This document shows positions 1 through 64,000 of a DNA stretch of 64,000 nucleotides, piece by piece. The position numbers and the translations under genes are program-made. This DNA comes from Rufibacter glacialis (GTDB lineage Bacteria > Bacteroidota > Bacteroidia > Cytophagales > Hymenobacteraceae), in assembly GCF_008271745.1 (NCBI RefSeq), contig NZ_VKKZ01000025.1, positions 62,001 to 126,000 on the forward strand, read 5' to 3'. The notes under the pieces are model-generated. The model was given only the letters and a program-made list of their open reading frames with translations, searched no databases and was not told the origin of the DNA. Positions within the stretch are counted from its first letter, which is position 1, and every line of letters begins with the position of its first letter.

Positions 1-187
1 GGGCGTGCTTGTACGATAAAGTAAGGGCTTTGAATACGTTCTGCATTGTTTTGACTAAAACCCAAGGCAAATTTCAGCAGAAGCAGCCGCCCTAACTATG
101 ATATTCGTCAGTTTTGCGGCTAGGATATATCAGTCTATTGGGATGTTTTGAGCCTGATTGCTGGAAAAAGGCCTAAAAACGGCTGGT

Positions 188-229
188 GGCAGAGACACTC
201 GTAGGACCTCCGGACACTACGAGGTCTTT
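188..229 (+). repeat. left arm of a 42-bp perfect inverted repeat
   Basis: Positions 188-229 are the exact reverse complement of 384-425. Allowing one mismatch, the arms extend to 181-229 and 384-432 (48 of 49 matching). The arm contains its own small hairpin: CTCGTAG at 198-204 pairs with CTACGAG at 217-223 around a loop containing TCCGGA. The 154 bp between the arms has no gene. It could be a dispersed genome repeat or a MITE-like element; no terminal target-site duplication was identified. Confidence 0.85.
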
Positions 230-383
230 GGAGCAAGCACTATGGCTGAGGCAGCAGCAGCACCTACCTTTTTTATCACCTCACTTGTTTGTTGTCAAAT
301 CCGGGTAGATTAAGGACTTGGTTTAATGGCGAGGTCTTAGTCCCCTTCTAAAACATCTTCTCTAAAGTTAGACCAGTAAATCA

Positions 384-425
384 AAAGACCTCGTAGTGTC
401 CGGAGGTCCTACGAGTGTCTCTGCC
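384..425 (-). repeat. right arm of the 42-bp perfect inverted repeat
   Basis: This is the reverse complement of 188-229 with no mismatch over 42 bp. It carries the same internal CTCGTAG/CTACGAG hairpin. No protein-coding role is apparent. Confidence 0.85.
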
Positions 426-633
426 AACAGCCTTCCAAAGCAAACTGTTTTCCGGCGGTTTTCTATAAACCAGCCGGAAAACTACTGTCACGGGTACAGA
501 TAAGCTGGCTTCAAAAGCAGGTTCCTCCAGGCGGCCGCACACGAATTGAAGGCTCGCGCCAGTGAAAGCTGCTACATAAATCAAAAGCAATAAACTAGTT
601 TTAAGCCTGTTCTCTTGAAATCAAGCCCAAAAC

Positions 634-684
634 ACATTCACTCATTCTCTCCATCATTCAATCTCTCAATCATTCATTCTCTCA
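634..684. repeat. degenerate CATT/CTCT tetranucleotide tract
   Basis: A run of imperfect CATT, CACT and CTCT units ends a few bases beyond the stop codon (693-695 on the minus strand) of the receiver-Crp/Fnr gene. It looks like a decayed cousin of the clean CAAT repeat at 3252-3291, which lies in the same position relative to another response regulator gene. Confidence 0.6.
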
Positions 685-692
685 CTGAACAC

Positions 693-1754
693 TTAGTTCC
701 GCATTTTGGCCAGCTTCTGGGAGTTCAGGATAAAGATCTTGCTGCCGCGGGTGTCAATGAGCTTTTCGTCTTTGAAGTCGGCGAGGGTACGGATGACGGT
801 TTCTTTGGAGGCGCCTACAATGCTGGCCAGGTCCTCTCGGGAAATAGACATCTCGGTTACGATTTCCCCTTCTTGCTGGTACTGTTTCTCCAGCAGAATC
901 AACGCCTCAGCCACCCGTTTGCGCACGGAATTATAGGCCAGTTTCAGGAGCCGGTCTTCGCGGTCGGCCAGGTTATCAGAGAGGATTTTGATGAACTTGT
1001 TAGCCACGTCGCGGTTCTGGTGCAGCAGCGTGAAAAAGTCCTCTTTGGGAATGAGGTACACCTCTGAGTCTTCCAGCGCCATGGCAGATTCACGGTAGGC
1101 GTTTTCCTCCAGTAGATCAAGATAACCAATGAAATCGCCGTCTTTGTAGAGGTTGGTGATGTACTCGCGGCCGTCTTCGTTGGCTTTGTAGGTTTTTACC
1201 TTGCCTTTGCTCAGGAAGAACAGCGCGTTGGGGTATTTGCCCTCTAAAAACAGGTTGTGCTTTTTCTTGAACACCGTTACCCGGCGCTCGTCTGAGATCA
1301 GCTTGTTCAGGTCTTCATAGCCTTTGGCCTCCTGAATGAACTGATCCAGGCCCTGCACGCTCTTCTGGAACTCCGCTTTCAGGAGTTCGTTTTTCTTGAG
1401 GCGCATTTCCACCGCGTCCAGCAATTCCAGGTCATCAAAGGGCTTGGTGAGGTAATCATCAGCGCCCAGTTTCATCCCTTTCCTGAAGTCGTCCTTCTCA
1501 GATTTGGCGGTCAGGAACACGAAGGGAATACTGGAAGTCTCTGGGCTTTTACTCAGCAGGTGCAGTACGCCGTACCCATCCAGCTGCGGCATCATGATGT
1601 CACAGATAATGAGGTCCGGCTGATCCCGGCGGGCCAGGTCTACGCCCACTTTCCCGTTCTCGGCTTCCACCACCTGGTAGTTGGCGAGCGAAAGAATCTC
1701 AGCGGTATTCTCCCTGATTTCCTGGTTGTCTTCTATGAGCAGTATTTTCTTCAT
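693..1754 (-). CDS. response regulator: receiver + cNMP-binding + Crp/Fnr HTH
   Basis: A 353-residue cytoplasmic transcription regulator. Residues 1-120 form a receiver domain with the expected acidic pair near the N-terminus, phospho-acceptor Asp52 (IICDIMMP) and the conserved Lys in YLTKPF. After a helical linker comes a cyclic-nucleotide-binding-type beta-roll (about 150-260), then a Crp-type winged helix-turn-helix (about 265-345) with the recognition segment SREDLASIVGASKETVIRTL. The usual two-protein arrangement of receiver and FixK-type regulator is here one polypeptide. It starts 2 nt after the stop of the upstream hybrid kinase gene, so the two are surely co-transcribed. The domain calls are firm; control of respiratory or stress genes is inferred from the FixL-like kinase and Usp genes nearby. 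Confidence 0.93.
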   Translation of the reverse strand: MKKILLIEDNQEIRENTAEILSLANYQVVEAENGKVGVDLARRDQPDLIICDIMMPQLDGYGVLHLLSKSPETSSIPFVFLTAKSEKDDFRKGMKLGADDYLTKPFDDLELLDAVEMRLKKNELLKAEFQKSVQGLDQFIQEAKGYEDLNKLISDERRVTVFKKKHNLFLEGKYPNALFFLSKGKVKTYKANEDGREYITNLYKDGDFIGYLDLLEENAYRESAMALEDSEVYLIPKEDFFTLLHQNRDVANKFIKILSDNLADREDRLLKLAYNSVRKRVAEALILLEKQYQQEGEIVTEMSISREDLASIVGASKETVIRTLADFKDEKLIDTRGSKIFILNSQKLAKMRN

Positions 1755-1756
1755 GG

Positions 1757-2983
1757 CTAGGCGGGTTGCGGAAATGAAAGGTGAAAGGTGGTGCCCTGGT
1801 CCAGTGCACTCGTAAAGGTGAGCGCCCCTTCCATGACTTCTACGTATCTTTTGACAATGTTCAGGCCCAGGCCGGTGCCCTGGATGTTGGTGGCGTTCTG
1901 AGCCCTGAAAAACGGGGTAAACAAATGGGTGTGGTCTGGGGTGGGTATCCCGATGCCCTCATCCTGTACCGTGATGGCCACGGAACCGGGGGTAATGGCG
2001 GTGGTGAGGTGTATGGTCTTGCCCTCTGCCGAATATTTGCTCGCGTTAGAAAGCAGGTTGATGAGGATGTTCTTGAGCAGTTGCTTGTCCAGTTGCACGA
2101 ATTCCTCGGAGCCCCGGTGCTGGAACTTAATCCTTTGCCCTTCCTTCACCAGCGCCTGCATGTCTTCCACCACCTCTTTGGTAAAGCCTACCAGGTTGAA
2201 CCTGGACGGGATGTTGTACACTTTCCCTTCCTCAATGCGGCTCATGGACAGGAAGTCATTCAGGATCACGGTAAGGTTCTGTACAGCAGATTTGATGCGT
2301 TCTACGTGCTTCAGGCGCTTATCGTCTTCCTCAGTGGTTTTGTAGCGCGAGATGATGGAGGCCGAGGACAAGACCGTACTCAATGGTGTGCGGAACTCAT
2401 GCGAGGCCGTGGTCACGAACCTGGACTTGAGCTCGTTCAGCTCTTTCTCTTTCTGCAGCGCTTTCTCAATATCCAGTTGCGCCTCATACAGAATGCGGTT
2501 CGTCTGCTCCAGTTTCTGGATGGCCTCGGCCAGCTCCTGGGTTCTTTCCTCTACTCGTTGCTCTAATTGGGCGTTGAGGGTCTGAATTTCACAGAGGCTT
2601 TTGGCGTGCTCTATGCTGTAGCGGATGGACCGCTCCAGATCATAGGGGTTGAAGGTACCTTTCACCAGGTAATCCAAAGCCCCGGCCCGCATGGCTTTCT
2701 CGTCCGTCTCACGGTCGGTTTGGCCGGTGAGCAGGATAAACGGGGCAGTGGTGCCTTCCGCCACCGCCTGCGTGATGAGTTCCAGCCCGTCATGTGCGCC
2801 CAGGAAGAAGTCTACCAGGTACACGTCATGCTTCCTCTTCCGGATGAGCCCGAGGGCTTCAGGGAAAGAAGCCGTCCAGTCCAGGTGGTAATGCCGGCCC
2901 GGTATGTCCTGAATGATGTCACGGGTGATCACGAAATCGTCTTCATCATCGTCCACTAACAAGATTCGTATTTGATCGGCCAT
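1757..2983 (-). CDS. hybrid receiver-histidine kinase
   Basis: A 408-residue soluble protein with the order receiver, coiled coil, HisKA, HATPase. The receiver (about 5-125) has the acidic cluster DDDEDD, phospho-acceptor Asp58 in LVDFFLG and Lys108. Residues 130-185 look like a coiled coil. The H-box TASHEFRTPL gives phospho-acceptor His195, and the ATPase domain shows N, G1 and G2 boxes (NLLSNASKYS, DEGIGI, GTGLGL). There is no membrane segment and no classical sensor, so the receiver itself probably takes in the signal, for instance from another kinase. The next gene, 2 nt downstream, encodes a receiver-Crp/Fnr regulator that is its likely phosphorylation target. Confidence 0.92.
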   Translation of the reverse strand: MADQIRILLVDDDEDDFVITRDIIQDIPGRHYHLDWTASFPEALGLIRKRKHDVYLVDFFLGAHDGLELITQAVAEGTTAPFILLTGQTDRETDEKAMRAGALDYLVKGTFNPYDLERSIRYSIEHAKSLCEIQTLNAQLEQRVEERTQELAEAIQKLEQTNRILYEAQLDIEKALQKEKELNELKSRFVTTASHEFRTPLSTVLSSASIISRYKTTEEDDKRLKHVERIKSAVQNLTVILNDFLSMSRIEEGKVYNIPSRFNLVGFTKEVVEDMQALVKEGQRIKFQHRGSEEFVQLDKQLLKNILINLLSNASKYSAEGKTIHLTTAITPGSVAITVQDEGIGIPTPDHTHLFTPFFRAQNATNIQGTGLGLNIVKRYVEVMEGALTFTSALDQGTTFHLSFPQPA

Positions 2984-3119
2984 GGGGTAAAGGTTATCGC
3001 CGTTTAAGCGGCAAATGGGTCATGTATTACGGCTGTTTTCTGAAAAACAGGCTAAAAACAGGTGACGGCAAAAAGTAGATCTACTGAAAAACCCTTGTTT
3101 CCCTCTTGCCTTCCCCATT

Positions 3120-3210
3120 TTGTCATTTTGAAAAGATCTTTTGAGCAAACTGGAAAGGCGGCGAAACAAACGCTATTACCGTTCGCCCACAAAATCCTTT
3201 CAGGATGACA
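3120..3210. repeat. decayed REP-like inverted repeat
   Basis: The outer parts, TGTCATTTTGAAAAGATC near 3121 and AATCCTTTCAGGATGACA at 3193-3210, are imperfect inverted copies. The right arm matches the arms of the better preserved element at 25197-25287. Both elements also share GCAAAC just inside the left arm. The structure suggests a short dispersed palindromic element. Confidence 0.65.
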
Positions 3211-3251
3211 GAAGGGGAAGGAAAACTCCACTTGGATGCCTACCCTAAGCG

Positions 3252-3292
<41 letters not shown>

Positions 3293-3293
3293 C

Positions 3294-3743
3294 CTACGCC
3301 TTGGGAAGTTCCACTATCTCAAACCAATACTTGGTGAGGGTTTTCATCACGTCTACCAGCGCCGCGAAGGTCACGGGTTTGGTGATGAATGAGCTCACCC
3401 CCAGGTCATAAGTGCGCAGGATGTCTTCCTCGGCTTTGGAGGTTGTGAGCACCACCACCGGGATCACGCGCAGATGCTCATCGGCTTTTATCTCTTTCAA
3501 GGCTTCGCGCCCGTCTTTCTTGGGCATGTTGAGGTCCAGCAAGATGAGGCCGGGCGTAGGGTACTGGGTCTTGTCAGTGAACCGGCCGCGGTTGTGCAGG
3601 TAGTCTACCAATTCCTCGCCGTTTTCCACAAACTGGATTTCGTTCGTCAGGCGGTTCTCCTCTAAGGCGTCTTTGACCAGCATGCGGTCTTCGGCGTCAT
3701 CATCGGCAATCAGAATCACAATGGTTCTTTTGTTGCGGCTCAT
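3294..3743 (-). CDS. stand-alone response regulator (Rcp1-like)
   Basis: A 149-residue single-domain receiver of the class usually paired with phytochrome or PAS kinases. It has the acidic pair ADDDAED near residue 15, phospho-acceptor Asp70 in LILLDLNMP, Thr in VLTTSK and Lys in ITKPVTF. There is no output domain, so it acts by protein contact or as a phosphorelay intermediate. It begins 9 nt after the stop of the upstream PAS kinase gene, which is its obvious partner. A CAAT microsatellite sits immediately past its stop codon. Confidence 0.93.
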   Translation of the reverse strand: MSRNKRTIVILIADDDAEDRMLVKDALEENRLTNEIQFVENGEELVDYLHNRGRFTDKTQYPTPGLILLDLNMPKKDGREALKEIKADEHLRVIPVVVLTTSKAEEDILRTYDLGVSSFITKPVTFAALVDVMKTLTKYWFEIVELPKA

Positions 3744-3752
3744 AGTGTCAAG

Positions 3753-5300
3753 CTATTCCTGTAGGTGTCTGGTGGCAAGCGAAATGATAAACGTAGTGCC
3801 CACGCCGGGCGTGCTGCGGGCGGTGATATCTCCGCCGTGGCGGATGGCGATCTTGCGGCAAATGGCCAACCCGATGCCTGATCCCTCGTATTTCTGCCCT
3901 TCCAGACGCTGAAAGATATTAAAAATCCGGTCAAGGTACTTTTCGTCAAACCCAATGCCGTTGTCTGCCACCTCAATCTCCACGTGCTCATCTCCGGGGG
4001 TGGACGTTAAGTGGGCGGTACGTTGCACGTTACGCGCGGCAATGCGCACCACCGGGGTGCCAGAGTCTTTCCGGAACTTGATGGCGTTGCTGATCAGGTT
4101 CTGGAACAACTGGCGCATTTGGGTGGGTTCGGCCTCAATGGTGGGCAGCGGGGTGCGCTCAATCACCGTTTTGGTTTGCTCAATGGTGATCTCCAGGTCA
4201 GACAGTACCCCGTTCAGCACCGCGTTGAGGTCTACTTCCTCAAAGGGCTTTGACTTGGTGGTCACGCGGGAGAAAGTGAGCAGGTCATTAATGAGGTTCT
4301 GCATCCGCACCGCGGCGTTCAGCATGCGGTCTACATAATCCTGCCCCTGTCCACTGAGGTTAGCCTGCTCCTTGGTTTTGAGCCGGTCCCCGAAGGCCTG
4401 GATCTTGCGGAGCGGTTCCTGCAGGTCATGCGATGAGACATAGGCGAAATCCTGTAACTCGCCGTTGCTGCGCTCCAATTCGGCCGCGTACCGGCGTAGG
4501 CGTTCCTCGCTTACTTTCTGCTGCGTAATATCATGGATAAACCCGGTATAGACCTTGCGGTTGGTGAGCTGCACTTCACTGATGCTCAGGTACAGCGGAA
4601 AAACGGTGCCGTCTTTCTTTAAGCCAGAGACCTCGCGGCCAATGCCTATGATCTTGCGCTGGCCGGTGCGGTGGTAGTTTTCTATGTAGCCGTCATGCCG
4701 GCTGTGGTCGGGCTCGGGCATGAGCACCGAGATGTTCTTGCCTAGCAGCTCTTCCTCCTGGTACCCGAATAACCGGGCCGCAGACGGGTTGACCATTTCC
4801 ATAATACCGCGGTCATCAATGGTGATAATGCCGTCTACCGCCGCCTGAATAATGGATTTGATTTTGTTCTCGCTTTCGCGCTGCGACTGCTCTGCCTTTT
4901 TCTGCTGGGAGATGTCATGCACAATGCCCGTGTAGATGACCTTGTCTTGCAGTTTCACCTCACTGATGCTGAGCAGGAACGGAAACAGGGAACCGTCTTT
5001 GCGCATGCCCACCACCTCGCGGCCTTTGCCTATGATCTGGCCTTCGCCGGTGCGGTGGTAATTTTCCAGGTACCCGTCATGGCGGCTTTTATCAGGTTCC
5101 GGCATCAGGATCTTGATGTTCTGCCCAATCACCTCTTCCGGGGCATACCCAAAAATGCGGGCGGCGGCCGGGTTCACGGTCTCAATAATACCGCGCTGGT
5201 CAATGGTGATGATGCCGTCAATGGCGGTGTCAATGATGGCTTTAAGGCGGGCCTGGTCATCCAGGTTCATCTGGCGGGGGGGCTGCAACGGTTCTTCCAA
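3753..5300 (-). CDS. sensor histidine kinase with two FixL-like heme-PAS domains
   Basis: A 515-residue soluble kinase with the order PAS (about 15-130), PAS (143-258), HisKA (282-345), HATPase (385-510). Both PAS domains closely resemble the FixL oxygen-sensing domain: each has MPEPD-SRHDGY followed by IIG-GRE. By alignment from memory with Bradyrhizobium FixL, the proximal heme ligand (His200) corresponds to His74 and His202, and the distal Arg220 to Arg94 and Arg222; FixL Arg206 is replaced by Asn in both. The phospho-acceptor is His291 (SSHDLQEPLR), and DNGIGF and GSGIGL boxes complete the ATPase. No membrane segment is visible. Heme binding and gas sensing are inferred from these residues. 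It heads an operon with the downstream stand-alone receiver. Confidence 0.92.
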   Translation of the reverse strand: MEEPLQPPRQMNLDDQARLKAIIDTAIDGIITIDQRGIIETVNPAAARIFGYAPEEVIGQNIKILMPEPDKSRHDGYLENYHRTGEGQIIGKGREVVGMRKDGSLFPFLLSISEVKLQDKVIYTGIVHDISQQKKAEQSQRESENKIKSIIQAAVDGIITIDDRGIMEMVNPSAARLFGYQEEELLGKNISVLMPEPDHSRHDGYIENYHRTGQRKIIGIGREVSGLKKDGTVFPLYLSISEVQLTNRKVYTGFIHDITQQKVSEERLRRYAAELERSNGELQDFAYVSSHDLQEPLRKIQAFGDRLKTKEQANLSGQGQDYVDRMLNAAVRMQNLINDLLTFSRVTTKSKPFEEVDLNAVLNGVLSDLEITIEQTKTVIERTPLPTIEAEPTQMRQLFQNLISNAIKFRKDSGTPVVRIAARNVQRTAHLTSTPGDEHVEIEVADNGIGFDEKYLDRIFNIFQRLEGQKYEGSGIGLAICRKIAIRHGGDITARSTPGVGTTFIISLATRHLQE

Positions 5301-5943
5301 GTTCAGGTATTTTTATAAAAGTAGGCACTCTGGCCTTTTTTTTCAATGATCTTCGTCACTTCCCAACGAACGGAAAGGGATAGGAGTCTTATTTACGGCT
5401 TGTTGGCAGAAAAACAGGCTTAAAACAAAAAAGCTGTTTAGTAAAGCTGAAGGATTGACCACCCCGCTACCCTGGTTGGTATTTTCACCAACTACCTAGA
5501 CGCAGGCCCCTTTTCGCTTGCTGGTGAAAACACGCAGCAAGGGCTAGGGTACTTTGTTTTGCCTTTACTAAACAGGTTCATCTTCCTGCTGCCCGGTGCA
5601 GAAAAACCCTTCTTTTGAAAATATGGCCTGGAAACCTGGGAATGGGTTGATCCTCCAGATGCACAAGGATTGGTCCTAGGTATTCTTCTCAGGTATCTCA
5701 GAAAACCTCCCAAGCCATCTTCTACGGGTGAATGGGGACTCAACCTTGAGGTGTTTTTAGGCTTCTTTTTCAAAACGGGGTTTGAAATGGCGGGGGCTTC
5801 CTCTGCTTTGTCCTTTCCTCCTGGCAGCCAGCACTTACGCTACCACCTCCCAAGCACCCACCTTTTCATAAAGAATCTTATTAAGGCGAAACGGAGTAAA
5901 AGGAAATAAGAACCACGTTCCCAACCCTTTAAAACCTACCCCT
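5301..5943. other. divergent intergenic region, nested inverted repeats
   Basis: About 640 bp between the minus-strand PAS kinase and the plus-strand Usp gene. No credible gene is present. CTGTTTAGTAAAG (5434-5446) is the exact inverted match of 5563-5575. Inside it, TTTTCACC near 5482 pairs with GGTGAAAA near 5523. A hairpin-core remnant is seen around 5404-5424. The remainder is unassigned; promoters for both flanking genes must lie here but I could not place them. Confidence 0.5.
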
Positions 5944-6780
5944 ATGGAAAAGATTCTCTGCCTCACAGATTTCACCCCTATCTCAAAGGTTGCCATGGAC
6001 TTCGCGCAGCAGTTGGCGGGCAGCTTGAAGGCCCAGTTGGTGTTGTTCCACAGCGTTCCGCAGGAAGAGCCGGTGCGCCACATGCCGGTGGGGGGCGTAC
6101 CCTTCATGGAACCCATTCCAGATGTGGAGGAGCAGAAAAACAGGGAGACACAGGTAAGGCTGGCCAAGGAAAAGCTGTTCTCCTTTTCCCAAAACGTTCC
6201 CGGGGTACAGAGTGAGTTGCGGGTGGGCCCTATTACCACCACCCTGCCCCAGGCCGCCGCTGAGACCGAGGCAGATTTCATTGTGCTGGCGCACGAAGGG
6301 CTGGAGATTTCCTTTCCAGGCTCGGTGACCTCCAAGATCATTGGCACTGTGCCCTGCCCCGTGTTCGTTCTTCCGCCCCAGGCTACGTTCCAGCCCCTGC
6401 GCAAAATCGTGTATGCCACCGACCTGAAAGCGGACTCTTTCACTGACGTGAGTTTTGTAACGCAACTAGCCGCCGCCTTCAACGCAGAGATCCAGTTTCT
6501 GCACATTCTCATGGACGACGCCCTGGACACCCGTGCCCAGGCAGAGGCGGAGCTACGCTTGATCTGCCGGCGCTCAATGTACCCGCATATGAGCTACTTC
6601 CTGGAAACTGCCAAGAAAGTAGAACTCGGTATCCAGCACTTCTGCACCGCGCAACACGCAGACCTGTTGGTGATGGGCTCCCGCAATAACAATTTCTGGC
6701 AACTTTTCTTCCAGAGCAAAACCCAGACCATCAGCTCGCACCCGCTTCTGCCGTTGTTAGTACTGCCTTACAAGAAATAG
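5944..6780 (+). CDS. tandem-domain universal stress protein
   Basis: A 278-residue cytoplasmic protein of two UspA-type domains (about 1-145 and 150-278). The first opens with KILCLTDFTPISKVAMDFA and the second with KIVYATDLKADSFTDVSFV, both typical first beta-strand and helix signatures. The second ends with a VMGSRNNNFWQLFFQS segment that departs from the canonical ATP-binding glycine pattern, so this paralogue may not bind ATP. A second Usp gene follows 167 bp later. Proximity to FixL-like signalling genes fits the common induction of Usp proteins by low oxygen in bacteria, but the link is inference. Confidence 0.92.
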   Translation: MEKILCLTDFTPISKVAMDFAQQLAGSLKAQLVLFHSVPQEEPVRHMPVGGVPFMEPIPDVEEQKNRETQVRLAKEKLFSFSQNVPGVQSELRVGPITTTLPQAAAETEADFIVLAHEGLEISFPGSVTSKIIGTVPCPVFVLPPQATFQPLRKIVYATDLKADSFTDVSFVTQLAAAFNAEIQFLHILMDDALDTRAQAEAELRLICRRSMYPHMSYFLETAKKVELGIQHFCTAQHADLLVMGSRNNNFWQLFFQSKTQTISSHPLLPLLVLPYKK

Positions 6781-6868
6781 CCCGGTAGACCAGGCAGCCC
6801 CGCGCAGCGGAAAGAGGACAGGAAGAGCCCAGACTGACAACCATCATTTTAGGCTTTGACCAAGGTCA

Positions 6869-6899
6869 TTTCGGTTGCATAGGGGCCAGGGTACTTTTG
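6869..6899 (+). promoter_or_regulatory. Bacteroidota-type promoter for the second usp gene
   Basis: TTTC at 6869-6872 is followed, after 19 bases, by TACTTTTG at 6892-6899, which matches the TAnnTTTG -7 consensus exactly with the expected spacing. It lies 49 bp before the start codon. The second usp gene can therefore be transcribed independently of the first. Confidence 0.6.
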
Positions 6900-6947
6900 T
6901 TGCAGAAATCAGCTCCTTTTGTTGGTTTTCCTTAACGTGACACGCTT

Positions 6948-7823
6948 ATGGCTACCCTTCTAGTTCCCACCGATTTTTCAAAAACCGCTACCAATGCGGT
7001 GCATTATGCCGCCTCGCTGGCGGTAAGCACCGGTAGCAGGTTGCTGGTGGTGCACACCGTGAGTGTGCCCACCTCTGCTTTACCAGAGAGCATGCCTCTG
7101 CTGGCCATAGATACGCACCTGATTGAGTATTCTGAGGAGGAACTGCAGAAGCTGGCCTTGCAGCTGAAGCAGACGTATGCGCTGGAGGTGGAAACGTTCT
7201 GCCTTTACGGGCCCTTTATTCCGCTGGTCAATGACCTAGTGAAGACGCAGGCCGTGGACCTGGTGGTCATGGGCACCAAAGGAGCCAGCAATGTCCTGAG
7301 CAAACTGGTGGGCACCAACACCTCCACCTTCATCAAAGAGGCTCCCTGCCCCGTGTTGGTGGTGCCTGGCCAGGCCACCTTCCGCACGGTGCGCCACATA
7401 GCGTACGCCTCTGACTTTGAGACCGAGGAGACCGTGTACCTGAAACAGCTTTTCCAGGTGGCGGCGGGGTTGGGCGCTGAGGTGCACATCATCAACGTGA
7501 CCAGTGAGACGGAGCTGAATATTGTCCCTGATGAACAGGTACTCAAAAGCATCGCCAAGAACTTTCCCCGGCAGAACTATAGCGTGGCGCAACTACCACA
7601 TGAAGACGTGGTAACCGGTCTCAGGGAATTTGTGGAGGAGAACCAGATGGATTTGCTGGCCGTCTCCATCCAGGACCGCGACCTGCTGGAAAGCCTTTTC
7701 CACCACAGCATCACCAAAGAGCTGGCGCTGCAGGCTTTCACGCCTTTGTTAACGCTGCCCGCCAACCCGTACCATTATCAGGCGCCCCGCCCTACCCTCC
7801 CCAAAGGGGTTCCGGTAGGATAG
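6948..7823 (+). CDS. tandem-domain universal stress protein
   Basis: A 291-residue protein of two UspA domains (about 1-145 and 150-280). The first domain has the full nucleotide-binding pattern G-2x-G-9x-G-T in VMGTKGASNVLSKLVGTNTS, suggesting ATP binding by this half, while the second (start IAYASDFETEETVYL) lacks a clear copy. It differs in this from the neighbouring paralogue, so the pair may combine an ATP-binding and a non-binding type. It has its own promoter-like sequence at 6869-6899. Confidence 0.93.
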   Translation: MATLLVPTDFSKTATNAVHYAASLAVSTGSRLLVVHTVSVPTSALPESMPLLAIDTHLIEYSEEELQKLALQLKQTYALEVETFCLYGPFIPLVNDLVKTQAVDLVVMGTKGASNVLSKLVGTNTSTFIKEAPCPVLVVPGQATFRTVRHIAYASDFETEETVYLKQLFQVAAGLGAEVHIINVTSETELNIVPDEQVLKSIAKNFPRQNYSVAQLPHEDVVTGLREFVEENQMDLLAVSIQDRDLLESLFHHSITKELALQAFTPLLTLPANPYHYQAPRPTLPKGVPVG

Positions 7824-7865
7824 TTTCCCCTTGCCCGTTGTGCAACCTTCGTGTGTTCTTTTCGC

Positions 7866-9038
7866 ATGAAAAAGAGAACCTTCTACGTGCTGAGTCTGGC
7901 GGTTTGGGTTTTAATGGGACCAAGCGCTTTCCAGCAAACCACCACCTTTGCCCCTGCCGTTCAAGTGGCCCGTTTACAGCAGGCCATCCTCAAATACCAG
8001 GCGCTGGCCCAGCAGAACCAATGGGTTTTCTTTAAGGAGAATGTGTGCTTCAAAGCCGAGGAATCCGATACCTGCCACGTTGACTTAAGGCAAAACCTCC
8101 TGCTTACCGGTGACTTACCGGCCACCGTGGCGCCAGAAGACAGCACCTATGACGCCCACCTGCAACAGGCTGTGAGGTGGTTCCAGCGCCGGCACGGCCT
8201 CCCGGCCGATGGCGTGGTTGGAAACCAGACGCTGGAAGCCCTGAACGTTTCGCCCGCCCAACGCCTCCGGCAGCTCCAGGTTAACCTGCAACGGCGGCAG
8301 GAAGCTGCTGCCCAGGTACCTGAACGCCAGGTCTTGGTCAACATCCCCAACTTCACCCTGCACCTGCTGGACTCCACGGGCCGGGAAGCCTGGCAGACGC
8401 GGGTGGTGGTAGGCCAACCAGGAGAAGCCTACCAGACCCTCCCTCTGGAGAGCCGCATCGGGTATCTGGTCCTGAACCCTACCTGGACGGTGCCCCAAAG
8501 CATCTTCCGGCGTGAGATCATCCCCCTCATGCGGAGAGACCCGGCCTACCTGGCCCGGAACCGGATGCAGCTTTTCCGACTCTCTGGCACCACCCGCACG
8601 TTAGTCTCTCCGGCCAGCGTGAACTGGCACCGCCTAGACCCGGCCAAAGAACCTTATCTGGTGGTGCAGTCGCCGGGGGCAAATAATGCCTTGGGCCGCA
8701 TCAAGTTCATGTTCGCTAACCCACATGACATCTACCTGCATGATACCCCGGCCAAGGCCCTTTTTCAGCACCCAACCCGGGTCTACAGCCATGGCTGCGT
8801 ACGCGTGCAGCACCCAGAAACCTTGGCTACCTACTTATTGAACCACCACTGGCCCCAGAATTTACCGCCCGCTCCGCTTCTGAAACAAACCTCCCCAGAA
8901 AAAGCCATCTTCTTGCCCACACCAGTCAAGGTGAAATTGGCCTATTACACCAGTTGGGTAGATGATGCTGGGCAACTCCACTTCAGGAAAGACCTCTACG
9001 GCTTAGACAGAAATGCCCTGCTGTGGTTTGGGTTGTAA
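7866..9038 (+). CDS. L,D-transpeptidase (YkuD family, YcbB-like)
   Basis: An exported 390-residue peptidoglycan cross-linking enzyme. I chose the ATG at 7866 (MKKRTFYVL) over an in-frame GTG at 7851, because it gives a clean signal peptide of about 24 residues. A peptidoglycan-binding helical domain lies around 95-140 (VRWFQRRHGLPADGVVG). The YkuD catalytic domain follows, with the nucleophile Cys311 in YSHGCVRVQ, preceded by the conserved HDTP histidine. The extra C-terminal segment after the active site is typical of YcbB-like enzymes, which form 3-3 cross-links or attach proteins to the wall. It appears monocistronic and ends before a strong hairpin terminator. Confidence 0.94.
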   Translation: MKKRTFYVLSLAVWVLMGPSAFQQTTTFAPAVQVARLQQAILKYQALAQQNQWVFFKENVCFKAEESDTCHVDLRQNLLLTGDLPATVAPEDSTYDAHLQQAVRWFQRRHGLPADGVVGNQTLEALNVSPAQRLRQLQVNLQRRQEAAAQVPERQVLVNIPNFTLHLLDSTGREAWQTRVVVGQPGEAYQTLPLESRIGYLVLNPTWTVPQSIFRREIIPLMRRDPAYLARNRMQLFRLSGTTRTLVSPASVNWHRLDPAKEPYLVVQSPGANNALGRIKFMFANPHDIYLHDTPAKALFQHPTRVYSHGCVRVQHPETLATYLLNHHWPQNLPPAPLLKQTSPEKAIFLPTPVKVKLAYYTSWVDDAGQLHFRKDLYGLDRNALLWFGL

Positions 9039-9555
9039 ACGGCCGGACCCTTCACCTGATCATCGCTTTATAGGTATTCCCAGCCTGGCGTTAGGGTTGA
9101 AATATACCAGCGTTTTTCCTACTTTATCAGGAAAAGGCCCCTGAATCACCTTTCTGAGCAAGTGGTGTTTCAGGGGCCTTTCTATAAAATCTGCTGGTAA
9201 ACAGGTTGCTTCTTTGAGCTTTACACCACCTCAACCAGGACCTCAGGAAAGGATGGCAGGGCTCCACACCAGGCAACTGCGGGTGGGTAAAACGGAGGGA
9301 GAGATTGGCAATTTGACCCACCACCTGGCTGCTCCTTTTACGCCTGGTTTTCCAGAAGTAGCCCTCAAATAACCCACCTGAAAAAGCAGGACAGCGGCGG
9401 CATCTGCTAGGAGCAGCGAAGAAAATCCTAGGGTGAGTTTATGGATTCAGGGGCCTTGCCGCATCTTGTGGTAAAAGAAGGAGGCCCAGCAGGACGCCAG
9501 GGTTTCAAACTTTCCTTTAAATCAGTTTCTTTAGGCAAGCATACCGGTCTACTCT
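9039..9555. other. intergenic region with terminator
   Basis: A 517-bp gap holding the terminator of the L,D-transpeptidase gene (9133-9181). I recognise nothing else; the promoter of the sigma factor gene presumably lies in the last 100 bp. Confidence 0.5.
9133..9181 (+). terminator. rho-independent terminator after the L,D-transpeptidase gene
   Basis: AAAGGCCCCTGAATCACC (9133-9150) pairs with 9164-9181 in an 18-bp stem with one mismatch. The right arm ends in CCTTTCT. It sits 95 bp beyond the stop codon, and the left A-run makes it potentially bidirectional. Confidence 0.8.
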
Positions 9556-10143
9556 ATGTTTCTAAAACTGTTCTCCCGCGCCAAACCGCCCCAAGACCTG
9601 GACCTGATCCAGCAGTACCGCGACACGGGCGAGCTGGCGCTGGTAGGGCAATTGTTTGAGCGGTACACTGAGATGGTGTACCTGGTGTGCCTGAAGTACC
9701 TGAAAGACGAAGACGAAAGCAAAGATGCCACCATGCACATCTTTGAGCACCTCATCACAGCGCTGCATAAGCATGAGATCACCAATTTCAAGAGCTGGCT
9801 GCACGTGCTGGCCAAGAACCATTGCCTCATGTACCTCCGGACCAAGAAAAGCCGCGGCGTGTCACCCTTGGATGATACCTTGCTGCCGGCCGTGGAGAAA
9901 ACGGCTTTTGCTGAACCAGACCCTGACCAGGACCAGGAACAGCAGGTGCAACTCCTGGCCAAAGCCCTGCAAGAGCTGGGTCCGGAGCAACGCGTGTGCG
10001 TAGACCTCTTTTACCTGCAGAAAAAAAGCTACAAAGAAGTAGCCGACCTGACCGGATATGACCTTGGCCAAGTGAAAAGCCACATCCAGAATGGCAAACG
10101 AAACCTGAAAAACTTCATGAACAAAAACTATGAGCAGGAGTAA
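9556..10143 (+). CDS. ECF-type RNA polymerase sigma factor
   Basis: A 195-residue sigma-70 family protein of the ECF class. The sigma2 region covers about 20-90 (LFERYTEMVYLVCLKYLKDEDESKDA, with the D-x-x-Q-like helix). The sigma4 region covers about 130-190 (LGPEQRVCVDLFYLQKKSYKEVADLTGYDLGQVKSHI), giving the -35 recognition helix-turn-helix. There is no extended C-terminal domain. It overlaps the next gene, a zinc-finger membrane protein, by 14 nt, the usual arrangement of a sigma factor with its anti-sigma factor. The regulon cannot be read from the window. Confidence 0.93.
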   Translation: MFLKLFSRAKPPQDLDLIQQYRDTGELALVGQLFERYTEMVYLVCLKYLKDEDESKDATMHIFEHLITALHKHEITNFKSWLHVLAKNHCLMYLRTKKSRGVSPLDDTLLPAVEKTAFAEPDPDQDQEQQVQLLAKALQELGPEQRVCVDLFYLQKKSYKEVADLTGYDLGQVKSHIQNGKRNLKNFMNKNYEQE

Positions 10144-10756
10144 CCACCAACACGCTTGGGAAACCGAGGAGCATCCATCGCTGGAGGAGCTGCGGCACTA
10201 CCAATCCGGTGACCTATCCGCTCCCCAACGGCACCAGATAGAACAGCACCTGGTTTCCTGTGAGATGTGCGCTGACCTTCTGGAAGGCATGCACCTGGCC
10301 CAACCTGCCCGCGTGGCACGGGCGGTGCGGGAAACGCGGGGCCGGCTGAAAAACCTGCTGGCCCAGAAAAAGCGCAAAAGGAAAGCGTTTCACTTACCCC
10401 TCTGGCAAATTATTGCCCTGCTGTTCGTGCTGGTCTTCGCCTTAGCCGAGGTGGTGTACCATCATTATTTCAACCGACCTGCCTCTCATTCCGCTCCGCA
10501 GACCCAGGAAACTACTGTTCCCTGGAAACTGAAGGGGAAGGTGTTGTCCCCTGAGGGTATTCCCTTACAGGGAGCCAAAGTGCAGGTGATGGGAGACACG
10601 GCCAAAAGGGAGACAGATGCCCAAGGTTTCTTTGAGATGGACCTAACCTCAGGGAAGGCGGAGCTGACGATCAGTTATCCAGCATATCCTCCTAAAGGTG
10701 CCTATGTTGCTCCTACCAATGACACCCTTCAGTTTTCCATGGCAAGGTCTAAATAG
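10130..10756 (+). CDS. putative anti-sigma factor, zinc-finger type, with periplasmic carboxypeptidase-regulatory-like domain
   Basis: A 208-residue single-pass membrane protein. The cytoplasmic part carries an HxxxCxxC motif (HLVSCEMC, residues about 43-50) as in ZAS-type anti-sigma factors. One membrane segment follows at about 88-108 (IIALLFVLVFALAEVV). The periplasmic end (about 135-205) reads like a small CarboxypepD_reg/CNA-B type beta-sandwich (GKVLSPEGIPLQGAKVQVMG ... TDAQGFFEMDL), as found at the N-terminus of SusC-like receptors. It starts inside the sigma factor gene, so translation is probably coupled. The anti-sigma role is inferred from motif and context. Confidence 0.82.
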   Translation: MSRSNHQHAWETEEHPSLEELRHYQSGDLSAPQRHQIEQHLVSCEMCADLLEGMHLAQPARVARAVRETRGRLKNLLAQKKRKRKAFHLPLWQIIALLFVLVFALAEVVYHHYFNRPASHSAPQTQETTVPWKLKGKVLSPEGIPLQGAKVQVMGDTAKRETDAQGFFEMDLTSGKAELTISYPAYPPKGAYVAPTNDTLQFSMARSK

Positions 10757-10780
10757 ATTACCTGCTTATTCCTGCACCTG

Positions 10781-11419
10781 ATGAACCAAAACCTCTTCCA
10801 GACGTGGCAAGCCGTGGCTTCTCAGTATACGCAGAACGATTCTCTGATCAGGCAATTCTGGGAAGAATTGGAAAAGGCGTATTCAGCTAAATCATGTTAC
10901 TACCACAACCTGCATCACCTTGAGGCCATGTGTTACTTAGCAGATGTGCATCAGCAGCAGCTTTTGTCCTTGCCTATGGTGGCGCTCGCCAATTTCTACC
11001 ATGATGTGGTATACAGCGCCAGCAGTAAAGTGAATGAGGAGAAAAGTGCCGAACTCGCGCAGCGCAGGTTGCAGGCCTTGGGGGTGCCGCAGGAGGAGAT
11101 TGCCTTGGTGGAGGAAATGATCCTCGCCACTAAAAATCACCAAACCCACGCTAACGGAAACCCAGATGTTCTTTGGCTGCTGGATTTTGATTTGGCCATT
11201 TTGGGTGCCCCTTGGGAAAAGTACCTGCTTTACAGCCAGCAGATCAGGAAAGAATATAGCTTGTACCCGGACTTCCTCTACAACCCGGGCAGGAAAAAGG
11301 TCCTTCAGCGCTTTCTGGAGAAAAAGACCATCTACCTGACAGGGGTCTTCCAGGCGGAATATGAGCCGTTGGCACGAATAAATCTGGAAAAAGAATTTCT
11401 TCTATTAAACGCATCCTAA
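10781..11419 (+). CDS. HD-superfamily metal-dependent hydrolase (COG4339-like)
   Basis: A 212-residue soluble protein with the HD-domain metal-binding pattern: YYHNLHHLEAM around residue 41 and FYHDVVYS around residue 71, with a further acidic site near DFDLAILG. It matches the small family annotated as predicted metal-dependent HD phosphohydrolases, whose substrate is not established. It begins 24 bp after the anti-sigma gene and could be co-transcribed with it. No signal peptide is present. Confidence 0.85.
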   Translation: MNQNLFQTWQAVASQYTQNDSLIRQFWEELEKAYSAKSCYYHNLHHLEAMCYLADVHQQQLLSLPMVALANFYHDVVYSASSKVNEEKSAELAQRRLQALGVPQEEIALVEEMILATKNHQTHANGNPDVLWLLDFDLAILGAPWEKYLLYSQQIRKEYSLYPDFLYNPGRKKVLQRFLEKKTIYLTGVFQAEYEPLARINLEKEFLLLNAS

Positions 11420-11521
11420 GCCCTTCTTGTAAATTGCCTCCGGAGCAGGTGGATTTCAGGCTTGTTTTAAGAAAAGCACACCTAAACGAGCTGGCTCCCT
11501 CTTTTAATAGGCAATCTAAAA

Positions 11522-12511
11522 ATGGCAGAAACATTACGCAACCCCATCCGCTGGGGCATTATTGGCTGCGGAGACGTAACCGAAGTCAAGAGCGGCCCCG
11601 CCTTCCAGAAGGTTCCGCACTCCCAACTGGTGGCCGTCATGCGCCGCGACGCGGCCAAGGCCCAGGATTACGCTAGGCGCCACGGCGTGCCCAAATGGTA
11701 TGACAATGCCCAGGCCCTCATCCAGGACCCGGAGGTAGATGCCGTGTACATTGCCACCCCGCCCGGTTCCCACGCCGAATATACCCTGCAGGTGGCTTCG
11801 GCCAGGAAACCGGTCTACGTGGAGAAGCCCATGGCCCTGAACTTTGCGCAGTGCCTGCAGATGGTTACTGCCTGTGAAACTGCCCAGGTGCCGCTGTTTG
11901 TGGCTTACTACCGCCGGTGCCTGCCTTCCTTCCTGAAAGTGAAAGAACTGGTAGACGGCGGGGCCATTGGGGAGGTGAAATTCGTGAACCTAAAGCTGTA
12001 CCACCCGGCGCAGGAAAACCTGTCCCCCGAGAACCTGCCCTGGCGGGTACAGCCTGAGCTCTCGGGCGGAGGCCTCTTTTTTGATTTAGCCTCGCACCAA
12101 CTGGATTTCCTGGACTTTCTGCTGGGACCTGTTATCTCCGCCTCTGGGCAGACCGCCAACCAGGCCGGCCTTTATCCCGCCGAGGACATTGTGACCGGGC
12201 AGTTCAGGTTTGGCAACGGCGTGTTGGGCACCGGCACCTGGTGTTTCACCGTACCGCCAGCCCAGTTCACAGACCAAACCGAGGTCATCGGCACCAAAGG
12301 GAAGATCACGTTCCCCTCCTTCGCCTTAACGCCGGTCATTTTAGAGACCGCCGCCGGGGTGGAAGAGTTTCTGCTGCCCCCTCCCCCGCACGTGCAACAA
12401 CCCTTCATTGAAACGGTGGTGCAGGACCTGCTGGGCAAGGGCACCTGCCCTAGCACCGGAGCGTCTGCCCTGCGCACCGCCTGGGTCATGGACCAGATAG
12501 TAGGCCGTTGA
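11522..12511 (+). CDS. Gfo/Idh/MocA-family oxidoreductase
   Basis: A 329-residue NAD(P)-dependent sugar or polyol dehydrogenase-type protein. The Rossmann fold opens with WGIIGCGDVTEVKSG (about 10-24). The family signature with the catalytic lysine is VYVEKPMALN (about 98-107), and the second domain covers about 125-315. No signal peptide is present, so it acts in the cytoplasm. It stands before uxaA but lacks the operator found upstream of that gene. An involvement in sugar metabolism is likely; the substrate cannot be told. Confidence 0.9.
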   Translation: MAETLRNPIRWGIIGCGDVTEVKSGPAFQKVPHSQLVAVMRRDAAKAQDYARRHGVPKWYDNAQALIQDPEVDAVYIATPPGSHAEYTLQVASARKPVYVEKPMALNFAQCLQMVTACETAQVPLFVAYYRRCLPSFLKVKELVDGGAIGEVKFVNLKLYHPAQENLSPENLPWRVQPELSGGGLFFDLASHQLDFLDFLLGPVISASGQTANQAGLYPAEDIVTGQFRFGNGVLGTGTWCFTVPPAQFTDQTEVIGTKGKITFPSFALTPVILETAAGVEEFLLPPPPHVQQPFIETVVQDLLGKGTCPSTGASALRTAWVMDQIVGR

Positions 12512-12862
12512 TTCCCAGACAGGAAGAAGTGATTTTCCATGTTTTAGATGCTGCCGGTGTTTAGCGGCTGTTTCACCCAGAATAGCCACTAAACGCCAGC
12601 AGGAATTTTTCTCAGGCTTTCTCCGTTTACGTCTTGTAAACAAGTCCTCCTTCTCCTTCCCCTGGAAAAAGAAGGTGCCCCAAAGAGCCACAAAAAGGAC
12701 ACGCTTTGGGTTGATTTTTTCCGGAATTAGGAACCAGAACTGGGTTTGGGGAAGGACTTTTAAAAAACTTTAATTTTCCGCAATATTTTGTTCTAAATTT
12801 TTCAATATCAGATAAATATTGATATCTTGCGCAATCGATTGCACATTCTACCTGTTTTAGAT
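12512..12862. other. intergenic region upstream of uxaA
   Basis: A 351-bp gap. Near its start, TTTAG (about 12559) and CTAAA (about 12589) frame an imperfect hairpin of the recurrent intergenic type, probably the end of the oxidoreductase transcript. The last 90 bp are AT-rich and hold the uxaA operator (12828-12845) and a probable -7 box just before it. Confidence 0.55.
12828..12845. promoter_or_regulatory. LacI-type operator upstream of uxaA
   Basis: TGCGCAATCGATTGCACA, with the perfect 12-bp palindrome GCAATCGATTGC at 12831-12842 and the central CG step typical of LacI/GalR operators. It lies 18 bp upstream of the uxaA start codon. TAAATATTG at 12813-12821, just ahead of it, resembles a -7 box, so a bound repressor would cover the transcription start. 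The same motif recurs at 20172, 40531 and 40739. A regulator for it is encoded at 42453-43508. Confidence 0.85.
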
Positions 12863-14509
12863 ATGTTACACAGATTTTTGAAAATCCATCCGAATGACAA
12901 TGTGCTGGTAGCACTCACGGATTTAAGAAAAGGCGAGACCGTAGAATTCGAAGGTTCTCAGATTGTTTTGGTGGATGACATCCAGGCCAAACACAAGTTC
13001 GCCCAAACGCCCCTGGCCGCCGGTGACGAGATCCTCATGTACGGCTCCCTGGTGGGCAAGGCGGTCTATGACATTCCCCAGGGCGGTGTGCTGTCCACGG
13101 CCAACGTGCAGCACCAGGTACACGGCTTCACCGGGAAAACCAAAACCATTGGCTGGACTGCCCCAGACGTGTCTAAGTGGGTGAACAGGACCTTCATGGG
13201 CTACCACCGCGAAGACGGCCAGGTAGGAACGGGCAACTACTGGCTCGTGATCCCCTTGGTGTTCTGCGAGAACCGCAACGTAGACATCATCAAACAGGCG
13301 TTCTTAGACGAACTGGGCTTTGGCCAGCGCGATGTCTACAAATCATACGTGCAACAGATGGTGGACCTGTACCAGTCGGGCAACACTGAGGCCATTGGCA
13401 CGCTTACGTTGCAAAAAACCACGGCCCCGGTGCAGCGCCGCGTGTTTGAGAACATAGACGGCATCAAGTTCCTGACCCATGAAGGCGGTTGCGGCGGTAT
13501 CAGACAAGACTCTGATATGCTGTGCGCACTGTTGGCGGGTTATATCCACCACCCCAACGTGGCCGGTGCCACCGTGCTGAGCCTGGGCTGCCAGAACGCG
13601 CAGGTGAGCATCCTGGAAGAAAAGATTAAAGCCTTGAACCCCAACTTCTCCAAGCCCCTGATTGTGCTGGAACAGCAGAAAGAAGGCACGGAGGAGGAAA
13701 TGATGTCCAAAGCTATCCGCCAGACGTTCCTGGCCTTGATAGAGGCCGATAAACTGACCCGCAAACCCGCCCCGTTGAGCAAGCTCTCCATTGGCTTGGA
13801 GTGCGGCGGCTCAGACGGTTTCTCTGGAATTTCCGCGAACCCCGCTATTGGCCATACTTCTGATATTCTGGTGGCCCTGGGCGGCAAGACGGTTCTTTCT
13901 GAGTTCCCGGAACTGTGCGGCGTGGAGCAGGAACTGATCAACCGCTGCGAGAAAGAAGAATCTGCTGACCGTTTCGTGTCTCTCATGCGCGCCTATGCCA
14001 AGTCGGCTGAGGCGGTAGGCTCTGGCTTTGACATGAACCCCAGCCCGGGCAACATCCGGGACGGCTTGATCACCGATGCCATCAAGTCAGCGGGGGCAGC
14101 CAAAAAAGGAGGAAACTCCCCTATTGTTGACGTGCTGGACTACCCGGAATACGTGACCAAGCCTGGCTTGAACCTGCTGTGCACCCCGGGCAACGACGTG
14201 GAATGCACCACGGCCCTGGTAGGCTCAGGCACCAACATTGTGCTGTTCACCACCGGCTTAGGCACGCCCACCGGTAACCCCATCACTCCGGTTATCAAGA
14301 TTTCCTCTAACACCAAACTGGCGCAGCGCATGCCAGACATCATTGACATTGACACCGGTGCGGTGATCTCAGGCGAGAAAACCATTGAGGAGATGGGCGA
14401 AGACGTACTGGACTTCATCATTGAGGTAGCCAGCGGCCGCATTGAGACCAAGGAGAAAACCCTGCAGCAAGACGACTTTATTCCGTGGAAACGCGGGGTA
14501 TCCTTGTAA
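12863..14509 (+). CDS. uxaA: altronate dehydratase
   Basis: A 548-residue cytoplasmic enzyme that removes water from D-altronate to give 2-keto-3-deoxy-D-gluconate, the third step from galacturonate. I use the ATG at 12863 (MLHRFLKIHPNDNVLVAL); an upstream in-frame TTG would place the start inside the operator. The N-terminal SAF domain covers about 1-95, and the large UxaA/GarD catalytic part follows with conserved cysteine and histidine positions (THEGGCGGIRQDSD, LGLECGGSDGFSG-like, GTPTGNPITPVIKI). It lies about 29 kb from uxaB and uxaC but shares their putative operator type. A clean terminator follows it. Confidence 0.95.
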   Translation: MLHRFLKIHPNDNVLVALTDLRKGETVEFEGSQIVLVDDIQAKHKFAQTPLAAGDEILMYGSLVGKAVYDIPQGGVLSTANVQHQVHGFTGKTKTIGWTAPDVSKWVNRTFMGYHREDGQVGTGNYWLVIPLVFCENRNVDIIKQAFLDELGFGQRDVYKSYVQQMVDLYQSGNTEAIGTLTLQKTTAPVQRRVFENIDGIKFLTHEGGCGGIRQDSDMLCALLAGYIHHPNVAGATVLSLGCQNAQVSILEEKIKALNPNFSKPLIVLEQQKEGTEEEMMSKAIRQTFLALIEADKLTRKPAPLSKLSIGLECGGSDGFSGISANPAIGHTSDILVALGGKTVLSEFPELCGVEQELINRCEKEESADRFVSLMRAYAKSAEAVGSGFDMNPSPGNIRDGLITDAIKSAGAAKKGGNSPIVDVLDYPEYVTKPGLNLLCTPGNDVECTTALVGSGTNIVLFTTGLGTPTGNPITPVIKISSNTKLAQRMPDIIDIDTGAVISGEKTIEEMGEDVLDFIIEVASGRIETKEKTLQQDDFIPWKRGVSL

Positions 14510-14520
14510 CACCTCCTCTG

Positions 14521-14553
14521 GAAACAGGCCCCGGTTTAAAAAGGGCCTGTTTC
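14521..14553 (+). terminator. terminator after uxaA
   Basis: GAAACAGGCCC (14521-14531) pairs perfectly with GGGCCTGTTTC (14543-14553), followed by TTATTTA. It begins 12 nt after the uxaA stop and separates uxaA from fbp. Confidence 0.85.
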
Positions 14554-14684
14554 TTATTTACCTTAGGCCTTGTCTTTTTACCGCTGCAGTTGCCTGGCAC
14601 CTGCGGCCATGGAGACAGGGCCTTCTTTTTTCACGTATCTTTCCACCAAACTATAGAGATAAATCACCTAACTCCTGTTACCGT

Positions 14685-15674
14685 ATGAATGATGCATTAG
14701 CCCTGCCCGTAGGCACCACCCTAGACCGATTCATCATGCGAAAGCAAGAGCAGTTCCCGTATGCCACGGGCGAACTGTCACAACTGCTGCGCGATCTGGC
14801 CCTGGCCGCCAAAATAGTGAGCCGTGAGATCACCCGCGCCGACCAGGATACCATGGGCTCTAACGGGGAGCAGAATGTGCAGGGCGAGGAGCAGCAGAAG
14901 CTGGACCTGATCGCCAACATCAGGTTCATCAGGGCCTTGCGCAACGGCGGCGAGGTCTGCACCATAGTCTCTGAGGAAGATGAGGACATTATCCATACCG
15001 GCAACCAGAACGCCAAATACATTGTGGCCATGGACCCGCTGGACGGTTCCTCCAACATCTCGGTGAACATTCCTATTGGCACCATCTTCTCTATTTACCG
15101 CCGCATCTCTGAGGTAGGGCAAAACGGCACCCTGGAAGACTGCCTCCAAAAAGGCACACAGCAAGCCGCCGCGGGGTACATTCTCTATGGCGCCTCTACC
15201 ATGCTGGTGTACACCACCGGCCATGGGGTGAACGGTTTCACCTATGAACCGTCTTTAGGGGAGTTCTTCCTCTCGCACCCAGACATCAAGATCCCGGCCA
15301 ACGGCAACCAGTACTCCTGCAACGACGCCAACGTGAGCAATTTCCCCTTGGGAATCCAGAACTACCTGGCATTCTGCCGAGAGCAGAAATACTCCTCGCG
15401 CTACATAGGCTCTTTGGTGGCCGACTTCCACCGCAATTTGCTCAAAGGCGGCATTTACTTCTACCCTGCCTCAGCGAAAAACAAAACCGGGAAACTGCGC
15501 CTGCTCTATGAATGCAACCCCCTTGCGTTTATTGCAGAACAGGCCGGCGGACAGGCCACCGACGGGATCCACCGTATTTTAGACAAAGTACCCACTGAAC
15601 TCCATGAGCGCTGCCCACTGGTGATTGGCTCCTCTGAGATGATTGAGAAAGTAAAGAAATACATGACGCTGTAA
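14685..15674 (+). CDS. fbp: fructose-1,6-bisphosphatase, class I
   Basis: A 329-residue gluconeogenic phosphatase that hydrolyses fructose-1,6-bisphosphate to fructose-6-phosphate. The start at 14685 (MNDALALPVGTTLDRFIM) gives the normal family length; the frame remains open further upstream, but that part lacks family similarity. The metal-binding and phosphate-binding signature MDPLDGSSNISVNIPIGTIF lies near residues 108-127, and the C-terminal substrate region contains KNKTGKLRLLYECNP. It follows uxaA after a terminator. Uronate catabolism yields only three-carbon products, so this enzyme would be needed to rebuild hexose phosphates. Confidence 0.95.
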   Translation: MNDALALPVGTTLDRFIMRKQEQFPYATGELSQLLRDLALAAKIVSREITRADQDTMGSNGEQNVQGEEQQKLDLIANIRFIRALRNGGEVCTIVSEEDEDIIHTGNQNAKYIVAMDPLDGSSNISVNIPIGTIFSIYRRISEVGQNGTLEDCLQKGTQQAAAGYILYGASTMLVYTTGHGVNGFTYEPSLGEFFLSHPDIKIPANGNQYSCNDANVSNFPLGIQNYLAFCREQKYSSRYIGSLVADFHRNLLKGGIYFYPASAKNKTGKLRLLYECNPLAFIAEQAGGQATDGIHRILDKVPTELHERCPLVIGSSEMIEKVKKYMTL

Positions 15675-15685
15675 CCGCGCCATCT

Positions 15686-15759
15686 ACCCTCAAACAAAGT
15701 ATGCGTTCCGGGCCTGTTTTCTGCAAAACAGACCCGGAACGCATACTTTGTTTGAGGGT
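15686..15759. terminator. 35-bp-stem bidirectional terminator-like hairpin
   Basis: The arm 15686-15720 pairs with 15725-15759 with a single mismatch (at 15732) and a 4-nt loop. The centre is CCTGTTTT-CTGC-AAAACAG, the core seen in several other gene-end hairpins here. It lies between convergent genes (fbp and the LamG lipoprotein) and is followed by a T-run on the plus strand, so it most likely ends both transcripts. The stem is far longer than ordinary rho-independent terminators. Confidence 0.8.
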
Positions 15760-15828
15760 TTTCCTAGAAAGAGGTTGGAATCAGAGGAAGAAACCAGCGG
15801 CAGAATAGTTTGCCCTCGCTCCTTCTTT

Positions 15829-16506
15829 CTATAGGTAATCAGAATATTTCTTGGGTTGCAGGGCTCTTTTCCAGAACCGGATGCGTTTGATTTCCCCGTT
15901 GAACCAGGAACGTTTATCCATGCGGGTACCAATAGAGGTTTTGGCCGAGGCAGGGAGAGGCATATACTCTATCTTACCTGATAGTTCCAGTTGTCCGTTC
16001 ACGTACCCTCGCATTTCTTTGTCTTTGTAGGTAAGCGTCATGGTAGCCCACTCCCCTACCGGATGGGTTTTGCTGGAATCAATGAGCGTGAGCGAACCAT
16101 TATCGGTGCTCATGAAAAAATCAGCGTACCATTGGTTCCGGTTGTTCAGGCGAAGTTCCAGCAGGATCCGGCGCTGCCTGGTGGCTGGGTCTTCCAGGTG
16201 CAGGAACCGTTGCTCCACGTTGTTGGGCCAGGCCGCATGGGGCTTGAATACGACTTCAATGGAAAACTCTTCGGCTCCGGCAATGGGGTTATGGTCTACC
16301 AACAACCCGTCATCTACGCCATCAAAAGAAACTACCCGGGCACCGCCTTTGCCTTGAATGACCTTAGGCTCACCCAAGACAGTGGTAGGATGTCCGCCCA
16401 CGGTGGGGAATCCAGCGAAGTTCCACCTAATGGGTTTCTGCACCGAACAGGAGCAAAGACAGCTCAAGACCAAGCCCCAGGACAAGAAGTAGAGAAGGAT
16501 TTTCAT
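15829..16506 (-). CDS. LamG/concanavalin-like lipoprotein
   Basis: A 225-residue lipoprotein with the lipobox LSCLCSC near residue 20. Residues about 55-220 form a LamG/Laminin_G_3-type beta-sandwich: VVSFDGVDDGLLVDHNPIAG, FSIEVVFKPH, WATMTLTYKDKEMRGYVNGQ, and GEIKRIRFWKRAL. Such domains bind carbohydrate or act as small lectin-like modules. It is the last minus-strand gene of the pectin locus, 132 bp downstream of a CE12 acetylesterase, so a role in binding pectin fragments at the surface is plausible but unproven. Confidence 0.82.
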   Translation of the reverse strand: MKILLYFLSWGLVLSCLCSCSVQKPIRWNFAGFPTVGGHPTTVLGEPKVIQGKGGARVVSFDGVDDGLLVDHNPIAGAEEFSIEVVFKPHAAWPNNVEQRFLHLEDPATRQRRILLELRLNNRNQWYADFFMSTDNGSLTLIDSSKTHPVGEWATMTLTYKDKEMRGYVNGQLELSGKIEYMPLPASAKTSIGTRMDKRSWFNGEIKRIRFWKRALQPKKYSDYL

Positions 16507-16638
16507 AGAGCCGGGAGTTATATGTTTGATTACAGCCTCTTTTCAAGGAATCACGCATGAAACAAAACCAGAACCGTCTTTTTCTTTAACGAGAATGGGG
16601 CGGAAAGGACTTATTTTTAGGCATTTATCCCGCAGATA

Positions 16639-17397
16639 CTACTGCTTTACCTGTGGTCTTACAATTCTATCCGCTAATCCCACTTTTTGGGCTTTCATCT
16701 CGGCTAAGACAATCTGGGCCATTTCGCGCGCTCCCAACTCATTGAAATGGGTATCATCCACTTTGCCTTTGGGGTAGTTGGGGTGTTCTTCGGGCTGGAG
16801 GTGCACGAACAGGAGTTTAGAGGCCTCGGGGCCCAACTTCCGAAGCAGTTCCTGACTTTTGCCGTCCAGGTCAAGCAAGGCGACCTTCTGCCTTTTGGCC
16901 ACCGACCGCACCAGATTGGAGTACACGGCGTGGGTGTCTTCCAGCTTGCCGGTTGCATCAAACTTACGGCGGGCGGCGGGCGTGATCAGCACCGGAGCCA
17001 CGTTCTTCTTTCTGGCCTCGGTGATGAAACGCTCCAGGTTGGTCTGGAATTCGGCTTCAGTGGTCGCGCTTTTCTTGGTGGGTATCTCGTCATTGTGCCC
17101 GAACTGGATAAACAGGTAATCTCCGGTCTTCATGGAAGAGGCCACGGGTTGCCAAAGCTTGCCATCTATGAAGGTGCGGGTGCTTCGGCCGTTTTTGGCA
17201 TGGTTTTCCACTTTCACGGTAGAATCAAAGAAGTACTTGAAGGGCATGCCCCACCCCGTTTCAGGGTAGTGCCTGGTTTCTTTGATAGACATGGTGGAGT
17301 CTCCAATGAGATAGACGGTGACAGGCGCATTTTCCCGGGCTAGGAAAGACATCAGCCCCAGGCAGCACAACAACAGAAGAGTGAAGGTAATTTTCAT
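16639..17397 (-). CDS. rhamnogalacturonan acetylesterase-like SGNH hydrolase (CE12)
   Basis: A 252-residue exported esterase that should remove acetyl groups from rhamnogalacturonan or homogalacturonan. A signal peptide covers about 1-20. SGNH blocks are all present: YLIGDSTMS (nucleophile Ser near residue 35), NGRSTRTF (Gly), FGHND (Asn near residue 101) and VDDTHFNELGA (Asp and His near residue 218). It is paralogous to the enzyme at 22482-23270, with the same motif order. It lies between the LamG lipoprotein and the VOC/esterase pair. Confidence 0.92.
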   Translation of the reverse strand: MKITFTLLLLCCLGLMSFLARENAPVTVYLIGDSTMSIKETRHYPETGWGMPFKYFFDSTVKVENHAKNGRSTRTFIDGKLWQPVASSMKTGDYLFIQFGHNDEIPTKKSATTEAEFQTNLERFITEARKKNVAPVLITPAARRKFDATGKLEDTHAVYSNLVRSVAKRQKVALLDLDGKSQELLRKLGPEASKLLFVHLQPEEHPNYPKGKVDDTHFNELGAREMAQIVLAEMKAQKVGLADRIVRPQVKQ

Positions 17398-17623
17398 AGG
17401 AGAAAGGGTTTCTAAAAAGCGAATTTTGAAGGAAAAGAATCGGTTACTGCCTTTGGTGTCCCACCCTTGCCGGCCCTGGTTTTGAGTTTGTAAAGGTAAG
17501 TCCGGTCCAAAAGGCTGCTGTTACAGGATAAGAATCGGCTTGCCGCTAGAGGCAAGGAAACACCGGTACCTGATGGTTTGAGCCGATCATCTTAAAAACA
17601 GGGGCTAAATGACCGGGCGTGGC

Positions 17624-18022
17624 TTACCATTCCTGTCGGGCCAGCATGGGCGCCCCGCGTTTGCAAAGTTGCAGGGCCAGGCCCCAGGGGTCCCGCAGCA
17701 TGATGAGGTGCGAACCGTCTTCCAGATGCTGGTTTGTTACCTCAGTTGCCCCGGCGGCGCAGAGGCGGTCTTTGTCTAGGGTAGGATTCTCAGAGACGAA
17801 GGCCAGGTGCACCAGCAATGGGTTCATGGTGCGGTAGGGCGGAACCTCATGGGCGGGATTCAGGTAAATTTCTACCATGATACGCCCGCTGTCATCAGCA
17901 AGGAAAGTGGTGAACGGCGCTTCCTTCATTTGGCGTACCACACGCAGGCCCAGGTGCTGCACGTACCAGGCCGACATGGCCACTGGGTCTTCTACGTTGA
18001 GGGCGAAATGTTCTAATTTCAT
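17624..18022 (-). CDS. VOC/glyoxalase-fold protein
   Basis: A 132-residue single-domain VOC-superfamily protein with two beta-alpha-beta-beta-beta units. The opening KLEHFALNVEDPVAMSAWYV and the end FLRDPWG-like segment (MLRDPWGLALQL) are typical, with metal-ligand candidates at His5 and near Glu54 and His74. Its start overlaps the stop of the upstream esterase gene by 4 nt (ATGA), so the two are translationally coupled. The substrate is unknown; coupling suggests a role connected to sugar or ester degradation. Confidence 0.85.
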   Translation of the reverse strand: MKLEHFALNVEDPVAMSAWYVQHLGLRVVRQMKEAPFTTFLADDSGRIMVEIYLNPAHEVPPYRTMNPLLVHLAFVSENPTLDKDRLCAAGATEVTNQHLEDGSHLIMLRDPWGLALQLCKRGAPMLARQEW

Positions 18023-20019
18023 AGAGAGGTTTGTTTGATGCGGCCGCCGCTTTTCTTTACCAGATCTGGTAGGTCATAATACTGGAGAATCCCCTGCACC
18101 ACGTGAGAGAACATGTCTTGTTGCAGGGGATTGGTAAGGAAGGTCTGGTAGGTGGTAAGGGTATTAGACAAAGTGGCCTGGGTTATGCGGTGATCCAGGA
18201 AAACCGCGTGCGTCACCACCGGACCATACACGCCCTCGGCCTCCACGTGCACCGGCAGCTTTGCCAAGCTTTTCTGGCTTTTGAGGAAATCCAGCACCGA
18301 AGTCAGGTCTTGCACCCGTTGGGCCAGGAGCGGCCGTTTCAGGTGAAGGCTCAGCACGGCGTTGCGGTATTCACTGCTCCAGTACTTGGCGTCATTCAGT
18401 TTGGGGTCATCTTTGGTTTCGCCAATGCCCCGCAGATCCGCCAGCACCAGCACCGTACCGGCCGCCATTTCCTTCTGGATCAGGGCTTCGTTTTTGGCCA
18501 GCGTCTCCATGCCTTTGCCGGCATCGGTTAACCGGAGTACGATCCTGGAAGGCGCCTTATTCCCCACCGGTGCATACACCATCACCGGAACCGGCAATTC
18601 GCTCTGGCGCATCACCACCCTTTTCTCCAGCCGGTACTGCCCCGTCTGGCTTTCGCCGCTCAGGTCCGTGAAAACAGGGGCCTGGTTCAGCTGCAACCCG
18701 ATCACCTCCCGTACTTTTGTTTTCAGTTTGCTTTCGTTCTGCTCGTTGAGGAAGGCTTGGCGTTTAGGGGCTAACTCCTGGAAAAGGGCGAAATTCAGTT
18801 TCTGAATGGTGGCCTCGGTGGAGAAGGCGGTGTTGACCTGCCCGGTTTTGGTGGCCAGCAGGTCTTTCTCAGGGAGCGCCCCTACCTGCCCTTCTTTTAC
18901 CGGGCGGCTGTCCTGGTACAGCCACTTCCTGAACCAGGTGACGGCTTCCTCGCGCTTGGGCTGGGTAATGCCATGGCCGTCTGGCCACACAAAGAGCTTC
19001 ACCTTCTCGGGCTCCTGCAGGGTATGGTATACCTTTTGGAGTTCCTCAAAGCCTTTGAGGGTGCCGTAATGGTCCACGAAATCATTTTCCGCAGCCAGGA
19101 TAAGCACCGGTTTGGGCGCCGCCGCGATGATGAAATCCGCCATTTCTAAATTCCCTTCGCCAGGCATGTACTGGCAGCCGTCCTGCGAGCCGGCAACTTC
19201 AATGTAGCGGTCGCGCTGGGTAAAGTAGCTGCAAGGGGCGGCCACCTTGATGCGGTCATCATAGGCCATGAGGTACATGGTTTGGGTGCCGCCCCCTGAG
19301 TTGCCCAAGGCGCCTATCCTGGTTTTGTCCACCTCAGGCCGGGACTCCAGGTAATCAAGGCCCCGAACGTTGTCCCAAAGCATGTATGCGGCCACGCTGG
19401 TACCTACCAAGGTGGCGCCGGCGTTGAGTAAGGTATGTTCAGTGGTAGAGCCGCGGGTAAGGCTTTTGCCGGTGGAGTCCGTGAGTTGCACCCGCTCCCC
19501 CTGTGAAAAGGGATCAACGGACAGCACCACAAACCCGTTTCGGGCGAAGAGGCGGGCGGTTTTCTGGTAAGACTCAGTGGCCTTGGCCGTCATTTCATGG
19601 CCGTTCATCAGAATCACCCCCGGAAATGGCCCCTTGCCCTCCGGAAGGTACAGGTTAGCGGTCACGTGGTGGTTAGGCCGGCTCTCATAGACCAGGTTCT
19701 CAATGCGGTAACCGTCTTGTTTTGTCTGGCGCGTGATCTTGGCGTTTAGCGGCTGTTTTTGCGGAAACTGCCCCACCACGCGCAGGTATTCTTTTTTCAC
19801 ATCGGCCTGGTAAGCGCGTAAACTTTCTTTGGACGCCAAAGCCTGGGTAAGTTTCTCGTGCCGCTGGTCATACGCCCGGTGCAGGTCCCGTACCAGATAG
19901 GCATTGTACACCGTCTGCCCCTTGAAGGGCAGCACCTGGGCCTCTAGCTTCAGGGGGAGAGCCAAGAAGCACGCCAAAGCCGAGGAAAGGATGATATTTT
20001 TAGACTTACTATCTTTCAT
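18019..20019 (-). CDS. two-domain alpha/beta-hydrolase esterase (acetylxylan esterase or CE19-like)
   Basis: A 666-residue exported protein with a signal peptide (about 1-27). The first alpha/beta-hydrolase domain carries the nucleophile elbow GNSGGG (near residue 243), an acid candidate in ENDFVDH, and the catalytic His in PDGHGITQPKR. A second, degenerate alpha/beta domain covers about 400-650. The architecture resembles Bacteroides two-domain carbohydrate esterases such as CE19 pectin methylesterases; annotation pipelines often say acetylxylan esterase. A perfect copy of the regulon operator lies 152 bp upstream (20172-20187), tying it to pectin use. The exact ester bond attacked is not decided by sequence. 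Confidence 0.8.
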   Translation of the reverse strand: MKDSKSKNIILSSALACFLALPLKLEAQVLPFKGQTVYNAYLVRDLHRAYDQRHEKLTQALASKESLRAYQADVKKEYLRVVGQFPQKQPLNAKITRQTKQDGYRIENLVYESRPNHHVTANLYLPEGKGPFPGVILMNGHEMTAKATESYQKTARLFARNGFVVLSVDPFSQGERVQLTDSTGKSLTRGSTTEHTLLNAGATLVGTSVAAYMLWDNVRGLDYLESRPEVDKTRIGALGNSGGGTQTMYLMAYDDRIKVAAPCSYFTQRDRYIEVAGSQDGCQYMPGEGNLEMADFIIAAAPKPVLILAAENDFVDHYGTLKGFEELQKVYHTLQEPEKVKLFVWPDGHGITQPKREEAVTWFRKWLYQDSRPVKEGQVGALPEKDLLATKTGQVNTAFSTEATIQKLNFALFQELAPKRQAFLNEQNESKLKTKVREVIGLQLNQAPVFTDLSGESQTGQYRLEKRVVMRQSELPVPVMVYAPVGNKAPSRIVLRLTDAGKGMETLAKNEALIQKEMAAGTVLVLADLRGIGETKDDPKLNDAKYWSSEYRNAVLSLHLKRPLLAQRVQDLTSVLDFLKSQKSLAKLPVHVEAEGVYGPVVTHAVFLDHRITQATLSNTLTTYQTFLTNPLQQDMFSHVVQGILQYYDLPDLVKKSGGRIKQTSL

Positions 20020-20171
20020 TTAAACTTCCTCATCATCATCTAAGAAGGCCTTGGCGCCTGTGCACAAAAAGATAACATCCCCTCCTTCCCTGGGCCGGCA
20101 AGCTTTGAATCTTCTATAGCACCACGGTTTGCACCCGCTTGCGCCTTCTTATATCCTCTTTGAACTTCCTC

Positions 20172-20187
20172 GCGCAATCGATTGCGC
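20172..20187. promoter_or_regulatory. LacI-type operator upstream of the two-domain esterase
   Basis: GCGCAATCGATTGCGC is a perfect 16-bp palindrome, the most symmetric of the four copies in the window. It is 152 bp upstream of the esterase start codon on the minus strand. Unlike the other three copies, no TAAAT-type -7 box directly precedes it, so the promoter position here is unclear. Confidence 0.85.
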
Positions 20188-20200
20188 TTTCCTTTCTAAA

Positions 20201-20224
20201 AAAAGGCAGTTTTCCATGCCTTTT
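20201..20224 (-). terminator. hairpin, possible pectate lyase terminator
   Basis: AAAAGGCA (20201-20208) and TGCCTTTT (20217-20224) form an 8-bp stem with an 8-nt loop. On the minus strand the stem is followed by a run of T, as expected for termination of a leftward transcript coming from the pectate lyase gene. Confidence 0.55.
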
Positions 20225-20607
20225 CAGAAAACAGCCCGTTTTCCTTTTGTTTTAAGGGCGTTATTTCTTCTTCAAGATGCGGTTTTTTTTCACGAATAGC
20301 AAGCGTATTTCCAGCCACTTATTTACAGACCAAAGACCAAATCTATTTTCTACCGGTCCCGCTTTTCACACAGACCTAACCTGCTTTTGGTCAGTTTATA
20401 TTCTTCTTCCGGGTACCGGCAAATTCCAACACCAGGATACTCTTGAAGCTATCGTCTCTAAGAAGTTGGAAACTTCTGCGCATTTCAGGTCCAAGTTAGA
20501 AACTTGAACCCGAGAATAGTAGAAGAGCTAGGCCTGCCCTTTCAAGGGTCTTTTTAGAGAAACCAGTTTAAAGTACCAAGGGCTCCTCCTGGGGAATTTG
20601 CTGCTGC

Positions 20608-22302
20608 TTACTTTTTGACAAAGGCGACCCTTTTGGTTTGCTTTCCTTTGCCCAGCTGCGCGGAGATAAGGTAGAGGCCACTGGGCACGTACTGCCCCGC
20701 CTGGTTTGTCCCGTTCCAGGTTACGCTATGGGAGCCGGGAGAGACGGAGGCGTCTAAAAGGGTGGTCACTTTTTTTCCCGCCAGGTCGGTTACCTGTACT
20801 ACCGCCTGTCCGCGCTGTCTGGCTACAAACGTGAAGGTAGTTTCCGTGGTAAAAGGATTAGGAATAAGGCCGGTACTCCCTAACTGGGAGTCTTCCGGTG
20901 AGCTGGTGAGGTTGGAGGCCAGTACCAGGCCGTTCAGGTACTCTTCCAGGTTGGTGTAGCCGTCGCCGTTCCCGTCCAGATTGCGGTCTTCAGCGTTGTT
21001 GGGGTTCAGGCCCCGCTGCGTTTCCCAGGCATCGGGCATGCCGTCTTTGTCAGTGTCTACGGGAGCCGGAAGCGACTGAAGCGTAGGCCAACCGCCCACA
21101 TCCTGCTGGCTGTCAATAATGCCGTTGGTGCTTCCGCGCGAACCGGGGGCAGTGAAGGTTCCCTGGCGTACATTCTCTATGACCCGGACATCTACCGCAT
21201 CCCGTTTCAGAGAGGCACCCGCCTTTTCAAGGACCTGGGTGTAGGCTTCGGGGGCGGCATGGGTGACTACGTTGTTTTGGATAGGGTGCGGGGCGTTGCG
21301 CCGAAGAGAGGCTTTGTCCGCCTCAGACACCGTGCCGTAGCTGCTGTGGAATTGGTTCAGCACCCCGTAGGTCCAGTTGTCTGCCGTGGTGCGGGGGCTT
21401 CCTTCCACAAAATTGCCGTCTATGTAAAACTTGCCCCATTGATCATACACCTCGGTGCCGGGGGTCTTGTTCTTGTCCAGGGAAGCGATGCGCTCTTTCT
21501 TGGAAGTGGCCGGACCGGGCTTGTAGTAATTGTTCACGATGTTCACGTTCATGGCCTCACCGCCGTAGATGCTGTTCTGGCCCCAGTTGTAGAACACATT
21601 GTTGCGCACATCCACCAGATCAGTGAGCGCGAAGGCTTTACCGGCCTCCTCGCCCAACCTGGGGTTGCGGCTGTCATGGTGGGCCATGAGGTTGTGGTGG
21701 AACGAGGCGTTCTTGCCGCCCCAGATGCCGCCGTATCCATGGGCGCCCTTGGCGTGGGCCGAGTTCCGGAGGCTCTCCGAGATAATGCTCCACTGCAGGG
21801 TGAAATTCTCATTGGCGTAAAAAGAGACGCACTCATCCGTTGACCAGCTCATGGAGCAATGGTCAATGATGAGGTTCTTATGGAACCTTCCCCCCAAGGC
21901 ATCTCCTTCCTGCTGGGCCTCATCGCCCATCCTGAACCGGAGGTACCGGATGATCACATTGTCCGCGTCTACCGTGACCGGGTAATTTTTAAGGGTGATC
22001 CCATCACCCGGGGCGGTTTGCCCAGCAATGGTGATACCAGGATTCCTGATGGTAAGGCTGGAGGCCAGCGCAATGGTGCCGGACACCCGGAACACGACGG
22101 TTCTGGGTCCTGCAGCAGTGATTGCGGCCCGCAAACTACCAGGCCCTGCGTCATTCAGGTTGGTCACTTCTAGGACCGCCCCTCCTCTTCCGCCCGTGGC
22201 GAAACGCCCAAACCCTTCGGCTCCCGGGAAAGCCAGTTGCTGCGCCACCGCCTGGAGCCCCAGGCAACAGCACGCGATTAGTATCAGTAGGTTTTTCATC
22301 AT
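20608..22302 (-). CDS. pectate lyase, PL1 family, with T9SS sorting domain
   Basis: A 564-residue secreted lyase that cleaves polygalacturonate by beta-elimination to unsaturated oligomers. I take the ATG at 22302 in preference to the GTG two codons upstream. Signal peptide about 1-20; parallel beta-helix domain about 22-400 with PGAEGFG, IRYLRFRMGD, IIDHCSMSWSTDE and HHNLMAHHDSRNPR. Next is a calcium-binding thrombospondin-3-like stretch (DTDKDGMPDAWE) and a C-terminal type A T9SS sorting domain (LIPNPFTTETTFTF to the end, FVKK). It is therefore released or anchored by type IX secretion, unlike its lipoprotein paralogue at 30460-31890. Confidence 0.93.
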   Translation of the reverse strand: MMKNLLILIACCCLGLQAVAQQLAFPGAEGFGRFATGGRGGAVLEVTNLNDAGPGSLRAAITAAGPRTVVFRVSGTIALASSLTIRNPGITIAGQTAPGDGITLKNYPVTVDADNVIIRYLRFRMGDEAQQEGDALGGRFHKNLIIDHCSMSWSTDECVSFYANENFTLQWSIISESLRNSAHAKGAHGYGGIWGGKNASFHHNLMAHHDSRNPRLGEEAGKAFALTDLVDVRNNVFYNWGQNSIYGGEAMNVNIVNNYYKPGPATSKKERIASLDKNKTPGTEVYDQWGKFYIDGNFVEGSPRTTADNWTYGVLNQFHSSYGTVSEADKASLRRNAPHPIQNNVVTHAAPEAYTQVLEKAGASLKRDAVDVRVIENVRQGTFTAPGSRGSTNGIIDSQQDVGGWPTLQSLPAPVDTDKDGMPDAWETQRGLNPNNAEDRNLDGNGDGYTNLEEYLNGLVLASNLTSSPEDSQLGSTGLIPNPFTTETTFTFVARQRGQAVVQVTDLAGKKVTTLLDASVSPGSHSVTWNGTNQAGQYVPSGLYLISAQLGKGKQTKRVAFVKK

Positions 22303-22481
22303 GGTCACATTAACTTATTGATGTAATGCCGTTACGTCCGTCCTATCTATTCTATGCGGTCCAATTTCTCTTAGATGAGAAGAACCTCCTCGGTGTTCCA
22401 ATTTGAAGGCATTTCACCCTTTCTTTCACACTAATTAGGGCAAAACACATTTTACTTTCTTTTCTTTCAAGAACTGGGCTT

Positions 22482-23270
22482 CTACTTCAGGGCCTTCATT
22501 CCTTCAAACACCAGCCGGGCCACTTCCTTCGCTCCTTCGGGTTGAAAGTGGGTGTTGTCTTTCTGGCCCTCGGGGTAGTTTTTGTATTTGCCAGGGGGTA
22601 GGTTCATGAAATAGGTGTTGGTCACGTACTCCTGGCCTTTGGCCGAGAAGGAATCTATGGACCGCTGTTGCAGGTCGATCAAACGCACGTTGAGCTCTTT
22701 GGCTACGTCTTTGACCGCCTGCGGATACTCGCCGTGCACGTTCCCAATCTTGCCGTCTTTCCAGGGGTAGTTGCGGGTGACAGGCGTGAGCAGAATGGGG
22801 AGGGCGCCTTTCTCGCGGGTTTGGGTTACGTACAACCGAAGGAACTCTTTGTAGCCCTGGAGGGTGACGTACCGCTCCGGCTTGTCTACGGCGGCATCAT
22901 TGTGGCCGAACTGGATCATGACCACATCATTCTTTTTCAACGCTTGGTACACCTGCGCCCAGCGGCCTTCCTCAAAGAAGGTGCGGGTGCTGCGGCCGCC
23001 CCGGGCTTTGTCCAGGAGTTGCACACTGTCGGCTTTGATGAGGTTCCTGAGTTGCGAAAGGCTGTCGGGCCGAAGAAATGGCTGAAATACCTGTCCCCAG
23101 CCCATGACCGGGTAGCGTTTGTTCAGGTAATCCTCGCCGTCATAGTCAGAGTAATCGGCCACGGTAGAATCGCCGATCAGGTACACCCGCACGATCTTCT
23201 TTTTGAAAGGGGCAAATGACATGGCGCCCACGGCCATCATCAGCAGCAGGAGGATGGATCTTTGGTACAT
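22482..23270 (-). CDS. rhamnogalacturonan acetylesterase-like SGNH hydrolase (CE12)
   Basis: A 262-residue exported esterase. A signal peptide covers about 1-20. The four SGNH blocks are VYLIGDSTVADYSD (Ser near 35), RGGRSTRTFFEE, IQFGHNDAAVD and KDNTHFQPEGAKEV (Asp and His near 244). It is clearly paralogous to the gene at 16639-17397 but diverged, so the two may act on different acetylated positions of rhamnogalacturonan and homogalacturonan. It sits between the PL1 lyase and GH28 polygalacturonase genes, all transcribed leftward. Confidence 0.92.
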   Translation of the reverse strand: MYQRSILLLLMMAVGAMSFAPFKKKIVRVYLIGDSTVADYSDYDGEDYLNKRYPVMGWGQVFQPFLRPDSLSQLRNLIKADSVQLLDKARGGRSTRTFFEEGRWAQVYQALKKNDVVMIQFGHNDAAVDKPERYVTLQGYKEFLRLYVTQTREKGALPILLTPVTRNYPWKDGKIGNVHGEYPQAVKDVAKELNVRLIDLQQRSIDSFSAKGQEYVTNTYFMNLPPGKYKNYPEGQKDNTHFQPEGAKEVARLVFEGMKALK

Positions 23271-23334
23271 TTTACACGTGTTTTTGAAAAAAGGAAGGGT
23301 AAACCGTATGGCCTACCCTTCTTATGACTTCTCT

Positions 23335-25101
23335 TTATTGCAGCAACACCGCCGCTTTGTTCAATTCTTTACCTTTGGAGATCTGGGTGGCGGCACTGGC
23401 GAAGTCTTTGCTTTCCAGCTTCACGTTCTTGGTGAGCGGGCCCATCACTTTGACCGCCGGTTCCTTGGTCTGGTTGAAAGTCAAGCCTTGCACCTTGACA
23501 TCTTTGCTGTTGTAGATGGTCAGGGCCGGGCCTTTCTCCGTGATCACTTTCACGTTCTTCAGGGTGATGCCGGTGGCGTCTACCGCCGAGATGCCTCTGG
23601 TGGCTTTGAGGTAGGAGTTCTCAATGTTCACGTTTTGCAGGTTCATCTCCGGAAGGCCTTGCAAGGCCACCGCTTCGGCGGCGCCGGAAACCGTGATATT
23701 GCGCATCCAGATGTTCTTGAACGAAGGGGTTTCCTCGGTCACCGCCACCAGTTTCTCCACCCGCGCTTCATCAGAGGCGCGCTGGTCATCTTCCAGCACC
23801 GGCGAGTTTCCGCCGTAGAACAGGTTGAAGCTGATGGCCTGGGTAGGGATGTTCACCATGTCAATGTTGGAGATCCAGATGTTCTCAACCAAGCCTCCGC
23901 GGCCGCGGGTACTCTTGAACCGAAGCCCAATGTCGGTGCCCATGAACGTGCAGTTAGACACGTGCACGTTGCGCACGCCGCCGCTCATCTCGCTGCCCAC
24001 CACAAAACCGCCGTGGCCGTGGTACACCACGTTGTTTTTCACGATCACATTCTCCGTAGGTACGCCCCGGTCCCGTCCGTCTTTGTCTTTACCCGACTTG
24101 AAGCAGATGGCGTCATCGCCTACGTCAAAGGTGTTGTTGTAGACCAAGGCGTTCTTGCAGGATTCCAGGTCCAGGCCGTCGCCGTTCTGGGAGTACCAGG
24201 GGTTACGCACGTTCAGGTTCCGGATGATGATGTCCTGGCACATGAGCGGGTGCAGGTTCCAGGCCGGGGAATTCTGGAAGGTAGGTCCGTCCAGCAACAC
24301 CCTTTTGCAGTTCACCAGGCTCAGCATTACGGGGCGCAGGTAATCTTTGATGGCTTCAAACTCGGCGCGGGTTTTCAGGTCAGGCACGTTGAAGTTGCTG
24401 CCCTGGGTGTCGCCTTTCAAAGCGTTCTGGGTAGGGTACCACATGTCGCCTTTGGCGTTGAGCACCCCGGTTTTGGTCAGTTCCTTCCACTGACCGGCCG
24501 TCATCTTGCTTTTCTTCACGGGGCGCCAGGCATCCCCGTTGCCGTCAAAGGTACCCTCGCCGGTTATGGCAATGTTTTCCAGGTCGCGGCCTGAGATGGG
24601 CGACTGGCACCGGAAGGTGTTCAGGCCCTCAAAGCTGGTTTCTACCACGGGGTAATCGTCAAAGTCCCGGCTGAAGATGACCATAGAACCCGCCTCGGCG
24701 TGCAGGTCAATGTTGCTTTTCATCACGATGGGGCCGGTAAGCCACAGGCCGCGCGGAATTACCACGCGTCCGCCGCCCTTGGCGGCTACGTCGGCGATGG
24801 CCTGTTCAAAGGCTTTGGTGTTTTTGGTGATGCCATCGCCCACGGCGCCGTATTTGGTGATGGGCACACGGTAGTTGGGGAACTTGGTTTCCTTCACTTT
24901 GGGCATGTCAAACTCAATGCCCTCATAGATGGTGGCGTCTACGCTGGCGTTAGAGACATTCACCCCTGCCGTGGGGGCGCTGCCGGAAGAAGCAGAACTG
25001 GCCGCCGGCGCGGAGGTTTCGCGCTGACAGGCGAATTGGAACACGCTCACCAAGCCTAGGGTAAGCAAGAACTTGCTGGAAAGACCTTTTCTGATTTTCA
25101 T
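23335..25101 (-). CDS. polygalacturonase-type glycoside hydrolase (GH28)
   Basis: A 588-residue lipoprotein, starting at the ATG at 25101 (MKIRKGLSS); upstream in-frame sequence lacks similarity and would bury the signal peptide. The lipobox is VFQFAC near residue 24. The GH28 beta-helix domain covers about 75-500 and begins with ITKYGAVGDGITKNTKAFEQ. Its catalytic motifs are all present: NGDGLDLES, VGDDAICFKSG with the Asp pair, GHGGFVVGSE and RFKSTRGRGG. Predicted to hydrolyse galacturonic acid linkages in homogalacturonan or rhamnogalacturonan at the cell surface or in the periplasm. Confidence 0.94.
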   Translation of the reverse strand: MKIRKGLSSKFLLTLGLVSVFQFACQRETSAPAASSASSGSAPTAGVNVSNASVDATIYEGIEFDMPKVKETKFPNYRVPITKYGAVGDGITKNTKAFEQAIADVAAKGGGRVVIPRGLWLTGPIVMKSNIDLHAEAGSMVIFSRDFDDYPVVETSFEGLNTFRCQSPISGRDLENIAITGEGTFDGNGDAWRPVKKSKMTAGQWKELTKTGVLNAKGDMWYPTQNALKGDTQGSNFNVPDLKTRAEFEAIKDYLRPVMLSLVNCKRVLLDGPTFQNSPAWNLHPLMCQDIIIRNLNVRNPWYSQNGDGLDLESCKNALVYNNTFDVGDDAICFKSGKDKDGRDRGVPTENVIVKNNVVYHGHGGFVVGSEMSGGVRNVHVSNCTFMGTDIGLRFKSTRGRGGLVENIWISNIDMVNIPTQAISFNLFYGGNSPVLEDDQRASDEARVEKLVAVTEETPSFKNIWMRNITVSGAAEAVALQGLPEMNLQNVNIENSYLKATRGISAVDATGITLKNVKVITEKGPALTIYNSKDVKVQGLTFNQTKEPAVKVMGPLTKNVKLESKDFASAATQISKGKELNKAAVLLQ

Positions 25102-25196
25102 ATCGTTACTCGTTTTACTTCTTTTTGAACTCTTTTGCCAACGACAGCCGTGGAAAAACACAAATGCATTGACAGAAGCAACTATACCTTATTTCA

Positions 25197-25287
25197 TTGT
25201 CATCCTGAAAGGATCTTATGGGCAAACAGTAGTGGCCATCAATAAATGCTTATTTAGTTCGCTTACAAGATCCTTTCAGGATGACAA
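25197..25287. repeat. REP-like inverted repeat
   Basis: 25197-25217 and 25267-25287 are perfect 21-bp inverted copies, with a 49-bp spacer. The arm contains GTCATCCTGAAAGGATC. A decayed copy lies at 3120-3210. It is in the gap between the GH43 and GH28 genes. Elements of this layout in other bacteria are mobilised by REP-associated transposases; none is encoded in this window. Confidence 0.8.
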
Positions 25288-25378
25288 AATATATTGTTTA
25301 AGCTGTCCTTTAGTTTGTTTATGCTTACTTCTGTTGTTTCAGATCCCTTTTCTTAGAAGCACCCCTGAAACGCCTGCC

Positions 25379-27049
25379 CTACTTCGAAATCCTGAACCAG
25401 TCGTAATCGGCGAAGCCGGAGTCATTGGTTTTGTCATCCCGGATGGCAAACAAACCTACTTTGGCGCCAATCCATTTACCGGGAACGCCGGTAAAGGGGC
25501 TGCCGGCATTTTTGAAGGTGTTGCCGTCTTCTGAGTAGCTGAACTGGCACTTGGCCCCTTTGCCGACCTGCACCCGGAACTGTACTTCGTTTCCGGTCAG
25601 TTTTCCGAGGATCTGCTCTTTTTCAGGGGTGCCTTTGTCGGCTTTGAGGGCTGTGTTGTAGGTAAGGTACAAGCCGTCTTTCTTGCTGACCACCGAGACA
25701 AAGCCATAATCCATGCCCATGACCACTAAGCCCGTGCGCTCATTCTCTAGTTTGGGGTTGGGCGTGAACTTGAGTTTGGTGGTGACGGTGAAGGTTTCCC
25801 CGGGGAATTTCTGTAGCAGCAGGTTAGGTACGTCCCAGAGGTTTTTGCCGCCTTCGGGCTTTTGGTCGGTGAAGAGGCGCAGTTGGCCTTTGTTGGACGC
25901 GAAGGCCCAGGTGGCTTTGGGGTTGGCGTGCCACTGCCACTGCAAGCCCAGCAGGTGGTTGCTGAATTCGTCTGACTCAGCGGGCGTCATGACAGGGTAG
26001 GTCTTGCCCACATTAGGCTTTTTGTAGGTCAGCACCGGCTGGCCTTTGCCGTCGCCGTCGGGATCTTCCCCAATCACGGGCCAATCGTTCACCCACTTCA
26101 TGGGTTGCAGGTGTACCACGCGGCCGTAGGCTTCCTTGTCCTGGAAGTGGAAAAACCAATCTTCGCCGGTTTTGGTGTCTACCCACGCGCCCTGGTGCGG
26201 ACCGTTGATGGGCGTTTTGCCCTGGTCCATCACGATCTTCTCCTCATAAGGACCATAGATGTTCTTTGACCGTAGCACCAACTGCCAGCCCGTGGCCACC
26301 CCGCCCGCGGGTGCCATGATGTAATAGTAGCCGTTGCGTTTATAGAATTTTGGTCCCTCCACGGTTGGGTGCGCATCATGACCGTCAAACACCATAACGC
26401 CCTCGTCCAGCACCTTGGTACCTTCGGGGTTCATGCGGTTCAGGGTGAGCACGCTTTTGATGCCCGCCCGGCTGCCGGCCCAGCCGTGCACCAGATAGGC
26501 TTTGCCGTCTTCGTCCCAGAACGGGCAGGAGTCAATGAGACCCTTGCCTTCTTTCACCAACACAGGCGCCTCCCAGGGACCAGCCGGATTCTTGGTTTTC
26601 ACCATGTAGATCCCAAAATCTGGGTCGCCCCAATAGATGTAGAACTCGCCTTTGTGGTGCCGGATGGAAGGCGCCCACACGCCGTTGCCGTGCTGCGGCT
26701 TGCCGAAATGGTCAAAGGGCGCCAGGCGGTCCAAGGCATAGCCGATGATCTGCCAGTTGACCATGTCTTTGGAATGCAGGATCTGCAGACCCGGGATAGA
26801 GCTGAAACTGGAGGAGGTCATGTAATAATCATCCCCTACCCGCACCACGTCGGGGTCTGAATAGTCTGCGTCCAGGACCGGATTTTGAAAAGTACCGTCT
26901 CCTTTGTCAGAGACCCACACTTTAGAGATGTCAGAGGAAGCCACTCCGGGGGAAGCGGCAGCGGAGGAGAAGGAAAGCTGGGGGGCGGTTTTCTCCGTTT
27001 GGCAAGCCATCAGGAAAAGCAAGCCAGCGGTGTAATATCTTATTTTCAT
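25379..27049 (-). CDS. GH43-family arabinofuranosidase/xylosidase-like lipoprotein
   Basis: A 556-residue lipoprotein starting at the ATG at 27049 (MKIRYYTAG), with lipobox LLFLMAC near residue 15. The five-bladed propeller domain covers about 40-330: PVLDADYSDPDVVRVGDDYY supplies the catalytic base Asp, and SCPFWDEDGKAYLVHG and EGPKFYKRNGYYYI supply the other acidic residues. A C-terminal beta-sandwich of the GH43_C2/DUF1349 type covers about 360-556. Likely removes arabinose or xylose side chains from rhamnogalacturonan-I. It lies downstream of CE8 and upstream of GH28 in the leftward gene series. Confidence 0.93.
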   Translation of the reverse strand: MKIRYYTAGLLFLMACQTEKTAPQLSFSSAAASPGVASSDISKVWVSDKGDGTFQNPVLDADYSDPDVVRVGDDYYMTSSSFSSIPGLQILHSKDMVNWQIIGYALDRLAPFDHFGKPQHGNGVWAPSIRHHKGEFYIYWGDPDFGIYMVKTKNPAGPWEAPVLVKEGKGLIDSCPFWDEDGKAYLVHGWAGSRAGIKSVLTLNRMNPEGTKVLDEGVMVFDGHDAHPTVEGPKFYKRNGYYYIMAPAGGVATGWQLVLRSKNIYGPYEEKIVMDQGKTPINGPHQGAWVDTKTGEDWFFHFQDKEAYGRVVHLQPMKWVNDWPVIGEDPDGDGKGQPVLTYKKPNVGKTYPVMTPAESDEFSNHLLGLQWQWHANPKATWAFASNKGQLRLFTDQKPEGGKNLWDVPNLLLQKFPGETFTVTTKLKFTPNPKLENERTGLVVMGMDYGFVSVVSKKDGLYLTYNTALKADKGTPEKEQILGKLTGNEVQFRVQVGKGAKCQFSYSEDGNTFKNAGSPFTGVPGKWIGAKVGLFAIRDDKTNDSGFADYDWFRISK

Positions 27050-27155
27050 GGGCAATGGTACTGGTAACATGGTGGACGTTTACAAATCTGGCAGCAGCTC
27101 CCAATTTGCCTTTCCTATGCACTTTCCTATTTCGGCCGAATGGCCTTGGTCTTTT

Positions 27156-27181
27156 AGGCTTGTTTTCATAAAAACAAGCTT
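27156..27181. terminator. intergenic hairpin with TGTTTT core
   Basis: GCTTGTTTT (27158-27166) pairs with AAAACAAGC (27171-27179) around CATA. It lies between the stop of the CE8 gene (27204) and the GH43 gene, where it could weaken read-through. It belongs to the recurrent hairpin class of this window. Confidence 0.5.
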
Positions 27182-27203
27182 GAAAGCCTCTTCGGTGGTT
27201 GCC

Positions 27204-28190
27204 TTACTTCCCTGCCTGGGGCGCTGGTTTTACGGCCAAAGGGTTCCAGTCCCGGAAGATCTTCTCCAGGGTATAGTCTTTGGCCTGCTCCGCATTGAGT
27301 TGCCGCGACCATTTCACGCGTTCTGTTTTGGAGGCGCCGGGTCCGGTGGAGTTGAATTCAGCATACAGCACCTGTTTCTCGGCTTCGGGTTTGTTCCAGT
27401 TGTGCCAACCTTCCGGCTTGATGTGCTTGCCCAGGTAGGTGTTCAGAAACACGGTTTTGGCAAAGGGTCTCCAGGGGCGGCCCAGGTAGTAGGACTTCTC
27501 CGGGGCATCACCGGTGAGGCGGCAGTTCAGGAACACGAACCCGTAGGGCGCACCTTCTATGGTAGAGGCGGCGGTGATGAAGCTGCCCCCTTTCTTGGCG
27601 AAGATCTCGCAGTTCTCGAACACGACAGTAGACCATCCGAAGATAAAGTCCGTAGTGCCTTCTATGTAGCAGTTTTTGTAATACTGGCGGCTCTTCTCGC
27701 CGTGCGGGTACAGGGTGTCCTGGAAACCCAGGAAGCGGCAGTTCTGGAACATAACCTTGTCCCCGTCAATGCGCACGGCCACCGCCTGCCCTACCGGCCC
27801 GGCCGAATTCTCAAACGTGAGGTTCTCGGCGGTGAAATCATCGCCGAACACAAAGAAACTGGTGGAGCCGGTGGTGCCCATCTCCTCACCGAAACGGTTC
27901 TTCTTAGCCGCGTAATCGTCAAAGGTGAGAATGGTTTTCTTCACATCTTCGCCGATCATCTTCACCATGGTTTTGGTGGCCGGCAAGGTGAGTTTCTCTT
28001 TGTAGACCCCGTTTTTGATGTAGATGGTGGTGGTGTTCTTCCGGAAGTCCGGCACGGCGTTGATGGCTTCCTGCACGGTTTTAAAGGTACCGCTGCCGTC
28101 TTTGGCCACCACGAAATCATACTTCTGCGCTTGCGCCAGGAACGTCCAGAAAAGCAAGGTCAGCAGGAGGAAAGGTTTTTTGAACTCCAT
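27204..28190 (-). CDS. pectin methylesterase (CE8)
   Basis: A 328-residue exported enzyme that removes methyl esters from homogalacturonan, preparing it for pectate lyase and polygalacturonase. A signal peptide covers about 1-21. The beta-helix begins with FVVAKDGSGTFKTVQEAINA. Catalytic motifs present: GPVGQAVAVR, FLGFQDTLYPHG (first Asp), GTTDFIFGWSTVVFEN (second Asp) and YYLGRPWRPFAKTVF (Arg). It lies 8 bp downstream of the GH105 gene, in one operon with it. A second CE8 gene is two genes upstream (29506-30453). Confidence 0.95.
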   Translation of the reverse strand: MEFKKPFLLLTLLFWTFLAQAQKYDFVVAKDGSGTFKTVQEAINAVPDFRKNTTTIYIKNGVYKEKLTLPATKTMVKMIGEDVKKTILTFDDYAAKKNRFGEEMGTTGSTSFFVFGDDFTAENLTFENSAGPVGQAVAVRIDGDKVMFQNCRFLGFQDTLYPHGEKSRQYYKNCYIEGTTDFIFGWSTVVFENCEIFAKKGGSFITAASTIEGAPYGFVFLNCRLTGDAPEKSYYLGRPWRPFAKTVFLNTYLGKHIKPEGWHNWNKPEAEKQVLYAEFNSTGPGASKTERVKWSRQLNAEQAKDYTLEKIFRDWNPLAVKPAPQAGK

Positions 28191-28198
28191 GGCGCGTT

Positions 28199-29446
28199 TT
28201 ATTTAGAAGCCGATTTGGAAACTGAGGTCTTGCCGCCCATTTCCTCAAACTCCAAAGCGGCCATGATGAACGGCGACACGGCCTTGGGGTCATTGTCGCG
28301 CTTCTCCTCGTTGATGTAGTACTCATAAGTACCATCACGATACGGCGTGCCGCCCAGGCCTGCCACCGCGCACACGTTGGTGATGCTGATGGTGCCGTCG
28401 GCCTCTTTCCGGATCAGGTTTTCCAGGATGCCGTTGTAGCCGCGGCGGGCGTTGTCCATATATTTCTGGTCTATGTAGCCTTTCTTTGCCGCTTTCACCA
28501 GAAAGTACGTGAACATGCTGGAAGCCGACCCCTCACGGTAGTTGCCCTCACGATTTGCCTGGTCTACTACCTGCCACCAAAGGCCGGTTTCCCGGTCCTG
28601 GTACTGGGCAAGGGAACCCGCCATTTTCTGAGTGATTTTCAAAATATCGGCTCTTTCTGGGTGATTCACCGGCATGAAATCCAGGGCGTCTACCAGGGCC
28701 ATGGCGTACCAGCCCATGGCGCGGCCCCACACGTTAGGGGAAAGGCCGGTCTTCGGGTCGGCCCATTTCTGCTCGCGTTTCTCGTCCCAGCCGTGGTAGA
28801 ACAGGTTCTTTTCCTTCACATAGGTGTATTTGTCCACCAATTTGATTTGCTTGGCTACCTCGTTGAACAACTGGGGCTCATTGTAGGTGGCCGCATATTG
28901 GGCCAGGAACGGAGAGGCCATGTACAGACCGTCCAGCCACATCTGGTGCGGATAGATTTTCTTGTGCCAATAACCGCCTTCCGAGGTTCTGGGGTGCGTA
29001 CGCATCTGGTCCCGCAAATCATCCAGGGCAATCTTGTACTTCTGTTTCCCGGTTTCGCGGTGCAGCGCGATCAGGAATTTGCCGGGGTTCACCCGGTCAA
29101 TGTTGTAGTCGGCTTTCTTGTAGGTCTTGATGGTGCCATTCTCGGTGATCATGGTATCAGCGAACGCCTTGATGTAGGTGAAGTACTTTTGGTCACCGGT
29201 GCGTTTCCAAACCCGCTCCAGCGCACTCGCGAACAAGCCTTGGGTATAGTCCCATTTCGGCTCTGGCCGGAAGTCAATCATCCAGCCCTGCGGACTGCGT
29301 TTCATTTCAGAGTCTGCCATCCAGACGGAATACGGTTTGCCCGACGGCGACTTGGAAGGTACACCAGAGGAAGAGGTCTGCTTGCTAGTGCTGCAGGCCA
29401 GGGTAAACAGGGCAAGGGCGAGAAAGGCAATATTAGAAAGCTTCAT
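28199..29446 (-). CDS. unsaturated rhamnogalacturonyl hydrolase (GH105)
   Basis: A 415-residue lipoprotein with lipobox ALFTLAC near residue 18. It folds as an (alpha/alpha)6 barrel of the YteR/GH105 type, covering about 45-400, with the signature HQMWLDGLYMASPFLAQYA holding the catalytic Asp and VWGRAMGWYAMALVDALDF further on. It removes the unsaturated uronic acid that lyases leave at the non-reducing end, producing the free unsaturated sugar that enters the KduI/KduD route. It is flanked on both sides by CE8 genes and faces the same way. Confidence 0.93.
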   Translation of the reverse strand: MKLSNIAFLALALFTLACSTSKQTSSSGVPSKSPSGKPYSVWMADSEMKRSPQGWMIDFRPEPKWDYTQGLFASALERVWKRTGDQKYFTYIKAFADTMITENGTIKTYKKADYNIDRVNPGKFLIALHRETGKQKYKIALDDLRDQMRTHPRTSEGGYWHKKIYPHQMWLDGLYMASPFLAQYAATYNEPQLFNEVAKQIKLVDKYTYVKEKNLFYHGWDEKREQKWADPKTGLSPNVWGRAMGWYAMALVDALDFMPVNHPERADILKITQKMAGSLAQYQDRETGLWWQVVDQANREGNYREGSASSMFTYFLVKAAKKGYIDQKYMDNARRGYNGILENLIRKEADGTISITNVCAVAGLGGTPYRDGTYEYYINEEKRDNDPKAVSPFIMAALEFEEMGGKTSVSKSASK

Positions 29447-29505
29447 ATGGATTAAAGATCTGATACGGTGGTAAGGGGGAATTCAGGTCTCCAGGCGGAG
29501 GCGCG

Positions 29506-30453
29506 TTACTTGTGGGGGTTCCATTTGTCCTGCCCGGCCAGCACCAGTTCAGGTTTGTATTTCCGGGCTTCTTTTCTGGAAAGCTGCTTAGACCAGGCTA
29601 CCCGTTTTTCCGGTGCGGCGCCCGGCCCTGATGACCTGTACTCGGCGTACAGGGTGGTTTTCTCGGCGTCGGGTTTGTTCCAGTTGTGCCAGCCCTCAGG
29701 CCTGATGTGCGTTCCCAGCCGGGTATTCAGGAATACCGTCTGTGCGTACGGGCGCCAAGGGCGGCCCAGGTAGACCTTGGTGGCTTCCGGGGCGGCCGTG
29801 GTGATATTACAGTTCAGGAACACAAACCCGTAGGGCTGGTTCTGCGGCGTGGAGGCCGCCGTGATGTAGGAGTTCTTCTTGCAATGGATGGTGCAGTTCT
29901 CAAACACCACCGTAGCCGGCCCGAAGATAAAATCAGTGGTGCCTTCAATGTAGCAGTCTTTGTAGTACTGGCGGCTGTTGTCTACCCCTGCATACACGGT
30001 GTCCTGGTCGCCCAAGATGCGGCAGTTCTGGAACACGCAGCGGTCGGCCTCCACGTGCAGCGCCACGGCCTGCCCTACCGGCCCCGCATCATTCTGGAAC
30101 GTGAGGTTTTCGGCCCTGAATTCATTTCCCTGCACCAAAACGGTATAAGAGGTGAAGGTATTGATGTTGCCTTTGCCCGAGTAGTCGTTCCAGACGATGA
30201 TGGTTTTGTCGCGGTCTTCGCCGATGAAGGAGAGCTTCGTCTTCCAGGAGGAGATGACCAGTTTCTCGCGGTAGGTGCCGTTTTTGATGTGGATCTCTAT
30301 GCGTTCATTGGGGAACGCCGGAATAGCGTCCACCGCCGACTGGATGGTGGTATGGTCACCGCTGCCGTCCTGGGCCACCACCAGCTTCTTCTGCTGGGCC
30401 AGGGCCAGAAAAGGAAGACAGATCAACAGCAGAAAGGGCATCCACTTCTTCAT
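29506..30453 (-). CDS. pectin methylesterase (CE8)
   Basis: A 315-residue exported enzyme paralogous to the CE8 protein at 27204-28190. A signal peptide covers about 1-19 (MKKWMPFLLLICLPFLALAQ). Motifs: VVAQDGSGDHTTIQSAVDAI, GPVGQAVALH, ILGDQDTVYAG (first Asp), GTTDFIFGPATVVFEN (second Asp) and VYLGRPWRPYAQTVF (Arg). It starts 6 nt after the stop of the PL1 gene, so lyase and esterase are made from one message. The two CE8 copies differ around the first catalytic Asp, hinting at different esterification preferences. Confidence 0.95.
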   Translation of the reverse strand: MKKWMPFLLLICLPFLALAQQKKLVVAQDGSGDHTTIQSAVDAIPAFPNERIEIHIKNGTYREKLVISSWKTKLSFIGEDRDKTIIVWNDYSGKGNINTFTSYTVLVQGNEFRAENLTFQNDAGPVGQAVALHVEADRCVFQNCRILGDQDTVYAGVDNSRQYYKDCYIEGTTDFIFGPATVVFENCTIHCKKNSYITAASTPQNQPYGFVFLNCNITTAAPEATKVYLGRPWRPYAQTVFLNTRLGTHIRPEGWHNWNKPDAEKTTLYAEYRSSGPGAAPEKRVAWSKQLSRKEARKYKPELVLAGQDKWNPHK

Positions 30454-30459
30454 GGGGGT

Positions 30460-31890
30460 CTATTTTACAAGGCTATTCAAATACATTTCCACGTTGGTGT
30501 ATTGCTTGTCCAGCGTAAATGCCGCCGCATCAGAGGCGCTGGCCGGGTTCAGCTTCTGGGCCACCTCCCAGGCATCAGGCATACCGTCCTGGTCTTTATC
30601 GGCTGGGGCCGGCAAGGATTTCAACACCGGGTAACCGCCCGCTTCTTCCGGGGTGTCAATGATGCCGTTCTTCTTTTTGCCGCCAGCAGACTTGCCGGTT
30701 CTTACCTCCTGCACCAAGCGGGTATCCACGGCATCCCGCTTCAGACTGGCCCCGGCACTTCTCAGCACCGCTTCAAATGCTGCCTGAGGCTCCTGGATGT
30801 TGATAGAGGTAACCGTGAAAGGAGTAGCCGCCTTTAGAGCGCTAAGAGAATCCTTGTTTTCTATCTGCACGCCCCCGGCCCAATTGTCTTTGGTGATGGC
30901 GGGGAAACCATCTATAAAATTACCGGCCACATAGAACTTCCCGAACGGAGCCGACGGGTTCACCAGCCTATCTTTCTTGGAGGCAAGCGTGGCAGGCCCA
31001 GCCTTGTAATAATTGTTGACCATGTTGTAACGGCCTTTCTCCCCGCCATAGGTGTTGTTCTGGCCCCAGTTGTAGACCACATTGTTGGTGAAATCTACCA
31101 GTTCATCCGGGGAGTTGGGCGTGGTGCTGGAACCGCTGAACCGGGGCATCCGACTGTTATGGCTGGCCAGCAGGTTGTGGTGGAAAGAGGCCCCCATGCC
31201 GCCCCAGATGCCGCCGTAGCCATGTTCGCCTTTGGCGTGAAGCGAGGCATTCAGGCTTTCAGAGATGATGCTCCACTGCAGGGTAAAGTTCTTGTTACGG
31301 TAAAACGACGCACTCTCATCGGTGGCCCAGCTCATGGAGCAGTGGTCAATGATGATGTTGCTGTTTCCTTTGTTGGCGCCAAACGCATCTGCTTGTTGGG
31401 CCGCCTTGTTGCCCAACCGGAACCGGAGGTACCGCACGATCACATTATCTGCCTTGATGCTGACCTGGTAATTCTTGAGGCAGATTCCGTCTCCGGGCGC
31501 AGACTGGCCGGCAATGGTCAGGTCGCCGTTGTTGATGTCCAGCGCAGACTCCAGTTCTATATTCCCTGAAACCGCGAACACGATGATGCGCGGCCCTTTC
31601 TTCCGGATGGCCTCCCGCAGACTGCCGGGCCCGTTGTCATTCAGATTGGTCACCACTACTACCTGACCTCCTCTTCCACCGGTGGTGAACTTCCCGAACC
31701 CTTCCGCCCCGGGGAACGCCAGTACCTGGGCGGCCGCCGCAGGAGTGGCTACCGGAGCCGACGTTTGCACTGCGGGAGGCGTTGGCGAAGCCGGAATAGT
31801 GGTTGCTTTTTGGGCACACCCTGAAAACCCTAGTAACTGTAGGGCCAGCGCAAGGGAGGTACTGGTGACAATGGTGTTTCTTACTTTCAT
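30460..31890 (-). CDS. pectate lyase, PL1 family, lipoprotein form
   Basis: A 476-residue lipoprotein with lipobox GFSGC near residue 25 and a Pro/Ala/Thr-rich linker (about 27-55). The beta-helix lyase domain follows: PGAEGFGKFTTGGRGG, IVRYLRFRLGN, IIDHCSMSWATDE and HHNLLASHNSRMPR. It ends with a thrombospondin-3-like calcium-binding segment (DKDQDGMPDAWE) and a short tail without a T9SS domain. It is therefore a membrane-anchored counterpart of the T9SS-secreted lyase at 20608-22302. It leads a compact operon PL1-CE8-GH105-CE8. Confidence 0.93.
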   Translation of the reverse strand: MKVRNTIVTSTSLALALQLLGFSGCAQKATTIPASPTPPAVQTSAPVATPAAAAQVLAFPGAEGFGKFTTGGRGGQVVVVTNLNDNGPGSLREAIRKKGPRIIVFAVSGNIELESALDINNGDLTIAGQSAPGDGICLKNYQVSIKADNVIVRYLRFRLGNKAAQQADAFGANKGNSNIIIDHCSMSWATDESASFYRNKNFTLQWSIISESLNASLHAKGEHGYGGIWGGMGASFHHNLLASHNSRMPRFSGSSTTPNSPDELVDFTNNVVYNWGQNNTYGGEKGRYNMVNNYYKAGPATLASKKDRLVNPSAPFGKFYVAGNFIDGFPAITKDNWAGGVQIENKDSLSALKAATPFTVTSINIQEPQAAFEAVLRSAGASLKRDAVDTRLVQEVRTGKSAGGKKKNGIIDTPEEAGGYPVLKSLPAPADKDQDGMPDAWEVAQKLNPASASDAAAFTLDKQYTNVEMYLNSLVK

Positions 31891-32132
31891 GTATTTCTTC
31901 TACTACTTGTCTATGTTGCCCGCCTAGCCTATCAGGCCTTTGCCGGTACTGGTTGGGCTAGAATCTTTATCTTAAATCCTGGCCCTTTCGGAGCCGTTTT
32001 TGGCGAATCGGGAGGAAAACAAGCCGGCATCCCTTCTTCACAGGCTGCCTCCGTTTTCAAGGCCTTTTCAAGAAATAACCCCGTAAATGCAGTTTGATTC
32101 TTTTGGCCTCCTGCCTCTCTTGGGCCGGTGCT

Positions 32133-33422
32133 TTACTTAGATACTTTCACCCGCACCGGTTGCGCGAGCTCTTCCGCGGTATCCTGGATGTATTGCTTGA
32201 ACTGTTCTTCCGTCTTGATGCCGTTCTGCTCCAGTTCCCAGGCGGCCAGAAAATAATAGCTGGCCCGGCCGTTGGAAGGTTTCAACTGAACCACGTGGCT
32301 CAGAGGGTCTTCCGGGAAGGACATGAAATCATTAGGGTGGAAAAGCACGGCAATACCTATGTGGTCGGGCGGCGTGTTCAGGCTCTGCTTCCCGTAGGTG
32401 TACAGGAAGCCAAACCGCTTACCGGCTTCGCCTTTGTCACTTACCAAAGGCGCATTTTTGTCTTTGATGAGGCCAGTGGCCAGGTTCTCCGGCTGTCCGC
32501 CCGCTAGCCTAATCTGGTGGTGGGTCAACCTGGTTCCGGCATGGATGCTGAGCTGCGACTGCACGTTCAGTTTATGGCTTCCCACTTGCCAGCCGTAGTA
32601 GTCGGTGAGAATGGAAGAGTAGACCGGCCCGTTCTGGGTGATCTTGCTGTAGGTACTGTCGGTTTTCTCAACCCGCACCGCTTTGCCCTCATGGTACATG
32701 GCCAGCGAACCCACGCCCAGGGCTTTGCCCACCTTGAGCACATCCATGCCCCAGGGCTGCGGGGTATGGTAGGAGTCATACCCGTCTAAGCCTGCACTTT
32801 GCAAAGCCATTTCCGGCGTCTTTTTCCCGAACACATCTATGGCGTTGCGCCAGTCCAGGTAAAAGCGGTAGCCTACCTTGTCAGATTCCCAACCTGGGCC
32901 TTCGTAGCGCAGGTAATAGGAATGGTCGGTGAGTTCGGTGGGCACGCGCAGGGAGTCAATGTTCTGGAAGTCGCCTCCTATGTATTTGCGGTTTTCCCAG
33001 AGGCCGCCCACTTTCTTGGACAGCTCGGCCTGGGTGCGTTTCGGGTACGTTTTCGGTGAATCGCCTTCGGCTAGCGGCCGGATGGTCAAGGTACGGGTTT
33101 CGCCGGCTTTCATCTGGTCCAGCACGAACACCACTCCCCGGTTCTCAGCGTCTTTCGCATTATACTGGCTCGGGATCTCCTGGCTACCGTCCAACACCAC
33201 CAGCCTTTGGCGAGCGGCAGCCGTGAGTTGCCGGGGCAGGTCTTCTTCTTTGACCACCACTAGTACGCTTTCCCGCTCCCGTTTCAAGGGGTTGGAGACT
33301 TCCACGGTAAAAGAGGCAGGGATAGTAGAGGAGCCGGTATTCTGGCTGGAAGTACAGCCAGCGCTTAACAGTAGTGCTAAGCTTGCTAGTCCGTTCATCC
33401 AGAAGGGGGATTTCTTGATCAT
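32133..33422 (-). CDS. DUF4861-family lipoprotein
   Basis: A 429-residue lipoprotein, starting at the ATG at 33422 (MIKKSPFWMNG); lipobox LLLSAGC near residue 22. The body matches the DUF4861 family as I recall it (SFTVEVSNPLKRERESVLV near the start, YLRYEGPGWESDKVGYRFYLDWRNAIDVFGK in the middle, and IGIAVLFHPND later). Members are repeatedly found in pectin and ulvan degradation loci of Bacteroidota, without a settled function to my knowledge. It lies between the SusCD operon and the PL1 lyase gene on the same strand. A role as an uncharacterised enzyme or sugar-binding protein is inferred from location only. Confidence 0.85.
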   Translation of the reverse strand: MIKKSPFWMNGLASLALLLSAGCTSSQNTGSSTIPASFTVEVSNPLKRERESVLVVVKEEDLPRQLTAAARQRLVVLDGSQEIPSQYNAKDAENRGVVFVLDQMKAGETRTLTIRPLAEGDSPKTYPKRTQAELSKKVGGLWENRKYIGGDFQNIDSLRVPTELTDHSYYLRYEGPGWESDKVGYRFYLDWRNAIDVFGKKTPEMALQSAGLDGYDSYHTPQPWGMDVLKVGKALGVGSLAMYHEGKAVRVEKTDSTYSKITQNGPVYSSILTDYYGWQVGSHKLNVQSQLSIHAGTRLTHHQIRLAGGQPENLATGLIKDKNAPLVSDKGEAGKRFGFLYTYGKQSLNTPPDHIGIAVLFHPNDFMSFPEDPLSHVVQLKPSNGRASYYFLAAWELEQNGIKTEEQFKQYIQDTAEELAQPVRVKVSK

Positions 33423-33560
33423 AGTAAAGGGGTGAATCTTGTAGAGAAACTGCCAGTTTCTAATAGAAATAGACAACTCCTCTTCTTTCAATACTTGTAA
33501 GACAAAAACCTGAAAAGAACATAGCCATCACCTTTAGGTGGTATATTCCCTTTAGATTAG

Positions 33561-33599
33561 TAGGGATAAGTACAGTTTATAAAGCTGCACTTATCCCTA
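33561..33599 (-). terminator. hairpin after the SusCD-lipoprotein operon
   Basis: TAGGGATAAGT (33561-33571) pairs perfectly with ACTTATCCCTA (33589-33599), with an extra inner CAG/CTG pairing. It starts 14 bp past the stop codon of the surface lipoprotein gene. No clear T-run follows on the minus strand, so termination efficiency is uncertain. Confidence 0.6.
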
Positions 33600-33612
33600 G
33601 TTTAATATTTGA

Positions 33613-35256
33613 CTACTTCACCCATCTAGGGTCACCAATGGAAGTACCTCCTACTCCTGCCGTTCTTAATTCAGAGCCAGCCGGCAAAGAAAAATCAGTA
33701 GTGGCGTGGGTCCAGCCCAAATCAATGGTTTTGTTATTGGCAAGCTGCACATAGGCTGGGAAAGTAAGCGGGGCCAAAGGTGAACCTCCTTCTAACTTGA
33801 AAAAGTTGTTGTTCATGAACTGCACCTCAGATCCGGTACCGGCCCGTAAAGCACTTGCTAGAACCGTTTGCCCTGCTTTAGGGGAATTCGCAATAATGCT
33901 GTTCTGCACAGTGAATATGACCGGAAGAGCATTTGCATCAAGAATAATATTGTCTCTGCCTCCAGACCCAAAACTGTTCAGGGTAACTTTATTGATGAGA
34001 ATGGTAGGTTTGACAGCTGGGGTATAATTGGTAGCCCAACTGATCAACCCTCTACCAGCCTCATTGAAAGTAGAATTGGTCACATCAAGACGATTGAAAT
34101 CCAGCCTATCTAGCATAAAGGTCTGGTAGCTGGAGACTGCATTTCTAGACACGATGGAATTGTCTACCTTGATGAAGTTTATTTTCTGAGATCCTCCAGC
34201 GGCCCCACGGTTAGCTCTCAAGAAAGTGTTGATAATATCATGGATATTAGAGTTTTCTACGGTGATAGAAGAAAGAGTTCCTGCCTCTGCATCAATATTG
34301 ATAAAGTAATCACCTACCGTGGTCCCAGCTGCATTTTTGCCGTCAAATTCAATGCCACTAACCTTTACCCCTGCCCCAGTTCCTTTCAGGGTGATTTCCT
34401 TGAAATGTACTTTGGTATTAGCCGGATTACCAGAGGTAGACTGTAATGTGACCATTTTACCTGCTATCAAAATGTTTGATGCATTGGCGGTGTACACTCC
34501 AGGCTCCAACCCAATCACATCTCCGTTTGCCGCACTCGCTACAATGGCCACCAGATCATCAGATGGGGAAACGGTGTACGTAAAGAGGCTTGGTTCTTTG
34601 GTAGTGAAGGTGATGGTTCCTTTACTTAGGGTTCCTGCAAAGATCTCAGCAGTATAGGAAGTGGTGGCGGTTAGATTGGTAACCAACAGTTGGTTCGCAG
34701 CTAAATCAGCGGGTGTAAGATTAATGGTTCTTGCCGTTCCGTTGGCAGGAGTGATGACGATTCGGGTCAAACCTGCAGAGGGACGCCAGTTCAGAAGGAC
34801 CGTTTTATCCTTTATTTCAGAAGAAAGAGGCGTGTTGAAAATTTGCTCCCCTCTGATACTGAAACGTGAGCTTACCAACCACTTTGATTCAGGGGAATTA
34901 CCCTTCGCATTGGTTTTAACCCTTGCAAAATAGTTTTCCTTGATGTTCAGTTGCTGGTTTGTGAAGGTGATCTTAGCCGTATCAGCCTGAGCCGTTAAGA
35001 TCACAGGTGTTTGAAACAAGGTATCCTTGGCTACTTCCACGGTGTAAGTGGATGTCCCGGCTACCGTGTTTGGCGGAGTTTTCCAGGTTAAAGTAACTTC
35101 TGTTTCGCCTGCATTGGAAGAAATCTCCCCACCGGGAATAAACATTCGCATGGGCTCCAGGTTCTCGTCATCTTCTTTACAGGAAGCAACCCCCAGGCCA
35201 ACCAGAAGCACCGCCGGATATATCATCTTAAAAAACTTTGATTTATTGGTTTTCAT
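33613..35256 (-). CDS. surface lipoprotein with Fn3 domains and DUF4957/DUF5123-type beta-helix
   Basis: A 547-residue lipoprotein with lipobox GLGVASC near residue 26. Two fibronectin type III-like domains (about 45-135 and 140-230) are followed by a right-handed repeat region (about 235-545) like DUF4957 and DUF5123: VIGLEPGVYTANASNILIAG, VKVSGIEFDGKN, VTNSTFNEAGRG, and VQNSIIANSPKAG. Proteins of this design stand beside SusCD in pectin loci and are thought to bind or hold galacturonan. No lyase catalytic residues are evident. It is the third gene of the susC-susD operon, 32 bp after susD. Confidence 0.85.
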   Translation of the reverse strand: MKTNKSKFFKMIYPAVLLVGLGVASCKEDDENLEPMRMFIPGGEISSNAGETEVTLTWKTPPNTVAGTSTYTVEVAKDTLFQTPVILTAQADTAKITFTNQQLNIKENYFARVKTNAKGNSPESKWLVSSRFSIRGEQIFNTPLSSEIKDKTVLLNWRPSAGLTRIVITPANGTARTINLTPADLAANQLLVTNLTATTSYTAEIFAGTLSKGTITFTTKEPSLFTYTVSPSDDLVAIVASAANGDVIGLEPGVYTANASNILIAGKMVTLQSTSGNPANTKVHFKEITLKGTGAGVKVSGIEFDGKNAAGTTVGDYFINIDAEAGTLSSITVENSNIHDIINTFLRANRGAAGGSQKINFIKVDNSIVSRNAVSSYQTFMLDRLDFNRLDVTNSTFNEAGRGLISWATNYTPAVKPTILINKVTLNSFGSGGRDNIILDANALPVIFTVQNSIIANSPKAGQTVLASALRAGTGSEVQFMNNNFFKLEGGSPLAPLTFPAYVQLANNKTIDLGWTHATTDFSLPAGSELRTAGVGGTSIGDPRWVK

Positions 35257-35288
35257 GTCTTTATCTGATTTTAAATCAAAAGCTGGGA

Positions 35289-37184
35289 TTAATTTCCGAA
35301 GTCTTGGCTTAACCTGAAGTTTGAGTTCAAAGCCGCAGTTGGAATTGGGAACAGTTCAGACTTGTTTTCCTTGAACTGGCTGCCGAAAGCTCTCAAAGCA
35401 CCACCTACACCACCAGCAGGATCTACGAATGAAGTATTGTAATGAGCTTCTGTGATAGCGGCAGCCCAATTCACCCGGGTGTATCCTGTCACAGTGGCCG
35501 TGGTAGGAGACGGTTTATACATCACCTGGTTCACGTTCCCGCTGATTGGAGTTCCGTTAGCACCCAAACCAGCCAGCAGGTCAAAATTCATCATTTCCTC
35601 TCTGGCAGTTACGCCCCTCCCCTGTAATACATTGGGCTTGAAATACACGTACTGAGGAACATTTGCGTATCGACCTGTTCTGGTCATCATTTGCTGCATT
35701 TTAGCCCTGGTTTCCAGAATAACGGGGCCAAGCAGCTTCCAACGGTACAAGTCATACTTCCGGATTCCCTCGCCTCCAAACTCCAGAAGTCTTTCTTTGA
35801 CGATAGTGTTGAAGAATCCTTCTTTGGTGGTGGGAATAGTTCCCATTCTGGCTTCATACCCCACGAAAGCTCTTTTTCGCACCTGTTGTAAGGCATCTAT
35901 TGCTTGAGGGGTAGGTCCGTTCAATTCATTTTCAGCCTCGGCAAACATGAGCAAAACATCTGCATATCTGATCAGAGGCCAATTGATGCCCAGCGTCTGG
36001 TTTGTTCCGGCAATGGTGGTCCAGTACTTTCTGAACTTGCCTTCCCGCATCACCAGCGGGGTGGTGAGGGTTTTGTTGTTGTTGGCCTCCACCTGGAAGT
36101 ACGCAATGGTCACGTCTCTTCTGGCATCACCAATTGAGTCAAACTCATAGAAATAGGTGGGTACGGCCTCAATCAAACCATTGGCCTGGCCATACGTGGT
36201 GTTGGCGGCGTTGATTCTAGGCCCGTTTCCATACCCCAACTTTGTATCAGTTCTGGCGTTACCTCCAAAGGCCCCTACTTCCCAGATTAACTCAAACGTT
36301 GGGTCCACCCTGGTTCCCCCGTGAATGGTACGGAACACGTTCTCATACACCGGGTTCAGGCGGTGATCTCCCTTCTGGATGATATCACGGGTTTCATTTC
36401 TGGCAATCTCATAGAATTCACGGTAGTTGCTTCTACGCTCCATCATCTTGGATTCTCTGCGCAAGGCATATCCTCCTCTGGCCAGTGCAATTCTGGCCCG
36501 CAGAGCTTTCACCGCTCCTTTTGTAACCCGGGTGGTTGGGTCTCCCGACTCTGATCTCCAGGGAACCAACGTAGCCGCTTGCGCCAGATCCGCTAACAAG
36601 CGGTCATAGATCACATCCTGGTTTGTTTTCTCAATGAACAGATCCGGAATATCAGAAGAAGGCTCAAACTGTGCGGGCACGTCTCCCCAGTTACGAATCA
36701 GTTCATGGTAGTACTGTGCCCGAAGGGTCAGGGCTTCGCCCAGGAACTTCCTCATCAAGGCCTGCTCTTCGGCTGACCCATTGGTGTAAACTTCAGACAG
36801 CGGAATATTTTTGATGCAGATGTTCGCCCGCTCAATCCCTCTGTACAATTGGTTGAATGGTGCCTCAATATCCGGGTTTCCAGGGGCTACGCTGAAGTGG
36901 GCAATACCTGTGCGGCTTTGTGGGTTATGGTCACCGCTCACCCTAAAGTCATCAGCAGCATTAGGGAAAAGAGTGGAGATCCTGCTACCGTATCCGTTAT
37001 CGCCGGGCAGCATGTTATATACGCCGGTTAAGGCAGAGTGGGTATTGGAGACGCTGGAGAAAACGGCACCCTGGTTGAGCACAGAATCATTCTCTATATC
37101 CAGAAAACTATCGCAGGCCGAGAACGTGAGGAAGCCTCCTAATGCGGCCGAAAACAGCAGGGACTTGATATATCTATTTTTCAT
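35289..37184 (-). CDS. SusD/RagB-family glycan-binding lipoprotein
   Basis: A 631-residue outer membrane lipoprotein with lipobox TFSAC near residue 23 and the typical CDSFLDIENDSVLN opening. TPR-like helices with the SusD signature cover most of the chain (LTGVYNMLPGD, YHELIRNWGDVP, RYADVLLMFAEAENELNGPT), and the C-terminus LFPIPTAALNSNFRLSQDFGN is standard. It caps the SusC porin and captures oligosaccharides. It begins 19 bp after susC. The surrounding enzymes make galacturonan or rhamnogalacturonan oligomers the expected ligand. Confidence 0.95.
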   Translation of the reverse strand: MKNRYIKSLLFSAALGGFLTFSACDSFLDIENDSVLNQGAVFSSVSNTHSALTGVYNMLPGDNGYGSRISTLFPNAADDFRVSGDHNPQSRTGIAHFSVAPGNPDIEAPFNQLYRGIERANICIKNIPLSEVYTNGSAEEQALMRKFLGEALTLRAQYYHELIRNWGDVPAQFEPSSDIPDLFIEKTNQDVIYDRLLADLAQAATLVPWRSESGDPTTRVTKGAVKALRARIALARGGYALRRESKMMERRSNYREFYEIARNETRDIIQKGDHRLNPVYENVFRTIHGGTRVDPTFELIWEVGAFGGNARTDTKLGYGNGPRINAANTTYGQANGLIEAVPTYFYEFDSIGDARRDVTIAYFQVEANNNKTLTTPLVMREGKFRKYWTTIAGTNQTLGINWPLIRYADVLLMFAEAENELNGPTPQAIDALQQVRKRAFVGYEARMGTIPTTKEGFFNTIVKERLLEFGGEGIRKYDLYRWKLLGPVILETRAKMQQMMTRTGRYANVPQYVYFKPNVLQGRGVTAREEMMNFDLLAGLGANGTPISGNVNQVMYKPSPTTATVTGYTRVNWAAAITEAHYNTSFVDPAGGVGGALRAFGSQFKENKSELFPIPTAALNSNFRLSQDFGN

Positions 37185-37203
37185 TACTTGGTCAGTTAAA
37201 AAA

Positions 37204-40200
37204 TTAGAAAGTAATATTTACACCACCCACAACATAGCGGCTGCGCGGATAAGCAGCGTAGTCTACCCCTGGGGTTAAGGCACTGCGTCTGGTGTTCGCC
37301 TCAGGATCGTATCCAGAGTAGCCCGTGATGGTAGCCAGGTTATTCACCGTTCCATACACCCTAAGTTTAGAGATCACGCGCGTTCTTTTCACCAGTGTCT
37401 CCGGCAAAGTATAGCCAAGAGTCAGGTTAGAGATCCTCAGGAAAGAACCGTCTTCAATCCCGAACGAGTGCAGGAAGTACTGCCCTCTTCCTGGAGTCCA
37501 ATACTTAGTGTCTTTGTTCATTTCGGCCAACACCTTTGGGTCTGTTACCAGTGCCCCGTTGTTGTCATACCATTTCCAGCGGTCATTCATGAGAGTAAGC
37601 ATGTTGTTGTCTCTTTGCTCATACAGCGTGGTAAATTCAAGCCGGTTGGCATTGTAGACTTTGGCACCCACAGAGAAATTCATGAACAAGCTCATATCAA
37701 ACCCTTTGTAGGTTACCTGCTGGTTCAACCCTCCAAAGAACTTGGGCTGGTTGTTCCCCAACACTTTTCTGTCATCTAAGCCAATCAATGAAGTTCCGTT
37801 GTCTGGCGTAAGGTCTTTCAGTTTCAAGTCACCAGGTTGCGGCACTCTGTTACCCAGGGCAATGTTCTGACTATTGGCTACCCCTTCTTTCAGGACATAG
37901 GTATAGACGTTGGTGGTGGGGTTAAAAGTAGTAGTGAAGTCATCAAGGGTGTAGAAGCCATCTGTTTCATAACCGAAATACTGACCAACCGGGCCACCTA
38001 CTTCCACCAGGAAGTCTTGGTAAGAGCTGGTAATCCAGCCAGAAGAAACAGTGTATGATTTTAAGGGCTGACCTTTGGTGTCAATACCCAGGCTCACAAT
38101 TCTGTTCTTTTGAGTAGTGATGTTGAAATTGGAAGTCCAGGTGAGATCTCCCTTGTCAATAATCACTCCGTCCAACTGCAGCTCTATTCCTCTGTTGCGG
38201 GTGCTTCCTACGTTTTGTTGTTGTGTTGGGTATCCGCTGGTAGAAGGGATCTGGGCTAACAACAAAAGTTGTTTAGAGGAGTTCTCATAGAAATCTATGC
38301 TACCGTTCAATCTTGAGTTCCATAAGGAGAAGTCAAGAGCCAGGTTTTTGGAAACGGTGGTTTCCCATTGCAGGAACCTATTCGCCAAAACAGGAGGCAC
38401 TAGGCCAGGGGTAACCGCCTCTGTGTAAGCATATCCATCATTGGTGGTTGTGCCAAAAGTGGTTCTCCACTGGTCGGCATCTATGCCGTTATTACCCACT
38501 GCCCCAAAACCGAAGCGGAACTTCAGGTCGTTCAACCAGCTTTTTGTACCGGCCATGAAAGCCTCATCTCCTATGTGCCAGGCGAGTGACATTGTGGGGA
38601 AGAAACCGGAGTTCCTTTCAGGGGCAAACAAAGAAGAAGCATCACGTCTGAAGGCTACATTCAACCGGTATTTTTCTTTGTAGTTGTACCCCACGCTTCC
38701 GAAAAGAGAGAACAAAGAGGCCCCAAATTCACCGGTGGTGGCTGGGCTCTGGATCAAACCCGCCGGAGGTGTGGCAGACTGAATATTAGAGAACGCTTGA
38801 TCAGGTGTGATATCAATAGGCAACCATCTTACCTGTACCCCACCCACGTAACCGGCTCTTTTCCAGATTTCCTGCCCTAAAAGCACATTCACGCCATGGT
38901 CTTCTCCAAAGTTGGTGCGGTAGTTAAGGGTGTTTGAGTTAGTGATGGCGTATTGCTCTCTGGAATTCTGGTTCACCACGGGCTGGGCGTTGTTCTGACG
39001 GGCCACTGCGGTTACCACTCCATTGAATTCATTTACCCTTCTGTCTGTGGTATTAATCCCGAATACACTTTTGAAGGAAAGGTTTTTGATCAGTTCAATG
39101 GTACCATAGCCGTTAAAAATCAGATCATTCCGTCTATCATACCGCAATTCCTGGTTCGCCAACAACACCGGGCTGGTCAGGTTGGTCAAGGCAAAGTAGT
39201 TAGGATCAAACTCATCTACCTGGTCTTCAAATCCTGGCGCTACAAACGGTCTGAAACGAACAGAATTTCGCAAGCGGTTGGTGCTTTGCGTTCCAGTGCT
39301 GGAGGTCCCAACCCCTTCTATCTGCTGACGGCTATAACGGGTAGAAAAACCAACTTTCACCCGGTCATTGATGGAATGGTCAAATTTAAGCGAGGCCAGG
39401 GTACGGGTGTTTCCTGAGTTGAGCATGATTCCCTCTTCATCTACATGGTTCAAGGTAAAATTGAAGGAAGTCACTTTAGAACCTCCGGTCACCGCTACCA
39501 CGTGGGTTTGGCTCAATGCCGCCCGACCGAAGACTTCTTCCTGCCAGTCAGTGGCAGGCATGTTTCTATAAATATCCAAATCCTCAAACCGTCCGTACCG
39601 GTCCCTGAAACTGTTCCTTACCTCCTCGTTCTGGTTGTAGTTATACACCTGGTACTGGTATTGCACAAAATCATAAGGGCTCATCACCGGGAGCTTGTTC
39701 ACGATCTGGCGCACCCCAGCAAACCCGTTATAGGTTACTTGGGTAGGCATCTCGCGGCCACCTTTGGTGGTAATCACCACCACCCCGTTTGATCCTCTTG
39801 CCCCATAAATAGCAGTAGAGGCTGCATCTTTTAACACATCAATGGTTTGGATTTCCTGGGGGGAGATGAATGACAGGGCGTTCTCCACCTGAATACCATC
39901 CACAATATATAAAGGCTCATTGCTTTGGGTGATAGAGTTACCGCCCCGCACCCTAATGGTGATTTCCGCACCAGGCTGCCCTTCTGAGGTATTCACCTGC
40001 ACCCCGGCTAACCTACCGGCCAAAGCCTCGGCGGCCGTACTTACCGGCACATCCTGCAACTGTTTCGCATTTACTGACGAAACTGAACTGGTCAATTCTT
40101 TTCTGGTTACGGTTTGATATCCTACCACCACCACTTCCTCAATGGCTTTAGCATCGGTGGTCAAGGCTACGTTGATGGTGGTTCTGCCATTGATGGGCAC

Positions 40201-40464
40201 CTCCTGTGTCACGAAACCTATGTAAGAGAATACCAGGGTACCGGCACCGCTGGGTACCGCCAGGGAGTAGTTTCCGTCAATGTCGGTGGCATTGGCGGTG
40301 GAGGTACCCTTTAAGAGCACCGTCACGCCCGGCAGACCTTCCTTTTTCTCATCGGTTACTTTCCCTGTGATCGTAACAGTCTGAGCAAAGGCACCCACTA
40401 CCGCCGTGAAGAAAAAAGTCAGCACCAGCAGGCACCGGCTCTTCTTAAGTAATGCTTGTCGCAT
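37204..40464 (-). CDS. SusC/RagA-family TonB-dependent outer membrane transporter
   Basis: A 1086-residue outer membrane porin that imports oligosaccharides with SusD. I use the ATG at 40464; a TTG three codons upstream is possible. Signal peptide to about residue 28 (VVGAFAQ). A carboxypeptidase-regulatory-like domain (about 30-110, ITGKVTDEKKEGLPGVTVLL) precedes the TonB-dependent plug (about 115-235, with EPLYIVDGIQV and the SusC hallmark GSNGVVVITTKGG), then the 22-strand barrel ending in ...VVGGVNITF. An operator and promoter-like boxes lie 67-112 bp upstream, divergent from kduI, so import and catabolism are switched together. Confidence 0.96.
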   Translation of the reverse strand: MRQALLKKSRCLLVLTFFFTAVVGAFAQTVTITGKVTDEKKEGLPGVTVLLKGTSTANATDIDGNYSLAVPSGAGTLVFSYIGFVTQEVPINGRTTINVALTTDAKAIEEVVVVGYQTVTRKELTSSVSSVNAKQLQDVPVSTAAEALAGRLAGVQVNTSEGQPGAEITIRVRGGNSITQSNEPLYIVDGIQVENALSFISPQEIQTIDVLKDAASTAIYGARGSNGVVVITTKGGREMPTQVTYNGFAGVRQIVNKLPVMSPYDFVQYQYQVYNYNQNEEVRNSFRDRYGRFEDLDIYRNMPATDWQEEVFGRAALSQTHVVAVTGGSKVTSFNFTLNHVDEEGIMLNSGNTRTLASLKFDHSINDRVKVGFSTRYSRQQIEGVGTSSTGTQSTNRLRNSVRFRPFVAPGFEDQVDEFDPNYFALTNLTSPVLLANQELRYDRRNDLIFNGYGTIELIKNLSFKSVFGINTTDRRVNEFNGVVTAVARQNNAQPVVNQNSREQYAITNSNTLNYRTNFGEDHGVNVLLGQEIWKRAGYVGGVQVRWLPIDITPDQAFSNIQSATPPAGLIQSPATTGEFGASLFSLFGSVGYNYKEKYRLNVAFRRDASSLFAPERNSGFFPTMSLAWHIGDEAFMAGTKSWLNDLKFRFGFGAVGNNGIDADQWRTTFGTTTNDGYAYTEAVTPGLVPPVLANRFLQWETTVSKNLALDFSLWNSRLNGSIDFYENSSKQLLLLAQIPSTSGYPTQQQNVGSTRNRGIELQLDGVIIDKGDLTWTSNFNITTQKNRIVSLGIDTKGQPLKSYTVSSGWITSSYQDFLVEVGGPVGQYFGYETDGFYTLDDFTTTFNPTTNVYTYVLKEGVANSQNIALGNRVPQPGDLKLKDLTPDNGTSLIGLDDRKVLGNNQPKFFGGLNQQVTYKGFDMSLFMNFSVGAKVYNANRLEFTTLYEQRDNNMLTLMNDRWKWYDNNGALVTDPKVLAEMNKDTKYWTPGRGQYFLHSFGIEDGSFLRISNLTLGYTLPETLVKRTRVISKLRVYGTVNNLATITGYSGYDPEANTRRSALTPGVDYAAYPRSRYVVGGVNITF

Positions 40465-40530
40465 AGGTAACAATTAGGTTTTTGATAAAACGAAAGGAAA
40501 ATGGAGCAAAGCGGCTTCTGCGGATTAATC

Positions 40531-40548
40531 TGCGCAACCGATTGCATA
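40531..40548. promoter_or_regulatory. LacI-type operator of the susCD operon
   Basis: TGCGCAACCGATTGCATA differs from the uxaA copy mainly at the centre (ACCGAT) and in the outer bases. It lies 67-84 bp upstream of the susC start and overlaps the end of the putative -7 box, so binding there would block transcription start. Confidence 0.82.
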
Positions 40549-40576
40549 TTTACTATTATTTGAAACCAATAACAAA
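40545..40576 (-). promoter_or_regulatory. probable susC promoter
   Basis: On the minus strand, TTTG (40573-40576 as CAAA on plus) is followed after 20 bases by TAAATATG (40545-40552 as CATATTTA). This matches the Bacteroidota pattern TTTG-n19-TAnnTTTG with one mismatch in the -7 box. The operator overlaps its downstream end. Confidence 0.55.
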
Positions 40577-40725
40577 ATTTACCCTCGTTTTTTTGACACT
40601 TTTTCAAACAAACCTCCTAAACAGGCTTGTGTTTACCATTTTTTCAGAAACAATACTCCCTCTTATTTTTATTAGAAAGTGACCACTCAAATTTTTTTCT
40701 TCCCTATCTTAGTCCAACCCATTGA

Positions 40726-40733
40726 TAAATTTG
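40726..40733 (+). promoter_or_regulatory. probable -7 box of the kduI operon
   Basis: TAAATTTG matches TAnnTTTG exactly and ends 5 bp before the operator at 40739. No clear TTTG -33 box is found at the standard distance; only a T-rich run lies there. Confidence 0.55.
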
Positions 40734-40738
40734 TAATT

Positions 40739-40756
40739 TGCGCAAACGATTACACC
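40739..40756. promoter_or_regulatory. LacI-type operator of the kduI operon
   Basis: TGCGCAAACGATTACACC is the least symmetric copy (the right half reads CGATTACA in place of CGATTGCA), but it keeps the central AACGATT pattern. It starts 32 bp upstream of the kduI start codon and directly after a -7 box, a position suited to repression. Confidence 0.78.
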
Positions 40757-40770
40757 TATTACCCAGAACC

Positions 40771-41613
40771 ATGACCAATCACCAATCCACCCGGCATGCC
40801 ATTCACCCCGCGGATTTCAAGGGGTATGACACCTCTAAACTGCGTGATGAATTCCTGATCGAGAACCTCTTTCAGGCAGACACCATCCAGCTCACGTACA
40901 CCCTGTATGACCGGCTGATCGTAGGCGGCGTACATCCGGTGGCAGGCCCGGTCAGATTAGACACCTTCCCCACCCTCCGGTCAGAGAATTTCCTGGACCG
41001 CCGGGAAATCGGGATCATCAATATTTCCTCGGCCAGCACCATCACGGTAGACGGCCAGGAGTTCACCCTGCAAAACAAAGAAGCCCTCTACATAGGCAAA
41101 GGCGTGAAGGAAGTGCTTTTCCATCCGGCCGCCGACGGTGCTGACACCCGCTTCTACTTCAACTCGGCCCCGGCCCACCACACCTTCCCCACCAAAAAGG
41201 TAACCCTCGCAGAGGCGGAGACGGTGGAACTGGGTTCCCTGGAGACGGCCAATGCCCGTACCATCAGAAAAGTGTTGATCAACTCGGTGGTGGAAACCTG
41301 CCAGCTGCAGATGGGCGTGACCGAGTTGAAGCCCGGCAGCGTCTGGAACACCATGCCGGCCCACACCCACGACCGCCGCATGGAGGCCTATTTCTATTTT
41401 GACCTGCCCCAGGATCAGACAGTCTGCCATTTCCTGGGCGAACCCCAGGAAACCCGCCATATCTGGATGCAGAACCAGCAAGCCGTACTTTCTCCGCCCT
41501 GGTCTATCCATAGCGGCGCCGGCACCTCCAACTATACCTTCATCTGGGGCATGGCCGGGGAGAACCTGGACTACAACGACATGGACAAAGTAGCCACCAC
41601 TGACCTTAAATAG
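40771..41613 (+). CDS. kduI: 5-keto-4-deoxyuronate isomerase
   Basis: A 280-residue cytoplasmic cupin-fold enzyme that converts 5-keto-4-deoxyuronate, from unsaturated galacturonate, to 2,5-diketo-3-deoxygluconate. I use the ATG at 40771 (MTNHQSTRHAIHPADFKGY); a TTG start at 40738 would overlap the operator. The zinc-binding motif MPAHTHDRRMEAYFYFDL lies around residues 193-210, with a further His in WSIHSGAGT. It opens the plus-strand catabolic gene series and is followed 4 nt later by kduD. Confidence 0.96.
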   Translation: MTNHQSTRHAIHPADFKGYDTSKLRDEFLIENLFQADTIQLTYTLYDRLIVGGVHPVAGPVRLDTFPTLRSENFLDRREIGIINISSASTITVDGQEFTLQNKEALYIGKGVKEVLFHPAADGADTRFYFNSAPAHHTFPTKKVTLAEAETVELGSLETANARTIRKVLINSVVETCQLQMGVTELKPGSVWNTMPAHTHDRRMEAYFYFDLPQDQTVCHFLGEPQETRHIWMQNQQAVLSPPWSIHSGAGTSNYTFIWGMAGENLDYNDMDKVATTDLK

Positions 41614-41617
41614 CGCT

Positions 41618-42406
41618 ATGACCCACTTATTCGACTTAACCGGCCAGGTGGCCCTGGTCACCGGCGCCACGCACGGACTGGGCATGGCCATGGCCACCGC
41701 CCTCGGCAAGGCCGGCGCTACCCTGGTGGTGAACGGCAACACCCCCGCCAAGATGGAGAAGGCCCTGGAGCAATACCGCCAGGCGGGCCTTGAGGTGAGC
41801 GGCTTTCTTTTTGATGTGACCAATGAGGAAGCTGCCAAGGAGAACGTGGCCCGCATAGAAGCGGAAGTAGGCCCAATCTCTATCCTGGTAAACAACGCGG
41901 GCATGATCCAGCGCACCCCCGCCCTGGAAATGGAAGTCGCCGACTTCCGTAAGGTGCTGGATGTGGACCTGACCGGCCCCTTCATCATGAGTAAGACCGT
42001 GGGCAAGTACATGGTGCAGCGTCAGGCGGGCAAGATCATCAACATCTGCTCCATGATGTCTGAATTAGGGCGCGACACGGTCTCCGCCTACGCGGCGGCC
42101 AAGGGAGGCCTGAAGATGCTCACCAAGAACCTGGCCACCGAGTGGGCCCGTTACAACGTGCAGGTGAACGGCATCGGGCCGGGCTACTTCGCCACGGACC
42201 AGACCGCCCCCATCCGGGTAGATGGGCACCCTTTCAACGAGTTCATCCTGCACCGCACGCCCGCCGGGCGCTGGGGAGACCCTGAGGACCTGAGCGGCGC
42301 CACCATCTTCCTGGCCAGCAAGGCCAGCGATTTCGTGAACGGGCAGATCCTGTACGTAGACGGCGGCATCCTAGCTACCATTGGCAAACCCAGCAACGAG
42401 CGCTAA
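41618..42406 (+). CDS. kduD: 2-keto-3-deoxygluconate dehydrogenase (SDR)
   Basis: A 262-residue short-chain dehydrogenase that reduces 2,5-diketo-3-deoxygluconate to 2-keto-3-deoxygluconate. Motifs: nucleotide-binding TGATHGLGMAMA (about 15-26), NNAG (about 91-94), catalytic Ser in ICSMMSE and YAAAKGG with Tyr and Lys (about 154-158). It might be mistaken for gluconate 5-dehydrogenase by sequence alone; the kduI neighbour settles the preferred call. It lies 4 nt after kduI and 46 nt before the LacI regulator gene. Confidence 0.93.
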   Translation: MTHLFDLTGQVALVTGATHGLGMAMATALGKAGATLVVNGNTPAKMEKALEQYRQAGLEVSGFLFDVTNEEAAKENVARIEAEVGPISILVNNAGMIQRTPALEMEVADFRKVLDVDLTGPFIMSKTVGKYMVQRQAGKIINICSMMSELGRDTVSAYAAAKGGLKMLTKNLATEWARYNVQVNGIGPGYFATDQTAPIRVDGHPFNEFILHRTPAGRWGDPEDLSGATIFLASKASDFVNGQILYVDGGILATIGKPSNER

Positions 42407-42452
42407 GCCGCCCTACCAGAAGGAATAGTGTTGAAGATTAAAACGGCTCCAC

Positions 42453-43508
42453 ATGGCAACAAATAAAATGGCCAGTAAACCCAAGGTGACCATTCACCAC
42501 ATAGCTGAGAAGCTGAATATCACGGCCTCCACGGTCTCCAGGGCGTTGAACGACAACCCCCGGATCAGTGAAGTGACCAAGAAAGCTGTCTTGAAGGCGG
42601 CCAAGCAGCTGAACTACCAACCCAACAACATCGCAGCCGCTCTCCGCAACGGGAAAAGCTACATCATCGGCATTATTGTGCCTACGGCTGACCGGGCCTT
42701 CTTTGCCTCGGTGGTGCGCGGGATTGAGGAGATTGCCAACAAGCTGAATTACAAAGTGATCATCTGCCAGTCGTATGACAACTATGAGAAGGAGGTGCAG
42801 ACCATAGACGCCCTGCTCAGCGCCCGGGTAGACGGCATTATCGCCTCTATTGGTAAAAACACCGAGAACTTTGACCATTACAAGCGCCCGCAGGAAAAAG
42901 GTATTCCGCTGGTGCTGTTTGACCGCACCACTGATGCCCTGGAGGTAAGCCAGGTGGTGATTGACGATTACCTGGGGGCCTATAAAGTGGTGGAGCACCT
43001 GATTCAGCAAGGCTGCCGGCGCATTGCCCACTTCACCAGCCCCAAAAAGGTAAGCGTGTTCAAAGAGCGTCTGCGCGGCTACACCGATGCCCTGCGCGAC
43101 TACAACCTGCCGTTTGACGAGGACCTGATCATCAGGAGCAACCTACAGTTGGAAGACGGCCGGGCCAGCATGGAGAAACTTTTGGAATTGGAGATAAAAC
43201 CAGACGCTGTTTTCTCCGCCTCTGATTACGGTGCCATGGGCGCCATGCAGGTTTTGAAGGAACGTAAGATCCGGATTCCGCAGGAGATTGCGTTGGCCGG
43301 TTTCGGGAATGAGCCGTTCACCTCGTTCTCAGACCCTACCCTTACCACCGTGGACCAGTTCAGTTTGACCATGGGCCGCATCACCGCCGAACTCTTCTTT
43401 GAGCATTTCAAGGCCGGTGACAAAAAGCTGGTGCCGCAGAAAACAGTACTGAAGCCAGAGCTCATCATCAGAGGCTCCACCTTACGGAACCCAGAACAAA
43501 AGGACTAA
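42453..43508 (+). CDS. LacI-family transcriptional regulator of the pectin locus
   Basis: A 351-residue regulator. The LacI-type HTH covers about 9-55 (VTIHHIAEKLNITASTVSRA), followed by the hinge helix (NIAAALRNGKSYIIGIIVP), which inserts into a central CG step. The periplasmic-binding-protein-like effector domain covers about 65-345. The start may alternatively be the Met five codons later. Being embedded between kduD and uxaB, it is the natural candidate to bind the four palindromes with central CG at 12828, 20172, 40531 and 40739. The effector is probably a uronate intermediate such as 2-keto-3-deoxygluconate. Both regulator-site pairing and effector are inference. Confidence 0.93.
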   Translation: MATNKMASKPKVTIHHIAEKLNITASTVSRALNDNPRISEVTKKAVLKAAKQLNYQPNNIAAALRNGKSYIIGIIVPTADRAFFASVVRGIEEIANKLNYKVIICQSYDNYEKEVQTIDALLSARVDGIIASIGKNTENFDHYKRPQEKGIPLVLFDRTTDALEVSQVVIDDYLGAYKVVEHLIQQGCRRIAHFTSPKKVSVFKERLRGYTDALRDYNLPFDEDLIIRSNLQLEDGRASMEKLLELEIKPDAVFSASDYGAMGAMQVLKERKIRIPQEIALAGFGNEPFTSFSDPTLTTVDQFSLTMGRITAELFFEHFKAGDKKLVPQKTVLKPELIIRGSTLRNPEQKD

Positions 43509-43608
43509 CCCGGTTACCTCTTTTACCAATACTAGCTCTAAGCAGGATTCTCTCCTCCTTTTTCGGGCCTTTTTCCAAAAACGATCTAAAAACGCTAAGA
43601 CTTATCTC

Positions 43609-45033
43609 ATGCAACCACTCAACCGAAACACCGCCCAGATCACCCAGGCCAGGCCTACCAAAGTTATCCAGTTTGGCGAAGGCAACTTCCTGCGGGGGTT
43701 TGTGGACTGGATGATCGACCTTTTGAACGAGAAAACCGACTTCAACGGGGGCGTGGAGATCATCCAACCGCTGGACAAAGGCATCTACAAGTTGCTGAAC
43801 CAGCAAGACGGTTTGTACCACGTGGTGCTGGAAGGAATCCAGGACGGCCAGACGGTGCAGGAGAAACGGTTGATCACTTGCGTGAACCATTCCCACAGCC
43901 CTTACGCAGATTATGAGCAATACCTGCAGTTGGGCGAAAACCCTGACCTAGAGTTCATCATCTCCAACACCACGGAAGCCGGCATCGCCTTTGAGCCCGC
44001 AGACGCCTCGCCTGAATCCACACCGGCTTCTTTCCCCGGTAAGTTAACTGCTTTGCTGCACCGCCGGTTCACGCATTTCAACGGCGCCCCGGACAAAGCG
44101 CTCACCATTATCCCGTGTGAGTTGATTGAGAAGAACGGCGAGAACCTGCGCGCCACGGTGCTGCAATTCGCGCAGCACTGGGATTTACCGGCAGATTTCA
44201 TCAACTGGATCCAAAACGACACCACCTTCTGCAACACCCTGGTAGACCGCATTGTGCCAGGCTTCCCGAAAGACACCATCAATGAGATCCAGCAGGAACT
44301 AGGGTTTGAAGACACCCTGGTGGTGAAAGCCGAGCCTTTCCACCTGTGGGTGATTGAGGCCCCGGAGTCGGTGGCCAAGGCATTCCCTACTGAGCAGGCA
44401 GGCCTGCAGGTGAAGTTCGTGGAAGACCTTACCCCCTACCGCACCCGCAAGGTGCGCATCCTGAACGGAGCCCATACGGCGCTGGTGCCGGTGGCCTACC
44501 TGCAAGGCCTGCGTACGGTGCGGGAATCAGTGGAAGACGAGACCACGGGACCCTTCATCCGCGAAGCCATCTTTGAGGAAATCATTCCTACCTTGGACCT
44601 TTCTACCGAAGAACTGAACCAGTTCGCCAATGATGTGATAGAGCGCTTCCAGAACCCGTTCATCCACCATGAGCTGCTTTCCATTGCCTTAAACTCAGTG
44701 TCAAAATACAAGGTGCGGGTGTTGCCCTCGGTGCTGGAATACCACAAGCGCAAGGGCCAGTTGCCGCAGCGACTGCTCCGGTCGTTGGCCGCTTTGATCT
44801 TGTTCTACAAAGGAGAATACAATGGCGAGCAGATTCCGTTGAACGACACGCCAGAGGTGTTGGACTTCTTCCAGAAAGCCTGGCAAAAGGAAAACGCCGC
44901 TGAAACGGTACAAGCCGTGCTGGCGAACCAGGACTTCTGGGGCACCGACCTTACCCAGTTGGACGGCCTCACGGCACTGGTCACCCAGGAGGTGGAGAAA
45001 CTACAGGCCCAGGCGCAATTGCGCCCCGTTTAA
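43609..45033 (+). CDS. uxaB: tagaturonate reductase
   Basis: A 474-residue NADH-dependent enzyme of the mannitol/mannonate dehydrogenase family that reduces D-tagaturonate to D-altronate. The N-terminal Rossmann part starts with KVIQFGEGNFLRGFVDWMI (about 20-38). The C-terminal helical domain contains RKVRILNGAHTALVPVAYLQ (about 282-301), with the catalytic Lys and His-Asn region of the family. Fructuronate reductase (uxuB) is the close alternative, but the presence of uxaA and absence of a mannonate dehydratase favour UxaB. It lies 100 bp after the regulator gene, enough for its own promoter. Confidence 0.93.
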   Translation: MQPLNRNTAQITQARPTKVIQFGEGNFLRGFVDWMIDLLNEKTDFNGGVEIIQPLDKGIYKLLNQQDGLYHVVLEGIQDGQTVQEKRLITCVNHSHSPYADYEQYLQLGENPDLEFIISNTTEAGIAFEPADASPESTPASFPGKLTALLHRRFTHFNGAPDKALTIIPCELIEKNGENLRATVLQFAQHWDLPADFINWIQNDTTFCNTLVDRIVPGFPKDTINEIQQELGFEDTLVVKAEPFHLWVIEAPESVAKAFPTEQAGLQVKFVEDLTPYRTRKVRILNGAHTALVPVAYLQGLRTVRESVEDETTGPFIREAIFEEIIPTLDLSTEELNQFANDVIERFQNPFIHHELLSIALNSVSKYKVRVLPSVLEYHKRKGQLPQRLLRSLAALILFYKGEYNGEQIPLNDTPEVLDFFQKAWQKENAAETVQAVLANQDFWGTDLTQLDGLTALVTQEVEKLQAQAQLRPV

Positions 45034-45188
45034 CTCCTTTTATCTCACCTATTTAGAAAGCAAAAAATCGCAGGTTCTGTATTGGGCTTGCCGGTTTTTG
45101 GCCTATTTTCACAGAATCAACGGAAAAACGCAGCAAGGCCTACTCCTGCTGCCTGTTCTCCTTCCTTTTCATTTAATTCCACACGTAC

Positions 45189-46586
45189 ATGTCCTTTCTA
45201 GACGATAATTTCCTCCTCCAGACCAAAACGGCGCAGACGTTGTACCATGAGCATGCCAAGCACATGCCCATCATAGACTACCACTGCCACCTGAACCCGG
45301 AGGACATTGCCAACGATAGAAAATTCAACAACCTGACCCAGATCTGGCTGGAAGGTGACCATTACAAGTGGCGCGCCATGCGCACCAACGGCATACCCGA
45401 GCAATTCTGCACCGGCGACGCCGATGACTATGCCAAATTTGAGAAATGGGCTCAGACCGTTCCCTTCACCATGCGGAACCCTTTGTACCACTGGACCCAC
45501 ATGGAGCTCAAAAGACCCTTCGGGATTGAGAAAGTCCTGAACCCTGAGAGCGCCCGTGACATCTATGACGAAGCCACGGCTCTTTTGCAAACCCCGGAGT
45601 ACAGCGTGCGCGGCATCCTGAAGCAGATGAACGTGGTGGTGATCTGTACCACAGATGACCCGGTTGACAGCCTGGAGCACCACCAGAAGATTGCTGCCGA
45701 TGATTTCGGGATCAAGGTATTGCCTACCTTCCGGCCAGATAAAACCATGGCCATTGAAGACGCCGGCTACCTGACCTATCTGCAGAAACTGGAAGCTGCT
45801 TCGGGCGTTTCCATTGGTTCCTACCAGCAACTGCTGGAAGCCTTGCAGAAGCGCCATGACTTCTTCCACGCCCAGGGCGGACGTTTGTCTGACCACGGTC
45901 TGGAAACCATGTACGCCGAGGAATTCACTGGTCAAGAGATTAGCCAGATTTTTGAAAAAGCACTGCAGAAACAGGCGCTCACGCAAGACGAGGTACTCAA
46001 GTTCAAATCTGCCATGCTGCTGGAATTGGCCTTGATGGACCACGCCAAAGGTTGGACGCAGCAGTTCCACCTGGGCGCCCTGCGCAACAACAACACCCGC
46101 ATGATGCGCGAATTGGGCGCCGACACCGGGTTTGACTCCATCGGGGATTTTGACGTGGCCCGTCCGCTTTCCCGCTTCATGGACAAATTGGACAACTCCA
46201 ACCAACTGGCCAAAACCATTCTTTACAACCTGAACCCGAGCCAGAACGAGCTGTACGCTACCATGATCGGGAACTTCAACGACGGCAGCACGCCGGGCAA
46301 GGTCCAGTACGGGTCGGCCTGGTGGTTCCTGGACCAGAAGCAGGGCATGGAGGCCCAGATGAACGCCCTTTCTAACATGGGCTTACTGAGCCGCTTTGTG
46401 GGCATGCTCACAGATTCGCGCAGCTTCCTTTCTTACCCGCGCCACGAGTACTTCAGAAGGATTTTGTGCAACATGCTGGGCAATGACGTGGAGAACGGTG
46501 AGCTACCAGCCTCTGAGATGCCCTGGATTGGTCAGATGGTAGAGAACATCTGCTACAACAACGCCAAAAACTACTTTAACTTCTAA
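45189..46586 (+). CDS. uxaC: uronate isomerase
   Basis: A 465-residue cytoplasmic amidohydrolase-fold enzyme converting D-galacturonate to D-tagaturonate (and glucuronate to fructuronate). The family metal-site motif is [19 protein letters not shown] (about 27-45). Further signatures are [14 protein letters not shown] (about 289-302) and [22 protein letters not shown]-like sequence near 405-425. Its length is standard. It lies 155 bp after uxaB and 3 nt before kdgK. It performs the first intracellular step for saturated galacturonate. Confidence 0.96.
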   Translation: [465 protein letters not shown]

Positions 46587-46589
46587 GCC

Positions 46590-47621
46590 ATGGCCACCGG
46601 GAAAGTGTTGTCTTTTGGGGAGCTGCTGCTCCGCATCAGCCCCGACGGGGAGGGCCAATGGCTGGCCGAGAACAAGCTGCCCTTCTTCGTGGGCGGGGCG
46701 GAGCTGAACGTGGCCACGGCCCTGGCGCTGTGGGGCGTGCCCTCGGCCTACCTCACGGCCCTGCCGCAGAACTTCGTCTCTGAGCAACTCATGGGCTACC
46801 TGCAGGAGCGGCAGATTGACACCGGTCCGGTAGTGCTGCAGGGAGACCGCATCGGTCTTTATTACCTCCCCAAGGGGAAAGACCTCAAAAACGCCGGCGT
46901 GATCTATGACCGTGCGGGCTCGGCGTACGCCGCCCTCACGCCTAGCACCCTTGACTGGGACGCTGTTTTCCAGGGCGTAAGCCAATTCCATTTCAGCGCC
47001 ATCTGCCCGGCCATCAACCAAAACGTGGCCGACGTCTGCGCTGAGGCGTTGCAGGCGGCTGCCGCGAGAAACATCTTCATTTCCCTGGACCTGAACTACC
47101 GCGCCAAGCTCTGGCAGTACGGCAAAGACCCGGTGGCCGTGATGCCAACGTTGGCCGCCTCCTGTGACCTGATCATGGGCAACATCTGGGCTGCGAACAA
47201 GATGCTAGGCATGCCCCTGCACGAGGACCTGGTGGACAACCCCGAGGACAAGGAGAAACTGCTACGGCACGCCACCCTCTCCTCTGAAGCTATTTTGAAG
47301 GAATTCCCCAACTGCCAGACGGTGGCCTTTACCTTCCGCTTTGACCACGGCGCCAAGGGAATCCGGTACTTCACCACCTTATACACCCAGGGCAAGTTGC
47401 ATGTCTCGCAGGAGTATGTGGTAGACCAGATCCTGGACAAGGTGGGCAGCGGTGACTGCTTCATGGCCGGCCTCCTCTATGGGTTCTACCACGAGCACTC
47501 CCCGCAGCAGACCCTGGAGTTCGCCACGGCGGCCGCCTTTAAGAAACTATTCATTCTCTCAGACGCCACCACCAGCACCGTGGCTGAGATAGAGGAAACC
47601 ATAAAAGCCTATGCCAACTAA
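46590..47621 (+). CDS. kdgK: 2-keto-3-deoxygluconate kinase (PfkB family)
   Basis: A 343-residue PfkB/ribokinase-family sugar kinase. N-terminal signature VLSFGELLLRISPDGEG (about 5-21), substrate region GGAELNVATALALWG, and the C-terminal anion-hole motif DKVGSGDCFMAGLLYGF with the catalytic Asp (about 280-296). It phosphorylates 2-keto-3-deoxygluconate to KDPG, where the UxaA and KduD branches meet. It overlaps eda by 11 nt and starts 3 nt after uxaC, so uxaC-kdgK-eda forms a tight unit. Confidence 0.94.
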   Translation: MATGKVLSFGELLLRISPDGEGQWLAENKLPFFVGGAELNVATALALWGVPSAYLTALPQNFVSEQLMGYLQERQIDTGPVVLQGDRIGLYYLPKGKDLKNAGVIYDRAGSAYAALTPSTLDWDAVFQGVSQFHFSAICPAINQNVADVCAEALQAAAARNIFISLDLNYRAKLWQYGKDPVAVMPTLAASCDLIMGNIWAANKMLGMPLHEDLVDNPEDKEKLLRHATLSSEAILKEFPNCQTVAFTFRFDHGAKGIRYFTTLYTQGKLHVSQEYVVDQILDKVGSGDCFMAGLLYGFYHEHSPQQTLEFATAAAFKKLFILSDATTSTVAEIEETIKAYAN

Positions 47622-48270
47622 AGAAACCGCCCTACAGGCCATTGTGGACCAGGGACTGCTGCCCCTCTTCTTCTATGAAAACCCAGAGGTTAGCCTGGAG
47701 ATCATCAAAACCCTCTACAAGGCCGGCGTGCGAACGCTGGAGTACACCAACCGGGGCCCGGCGGCCCTGGAAAACTTCACGTTTCTGAAATCGGAGCTGA
47801 AAACGTACCAGGACCTTCACCTGGGGATAGGCACCATCAAAACCGTGCAACAGGCCAATGACTTCCTGAAAGCCGGCGCTGATTACGTGGTGGCCCCCAT
47901 TGTGGACCCACAGGTGGGCAACTTGGTGCACGAGGCGGGATTGCTCTGGATCCCGGGCTGTTTCTCTCCTACGGAGATCCACACGGCCCAGACGGCAAAG
48001 GCCGGCCTGATCAAGCTCTTTCCAGCCAACATCCTGGGACCGGCGTTCCTCTCGTCTATTAAGGAGCTTTTCCCGGGCCAGCCGTTCATCCCCACCGGGG
48101 GCGTGGAGATGGAGGAGGAGAACATCCGCACCTGGTTCAAAGCCGGGGTCTGCGCCGTGGGCATGGGCTCCAAGCTCATCGGCAAAGACATCCTGGCGGG
48201 CCGGCAATACGACCGCCTCTCTGACCTTACCCAACAGGCCTTACAACTGGTGAAAGCTAACCGTTCATAG
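47611..48270 (+). CDS. eda: KDPG aldolase
   Basis: A 219-residue class I aldolase splitting 2-keto-3-deoxy-6-phosphogluconate to pyruvate and glyceraldehyde-3-phosphate. The catalytic Glu lies in VRTLEYTNRG (near residue 45) and the Schiff-base Lys in AGLIKLFPAN (near residue 135). The phosphate-binding region is FIPTGGVEMEEENI. It overlaps kdgK by 11 nt and precedes the transporter gene by 36 nt. It completes the uronate route. Confidence 0.95.
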   Translation: MPTKETALQAIVDQGLLPLFFYENPEVSLEIIKTLYKAGVRTLEYTNRGPAALENFTFLKSELKTYQDLHLGIGTIKTVQQANDFLKAGADYVVAPIVDPQVGNLVHEAGLLWIPGCFSPTEIHTAQTAKAGLIKLFPANILGPAFLSSIKELFPGQPFIPTGGVEMEEENIRTWFKAGVCAVGMGSKLIGKDILAGRQYDRLSDLTQQALQLVKANRS

Positions 48271-48306
48271 ACTACCTCATACCCAAACTAACAAACAAAC
48301 GTCTTT

Positions 48307-49692
48307 ATGCAACAAACCACACCCACGGCCATTGTCCAGGAGAAGATAGGCGGGTACCGATGGACCATCTGCGCCCTCTTGTTCTTCGCCACCACCGTCA
48401 ACTACCTTGACCGCCAGGTACTCAGTCTGCTGCAGCCCCTGCTGGCCGAGAAGTTCAACTGGTCCAACACTGACTATGCCAACATAGCCGCGGTGTTCCA
48501 GTTTACTTACGCCATCTCCATGCTCTTCGCGGGCCGCATCATTGACAAGCTGGGCACCAAGACCGGCTACGCCTGGGCGCTCATCATCTGGTCACTGGCT
48601 GCTATCCTGCACGCCTACGCTGAGCCTCTGGGCCGCGCGGTGAGCCCTTTGTTCACGGCCATCGGCTTTGCCGTGCCCGCCTCGGTGCTGGGGTTCATGG
48701 TTTCCCGGGCCTTTTTGGGTTTTGGGGAATCGGGGAACTTCCCGGCGGCCATCAAGGCCACGGCCGAGTATTTCCCCAAGAAGGAACGCTCGCTGGCCAC
48801 CGGTATCTTCAACTCCGGCTCTAACGTGGGCGCGATTCTGGCACCGCTCACTGTGCCCTGGATCGCCTCGCACCTGGGCTGGGAATACACCTTCCTCATC
48901 ATTGGGGCGGTGGGTTTCCTGTGGCTCATCTTCTGGTTTATCTACTACGAGGTCCCAGACAAGCAGAAAAGGCTTTCTGAGGCGGAAAGAGCCTACATCA
49001 GCAGCGACAGCGAGCCTGTGCTGGAGCAGGACTCCCCTGCCGCCGCTGAGAAGGTGTCCTGGTTCCAACTGCTGAATTTCAAGCAGACCTGGGCGTTCGT
49101 CTTCGGTAAGTTCATGACCGACGGAGTGTGGTGGTTCTTCCTCTTCTGGCTGCCCGCTTACCTCAAGGCGCAGTACGGCCTTACCGGCACCGACGTGATG
49201 CTGCCACTGGGGGTACTCTACTCCATGACCATGGTGGGTAGTATCTTCGGGGGCTGGTTCCCCATGTACTTCATCAACAAAGGCTACAATCCTTATGAAG
49301 GCCGTATGCGGGCCATGTTCGTGATCGCACTCTTCCCATTGGTGGTGCTGGCGGCGCAGCCCCTGGGCCATCTCTCCTTCTGGTTCCCGGTCATCCTGAT
49401 CGGGATCGGGGCCTCGGCTCACCAGGCCTGGAGCGCTAACATCTTCACCACCGTTTCTGATATGTTCCCCAAGAAATCCGTAGCCTCGGTGACGGGTATC
49501 GGGGGCATGGCCGGCGGTCTGGGCGGTGTGGTGGTGACCAAGGTAGGCGGGTACCTCTTTGACTACTACGAGAAGAGCGGCAGCGTGGAGACCGGCTACA
49601 CCATCATGTTCACCTTCTGCGCCCTGGCCTACCTGCTGGCCTGGGCCGTGATGAAGTCGCTGGTGCCTAAGATGAAACCGGTGAATATCTAA
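48307..49692 (+). CDS. exuT: hexuronate MFS transporter (ExuT-like)
   Basis: A 461-residue inner membrane permease of the major facilitator superfamily, anion:cation symporter group, with about 12 membrane segments. The group signature NYLDRQVLSLLQPLLAEKF lies in the first segment, and AFLGFGESGNFPAAIKATAE in segment 4 is typical of ExuT/GudP-like carriers. It should bring galacturonate or related uronates into the cytoplasm after periplasmic hydrolysis. It is the last gene of the plus-strand catabolic series and ends before a strong terminator. Confidence 0.92.
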   Translation: MQQTTPTAIVQEKIGGYRWTICALLFFATTVNYLDRQVLSLLQPLLAEKFNWSNTDYANIAAVFQFTYAISMLFAGRIIDKLGTKTGYAWALIIWSLAAILHAYAEPLGRAVSPLFTAIGFAVPASVLGFMVSRAFLGFGESGNFPAAIKATAEYFPKKERSLATGIFNSGSNVGAILAPLTVPWIASHLGWEYTFLIIGAVGFLWLIFWFIYYEVPDKQKRLSEAERAYISSDSEPVLEQDSPAAAEKVSWFQLLNFKQTWAFVFGKFMTDGVWWFFLFWLPAYLKAQYGLTGTDVMLPLGVLYSMTMVGSIFGGWFPMYFINKGYNPYEGRMRAMFVIALFPLVVLAAQPLGHLSFWFPVILIGIGASAHQAWSANIFTTVSDMFPKKSVASVTGIGGMAGGLGGVVVTKVGGYLFDYYEKSGSVETGYTIMFTFCALAYLLAWAVMKSLVPKMKPVNI

Positions 49693-50055
49693 CAGACCAC
49701 TTCAGGCTGGGAAGCAGGTTCTTCTATTCCCTCTCGGAAGGGAAGAAAGAAGTAACCTGGAAGCTTTTGCTCCCCTAGCTTTTCCACCTTCTGCCAAGGG
49801 CCTTCAAGTTGACGCTTGAAGGCCCTTTGTTTTTATCCTTGTCTGTTTCCAGCCTGTTTCCAGGAAAAGGACCCAGAAAAGGTTTCTGTTTGACGGGTGA
49901 ATTTTTAATAATCCATAAAAAACAAACAGTATATAAACATTTTACATAGAAAGCCTTATTTTACTGCCTCATTTACATTTAGCAGCTATTTTCATTAAAA
50001 GGTCCTGAAAACTGCCTGCCAGTAACCCTGGCTGAGTCTTTCCAGTACCTCGTCT
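49693..50055. other. intergenic region between exuT and ppc
   Basis: A 363-bp gap with the exuT terminator (49796-49827) in its first half and an AT-rich stretch (about 49900-49980) in its second half that probably holds the ppc promoter. I could not assign the promoter boxes with confidence. Confidence 0.55.
49796..49827 (+). terminator. terminator after exuT
   Basis: AAGGGCCTTCAAG (49796-49808) pairs perfectly with CTTGAAGGCCCTT (49815-49827) around a 6-nt loop, followed by TGTTTTT. This closes the pectin catabolic transcript. Confidence 0.9.
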
Positions 50056-52650
50056 ATGCTTAACCCACCATCTATGGACAGTTCTTCTAACAGCGCCCTG
50101 CAAACCTATGACAAACACGTTGGCCTCAAGTTCCAGTTGTACAATAGTCTGTTTACCGCCCTGCCATTCCATAGGGTAGAGAAAACCGGGGTGCTGCTCT
50201 CCATTTTCCTGCTGCACTGTGAAGAAGGATTTGCCAAGGAACAGAGCCCCCAGGAGATCATCACCACGTTCTTTAGCCAGTACACGCCCTACCGCACCGA
50301 GCAGGAGCAATTGGACCTGCTGTTCCGGTTTGTGCAGTATGCCGAGCGCCAGGTGGTGCTCTTTGACGCGTTGGAAGATGCCTCTTTCCGGGAGACGCAT
50401 GACATGGCCGGCACGGGTACCTTGAAGCACCTGCAGACCGAGGTAGAACAAACCCAGACCCAGGCCCAGTTGCAGGAAAAGCTGAAGGATTTCTCGGTGC
50501 GCCTGGTGCTCACGGCCCACCCTACCCAGTTTTATCCCAGCGAGGTGCTGGGTATCATCAATGACCTGTCCAAGGCGCTGCTCCATGACAATACCTCACA
50601 GGTCAACAGCTACCTGCGGCAGTTGGGCAAGACCCCTTTCTTCAAGAATGAGAAACCCTCGCCGTATGATGAGGCCGTGAGCCTGATCTGGTACCTGGAG
50701 AACGTGTTTTACCAGGCCGCCGGGCAAATCATGTCAACCCTCAAAAGCCAGTTCCCCAAAGCCGTGGCAGAAGACCACGCGCTCATCAGGCTGGGGTTCT
50801 GGCCGGGCGGCGACCGGGACGGTAACCCCTTTGTGACCGCCAGCATCACCTTGCGCGTGGCAGAGGCTCTGAGAGGCGCCATCATCAAGTCGTATTACCA
50901 GGACGTGCGCCGGCTCAAGCGCCGCCTGACCTTCAAGGGCGTCTTGAACGAGTTGATCGCGCTGGAGCAGAAGCTGTACAACAACCTGTTCCTGCCCGGG
51001 TATAAGGCGGATATCACCAAGGAAGACATCCTGGTTCCTCTCCAGAAAATACGAGAAACGTTGATCACTGAGCACAATGGCTTGTTCCTGAACCACGCTG
51101 AGAACTTGATCCGGAAAGTGGAATTGTTCGGGCTGTTCTTCGCGTCTCTGGATGTGCGGCAAGACAGTTCTGCCCATACCGAGGCTCTGGAAGCCATTGC
51201 GGCCACCACGGATGCCCTGCTCAAAAACTACGCTTCGCTTTCCGCAGAGGAAAAGATAGCCGCCTTGCTCGGGGCAAACACCACCGTGTCACCAGCTTCC
51301 CTGGAAAACGAACTGCACCGCGACACCCTGGAATCCATGCAGGCCATGAAGACGATTCAGGAGATAAACGGCCCCGAAGGCAGCCATCGCTACATCATCA
51401 GCCACAGCACCAGCGCTCTGGACGTGATGGAAGTCTACGGGCTCTTCCTGCTCAGCGGCTGGCATCCCCAGGAACTCACCGTAGACATTGTACCGCTGTT
51501 TGAGACCATTGATGACCTCAAGAACGCGCATGATGTGATGGAGGCCTTGTATACTTCTGACGTGTACCGGCAGCACCTGCACCGGCGCGGCAACATCCAG
51601 AGCATCATGCTGGGGTTCTCAGACGGTACCAAAGACGGCGGCTACCTCATGTCTAACTGGAGCATCTACAAAGCGAAGGAAGACCTGAGCCGCCTGGCCC
51701 AGCAGCACGACCTGCAAGTGGTCTTTTTTGACGGCCGGGGCGGTCCGCCTGCGCGGGGGGGCGGAAGAACCCACCAGTTCTATGCCTCTATGGGACCCAA
51801 CATCGCCAGCAAGGAAATCCAGTTGACCATCCAGGGCCAGACCATCAGCTCCAACTTCGGGACCATTGACTCGGCGCAGTACAACATGGAGCAGCTTATC
51901 CACGCGGGTATCCGGAACACCCTGTTCAGCTCCCGGGAAACCACTTTTTCTCCGCAGGAAGAAGCACTCATGCAACGCCTGGCCCAGGAAAGCTATACCG
52001 CCTACGGAACCCTAAAAAACCACCCGCATTTCCTGGAGTACCTCAACTACGCCAGCCCCCTCCGCTACTACGCGGAGGCCAACATCGGGAGCCGTCCGGC
52101 CAAGCGCAAACCGGGCAAACTCAACCTCAACGACCTGAGGGCGGTGCCTTACGTGGGCTCCTGGAGCCAGTTGAAGCAGAACCTGCCGGGTTATTACGGG
52201 GTGGGCGCCGCCATGGAGAAACTGGAGGCCGAGGGACAATGGGAAGCCATTGAGGCCCTGTATGCCCGTTCCCTGTTCTTCCGGACCTTGTTGGGCAATT
52301 GCGAGATGGCCATGACCAAATGCTTTTTCCCGCTGACCGCGTTTTTGGCAAAACACCCCAAATACGGTGAGCTGTGGAACATGATCCATGAGGAGTTTGA
52401 GCGCACCAAACAATACGTGCTCCGGCTCACCAAGAACACGCACCTCATGGAAGACAAACCCGTGAACCTGCTCTCCATCCAGATGCGCCAACGCATTGAA
52501 ATGCCGCTGCTTACCATCCAGCAATTTGCCCTCACCAACATCAGGGAAATGGAGGAGCAGGCAGCCGACACCCCGGGCAAAGGAAAATACGAGAAACTGG
52601 TCATGCGCTGCTCCTTCGGGATCATCAACGCAGAACGGAACTCGGCTTAG
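50056..52650 (+). CDS. ppc: phosphoenolpyruvate carboxylase
   Basis: An 864-residue cytoplasmic enzyme forming oxaloacetate from phosphoenolpyruvate and bicarbonate. Catalytic signatures: VLTAHPTQ (near residue 155), LGFWPGGDRDGNPFVTASI (near residue 250) and FFDGRGGPPARGGGRTHQF (near residue 560). The start could also be the Met six codons later (50074). It shares no operator with the pectin regulon, but its position next to exuT suggests an anaplerotic use of the pyruvate and triose phosphate made from uronates. Confidence 0.96.
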   Translation: MLNPPSMDSSSNSALQTYDKHVGLKFQLYNSLFTALPFHRVEKTGVLLSIFLLHCEEGFAKEQSPQEIITTFFSQYTPYRTEQEQLDLLFRFVQYAERQVVLFDALEDASFRETHDMAGTGTLKHLQTEVEQTQTQAQLQEKLKDFSVRLVLTAHPTQFYPSEVLGIINDLSKALLHDNTSQVNSYLRQLGKTPFFKNEKPSPYDEAVSLIWYLENVFYQAAGQIMSTLKSQFPKAVAEDHALIRLGFWPGGDRDGNPFVTASITLRVAEALRGAIIKSYYQDVRRLKRRLTFKGVLNELIALEQKLYNNLFLPGYKADITKEDILVPLQKIRETLITEHNGLFLNHAENLIRKVELFGLFFASLDVRQDSSAHTEALEAIAATTDALLKNYASLSAEEKIAALLGANTTVSPASLENELHRDTLESMQAMKTIQEINGPEGSHRYIISHSTSALDVMEVYGLFLLSGWHPQELTVDIVPLFETIDDLKNAHDVMEALYTSDVYRQHLHRRGNIQSIMLGFSDGTKDGGYLMSNWSIYKAKEDLSRLAQQHDLQVVFFDGRGGPPARGGGRTHQFYASMGPNIASKEIQLTIQGQTISSNFGTIDSAQYNMEQLIHAGIRNTLFSSRETTFSPQEEALMQRLAQESYTAYGTLKNHPHFLEYLNYASPLRYYAEANIGSRPAKRKPGKLNLNDLRAVPYVGSWSQLKQNLPGYYGVGAAMEKLEAEGQWEAIEALYARSLFFRTLLGNCEMAMTKCFFPLTAFLAKHPKYGELWNMIHEEFERTKQYVLRLTKNTHLMEDKPVNLLSIQMRQRIEMPLLTIQQFALTNIREMEEQAADTPGKGKYEKLVMRCSFGIINAERNSA

Positions 52651-52653
52651 CAG

Positions 52654-52720
52654 AAAAGGCCTCAGAACAAAAAAAGGGTAGCTTCATTCTAGAGTCTACC
52701 CTTTTTTGTTCTGGGGCCTT
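52654..52720. terminator. long bidirectional hairpin after ppc
   Basis: From about 52654 to 52682 the sequence pairs with about 52697-52720 and beyond: AAAAGGCC, CAGAAC, an A-run and GGGTAG on the left, with CTACCC, a T-run, GTTCTG and GGCCTTTT on the right, with small bulges. It starts 4 nt after the ppc stop and lies between convergent genes. Confidence 0.75.
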
Positions 52721-52807
52721 TTTGGGAAAATCAGGCTTAAAACCCTGTTTCAATAATACTGACCGGCCTGTTTTCTTGAATGTTGATATGGATTTACCTC
52801 ATTTGGG

Positions 52808-53269
52808 TTACTTTTTCTTGAGTATCACTTCTATTTGATTTTGAGTAGGACCTTGATTGCTTTCTAAACCCGATTTAACTGCTTCTATAGGTCTAAAGAA
52901 ATTACCTGACACCAGGTTTAAAGTGTTTTGACTTAGCTCGTACCCACACAACCAGATCATGTCATCCTTGATAATACTGATGATCTTATCAGAAACCTTG
53001 TAAGGAAAAACATCACAAGGCGTTCTGGATCCTTCTAAATAAACGTTGAGTGTATCCTCGCTAAAATGGAAGGTAGTACCTGCTTGAATGGGTTTACAAA
53101 GCGGGACAATGACAAGCGGTGAAATGGTTTGCCTGACTACCACCCACTCTCCCTTCAAGGGTGAGGTAGGGTTACTTTTCAGATGGAGACCTTTAGAATC
53201 AGAGCACCCTACCATAAACAGGAGGAAAAGAGAAATAAATACATTTACCTTATTCAAATAACTTTTCAT
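52808..53269 (-). CDS. small lipoprotein of unknown function
   Basis: A 153-residue lipoprotein with lipobox FMVGC near residue 22. I do not recognise a family. The rest is soluble, with a lipocalin-like opening (SPLKGEWVVVRQTISPLVI) followed by short beta segments (TFHFSEDTLNVYLEGS, PYKVSDKIISIIKDD), which resembles small lipocalin-like or DUF-type lipoproteins of Bacteroidota. Two cysteines (near 58 and 84) might pair. Its DNA is visibly more AT-rich than genes to its left, as is the region after it, which suggests separate ancestry. Confidence 0.75.
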   Translation of the reverse strand: MKSYLNKVNVFISLFLLFMVGCSDSKGLHLKSNPTSPLKGEWVVVRQTISPLVIVPLCKPIQAGTTFHFSEDTLNVYLEGSRTPCDVFPYKVSDKIISIIKDDMIWLCGYELSQNTLNLVSGNFFRPIEAVKSGLESNQGPTQNQIEVILKKK

Positions 53270-53931
53270 GTAGTCAATCTGGTTAGTCAGTGATTTAGGG
53301 TAAATAAAAAGCCATATGTATTAAACAGCCAATACCTGGCAACGTTTTTAAAAGCTGTATTTCTAAAGTGTAATTTTTGCTAGTTGCACTATAATTGTTG
53401 ACTCCGATCTTTAAAGCAACACTATCCAAGATATCACACCAAGTTCACCTTCCATTAAGCTTCTTAAAACAACTTACCTCTTATGAATTTGAAGTTAACT
53501 CTTCAGGGAGAAGTTGATTTATTTATATAATTCATAATAAATCTGCGAAATTGTTTAAAATATAAACATTTGGTTCTTACATAGTAACATATTGCTTTTC
53601 ACTCTAAATTTAATAACCTTGTTAATATTAATATAAGATAACGGACCAATACAAATTACACACAAAAATATACGGGATTAAATTTTGCAATTAAGAGGAA
53701 AACTCAACTTCCTGAGTTATTTCCACCCAAGACTCCTGCATCATAGTTCAGCTTTTCACCAGAATTTAAAATGCTTTAGTAGTAAATACCGCCAAGCTTT
53801 ATTATGCATTTAAACTTGATGATTTAATTGAAAGGCAGATTATGACGAGAGGCAGTTTAACCGCTAGACCACTTGTACAATGCGCACCTATAAACTCAAA
53901 TAATTCTATGTAAAATTTCAACAATACCCCC
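53270..53931. other. AT-rich gene-free region
   Basis: A 662-bp stretch of strongly AT-rich DNA between two divergent genes. I find no credible gene. A tRNA D-arm-like segment on the minus strand near 53851-53875 lacks the rest of a tRNA. The promoter of the large secreted protein should lie in its right half. The composition fits the atypical character of this part of the window. Confidence 0.55.
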
Positions 53932-56900
53932 ATGAAAAAAAGCGACCTTCTACTGTTCTTCTTTTTATTTTTTATGGGGATTAGTCCCATATATGCTCAA
54001 AAGCCTGTCTACTTAGGCAAAACGAAAGACATGGTTACATCTTTCAAAAACAAAGGATTGAAATCAGGCAACAACGCAGGAAGGTCTGAGGTAAAAATCA
54101 GCCATTTACTACCTGGCGAAAAGCCCTTGGTACTACAACTAAACTCAAGTAAAAAGGAAGGTACTGCAGAACATTTTTTTGGAAAAATTGAGAGTAGCCC
54201 CTTAAGTAATTTCTATCTGAAAATAAACGGCAAAGAGGCAACGGGGGCAATCATTGATCTTAAACAAAAGAAATTTTACAGGTACTCTTCCAACGCTGAA
54301 GGTTCTGTCTTTTTAACCGAAGAAGACATTAACAAGGTACTCTGTGTGGATTTTCAGCATAAGGATCCTTCTCCTGCCTCATCAGAAGTAGAAACAGGGA
54401 CGGTGGCAGCTGCACCACCTTCCCTTGAAAGCTTGCCAGGGGCTGGGGCTGTTCTTTACCTAGATTTTGATGGGCAGACCGTCATCAACACTTTTTGGAA
54501 TTCATCTTTCAACAGTGGTAATCCAATTGTGGCCGCCCCTGCTGATTTATCTCAGACAGAGATGGTAGAGGTGTGGAAAATGATGAGTGAAGACTTTAGG
54601 CCTTTCAACCTGAATGTAACTACAAGTGAAGCAGTTTTCAATAACGCTCCTATCAACCGTAGAATGAGAGTAATCTTTACTCCCACAAAATATTTTTATC
54701 CAAATGCAGGAGGCGTAGCGTACATAGGTTCTTTCACTTGGGGAGGTACCTCGTATGGTGAAACTCCCTGCTGGGTATTTAACCCAACCAGCAAGTATGC
54801 AGGGGAAGCAGGGTCGCATGAAGCTGGGCACACCTTTAATCTAGCACATGACGGAAGGATCTCACCTGCTGAACCCTACTACCAAGGCCATGCCTCCTGG
54901 GCTCCCATCATGGGCACCGCTTATTACAGGCCACTTGCCCAATGGAGTAATGGCGAATACCTGTCGGCCAACAACAAGGAAGATGATGTGGTGAGAATCG
55001 GTACCTTGAATGGTTTCGGGTTCCGGCCAGATGACCACGGAGACGTGAGTAGCACGGCAACCTCCCTAACGGTAGATACCAACGGCAACGTGTCAGGGGC
55101 TGCAACCAAAGGCATTATCACCACCAGAAATGATGTGGATGTGTTTTCTTTTAAAACAGGCAACGGTGTTATGGCGCTCACTGTTACTCCTAATCCAGAT
55201 TATCCAAACCTTGATGTACTGCTCACCCTCCGGGATGGCTCTGGTAATGTAATTGCAACGGCTGATCCTTCCAGCATGTCAGCCTCCCTGAATGTAACCC
55301 TTACCACCGGAATGTATTTCCTGACCATAGATGGCACCAAGGGAAACTTGGGAGCAGATTCTGATTATTCTTCGCTTGGGGAATACACTATTTCTGGAAC
55401 TACCCCCATCAACCAGCCCCCAGTAGTGGCACTGACCTCGCCTGCTGATGGGGCCACCTTCACTGCGCCAGCCTCCCTCATCCTAGCAGCCCAAGCCAGT
55501 GACGATGGCGGTATTGTGAGGGTAGAGTTCTTCCAAGGCACCACTAAGCTGGGCGAAGACACCGATGCGCCTTACTCCTTCACCTGGTCTGGGGTAGCCG
55601 CCGGCACCTACAGCCTCTCCGCCAAAGCCATAGACCATGGTGGCCTGACTACCGGCTCTACGGCCGTTCAGGTAACGGTCAACGCAAGCGCGATAGCCTG
55701 CGAGAACACGGGCTCCATCACCCGGGAATACTGGGCGGAGGTGGCGGGCACCTCCATCTCCGACATTCCCCTGGGCACTCCCCCCACCTCCACAAGCCAG
55801 CTCCCCTCCTTCGAGGCGCCCTCGTACGTGGCCGACAACTACGCCCAGCGCCTGAGGGGCTTCCTCTGCGTGCCCGCCACCGGCGAGTACACCTTCTACC
55901 TGGCCGGCGACGACCAGTGCGAGCTGTGGCTGGGCACGGGGGCCGACCCCGCCTCCCGCCAGCGCATCGCCTTCGTCAGCGAGTGGAACCACCCCCGCGA
56001 GTGGGAGAAGTACGCCTCCCAGCGCGCGGCCACCCTCACCCTGCAGGCCAACACCAGGTACTACCTAGAGGCCCTGCACAAGGAGGCCGGCGGGGGCGAC
56101 AACCTGGCCGTGGGCTGGCTCACCCCCGGCTCCTCGGCCATCGAGGTCATCCCCGGCTCTAACCTCGCCCCCTTCCACTCACCCGGCAATCAGCTCCCAA
56201 TTGTCGCCTTAACTTCTCCTAGCCAGGGAGCCACCTTTAACGTGCCGGCTTCCATCACCCTTGCTGCCGAGGCCAGTGACCCAGACGGCACCATTGCCAA
56301 GGTGGAGTTCTTCCAGGGCACCTCAAAGTTGGGGGAGGATACGATGGCGCCTTATACCATTGACTGGTTGGTAAATACCACCGGAACCCACGCGCTCATG
56401 GCCAGGGCCACTGACAACCTAGGCCACACAAAGGACTCTGAAGTAATCTGGGTGAACACCGTTAATCCAAGCTACTGCATCCCTGACTATGCTTTCATTG
56501 GTTGCAACTATTTAACCATCATCAACAACTTCAGCTTTCACACCTTGGCCAACAACGGGTCAGGTTGTAGCAATGGAACAGCCGTTGCTTACACTATCTA
56601 TACCCCTACGGGTTCCCTAACCACTACGGTAAACCAAGGGCAGAGCTATCCTATCAGTTTGCAAGCGGGAACGGAACATCCGCAGTCCTTTGGGGTATGG
56701 ATAGACTTTAACCAGGACAAGGACTTTGATGATGCGGGTGAATTTGTGTATGCCTCGCCCACTTCCTCCAAAGACCAGTACACCGCCACTATTTCTATTC
56801 CCACCTCTGCAACGCTGGGCGCTACCCGTATGCGGGTGAGAAGTAAGTATGACGGCACCTTTACCAATACTGAATCCTGTAGCTCAGCCCTTTACGGCGA

Positions 56901-57756
56901 GGCAGAGGATTACACCATTACCATAGCTCCTGCCCTACCTACCGTAGCCTGCGAGAACACGGGCTCCATCACCCGGGAGTACTGGGCGGACGTGGCGGGC
57001 ACCTCCATCTCTGACATCCCCCTGGGCACCGCCCCCACCTCCACGGGCCAGCTTTCCTCCCTCGAGGCGCCCTCCTACGTGGCCGACAACTACGCCCAGC
57101 GCCTGCGGGGCTTTCTCTGCGTGCCCGCCACCGGCGAGTACACCTTCTACCTGGCCGGCGACGACCAGTGCGAGCTGTGGCTGGGCACCGGCCCCGACCC
57201 CGCCTCCCGCCAGCGCATCGCCTTCGTCAGCGAGTGGACCCACCCCCGCGAATGGGAGAAGTACGCTTCCCAGCGCTCCGTCTCCGTCACCCTGCAGGCC
57301 AACACCAAATATTACATCGAGGCCCTGCACAAGGAGGCCGGCGGGGGCGACAACCTGGCCGTGGGCTGGCTCACCCCCGGCTCCTCGGCCATCGAGGTCA
57401 TCCCCGGCTCTAACCTCGCCCCCTTCCACTCCCCCGGCAACCAGCCCCCAACCGTCGCCCTCACTTCATTTGCTAGCAAGGCAACTAGCTTAGGAACTGG
57501 AAAAACATTCATTAGTCATCCTAATCCATTCTCAGACAAAGTCACTTTCCAGTTTCCTTTAAAAAAGGACGAGGAATACGCATTGAAGATCTATCATGTA
57601 AATGGCACCTTGGTCAAAAATCTCACCTCTGGTAAAGCAAAAGCGAACAGCTTAACAGAGGTGGATTGGACAGATGAAAAAATACCCGCAGGGGTTTATC
57701 TGGCGCGCCTGATTAGTGCCAATAGGATACAAACCATTCGCGTTATCAGGCAGTAA
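53932..57756 (+). CDS. secreted metzincin-like metalloprotease with Ig, PA14, GEVED and T9SS domains
   Basis: A 1274-residue secreted protein. Signal peptide about 1-23 (MGISPIYAQ). The protease-like region (about 165-370) contains HEAGHTFNLAHD, giving zinc ligands His296, His300 and His306 with Glu297, and a Met-turn candidate WAPIMG with Met327; the usual Gly of HExxHxxGxxH is Asn303. Then follow a pre-peptidase-like domain (about 375-485), an Ig-like domain (490-585), PA14 (588-750), a second Ig-like domain (755-845), a GEVED-type domain (880-1000), a second PA14 (1005-1165), and a C-terminal T9SS sorting domain (about 1195-1274). The two PA14 parts are nearly identical and much more GC-rich than the rest. 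Protease activity is inferred. Confidence 0.85.
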   Translation: MKKSDLLLFFFLFFMGISPIYAQKPVYLGKTKDMVTSFKNKGLKSGNNAGRSEVKISHLLPGEKPLVLQLNSSKKEGTAEHFFGKIESSPLSNFYLKINGKEATGAIIDLKQKKFYRYSSNAEGSVFLTEEDINKVLCVDFQHKDPSPASSEVETGTVAAAPPSLESLPGAGAVLYLDFDGQTVINTFWNSSFNSGNPIVAAPADLSQTEMVEVWKMMSEDFRPFNLNVTTSEAVFNNAPINRRMRVIFTPTKYFYPNAGGVAYIGSFTWGGTSYGETPCWVFNPTSKYAGEAGSHEAGHTFNLAHDGRISPAEPYYQGHASWAPIMGTAYYRPLAQWSNGEYLSANNKEDDVVRIGTLNGFGFRPDDHGDVSSTATSLTVDTNGNVSGAATKGIITTRNDVDVFSFKTGNGVMALTVTPNPDYPNLDVLLTLRDGSGNVIATADPSSMSASLNVTLTTGMYFLTIDGTKGNLGADSDYSSLGEYTISGTTPINQPPVVALTSPADGATFTAPASLILAAQASDDGGIVRVEFFQGTTKLGEDTDAPYSFTWSGVAAGTYSLSAKAIDHGGLTTGSTAVQVTVNASAIACENTGSITREYWAEVAGTSISDIPLGTPPTSTSQLPSFEAPSYVADNYAQRLRGFLCVPATGEYTFYLAGDDQCELWLGTGADPASRQRIAFVSEWNHPREWEKYASQRAATLTLQANTRYYLEALHKEAGGGDNLAVGWLTPGSSAIEVIPGSNLAPFHSPGNQLPIVALTSPSQGATFNVPASITLAAEASDPDGTIAKVEFFQGTSKLGEDTMAPYTIDWLVNTTGTHALMARATDNLGHTKDSEVIWVNTVNPSYCIPDYAFIGCNYLTIINNFSFHTLANNGSGCSNGTAVAYTIYTPTGSLTTTVNQGQSYPISLQAGTEHPQSFGVWIDFNQDKDFDDAGEFVYASPTSSKDQYTATISIPTSATLGATRMRVRSKYDGTFTNTESCSSALYGEAEDYTITIAPALPTVACENTGSITREYWADVAGTSISDIPLGTAPTSTGQLSSLEAPSYVADNYAQRLRGFLCVPATGEYTFYLAGDDQCELWLGTGPDPASRQRIAFVSEWTHPREWEKYASQRSVSVTLQANTKYYIEALHKEAGGGDNLAVGWLTPGSSAIEVIPGSNLAPFHSPGNQPPTVALTSFASKATSLGTGKTFISHPNPFSDKVTFQFPLKKDEEYALKIYHVNGTLVKNLTSGKAKANSLTEVDWTDEKIPAGVYLARLISANRIQTIRVIRQ
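55694..56200 (+). repeat. PA14 cassette, copy 1
   Basis: About 507 bp, aligned without gaps to 56945-57451 at a constant offset of 1251 bp, with only scattered substitutions. It is visibly GC-rich with C- or G-ending codons, in contrast to the flanking coding DNA. It encodes a PA14-type carbohydrate-binding domain (ending YYLEALHKEAGGGDNLAVGW). Confidence 0.88.
56945..57451 (+). repeat. PA14 cassette, copy 2
   Basis: Second copy of the GC-rich PA14 segment (protein end YYIEALHKEAGGGDNLAVGW). The near identity with copy 1 at the DNA level, despite different flanks, points to recent duplication or ongoing gene conversion within this gene. Confidence 0.88.
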
Positions 57757-57777
57757 TTATTGATACTCCTTAAAAGT

Positions 57778-57810
57778 AAAAGCCCCTTGCTCAACCAGCA
57801 AGGGGCTTTT
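57778..57810. terminator. terminator after the secreted protein gene
   Basis: AAAAGCCCCTTGCT (57778-57791) pairs perfectly with AGCAAGGGGCTTTT (57797-57810) around CAACC, followed by TTG. It lies between convergent genes and has A- and T-runs on both sides, so it can serve both strands. Confidence 0.9.
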
Positions 57811-57892
57811 TGTTCTGCTTTTCCCAAACAATGCTGGAAATGGCTTAGCGGTTCTATTTTCATTCTGAAGCGCCTTTCTTAATAACAGGCTA

Positions 57893-58855
57893 TTAATGCC
57901 ACGCTTTCACCATCTGGTACACCAAAGAGGCAGCCAGCTTGGCGGTTTGATGGTCCAGGTCAAACTTGGGGTTCAGCTCTACCACGTCCACAGACATGAC
58001 TTTGCCTGAGCCGATGATTTCCTTCAAGAGCTGCACCACCACCGGCGGCGTAAGGCCCAGCGCGTTGGGGGCGCTTACCCCGGGGGCGTACGCGGCGGCG
58101 AACACATCCAAGTCAATGCTGAGGTACAGTTTGTCTACCTTGGCCATGAACGCCTGAAGCCGTTGCTGCACGTCTGGCGTAATGCCCCCGTGCAGGTCAT
58201 CGGCTAAGATATAGTCCACCTGGCGTTCCTGGGCGGTCTGGAAAAGCTTGCGGGTGTTGCCCTGTTCCTGTATGCCCAAGCACAGGTAATGGAAGTCACG
58301 CCCGGCTGCGGCCAGGTCATCCGCGATCTGCAGGAAAGGCGTGCCCGAGCTGGAATGTTGGGCGTAACTGCGCAGGTCAAAGTGGGCATCTAAATTGATG
58401 ATCCCAAGTGTCTCCTCTGGTCCTAATCGGTGGCGCAGGCCCAGAAAATGACCGTATGCCGTTTCATGCCCCCCACCCAATACAATGGTTTTGTATCCTT
58501 TCCGGAGGAGCATCTCTACTTTCCGGCCCAGTTGTTCCTGGGCCTCTTCCAGGCGCTGGTTCGCGCAGATTACATCACCGCCCCCGTACAGGTGCACGTC
58601 TTCGGGCAGATGGTCAGCGAAGCCGGACATGGCTTGCCTGATGGCGGCCGGACCGCCCGCGGCCCCTACCCGGCCCTGGTTTCGCCGTACGCCTTCATCA
58701 CAACTGAAGCCCAGGAAAGCGAAGTTCCCTTCGCCATCGGTTACTTCTCTGGAAAGGTCTACCATATGCACCACCTGGTGCCACCGCAGGCCCAGTTCCC
58801 CATCCTGCGGGTCCATTCTGCCCTGCCAGGTTGTTTTATCTGATGGTTTGTACAT
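57893..58855 (-). CDS. hutG: formimidoylglutamase (ureohydrolase family)
   Basis: A 320-residue enzyme of the arginase/agmatinase fold. Manganese-binding motifs are GGGHETAYGH (near residue 147), NLDAHFDLR (near residue 174) and SIDLDVFAAAYAPG (near residue 246). Placed after hutI and hutU, it should hydrolyse N-formimidoyl-glutamate to glutamate and formamide, the last step of histidine degradation. Sequence alone would also allow agmatinase or arginase; the hut context decides. It lies 44 bp downstream of hutI. Confidence 0.92.
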   Translation of the reverse strand: MYKPSDKTTWQGRMDPQDGELGLRWHQVVHMVDLSREVTDGEGNFAFLGFSCDEGVRRNQGRVGAAGGPAAIRQAMSGFADHLPEDVHLYGGGDVICANQRLEEAQEQLGRKVEMLLRKGYKTIVLGGGHETAYGHFLGLRHRLGPEETLGIINLDAHFDLRSYAQHSSSGTPFLQIADDLAAAGRDFHYLCLGIQEQGNTRKLFQTAQERQVDYILADDLHGGITPDVQQRLQAFMAKVDKLYLSIDLDVFAAAYAPGVSAPNALGLTPPVVVQLLKEIIGSGKVMSVDVVELNPKFDLDHQTAKLAASLVYQMVKAWH

Positions 58856-58899
58856 GCCGGAAGTTACTCAATGATTTAGAAAGGTGACCTGCCCCAGGG

Positions 58900-60156
58900 T
58901 TATTTTTGGTTTTGCAGTTGCCCGCGCTTCCAGATGAACTGGGGTTTTAATTGGCCCTGGTGGTACAGGATTTCCTGGTAATTATCCGCTGGGAAGGCGA
59001 TCATATCCGCTAAAGAAGCCGGCACCAGTTGCCCCCGGTCTTCCAACCGAAGGGCGTGGGCCGCCCGAAAGGTGATGCCGGCCAAGGTTTCTGCCAGGGT
59101 GAGTTTCTGGCCAGCGCCCAGCAAAGCAGCCTGTAGCAGCAAATCCCCCATGGGTGCTGAACCGGGGTTCCAATCCGTAGCGATGGCCACGCAAAGCCCG
59201 GCATCCAGCATCTGGCGGGCAGGCGCATAGTGCATGCCCAGCCCCAAAGAGGCTCCGGGCAAGACCGTGGCGACTACGCCTGCCTCTTTCAACTGAGCCA
59301 TCTCTGGGGTGCCGCTGGCCTCCAAATGGTCGGCACTGGTAGCTTTTACTTTAGCGGCTATGCTGCTGCCGCCCGTGCTGAACTGATCTGCGTGCACGGT
59401 AAGGGCAAAGCCCAATTCCTGGGCGGCGATGAGGTAGTGTTCGGCCTCTTCTTCTGAGAAGGCGGTTTCTTCAATGAAGATATCCACCCGCTGGGCCAAC
59501 CCTTGCGCCTTGACCTGGGGCAAAAGCTCTTGGATCAGGTGCTGGAGGTAAACGCCAGCCTCAGAGAATTCTGGCGGCCGCATATGGGCCGCCAAACAGG
59601 TTGGGATCAAATCAAGGGCGTGCTGGCGGTTCACCTGGTCAATGGCCTGCAACATTTTTAGCTCCTCTTCCACGGTGAGACCGTAGCCGCTTTTCACCTC
59701 ACAGGTGGTTACGCCCTGGGCCAGGTGCCGGTCGCACCGGGTTTGGAGGGAGGCTACTAGGTCCGGTAAAGAAGCGGCCCGGGTTTTGGACACGGTGTCC
59801 AGGATGCCGCCGCCGCTGCGGGCAATCTCCAGGTAGCTTTTCCCCGCCACCCGCAAGGCATAGTCGTTGGCGCGCGAGCCGGCAAAACACAGGTGCGTAT
59901 GGGCGTCAATGAACCCAGGTACCAGCACCAGGGGCTGATCTATTTTATGGAGGAGGTACTGGTTGGCTTCGGCTTCCTGCAAAAGCGCTTGATAAGGCCC
60001 CACCTGCACCACCTTTTCTCCTTGAATGACAACCCCTGCCTCCGCTTTTATTTCCAGTTGATCATCGGTGAGAGGTCCTGCCAGGGGTAAACCGGCCATG
60101 GTCAGGACTTGGGAAAAGGGACCTACCAGCGTGCGTGGTTCAGGAGTTGAATTCAT
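58900..60156 (-). CDS. hutI: imidazolonepropionase
   Basis: A 418-residue amidohydrolase-superfamily enzyme that opens the ring of imidazolone-5-propionate to N-formimidoyl-glutamate. Metal-site motif FIDAHTHLCFAGSRANDY (near residue 80); further signatures EVKSGYGLTVEEELKML, VDIFIEETAFSEEEA and TVHADQFSTGGSS, and the late catalytic Asp in ATDWNPGS. The length is normal. It lies 117 bp downstream of hutU, with a long hairpin in the gap. Confidence 0.95.
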   Translation of the reverse strand: MNSTPEPRTLVGPFSQVLTMAGLPLAGPLTDDQLEIKAEAGVVIQGEKVVQVGPYQALLQEAEANQYLLHKIDQPLVLVPGFIDAHTHLCFAGSRANDYALRVAGKSYLEIARSGGGILDTVSKTRAASLPDLVASLQTRCDRHLAQGVTTCEVKSGYGLTVEEELKMLQAIDQVNRQHALDLIPTCLAAHMRPPEFSEAGVYLQHLIQELLPQVKAQGLAQRVDIFIEETAFSEEEAEHYLIAAQELGFALTVHADQFSTGGSSIAAKVKATSADHLEASGTPEMAQLKEAGVVATVLPGASLGLGMHYAPARQMLDAGLCVAIATDWNPGSAPMGDLLLQAALLGAGQKLTLAETLAGITFRAAHALRLEDRGQLVPASLADMIAFPADNYQEILYHQGQLKPQFIWKRGQLQNQK

Positions 60157-60205
60157 TTGGTCAGGTTTCAGAAAGCGTGGAGAGCGGTAATTTATACCAG
60201 GCGAA

Positions 60206-60257
60206 GATACCCGGCTTTTGGGTTGTTTCCCGAAAAACAGACCAAAAGCCGGGTATC
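60206..60257. terminator. hairpin between hutU and hutI
   Basis: GATACCCGGCTTTTGG (60206-60221) pairs perfectly with 60242-60257, and TGTTT/AAACA extends the stem inside. It begins 16 bp beyond the hutU stop codon. No T-run follows on the minus strand, so it may attenuate or stabilise the hut message more than fully end it. It belongs to the recurrent hairpin class with a TGTTT...AAACA core. Confidence 0.65.
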
Positions 60258-60273
60258 AAAAATCTTACTTGGG

Positions 60274-61986
60274 TTAAAGGCTTAAGCCAAACGTGTCGCT
60301 GTTTTCCTGGGCGGTCTCATACCCGGCATCGGCGTGCCGGAAGATACCCATGGCCGGATCATTGTGCAAGACGCGCCGGATGCAGCGGTCGGCCCGGTCA
60401 GTGCCATCTGCCACGATTACCATGCCCGCGTGCTGGGAATAACCCATGCCCACACCTCCGCCGTGGTGGAAGGAAACCCAGGTGGCCCCGCCGCTGGTAT
60501 TGGCCATGAGGTTGAGCAGCGGCCAGTCAGACACAGCGTCAGACCCATCCAGCATGCCCTCGGTTTCGCGGTAAGGCGAGGCTACCGAGCCGCAGTCCAG
60601 ATGGTCGCGGCCAATGACAATGGGGGCCTTCACCTTGCCCTCGCGCACCAGCTGGTTGAACAGGAGACCGGCTTTCTCACGGTCGCCCATGCCTAGCCAG
60701 CAGATGCGACTGGGCAGCCCCTGAAAGGCTACTCTCACCGCTGCCTGCTGGAGCCAATGAATCATGTGCTTGTCCTGGGGGAAAAGCTTTTTGAGGGCCT
60801 CGTCGGTTACTTTGATGTCCTCCGGGTCACCGGAAAGGGCTACCCACCGGAACGGCCCTTTGCCTTCGCAGAAAAGGGGTCTGATGTACTCGGGAACGAA
60901 GCCAGGGATCTGGAAAGCCTGGGTTTCCCCGCCCTGCTTGGCGAACTCCCGCAGGTTGTTGCCATAGTCAAAGGTGCGGCTGCCGCGGCGCTGCAATTCC
61001 AGCATGAACCCCACATGGCGGGCCATGCTTTTAAGGGAAAGTTGGCGGTATTGCTCCGGGTCGCTTTTCCGGAGGGCGAGCGCCTGGGGCAGGCACATGC
61101 CATGGGGCACGTAGCCGTTGATAGGGTCATGCGCCGAGGTCTGGTCGGTGAGAATATCTGGGGTGATGCCGTCCTGGAGGAGTTTCTCCAGCACGTCGCC
61201 TATGTCGCCCACCAACCCGATGGACACGGCCTCGCCTTTGTCTTTGGCGGCCAGGGCCAGGCGCACGGCCTCCCGGTAGTCATAGGTCATTTTGTCTATG
61301 TAGCGGGTCTCCAGGCGTTTCCTGATGCGCTCCGGGTCAATGTCTACCCCCAGAAAAGTGGCCCCGGCCATGGTAGCCGCCAGCGGTTGGGCCCCACCCA
61401 TGCCGCCTAAACCGCCGCTCACCAGCAGTTTGTGGCGTAGATCCCCGTTGAAGTGAATCCGGCCGCAGGCGGCAAAGGTTTCATACGTGCCCTGTAATAT
61501 CCCCTGCGTGCCAATGTAAATCCAGGAACCGGCGGTCATCTGTCCGTACATCATCAGCCCCCGCTCGCGCAGCTGGTTGAAATGCTCCCAGGTAGCCCAG
61601 TGCGGCACCAGGTTACTGTTGGCGATGAGGACGCGGGGCGCCTCGGCGTGGCTCCTGATCTTGCCCACCGGCTTGCCCGACTGGATCAGCAGGCTCTCGT
61701 CCTCTTCCAGGGTGAGCAACAGCTCAACAATCTTTCGCGCATCCTGGGGGGTACGAGCCGCTTGCCCTATGCCCCCGTACACCACCAACCGTTCCGGGTC
61801 TTCGGCCACTTCCTCGCTCAGGTTGTTCAGGAACATTCTGAGCGCGGCCTCTGCCTGCCAGCTTTTGGCGTGCAGCTGCGGACCCCGGGGCGCCAGGTAC
61901 ATGGGGTGGTTGGCGTAGGTCTGAATGAACTGGTCTGTTGTGAGCGCAGACGGAAGGGCTACGTGGGGTTGGGCAAGGGTATCCAT
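60274..61986 (-). CDS. hutU: urocanate hydratase
   Basis: A 570-residue cytoplasmic enzyme using tightly bound NAD+ to convert urocanate to imidazolone propionate. The NAD-binding motif is [16 protein letters not shown] (about 188-203), and the catalytic region includes [27 protein letters not shown] and [18 protein letters not shown]. The length is slightly above the usual 550-560. It heads the hutU-hutI-hutG series; hutH (histidine ammonia-lyase) is not in the window. Confidence 0.96.
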
Positions 61987-62318
61987 AGACGAAGCTTCTG
62001 AGGGTTAAGGGTACAAGGCAGAAGGAGCCAAAAAGTTCTTTAAGATACTAAATAATCTTTACAGGATGCCACTTCTTAAGAGGAAATTGCTCCTCTCCTG
62101 AAAAGGACCCGGTTTTTGGATTCTAACGTAAAACCAGGAGGTTCTGGTGGAAGCTTTCCCGGATAAGGATAGGGTAAAAAGAAGGTACTTGCGGCGTGGC
62201 CTTCTTCCCTCGCGCCAGGCCAGTGCCTCCCGCCTCCAGGCCATGCAGGAAGTTGAGCACCTCTTGGCGGGCTGCCGCGTAAAACTCAGGGAGAAAGACT
62301 ACCTTTGTGGCTGGAACT

Positions 62319-62534
62319 ATGGAAGAACAGAAAAATAATCCACTGCACGGCAAAACCCTGGAGATGATTCTGGTGCAGTTGGTAGACCACTACGGATGGG
62401 AAGAACTGAGTGAGCGCATCAGGATCAACAGCTTTACCCATGACCCCACCATCAAGTCAAGCCTCACGTTTCTGCGCAAAACGCAGTGGGCGCGCCAGAA
62501 GGTGGAAGACTTGTACGTGCGCACCTTTGCCTGA
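62319..62534 (+). CDS. VF530-family small DNA-binding-type protein
   Basis: A 71-residue basic protein, starting at the ATG at 62319 ([20 protein letters not shown]); a GTG four codons upstream is possible. The whole chain matches the VF530/DUF2132 family: [31 protein letters not shown] and [20 protein letters not shown]. Family members are small helical proteins described as DNA-binding from structure; their function is not known. It lies 83 bp before rluF on the same strand. Confidence 0.88.
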
Positions 62535-62617
62535 GGCGTCCTTTTTTCCAGCGCCCGCCCCCTCCTGCGGGGCGTATTCTTAGCAGGGCACGTATCGTAT
62601 TCAGAATCAGCAACCAC

Positions 62618-63790
62618 ATGTCAACAGATAACAGCATCCGGCTTAACAAATTCATCAGCGACTCGGGCTTCTGCTCGCGCCGGGAGGCCGACCAATACAT
62701 AGAAGAAGGCCGCGTGACCATCAACAACCGCGACGCCAGGAAAGGCGCCACCGTGAAACCCGGCGACAAAGTAGCCGTGGACGGCGAGCCCATCAAGGCG
62801 AAGAAACCGAGTGACCGGCCCATTTACCTGGCCTTCAACAAGCCCACCGGCATCACCACCACCACTGATTCCAAAGACAAGAAGAACATCATTGACTTCA
62901 TTGGTTTCCCCAAGCGCATCTTCCCTATTGGCCGTTTAGACAACGCCTCTGAAGGGCTTATCTTCCTGACCAACGACGGCGACATCGTGAACAAGATCCT
63001 CCGCGCTGACAACAACCACGAGAAGGAATACGTGGTGATGGTGGACAAACCGGTGACCGAGGAGTTCATCAGGCAAATGAGCAACGGTGTGCGGCTGTTT
63101 GAGGGGATGACCAAAAAGTGCTTTGTGCAACAGCAGGGCCATAAGGTATTCCGGTTGGTGCTCACCCAAGGCTGGAACCGCCAGATCCGGCGCATGTGCG
63201 AGGCCCTGGGCTACAAAGTGGAAAAGCTCAAGCGCGTGCGCATCATGAGCGTGAAGTTAGACGATCTGCCCACCGGCCACTGGCGTTACCTTACCCTGGA
63301 AGAGATCAAATCCATCAATGAACTGGTGGCCGGCTCTTCCAAAACCGAGGAAGCCTCTTCCAAAGCCCGGGAATCTTCTAAAGCCGTCAAGAAAACCGCC
63401 GACGAAGAGTACGAAGACCTGCTCACCGATGAGGAGTTTGGGGTGAAGGTGCACAGCGTGAAGAAATCTGCGCCCAAAGAACCCCGTGAAGCCCCCTTGC
63501 GCGATCCTAAACTTCGCCGGGCCGAGCGGTTCAGCAAACCCAAAGCAGATGGTGACGGACCTGCCAAGGCAGACCAGGCCTCAACGGGCAAACCCATGCG
63601 CAAGACAAAACCGGCCAGCGGCAAAAACCTGAAGACCAAATCTGAGCACGTTTCCAAGAAAACCGACCGGTCGCCCAAAGGCTCACTCGCGCCCAGGAAC
63701 GCCAAACCCGGTGCGGGCAGAAAACCGAAACCCGGTGGCAGCGAAGGCTCCAAGAGAACGGCTGGCACCCGCGGCAAAGGCCGCCGCTAG
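62618..63790 (+). CDS. rluF: 23S rRNA pseudouridine synthase RluF with basic C-terminal tail
   Basis: A 390-residue RNA-modifying enzyme. The ATG at 62618 begins the S4 RNA-binding domain (about 7-70: IRLNKFISDSGFCSRREADQ). The RsuA/RluF catalytic domain follows (about 72-240) with the catalytic Asp in GRLDNASEGLIFLTNDGD (near residue 108) and the family end motif LTQGWNRQIRRMCEALGY. From about residue 245 the chain becomes a long Lys/Ser/Pro/Glu-rich, probably disordered tail of nearly 145 residues, common in Bacteroidota homologues and likely to contact RNA. RluB is the nearest alternative name. Confidence 0.92.
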   Translation: MSTDNSIRLNKFISDSGFCSRREADQYIEEGRVTINNRDARKGATVKPGDKVAVDGEPIKAKKPSDRPIYLAFNKPTGITTTTDSKDKKNIIDFIGFPKRIFPIGRLDNASEGLIFLTNDGDIVNKILRADNNHEKEYVVMVDKPVTEEFIRQMSNGVRLFEGMTKKCFVQQQGHKVFRLVLTQGWNRQIRRMCEALGYKVEKLKRVRIMSVKLDDLPTGHWRYLTLEEIKSINELVAGSSKTEEASSKARESSKAVKKTADEEYEDLLTDEEFGVKVHSVKKSAPKEPREAPLRDPKLRRAERFSKPKADGDGPAKADQASTGKPMRKTKPASGKNLKTKSEHVSKKTDRSPKGSLAPRNAKPGAGRKPKPGGSEGSKRTAGTRGKGRR

Positions 63791-63833
63791 TCTAAAGCAT
63801 CAATTCAATCCACTTTCTTTGGGCTGGAACGGA

Positions 63834-63873
63834 GGGATTTGGGTTTGTTTTTATTAAAACGCGCCCGAATCCC
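63834..63873. terminator. imperfect hairpin after rluF
   Basis: GGGATT (63834-63839) pairs with AATCCC (63868-63873). The inner part pairs with several G-U pairs up to a GTTTTTATTAAAAC core. It lies 44 bp past the rluF stop and matches the recurrent gene-end hairpin layout. The remaining sequence to 64000 shows no gene. Confidence 0.6.
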
Positions 63874-64000
63874 TTCTTCTGTTTTGGCGAGCCCGGAATG
63901 ACTATGAGGGGGTTTTCCCCTAACCGGAGAAGAGAACCCATTTCTTAGCCCTTTTCCCAAAAACAGGACAAAATCTGCTGCTAACAAAGAAATCCTACCA

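Follow-up and report, generated by a model that had tools for sequence, protein, structure and literature searches.

A predicted LacI-family regulon at pectin and uronate genes of Rufibacter glacialis

Does one LacI-family protein control pectin import, pectin cleavage and uronate catabolism at this locus of Rufibacter glacialis? An earlier note, made by eye on the 64-kb stretch of DNA analysed here (the window), had proposed this from four palindromes upstream of uxaA, an esterase gene, susC and kduI. We located all four at the places claimed, as 18-bp sequences. The predicted operator of uxaA (12828-12845, forward strand) lies 17 bp before the ATG at 12863 and that of the kduI operon (40739-40756, forward) 14 bp before the ATG at 40771; the predicted operator of the susC operon (40531-40548) and the probable, patchily conserved operator of the esterase operon (20171-20188, of which the 16-mer noted earlier is 20172-20187) are read on the reverse strand. 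Pairing about the central CG amounts to 8/9 for both the uxaA and the esterase site, 6/9 for the susC site and 5/9 for the kduI site, so the latter two are imperfect palindromes. At the sequence level, the sites appear as LacI/GalR operators do, as palindromes with a central CG near the genes presumed to be regulated.

Allowing up to three mismatches to the 12828 site, the window holds six strand-hits, against 0.01 expected. A scoring matrix built from sites in relatives gave 28.9 for the uxaA site, 25.1 for susC, 22.6 for the esterase and 22.3 for kduI. The best other position in the window scored 4.7, which bears out the earlier remark that it contains no clear further copy. In 60 Markov-1 sequences of 64 kb, the top scores had a median of 9.2 and a maximum of 20.4. 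The training sites, up to 500 bp from kduI or at uxaA, were chosen by their likeness to the pattern, so the matrix is not independent of it. As a check on this circularity, we counted 9-mers upstream of kduI without any pattern: one 9-mer recurred in 27 of 34 diversified upstream regions, compared with at most 6 in random windows.

The genes behind these sites cover pectin import, depolymerisation and catabolism. The forward-strand uxaA (12863-14509) encodes an altronate dehydratase with the Pfam domains GD_AH_C, GD_AH_second and SAF; its sole NCBIfam match, to galactarate dehydratase, is under that model's cut-off. Galactarate dehydratase is also contained in the Pfam family of UxaA. On the reverse strand, the two-part alpha/beta-hydrolase esterase (18019-20019; Abhydrolase_7, AXE1, DLH) is directly followed by a glyoxalase-like gene (17624-18022; Glyoxalase), then by genes for a GDSL esterase (16639-17397; Lipase_GDSL_2) and a LamG protein (15829-16506; Laminin_G_3); these three genes (15829-18022) probably belong to the esterase operon, presumably as one transcript. 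The TonB-dependent importer gene susC (37204-40473, reverse; Plug, CarbopepD_reg_2) heads a run of genes on a single strand down to 20608, with intergenic gaps of 6-242 bp. Within 20608-37184, Pfam identified SusD, a SusE-like protein, a DUF4861 protein, two pectinesterases, GH105-type, GH43 and GH28 proteins and a GDSL esterase. A lyase-like protein in this run (30460-31890, reverse) has no Pfam match and was named by eye, and the protein at 20608-22308 (reverse), whose only Pfam match is FlgD_ig, resembles a solved pectate lyase (9buj, E 4e-77).

In the opposite direction, kduI and kduD (40771-42406, forward; NCBIfam) are followed by the LacI-family gene (42453-43508, forward) and by uxaB, uxaC, kdgK, kdgA and an MFS transporter gene (43609-49692, forward; NCBIfam). 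KduI, the tagaturonate reductase UxaB and the glucuronate isomerase UxaC exceed their NCBIfam cut-offs; KduD exceeds that of a gluconate 5-dehydrogenase model, with the KduD models below theirs, and the kdgK kinase, the kdgA aldolase and the transporter score under cut-off. The regulator (Pfam LacI, Peripla_BP_1/3) carries an N-terminal LacI-type helix-turn-helix (PF00356, E 6.1e-14, residues 13-58) and a C-terminal periplasmic-binding-protein-like sensor (Peripla_BP_1, residues 72-313; Peripla_BP_3, 180-343). Its gene is the third after the kduI operator and is therefore predicted to be autoregulated.

We propose, with a probability of roughly 85%, that the palindromes are operators of this protein, through which it would repress the kduI, susC, uxaA and probably esterase units. 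The motif, its positions, its conservation and its co-occurrence with the regulator were computed; binding, a dimer, repression, single transcripts and an effector are what we infer from them. A LacI dimer would sit on palindromes at or beside promoters and block transcription of the unit kduI-kduD-lacI-uxaB-uxaC-kdgK-kdgA-transporter, lacI itself included, and likewise of the susC pectin operon, uxaA and probably the esterase operon, until a cytoplasmic intermediate releases it. Our guess for the likeliest effector is 2-keto-3-deoxygluconate, because the KduI/KduD lyase branch and the UxaC/UxaB/UxaA galacturonate branch meet there.

Comparison of upstream regions in relatives, which the earlier note had suggested as a check, linked the motif, the LacI protein and pectin or uronate genes across loci of the Cytophagales. 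Where a kduI start adjoins a relative of the regulator, every locus (41 of 41) has at least one site, and 40 of these loci have a second, distal site upstream of kduI that faces susC where susC is present. The 400-bp regions upstream of kduI in these loci contain 79 sites matching at least 16 of 18 positions (4.8 per kb), compared with 26 (0.03 per kb) elsewhere in the same loci. For uxaA, leaving aside the window's own locus, every one of 14 close-orthologue loci (L111-L124, 76-95% identical) has a site with 17 or 18 matches in 18 positions, and no site with 16 or more was found at the other 11 (L125-L135, 56-64% identical, including one fragment). Seven close orthologues of the esterase gene elsewhere gave a mixed result: an upstream site scoring at least 20 in two (one about 800 bp off), a degenerate site in two (14.5 and 15.8) and none in three. 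In 4/5 fetched congeneric clusters that have no esterase gene, the glyoxalase-like gene has a strong site ahead of it. The proposal is supported in part: we regard uxaA, kduI and susC as firm predicted targets from sequence; its esterase part is weaker, the site being patchy, and we retain that operon as a probable target.

The same association extends beyond the window. In 16 genomes of the genus, the pattern gave 122 strand-hits and its reverse 6. The earlier note had held that a motif just as frequent away from uronate genes would speak against it. This is not what is seen: among 14 congeners with an orthologue of the regulator, 72 of 84 sites either fall within the pectin/uronate cluster or accompany genes elsewhere for pectate lyases, pectinesterases or GH95 enzymes. 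The genomes with G handles and the named loci L040-L091 overlap (e.g. L091 and G015) and are not independent samples. The distant congeneric sites lie at two pectinesterases, two PL1-CBM77 lyases, three further lyases and two GH95 genes. Three pattern scans of the rest of the R. glacialis genome gave 17 scored matches among those listed, and weaker sites may exist: C21:91396 scored 23.7, a pair of sites at a different LacI gene, on contig C25, scored 21.9 and 21.3, and the remaining scored matches among those listed reached at most 17.2. One site of this genome precedes the gene of a GntR regulator, next to a rhamnogalacturonan-type locus. It is kept in four genomes of the genus, R. glacialis included, at a distance of 170-174 bp from the gene, and is a probable fifth predicted site, outside the window.

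Another LacI protein, or several jointly, might read these sites, the local one being only one reader. We give this about one chance in ten. The genome has seven LacI-family genes, and since the core is common to other LacI operators, one protein might bind the sites of another; palindromes occur at two of the four LacI genes read, and those of the C25 gene score above 21 on the same matrix. Congener G015 retains the kduI operator though its regulator is reduced to some 73 C-terminal residues. Outside the genus, site counts separate genomes with and without an orthologue imperfectly, with, for example, 5-6 strand-hits in three genomes (G018, G019, G023) that have no regulator match above 47%. 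Against this, the motif goes with the gene neighbourhood of the orthologue through the named families, and the recognition helix, TASTVSRAL, is almost invariant (unchanged in 48 of the 49 relatives compared). In the congeners G007 and G015, where the best regulator matches are 50% and 48% identical and a uxaA match is absent, there are one and three strand-hits. G007 has other LacI genes, yet its one match, of the TGCGTAATCGATTACGTA type, lies beside one of them, and the two palindromes upstream of a second LacI gene of R. glacialis differ in their outer bases.

A slightly smaller chance falls to activation of some units, or to a part in catabolite control like that of CcpA. CcpA, which can activate or repress, provides the best-matching solved chains for the regulator. 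The targets are pathway-specific, however, and for part of the set the operator sits at a likely -7 element or immediately behind it, the position of a repressor. The earlier note had placed three sites beside a TAAAT-type -7 box. Judged by the Bacteroidota -7 consensus TAnnTTTG, this holds fully for kduI, where a perfect TAAATTTG begins 13 bp before the operator; at susC, TAAATATG runs into the operator with one mismatch, and TAAATATTG at uxaA is one base too long. No -7 box was found beside the esterase palindrome. A sigma-70 scan of 40400-50100 gave two promoter-like matches, fewer than the 3.9 in shuffled sequence. That the palindromes arose by chance or belong to a repeat common in the genome, as the weak pairing of two of the four might suggest, is contradicted by the chance and reversed-pattern controls and by conservation, and we consider it negligible.

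Beyond repression of the four units, the LacI protein might, as a cytoplasm-sensing repressor, be the top switch of the whole pectin programme. It would then directly control import across the outer membrane, cleavage of the polymer and the two uronate branches, would reach the second, rhamnogalacturonan-type locus through the operator ahead of the GntR-family gene, and might form a repression loop between the kduI and susC operators, which are 208 bp apart. A test for helical phasing in the spacing of this operator pair (40 loci, 22 distinct spacings) gave R 0.48 at 10.5 bp with p ~0.006, a value matched at all periods between 10.0 and 11.0 (R 0.44-0.48) and drawn from spacings that group by clade. 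We hold this extension as tentative, with odds somewhat against it.

KdgR, ExuR and UxuR of Proteobacteria and Bacillus regulate genes of the same pathway, partly as members of other protein families and with other operators; Algoriphagus belongs to the same order as the host of the window. In two reports, the Bacteroides LacI regulators KdgR (BT0487), UxaR (BT0824) and UxuR (BT1434) are predicted to control glucuronate and galacturonate use; a small number of periplasmic or extracellular proteins are reported as members of the KdgR regulon, and control of rhamnogalacturonan/pectin loci is attributed to hybrid two-component regulators (PMC3878776, PMC4052901). These proteins resemble the window's regulator in family, phylum and predicted uronate control, a likeness by description, the published motifs being logos in figures; they differ in that Bacteroides splits the task over several LacI proteins, whereas here one motif stands at catabolic, SusC import and pectin enzyme genes. 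Of 198 genomes drawn from the phylum, 24 match the window's regulator at E ≤1e-90; those of the 24 that lie outside the order do not exceed 57% identity, and variant palindromes occur near some of them. Relatives of the regulator in Belliella and Indibacter, genera related to Algoriphagus, are 66-71% identical to it. UxuR2 of Algoriphagus marincola HL-49 is a LacI protein predicted to control galacturonate and glucuronate loci (PMC5507952); operators at galacturonate and 2-keto-3-deoxygluconate-forming genes (uxaA, kduI) are predicted here too, but its locus, likewise compared by description, has a TRAP transporter and GH109 where the window has an MFS transporter. We take both as close precedents, so that this kind of control appears to be already known. 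A literature search, in the text accessible, returned no experimentally tested LacI-family pectin regulator in Bacteroidota. The four palindromes spotted by eye become a testable regulon for pectin import, depolymerisation and catabolism in Rufibacter-like bacteria and further Cytophagales, with a motif that flags pectin genes beyond the cluster and predicts a link to rhamnogalacturonan use. If the LacI protein is indeed the top switch, it would replace the hybrid two-component pectin control predicted for Bacteroides.

Downstream of uxaA lies a second class 1 fructose-1,6-bisphosphatase gene (14685-15674, forward; Pfam FBPase), the genome's other copy being at C10:576086. We do not count it as an assured part of the regulon: by eye, a hairpin with a T-rich stretch behind it stands between the two genes (a terminator scan between them called none), and in G007 the second copy is kept without uxaA beside it. 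Its membership of the uxaA unit is possible. A second bisphosphatase kept beside altronate dehydratase would fit a cell growing on sugar acids, whose carbon reaches metabolism as pyruvate and glyceraldehyde phosphate, and the two genes adjoin in 12 of the 14 uxaA-bearing genomes of the genus, R. glacialis included.

The four palindromes that an earlier note had taken to define a LacI-controlled pectin regulon were found at their places by a direct sequence check: 12828 (uxaA), 20171 (esterase operon), 40531 (susC), and 40739 (kduI). A search of the window allowing up to three mismatches gave 6 strand-hits, compared with 0.01 expected. We then scored the window with a symmetric matrix built from the relatives' sites, 40 distinct of 97, with the window excluded. 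The four sites scored 28.9, 22.6, 25.1, and 22.3, respectively, and the next-best window position 4.7. Among 60 window-length Markov-1 control sequences, the top score had a median of 9.2 and a maximum of 20.4; a separate Markov-1 control of 40 sequences gave a mean of 10.3 and a maximum of 16.5.

Specificity in the Rufibacter glacialis genome (G000; 5.32 Mb, of which the window, C24:62001-126000, makes up 1.2%) was assessed by three pattern scans, followed by matrix scores for 17 chosen hits outside the window; the three-mismatch matches are those listed and represent a lower bound. Among the matches listed and scored, four of the five best sites fall in the window. The fifth, C21:91396 (score 23.7), lies 173 bp ahead of a GntR-type regulator gene. 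Next came two palindromes on contig C25 at another LacI gene (21.3 and 21.9); C20:179377 (17.2) and C19:734414 (15.4) are both within reading frames.

The candidate regulator is the LacI-family protein encoded at 42453-43508 on the forward strand. It is 94% identical to a Sabulibacter ruber protein and 87-93% identical to eight Rufibacter (Hymenobacteraceae, Cytophagales) records with a full-length match. A peptide-pattern search of genome contigs yielded 52 loci encoding relatives, from genera including Rufibacter, Pontibacter, Cesiribacter, Fulvivirga, Belliella, and Chryseolinea. The TASTVSRAL helix is unchanged in 48 of the 49 relatives with more than 60% identity, the exception being Indibacter (locus L079).

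All 41 loci that include the kduI start carry at least one site of at least 16/18 within 400 bp upstream of kduI, and 38 carry two. Site density in these same loci was 4.8 per kb in the kduI upstreams versus 0.03 per kb elsewhere. Eight of the 11 remaining loci (L051, L052, L056, L058, L062, L065, L081, and L090) have such a site within 900 bp before the regulator. None was found in that interval at L063 and L087, and L088 has a single 16/18 match; identity of the regulator relative is as low as 40% at L087 and 36% at L088. A pattern-free count recovered one motif 9-mer in 27 of 34 diversified upstreams, compared with at most 6 in each of 200 random draws.

For a wider census, 39 genomes were searched with TGYGCAANCGWTTRCRYA, allowing up to one mismatch. 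Within the genus (16 genomes), strand-hits numbered 122 for this pattern and 6 for the reversed one. A hand tally comprised 84 distinct places in the 14 genomes of the genus with the orthologue, our own included; the window site at 20171, with two mismatches to TGYGCAANCGWTTRCRYA, falls outside this number. Fetched stretches supplied the contexts of the distant sites and of seven clusters; in the remaining clusters, sites were assigned by nearness to uxaA and regulator matches. Equal abundance far from uronate genes, which the earlier note had named as speaking against the regulon, was not observed: 72 of the 84 places lie in the pectin/uronate cluster (62) or at distant pectin enzyme genes (10). 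Five are at the GntR gene and four at other LacI genes. Of the remaining three, one falls inside a reading frame, another precedes a LamG/Por-tail protein, and the third is close to a contig end. The ten distant sites correspond to nine genes, encoding two pectinesterases, two PL1-CBM77 lyases, two GH95 proteins, and three further lyases. The first of these three has a Pfam match to Pel9A, with the site inside its predicted frame; the other two, one of them ~570 bp from its site, matched no lyase model in Pfam and show 43% and 77% likeness to the window's pectate lyase.

The best regulator matches in G007 and G015, two further genomes of the genus, are 50% and 48%, with 1 and 3 strand-hits, and neither has a uxaA match. 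G015 retains kduI, kduD, uxaC, kdgK, kdgA, the transporter, and the kduI operator, together with a regulator remnant of ~73 C-terminal residues (L260:9369-9590; also L091:10001-10222); uxaB is absent at that place. Genomes of other genera gave a mixed picture: strand-hits numbered 2 and 6 in G017 and G022, which have the orthologue, and 5, 6, and 6 in G018, G019, and G023, which lack it, in part beside other LacI genes.

uxaA was surveyed across the same 39 genomes. In all 14 close-orthologue loci (L111-L124, 76-95%), the gene is directly preceded by a site matching at 17 or 18 of 18 positions; no site of at least 16/18 was found in the other 11 (L125-L135, 56-64% identical, one a fragment). 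A Gfo/Idh/MocA oxidoreductase gene (11522-12511) directly precedes uxaA and adjoins it in all seven fetched congeneric clusters. A second class 1 fructose-bisphosphatase gene (14685-15674) adjoins uxaA in 12 of the 14 uxaA-bearing genomes of the genus, each of the 12 having another copy elsewhere.

The esterase is probably a target as well, judging from its upstream regions. Best scores for its orthologues were 26.9 (G002), 22.2 (G001, ~800 bp upstream), 15.8 (G008), 14.5 (G006), 4.3 (G005), 3.9 (G010), and -2.8 (G013). Among five fetched esterase-less clusters, a glyoxalase-like gene is preceded by a strong site in G003, G004, G011, and G012; none was found ahead of it in G009.

Together, these comparisons give good support to a predicted pectin/uronate regulon of the LacI-family regulator. 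Its predicted reach is wider here than in the precedents, namely the LacI regulators KdgR, UxaR, and UxuR of Bacteroides thetaiotaomicron, all predicted (PMC3878776), a branch also named in a comparative LacI regulon study (PMC4052901), and UxuR2 of Algoriphagus marincola, with predicted control over both uronate loci (PMC5507952). The name UxuR2 did not recur in the rest of the literature searched. An exuR repressor is annotated in the Gramella flava pectin locus (PMC5306329); PMC12125979 concerns xylan and has no bearing on a pectin regulon.

With at most one mismatch allowed, a TAnnTTTG element begins at -13 in 12 of 41 distinct kduI contexts; among 40 susC contexts, 14 have one that begins at -4 and overlaps the operator. 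These positions are consistent with promoter occlusion in part of the set. No common near position was found across 15 uxaA contexts. Gaps between genes range from -11 to 155 bp from kduI to the transporter and from 6 to 242 bp from susC to the last pectate lyase. Terminator-like sites in 40400-50100 numbered 17, versus 11.5 (S.D. 3.5) in shuffles; we therefore only infer that each unit is a single transcript. Pfam supports SusC (Plug), SusD, GH28, GH43, two pectinesterases, GH88/105, DUF4861, and GDSL esterases among the window products. The protein at 20608-22308 matches the solved pectate lyase 9buj; that at 30460-31890, named lyase-like by eye, had no Pfam match.

At the GntR gene (L282:11588-12601), TGTGCAATCGATAGCACA or a one-base variant sits 170-174 bp before the same gene in four genomes of the genus, G000, G002, G009, and G010, as an island of identity within diverged upstream sequence. 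In our genome (C21:91396, corresponding to L244:1997), genes lying downstream of this candidate operator encode a sulfatase, a GH106 rhamnosidase, a PcRGLX-type lyase, and proteins that look SusC/SusD-like by eye; in G009, GH28 and GH88/105 genes lie on the other side. The GntR gene adjoins a rhamnogalacturonan-type locus, and the palindrome there is operator-like. Rhamnogalacturonan loci of B. thetaiotaomicron have been assigned hybrid two-component systems (PMC3878776).

The two C25 palindromes, TACGTAATCGATTACGTA and TATGTAATCGATTACGTA (9207 and 9415; L036, L098, and L099), are exactly 208 bp apart, the spacing of the window's kduI/susC pair. Two further sites in our genome read TGTGCCA(A/T)CGTTGGCATA (C21:422086 and C20:92927; L097 and L096) and perhaps form a separate small regulon. 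One is flanked by a sugar-kinase-like gene and a LacI gene; the other lies inside a predicted GH3-like reading frame, among its first 50 bases. These genes were named by eye.
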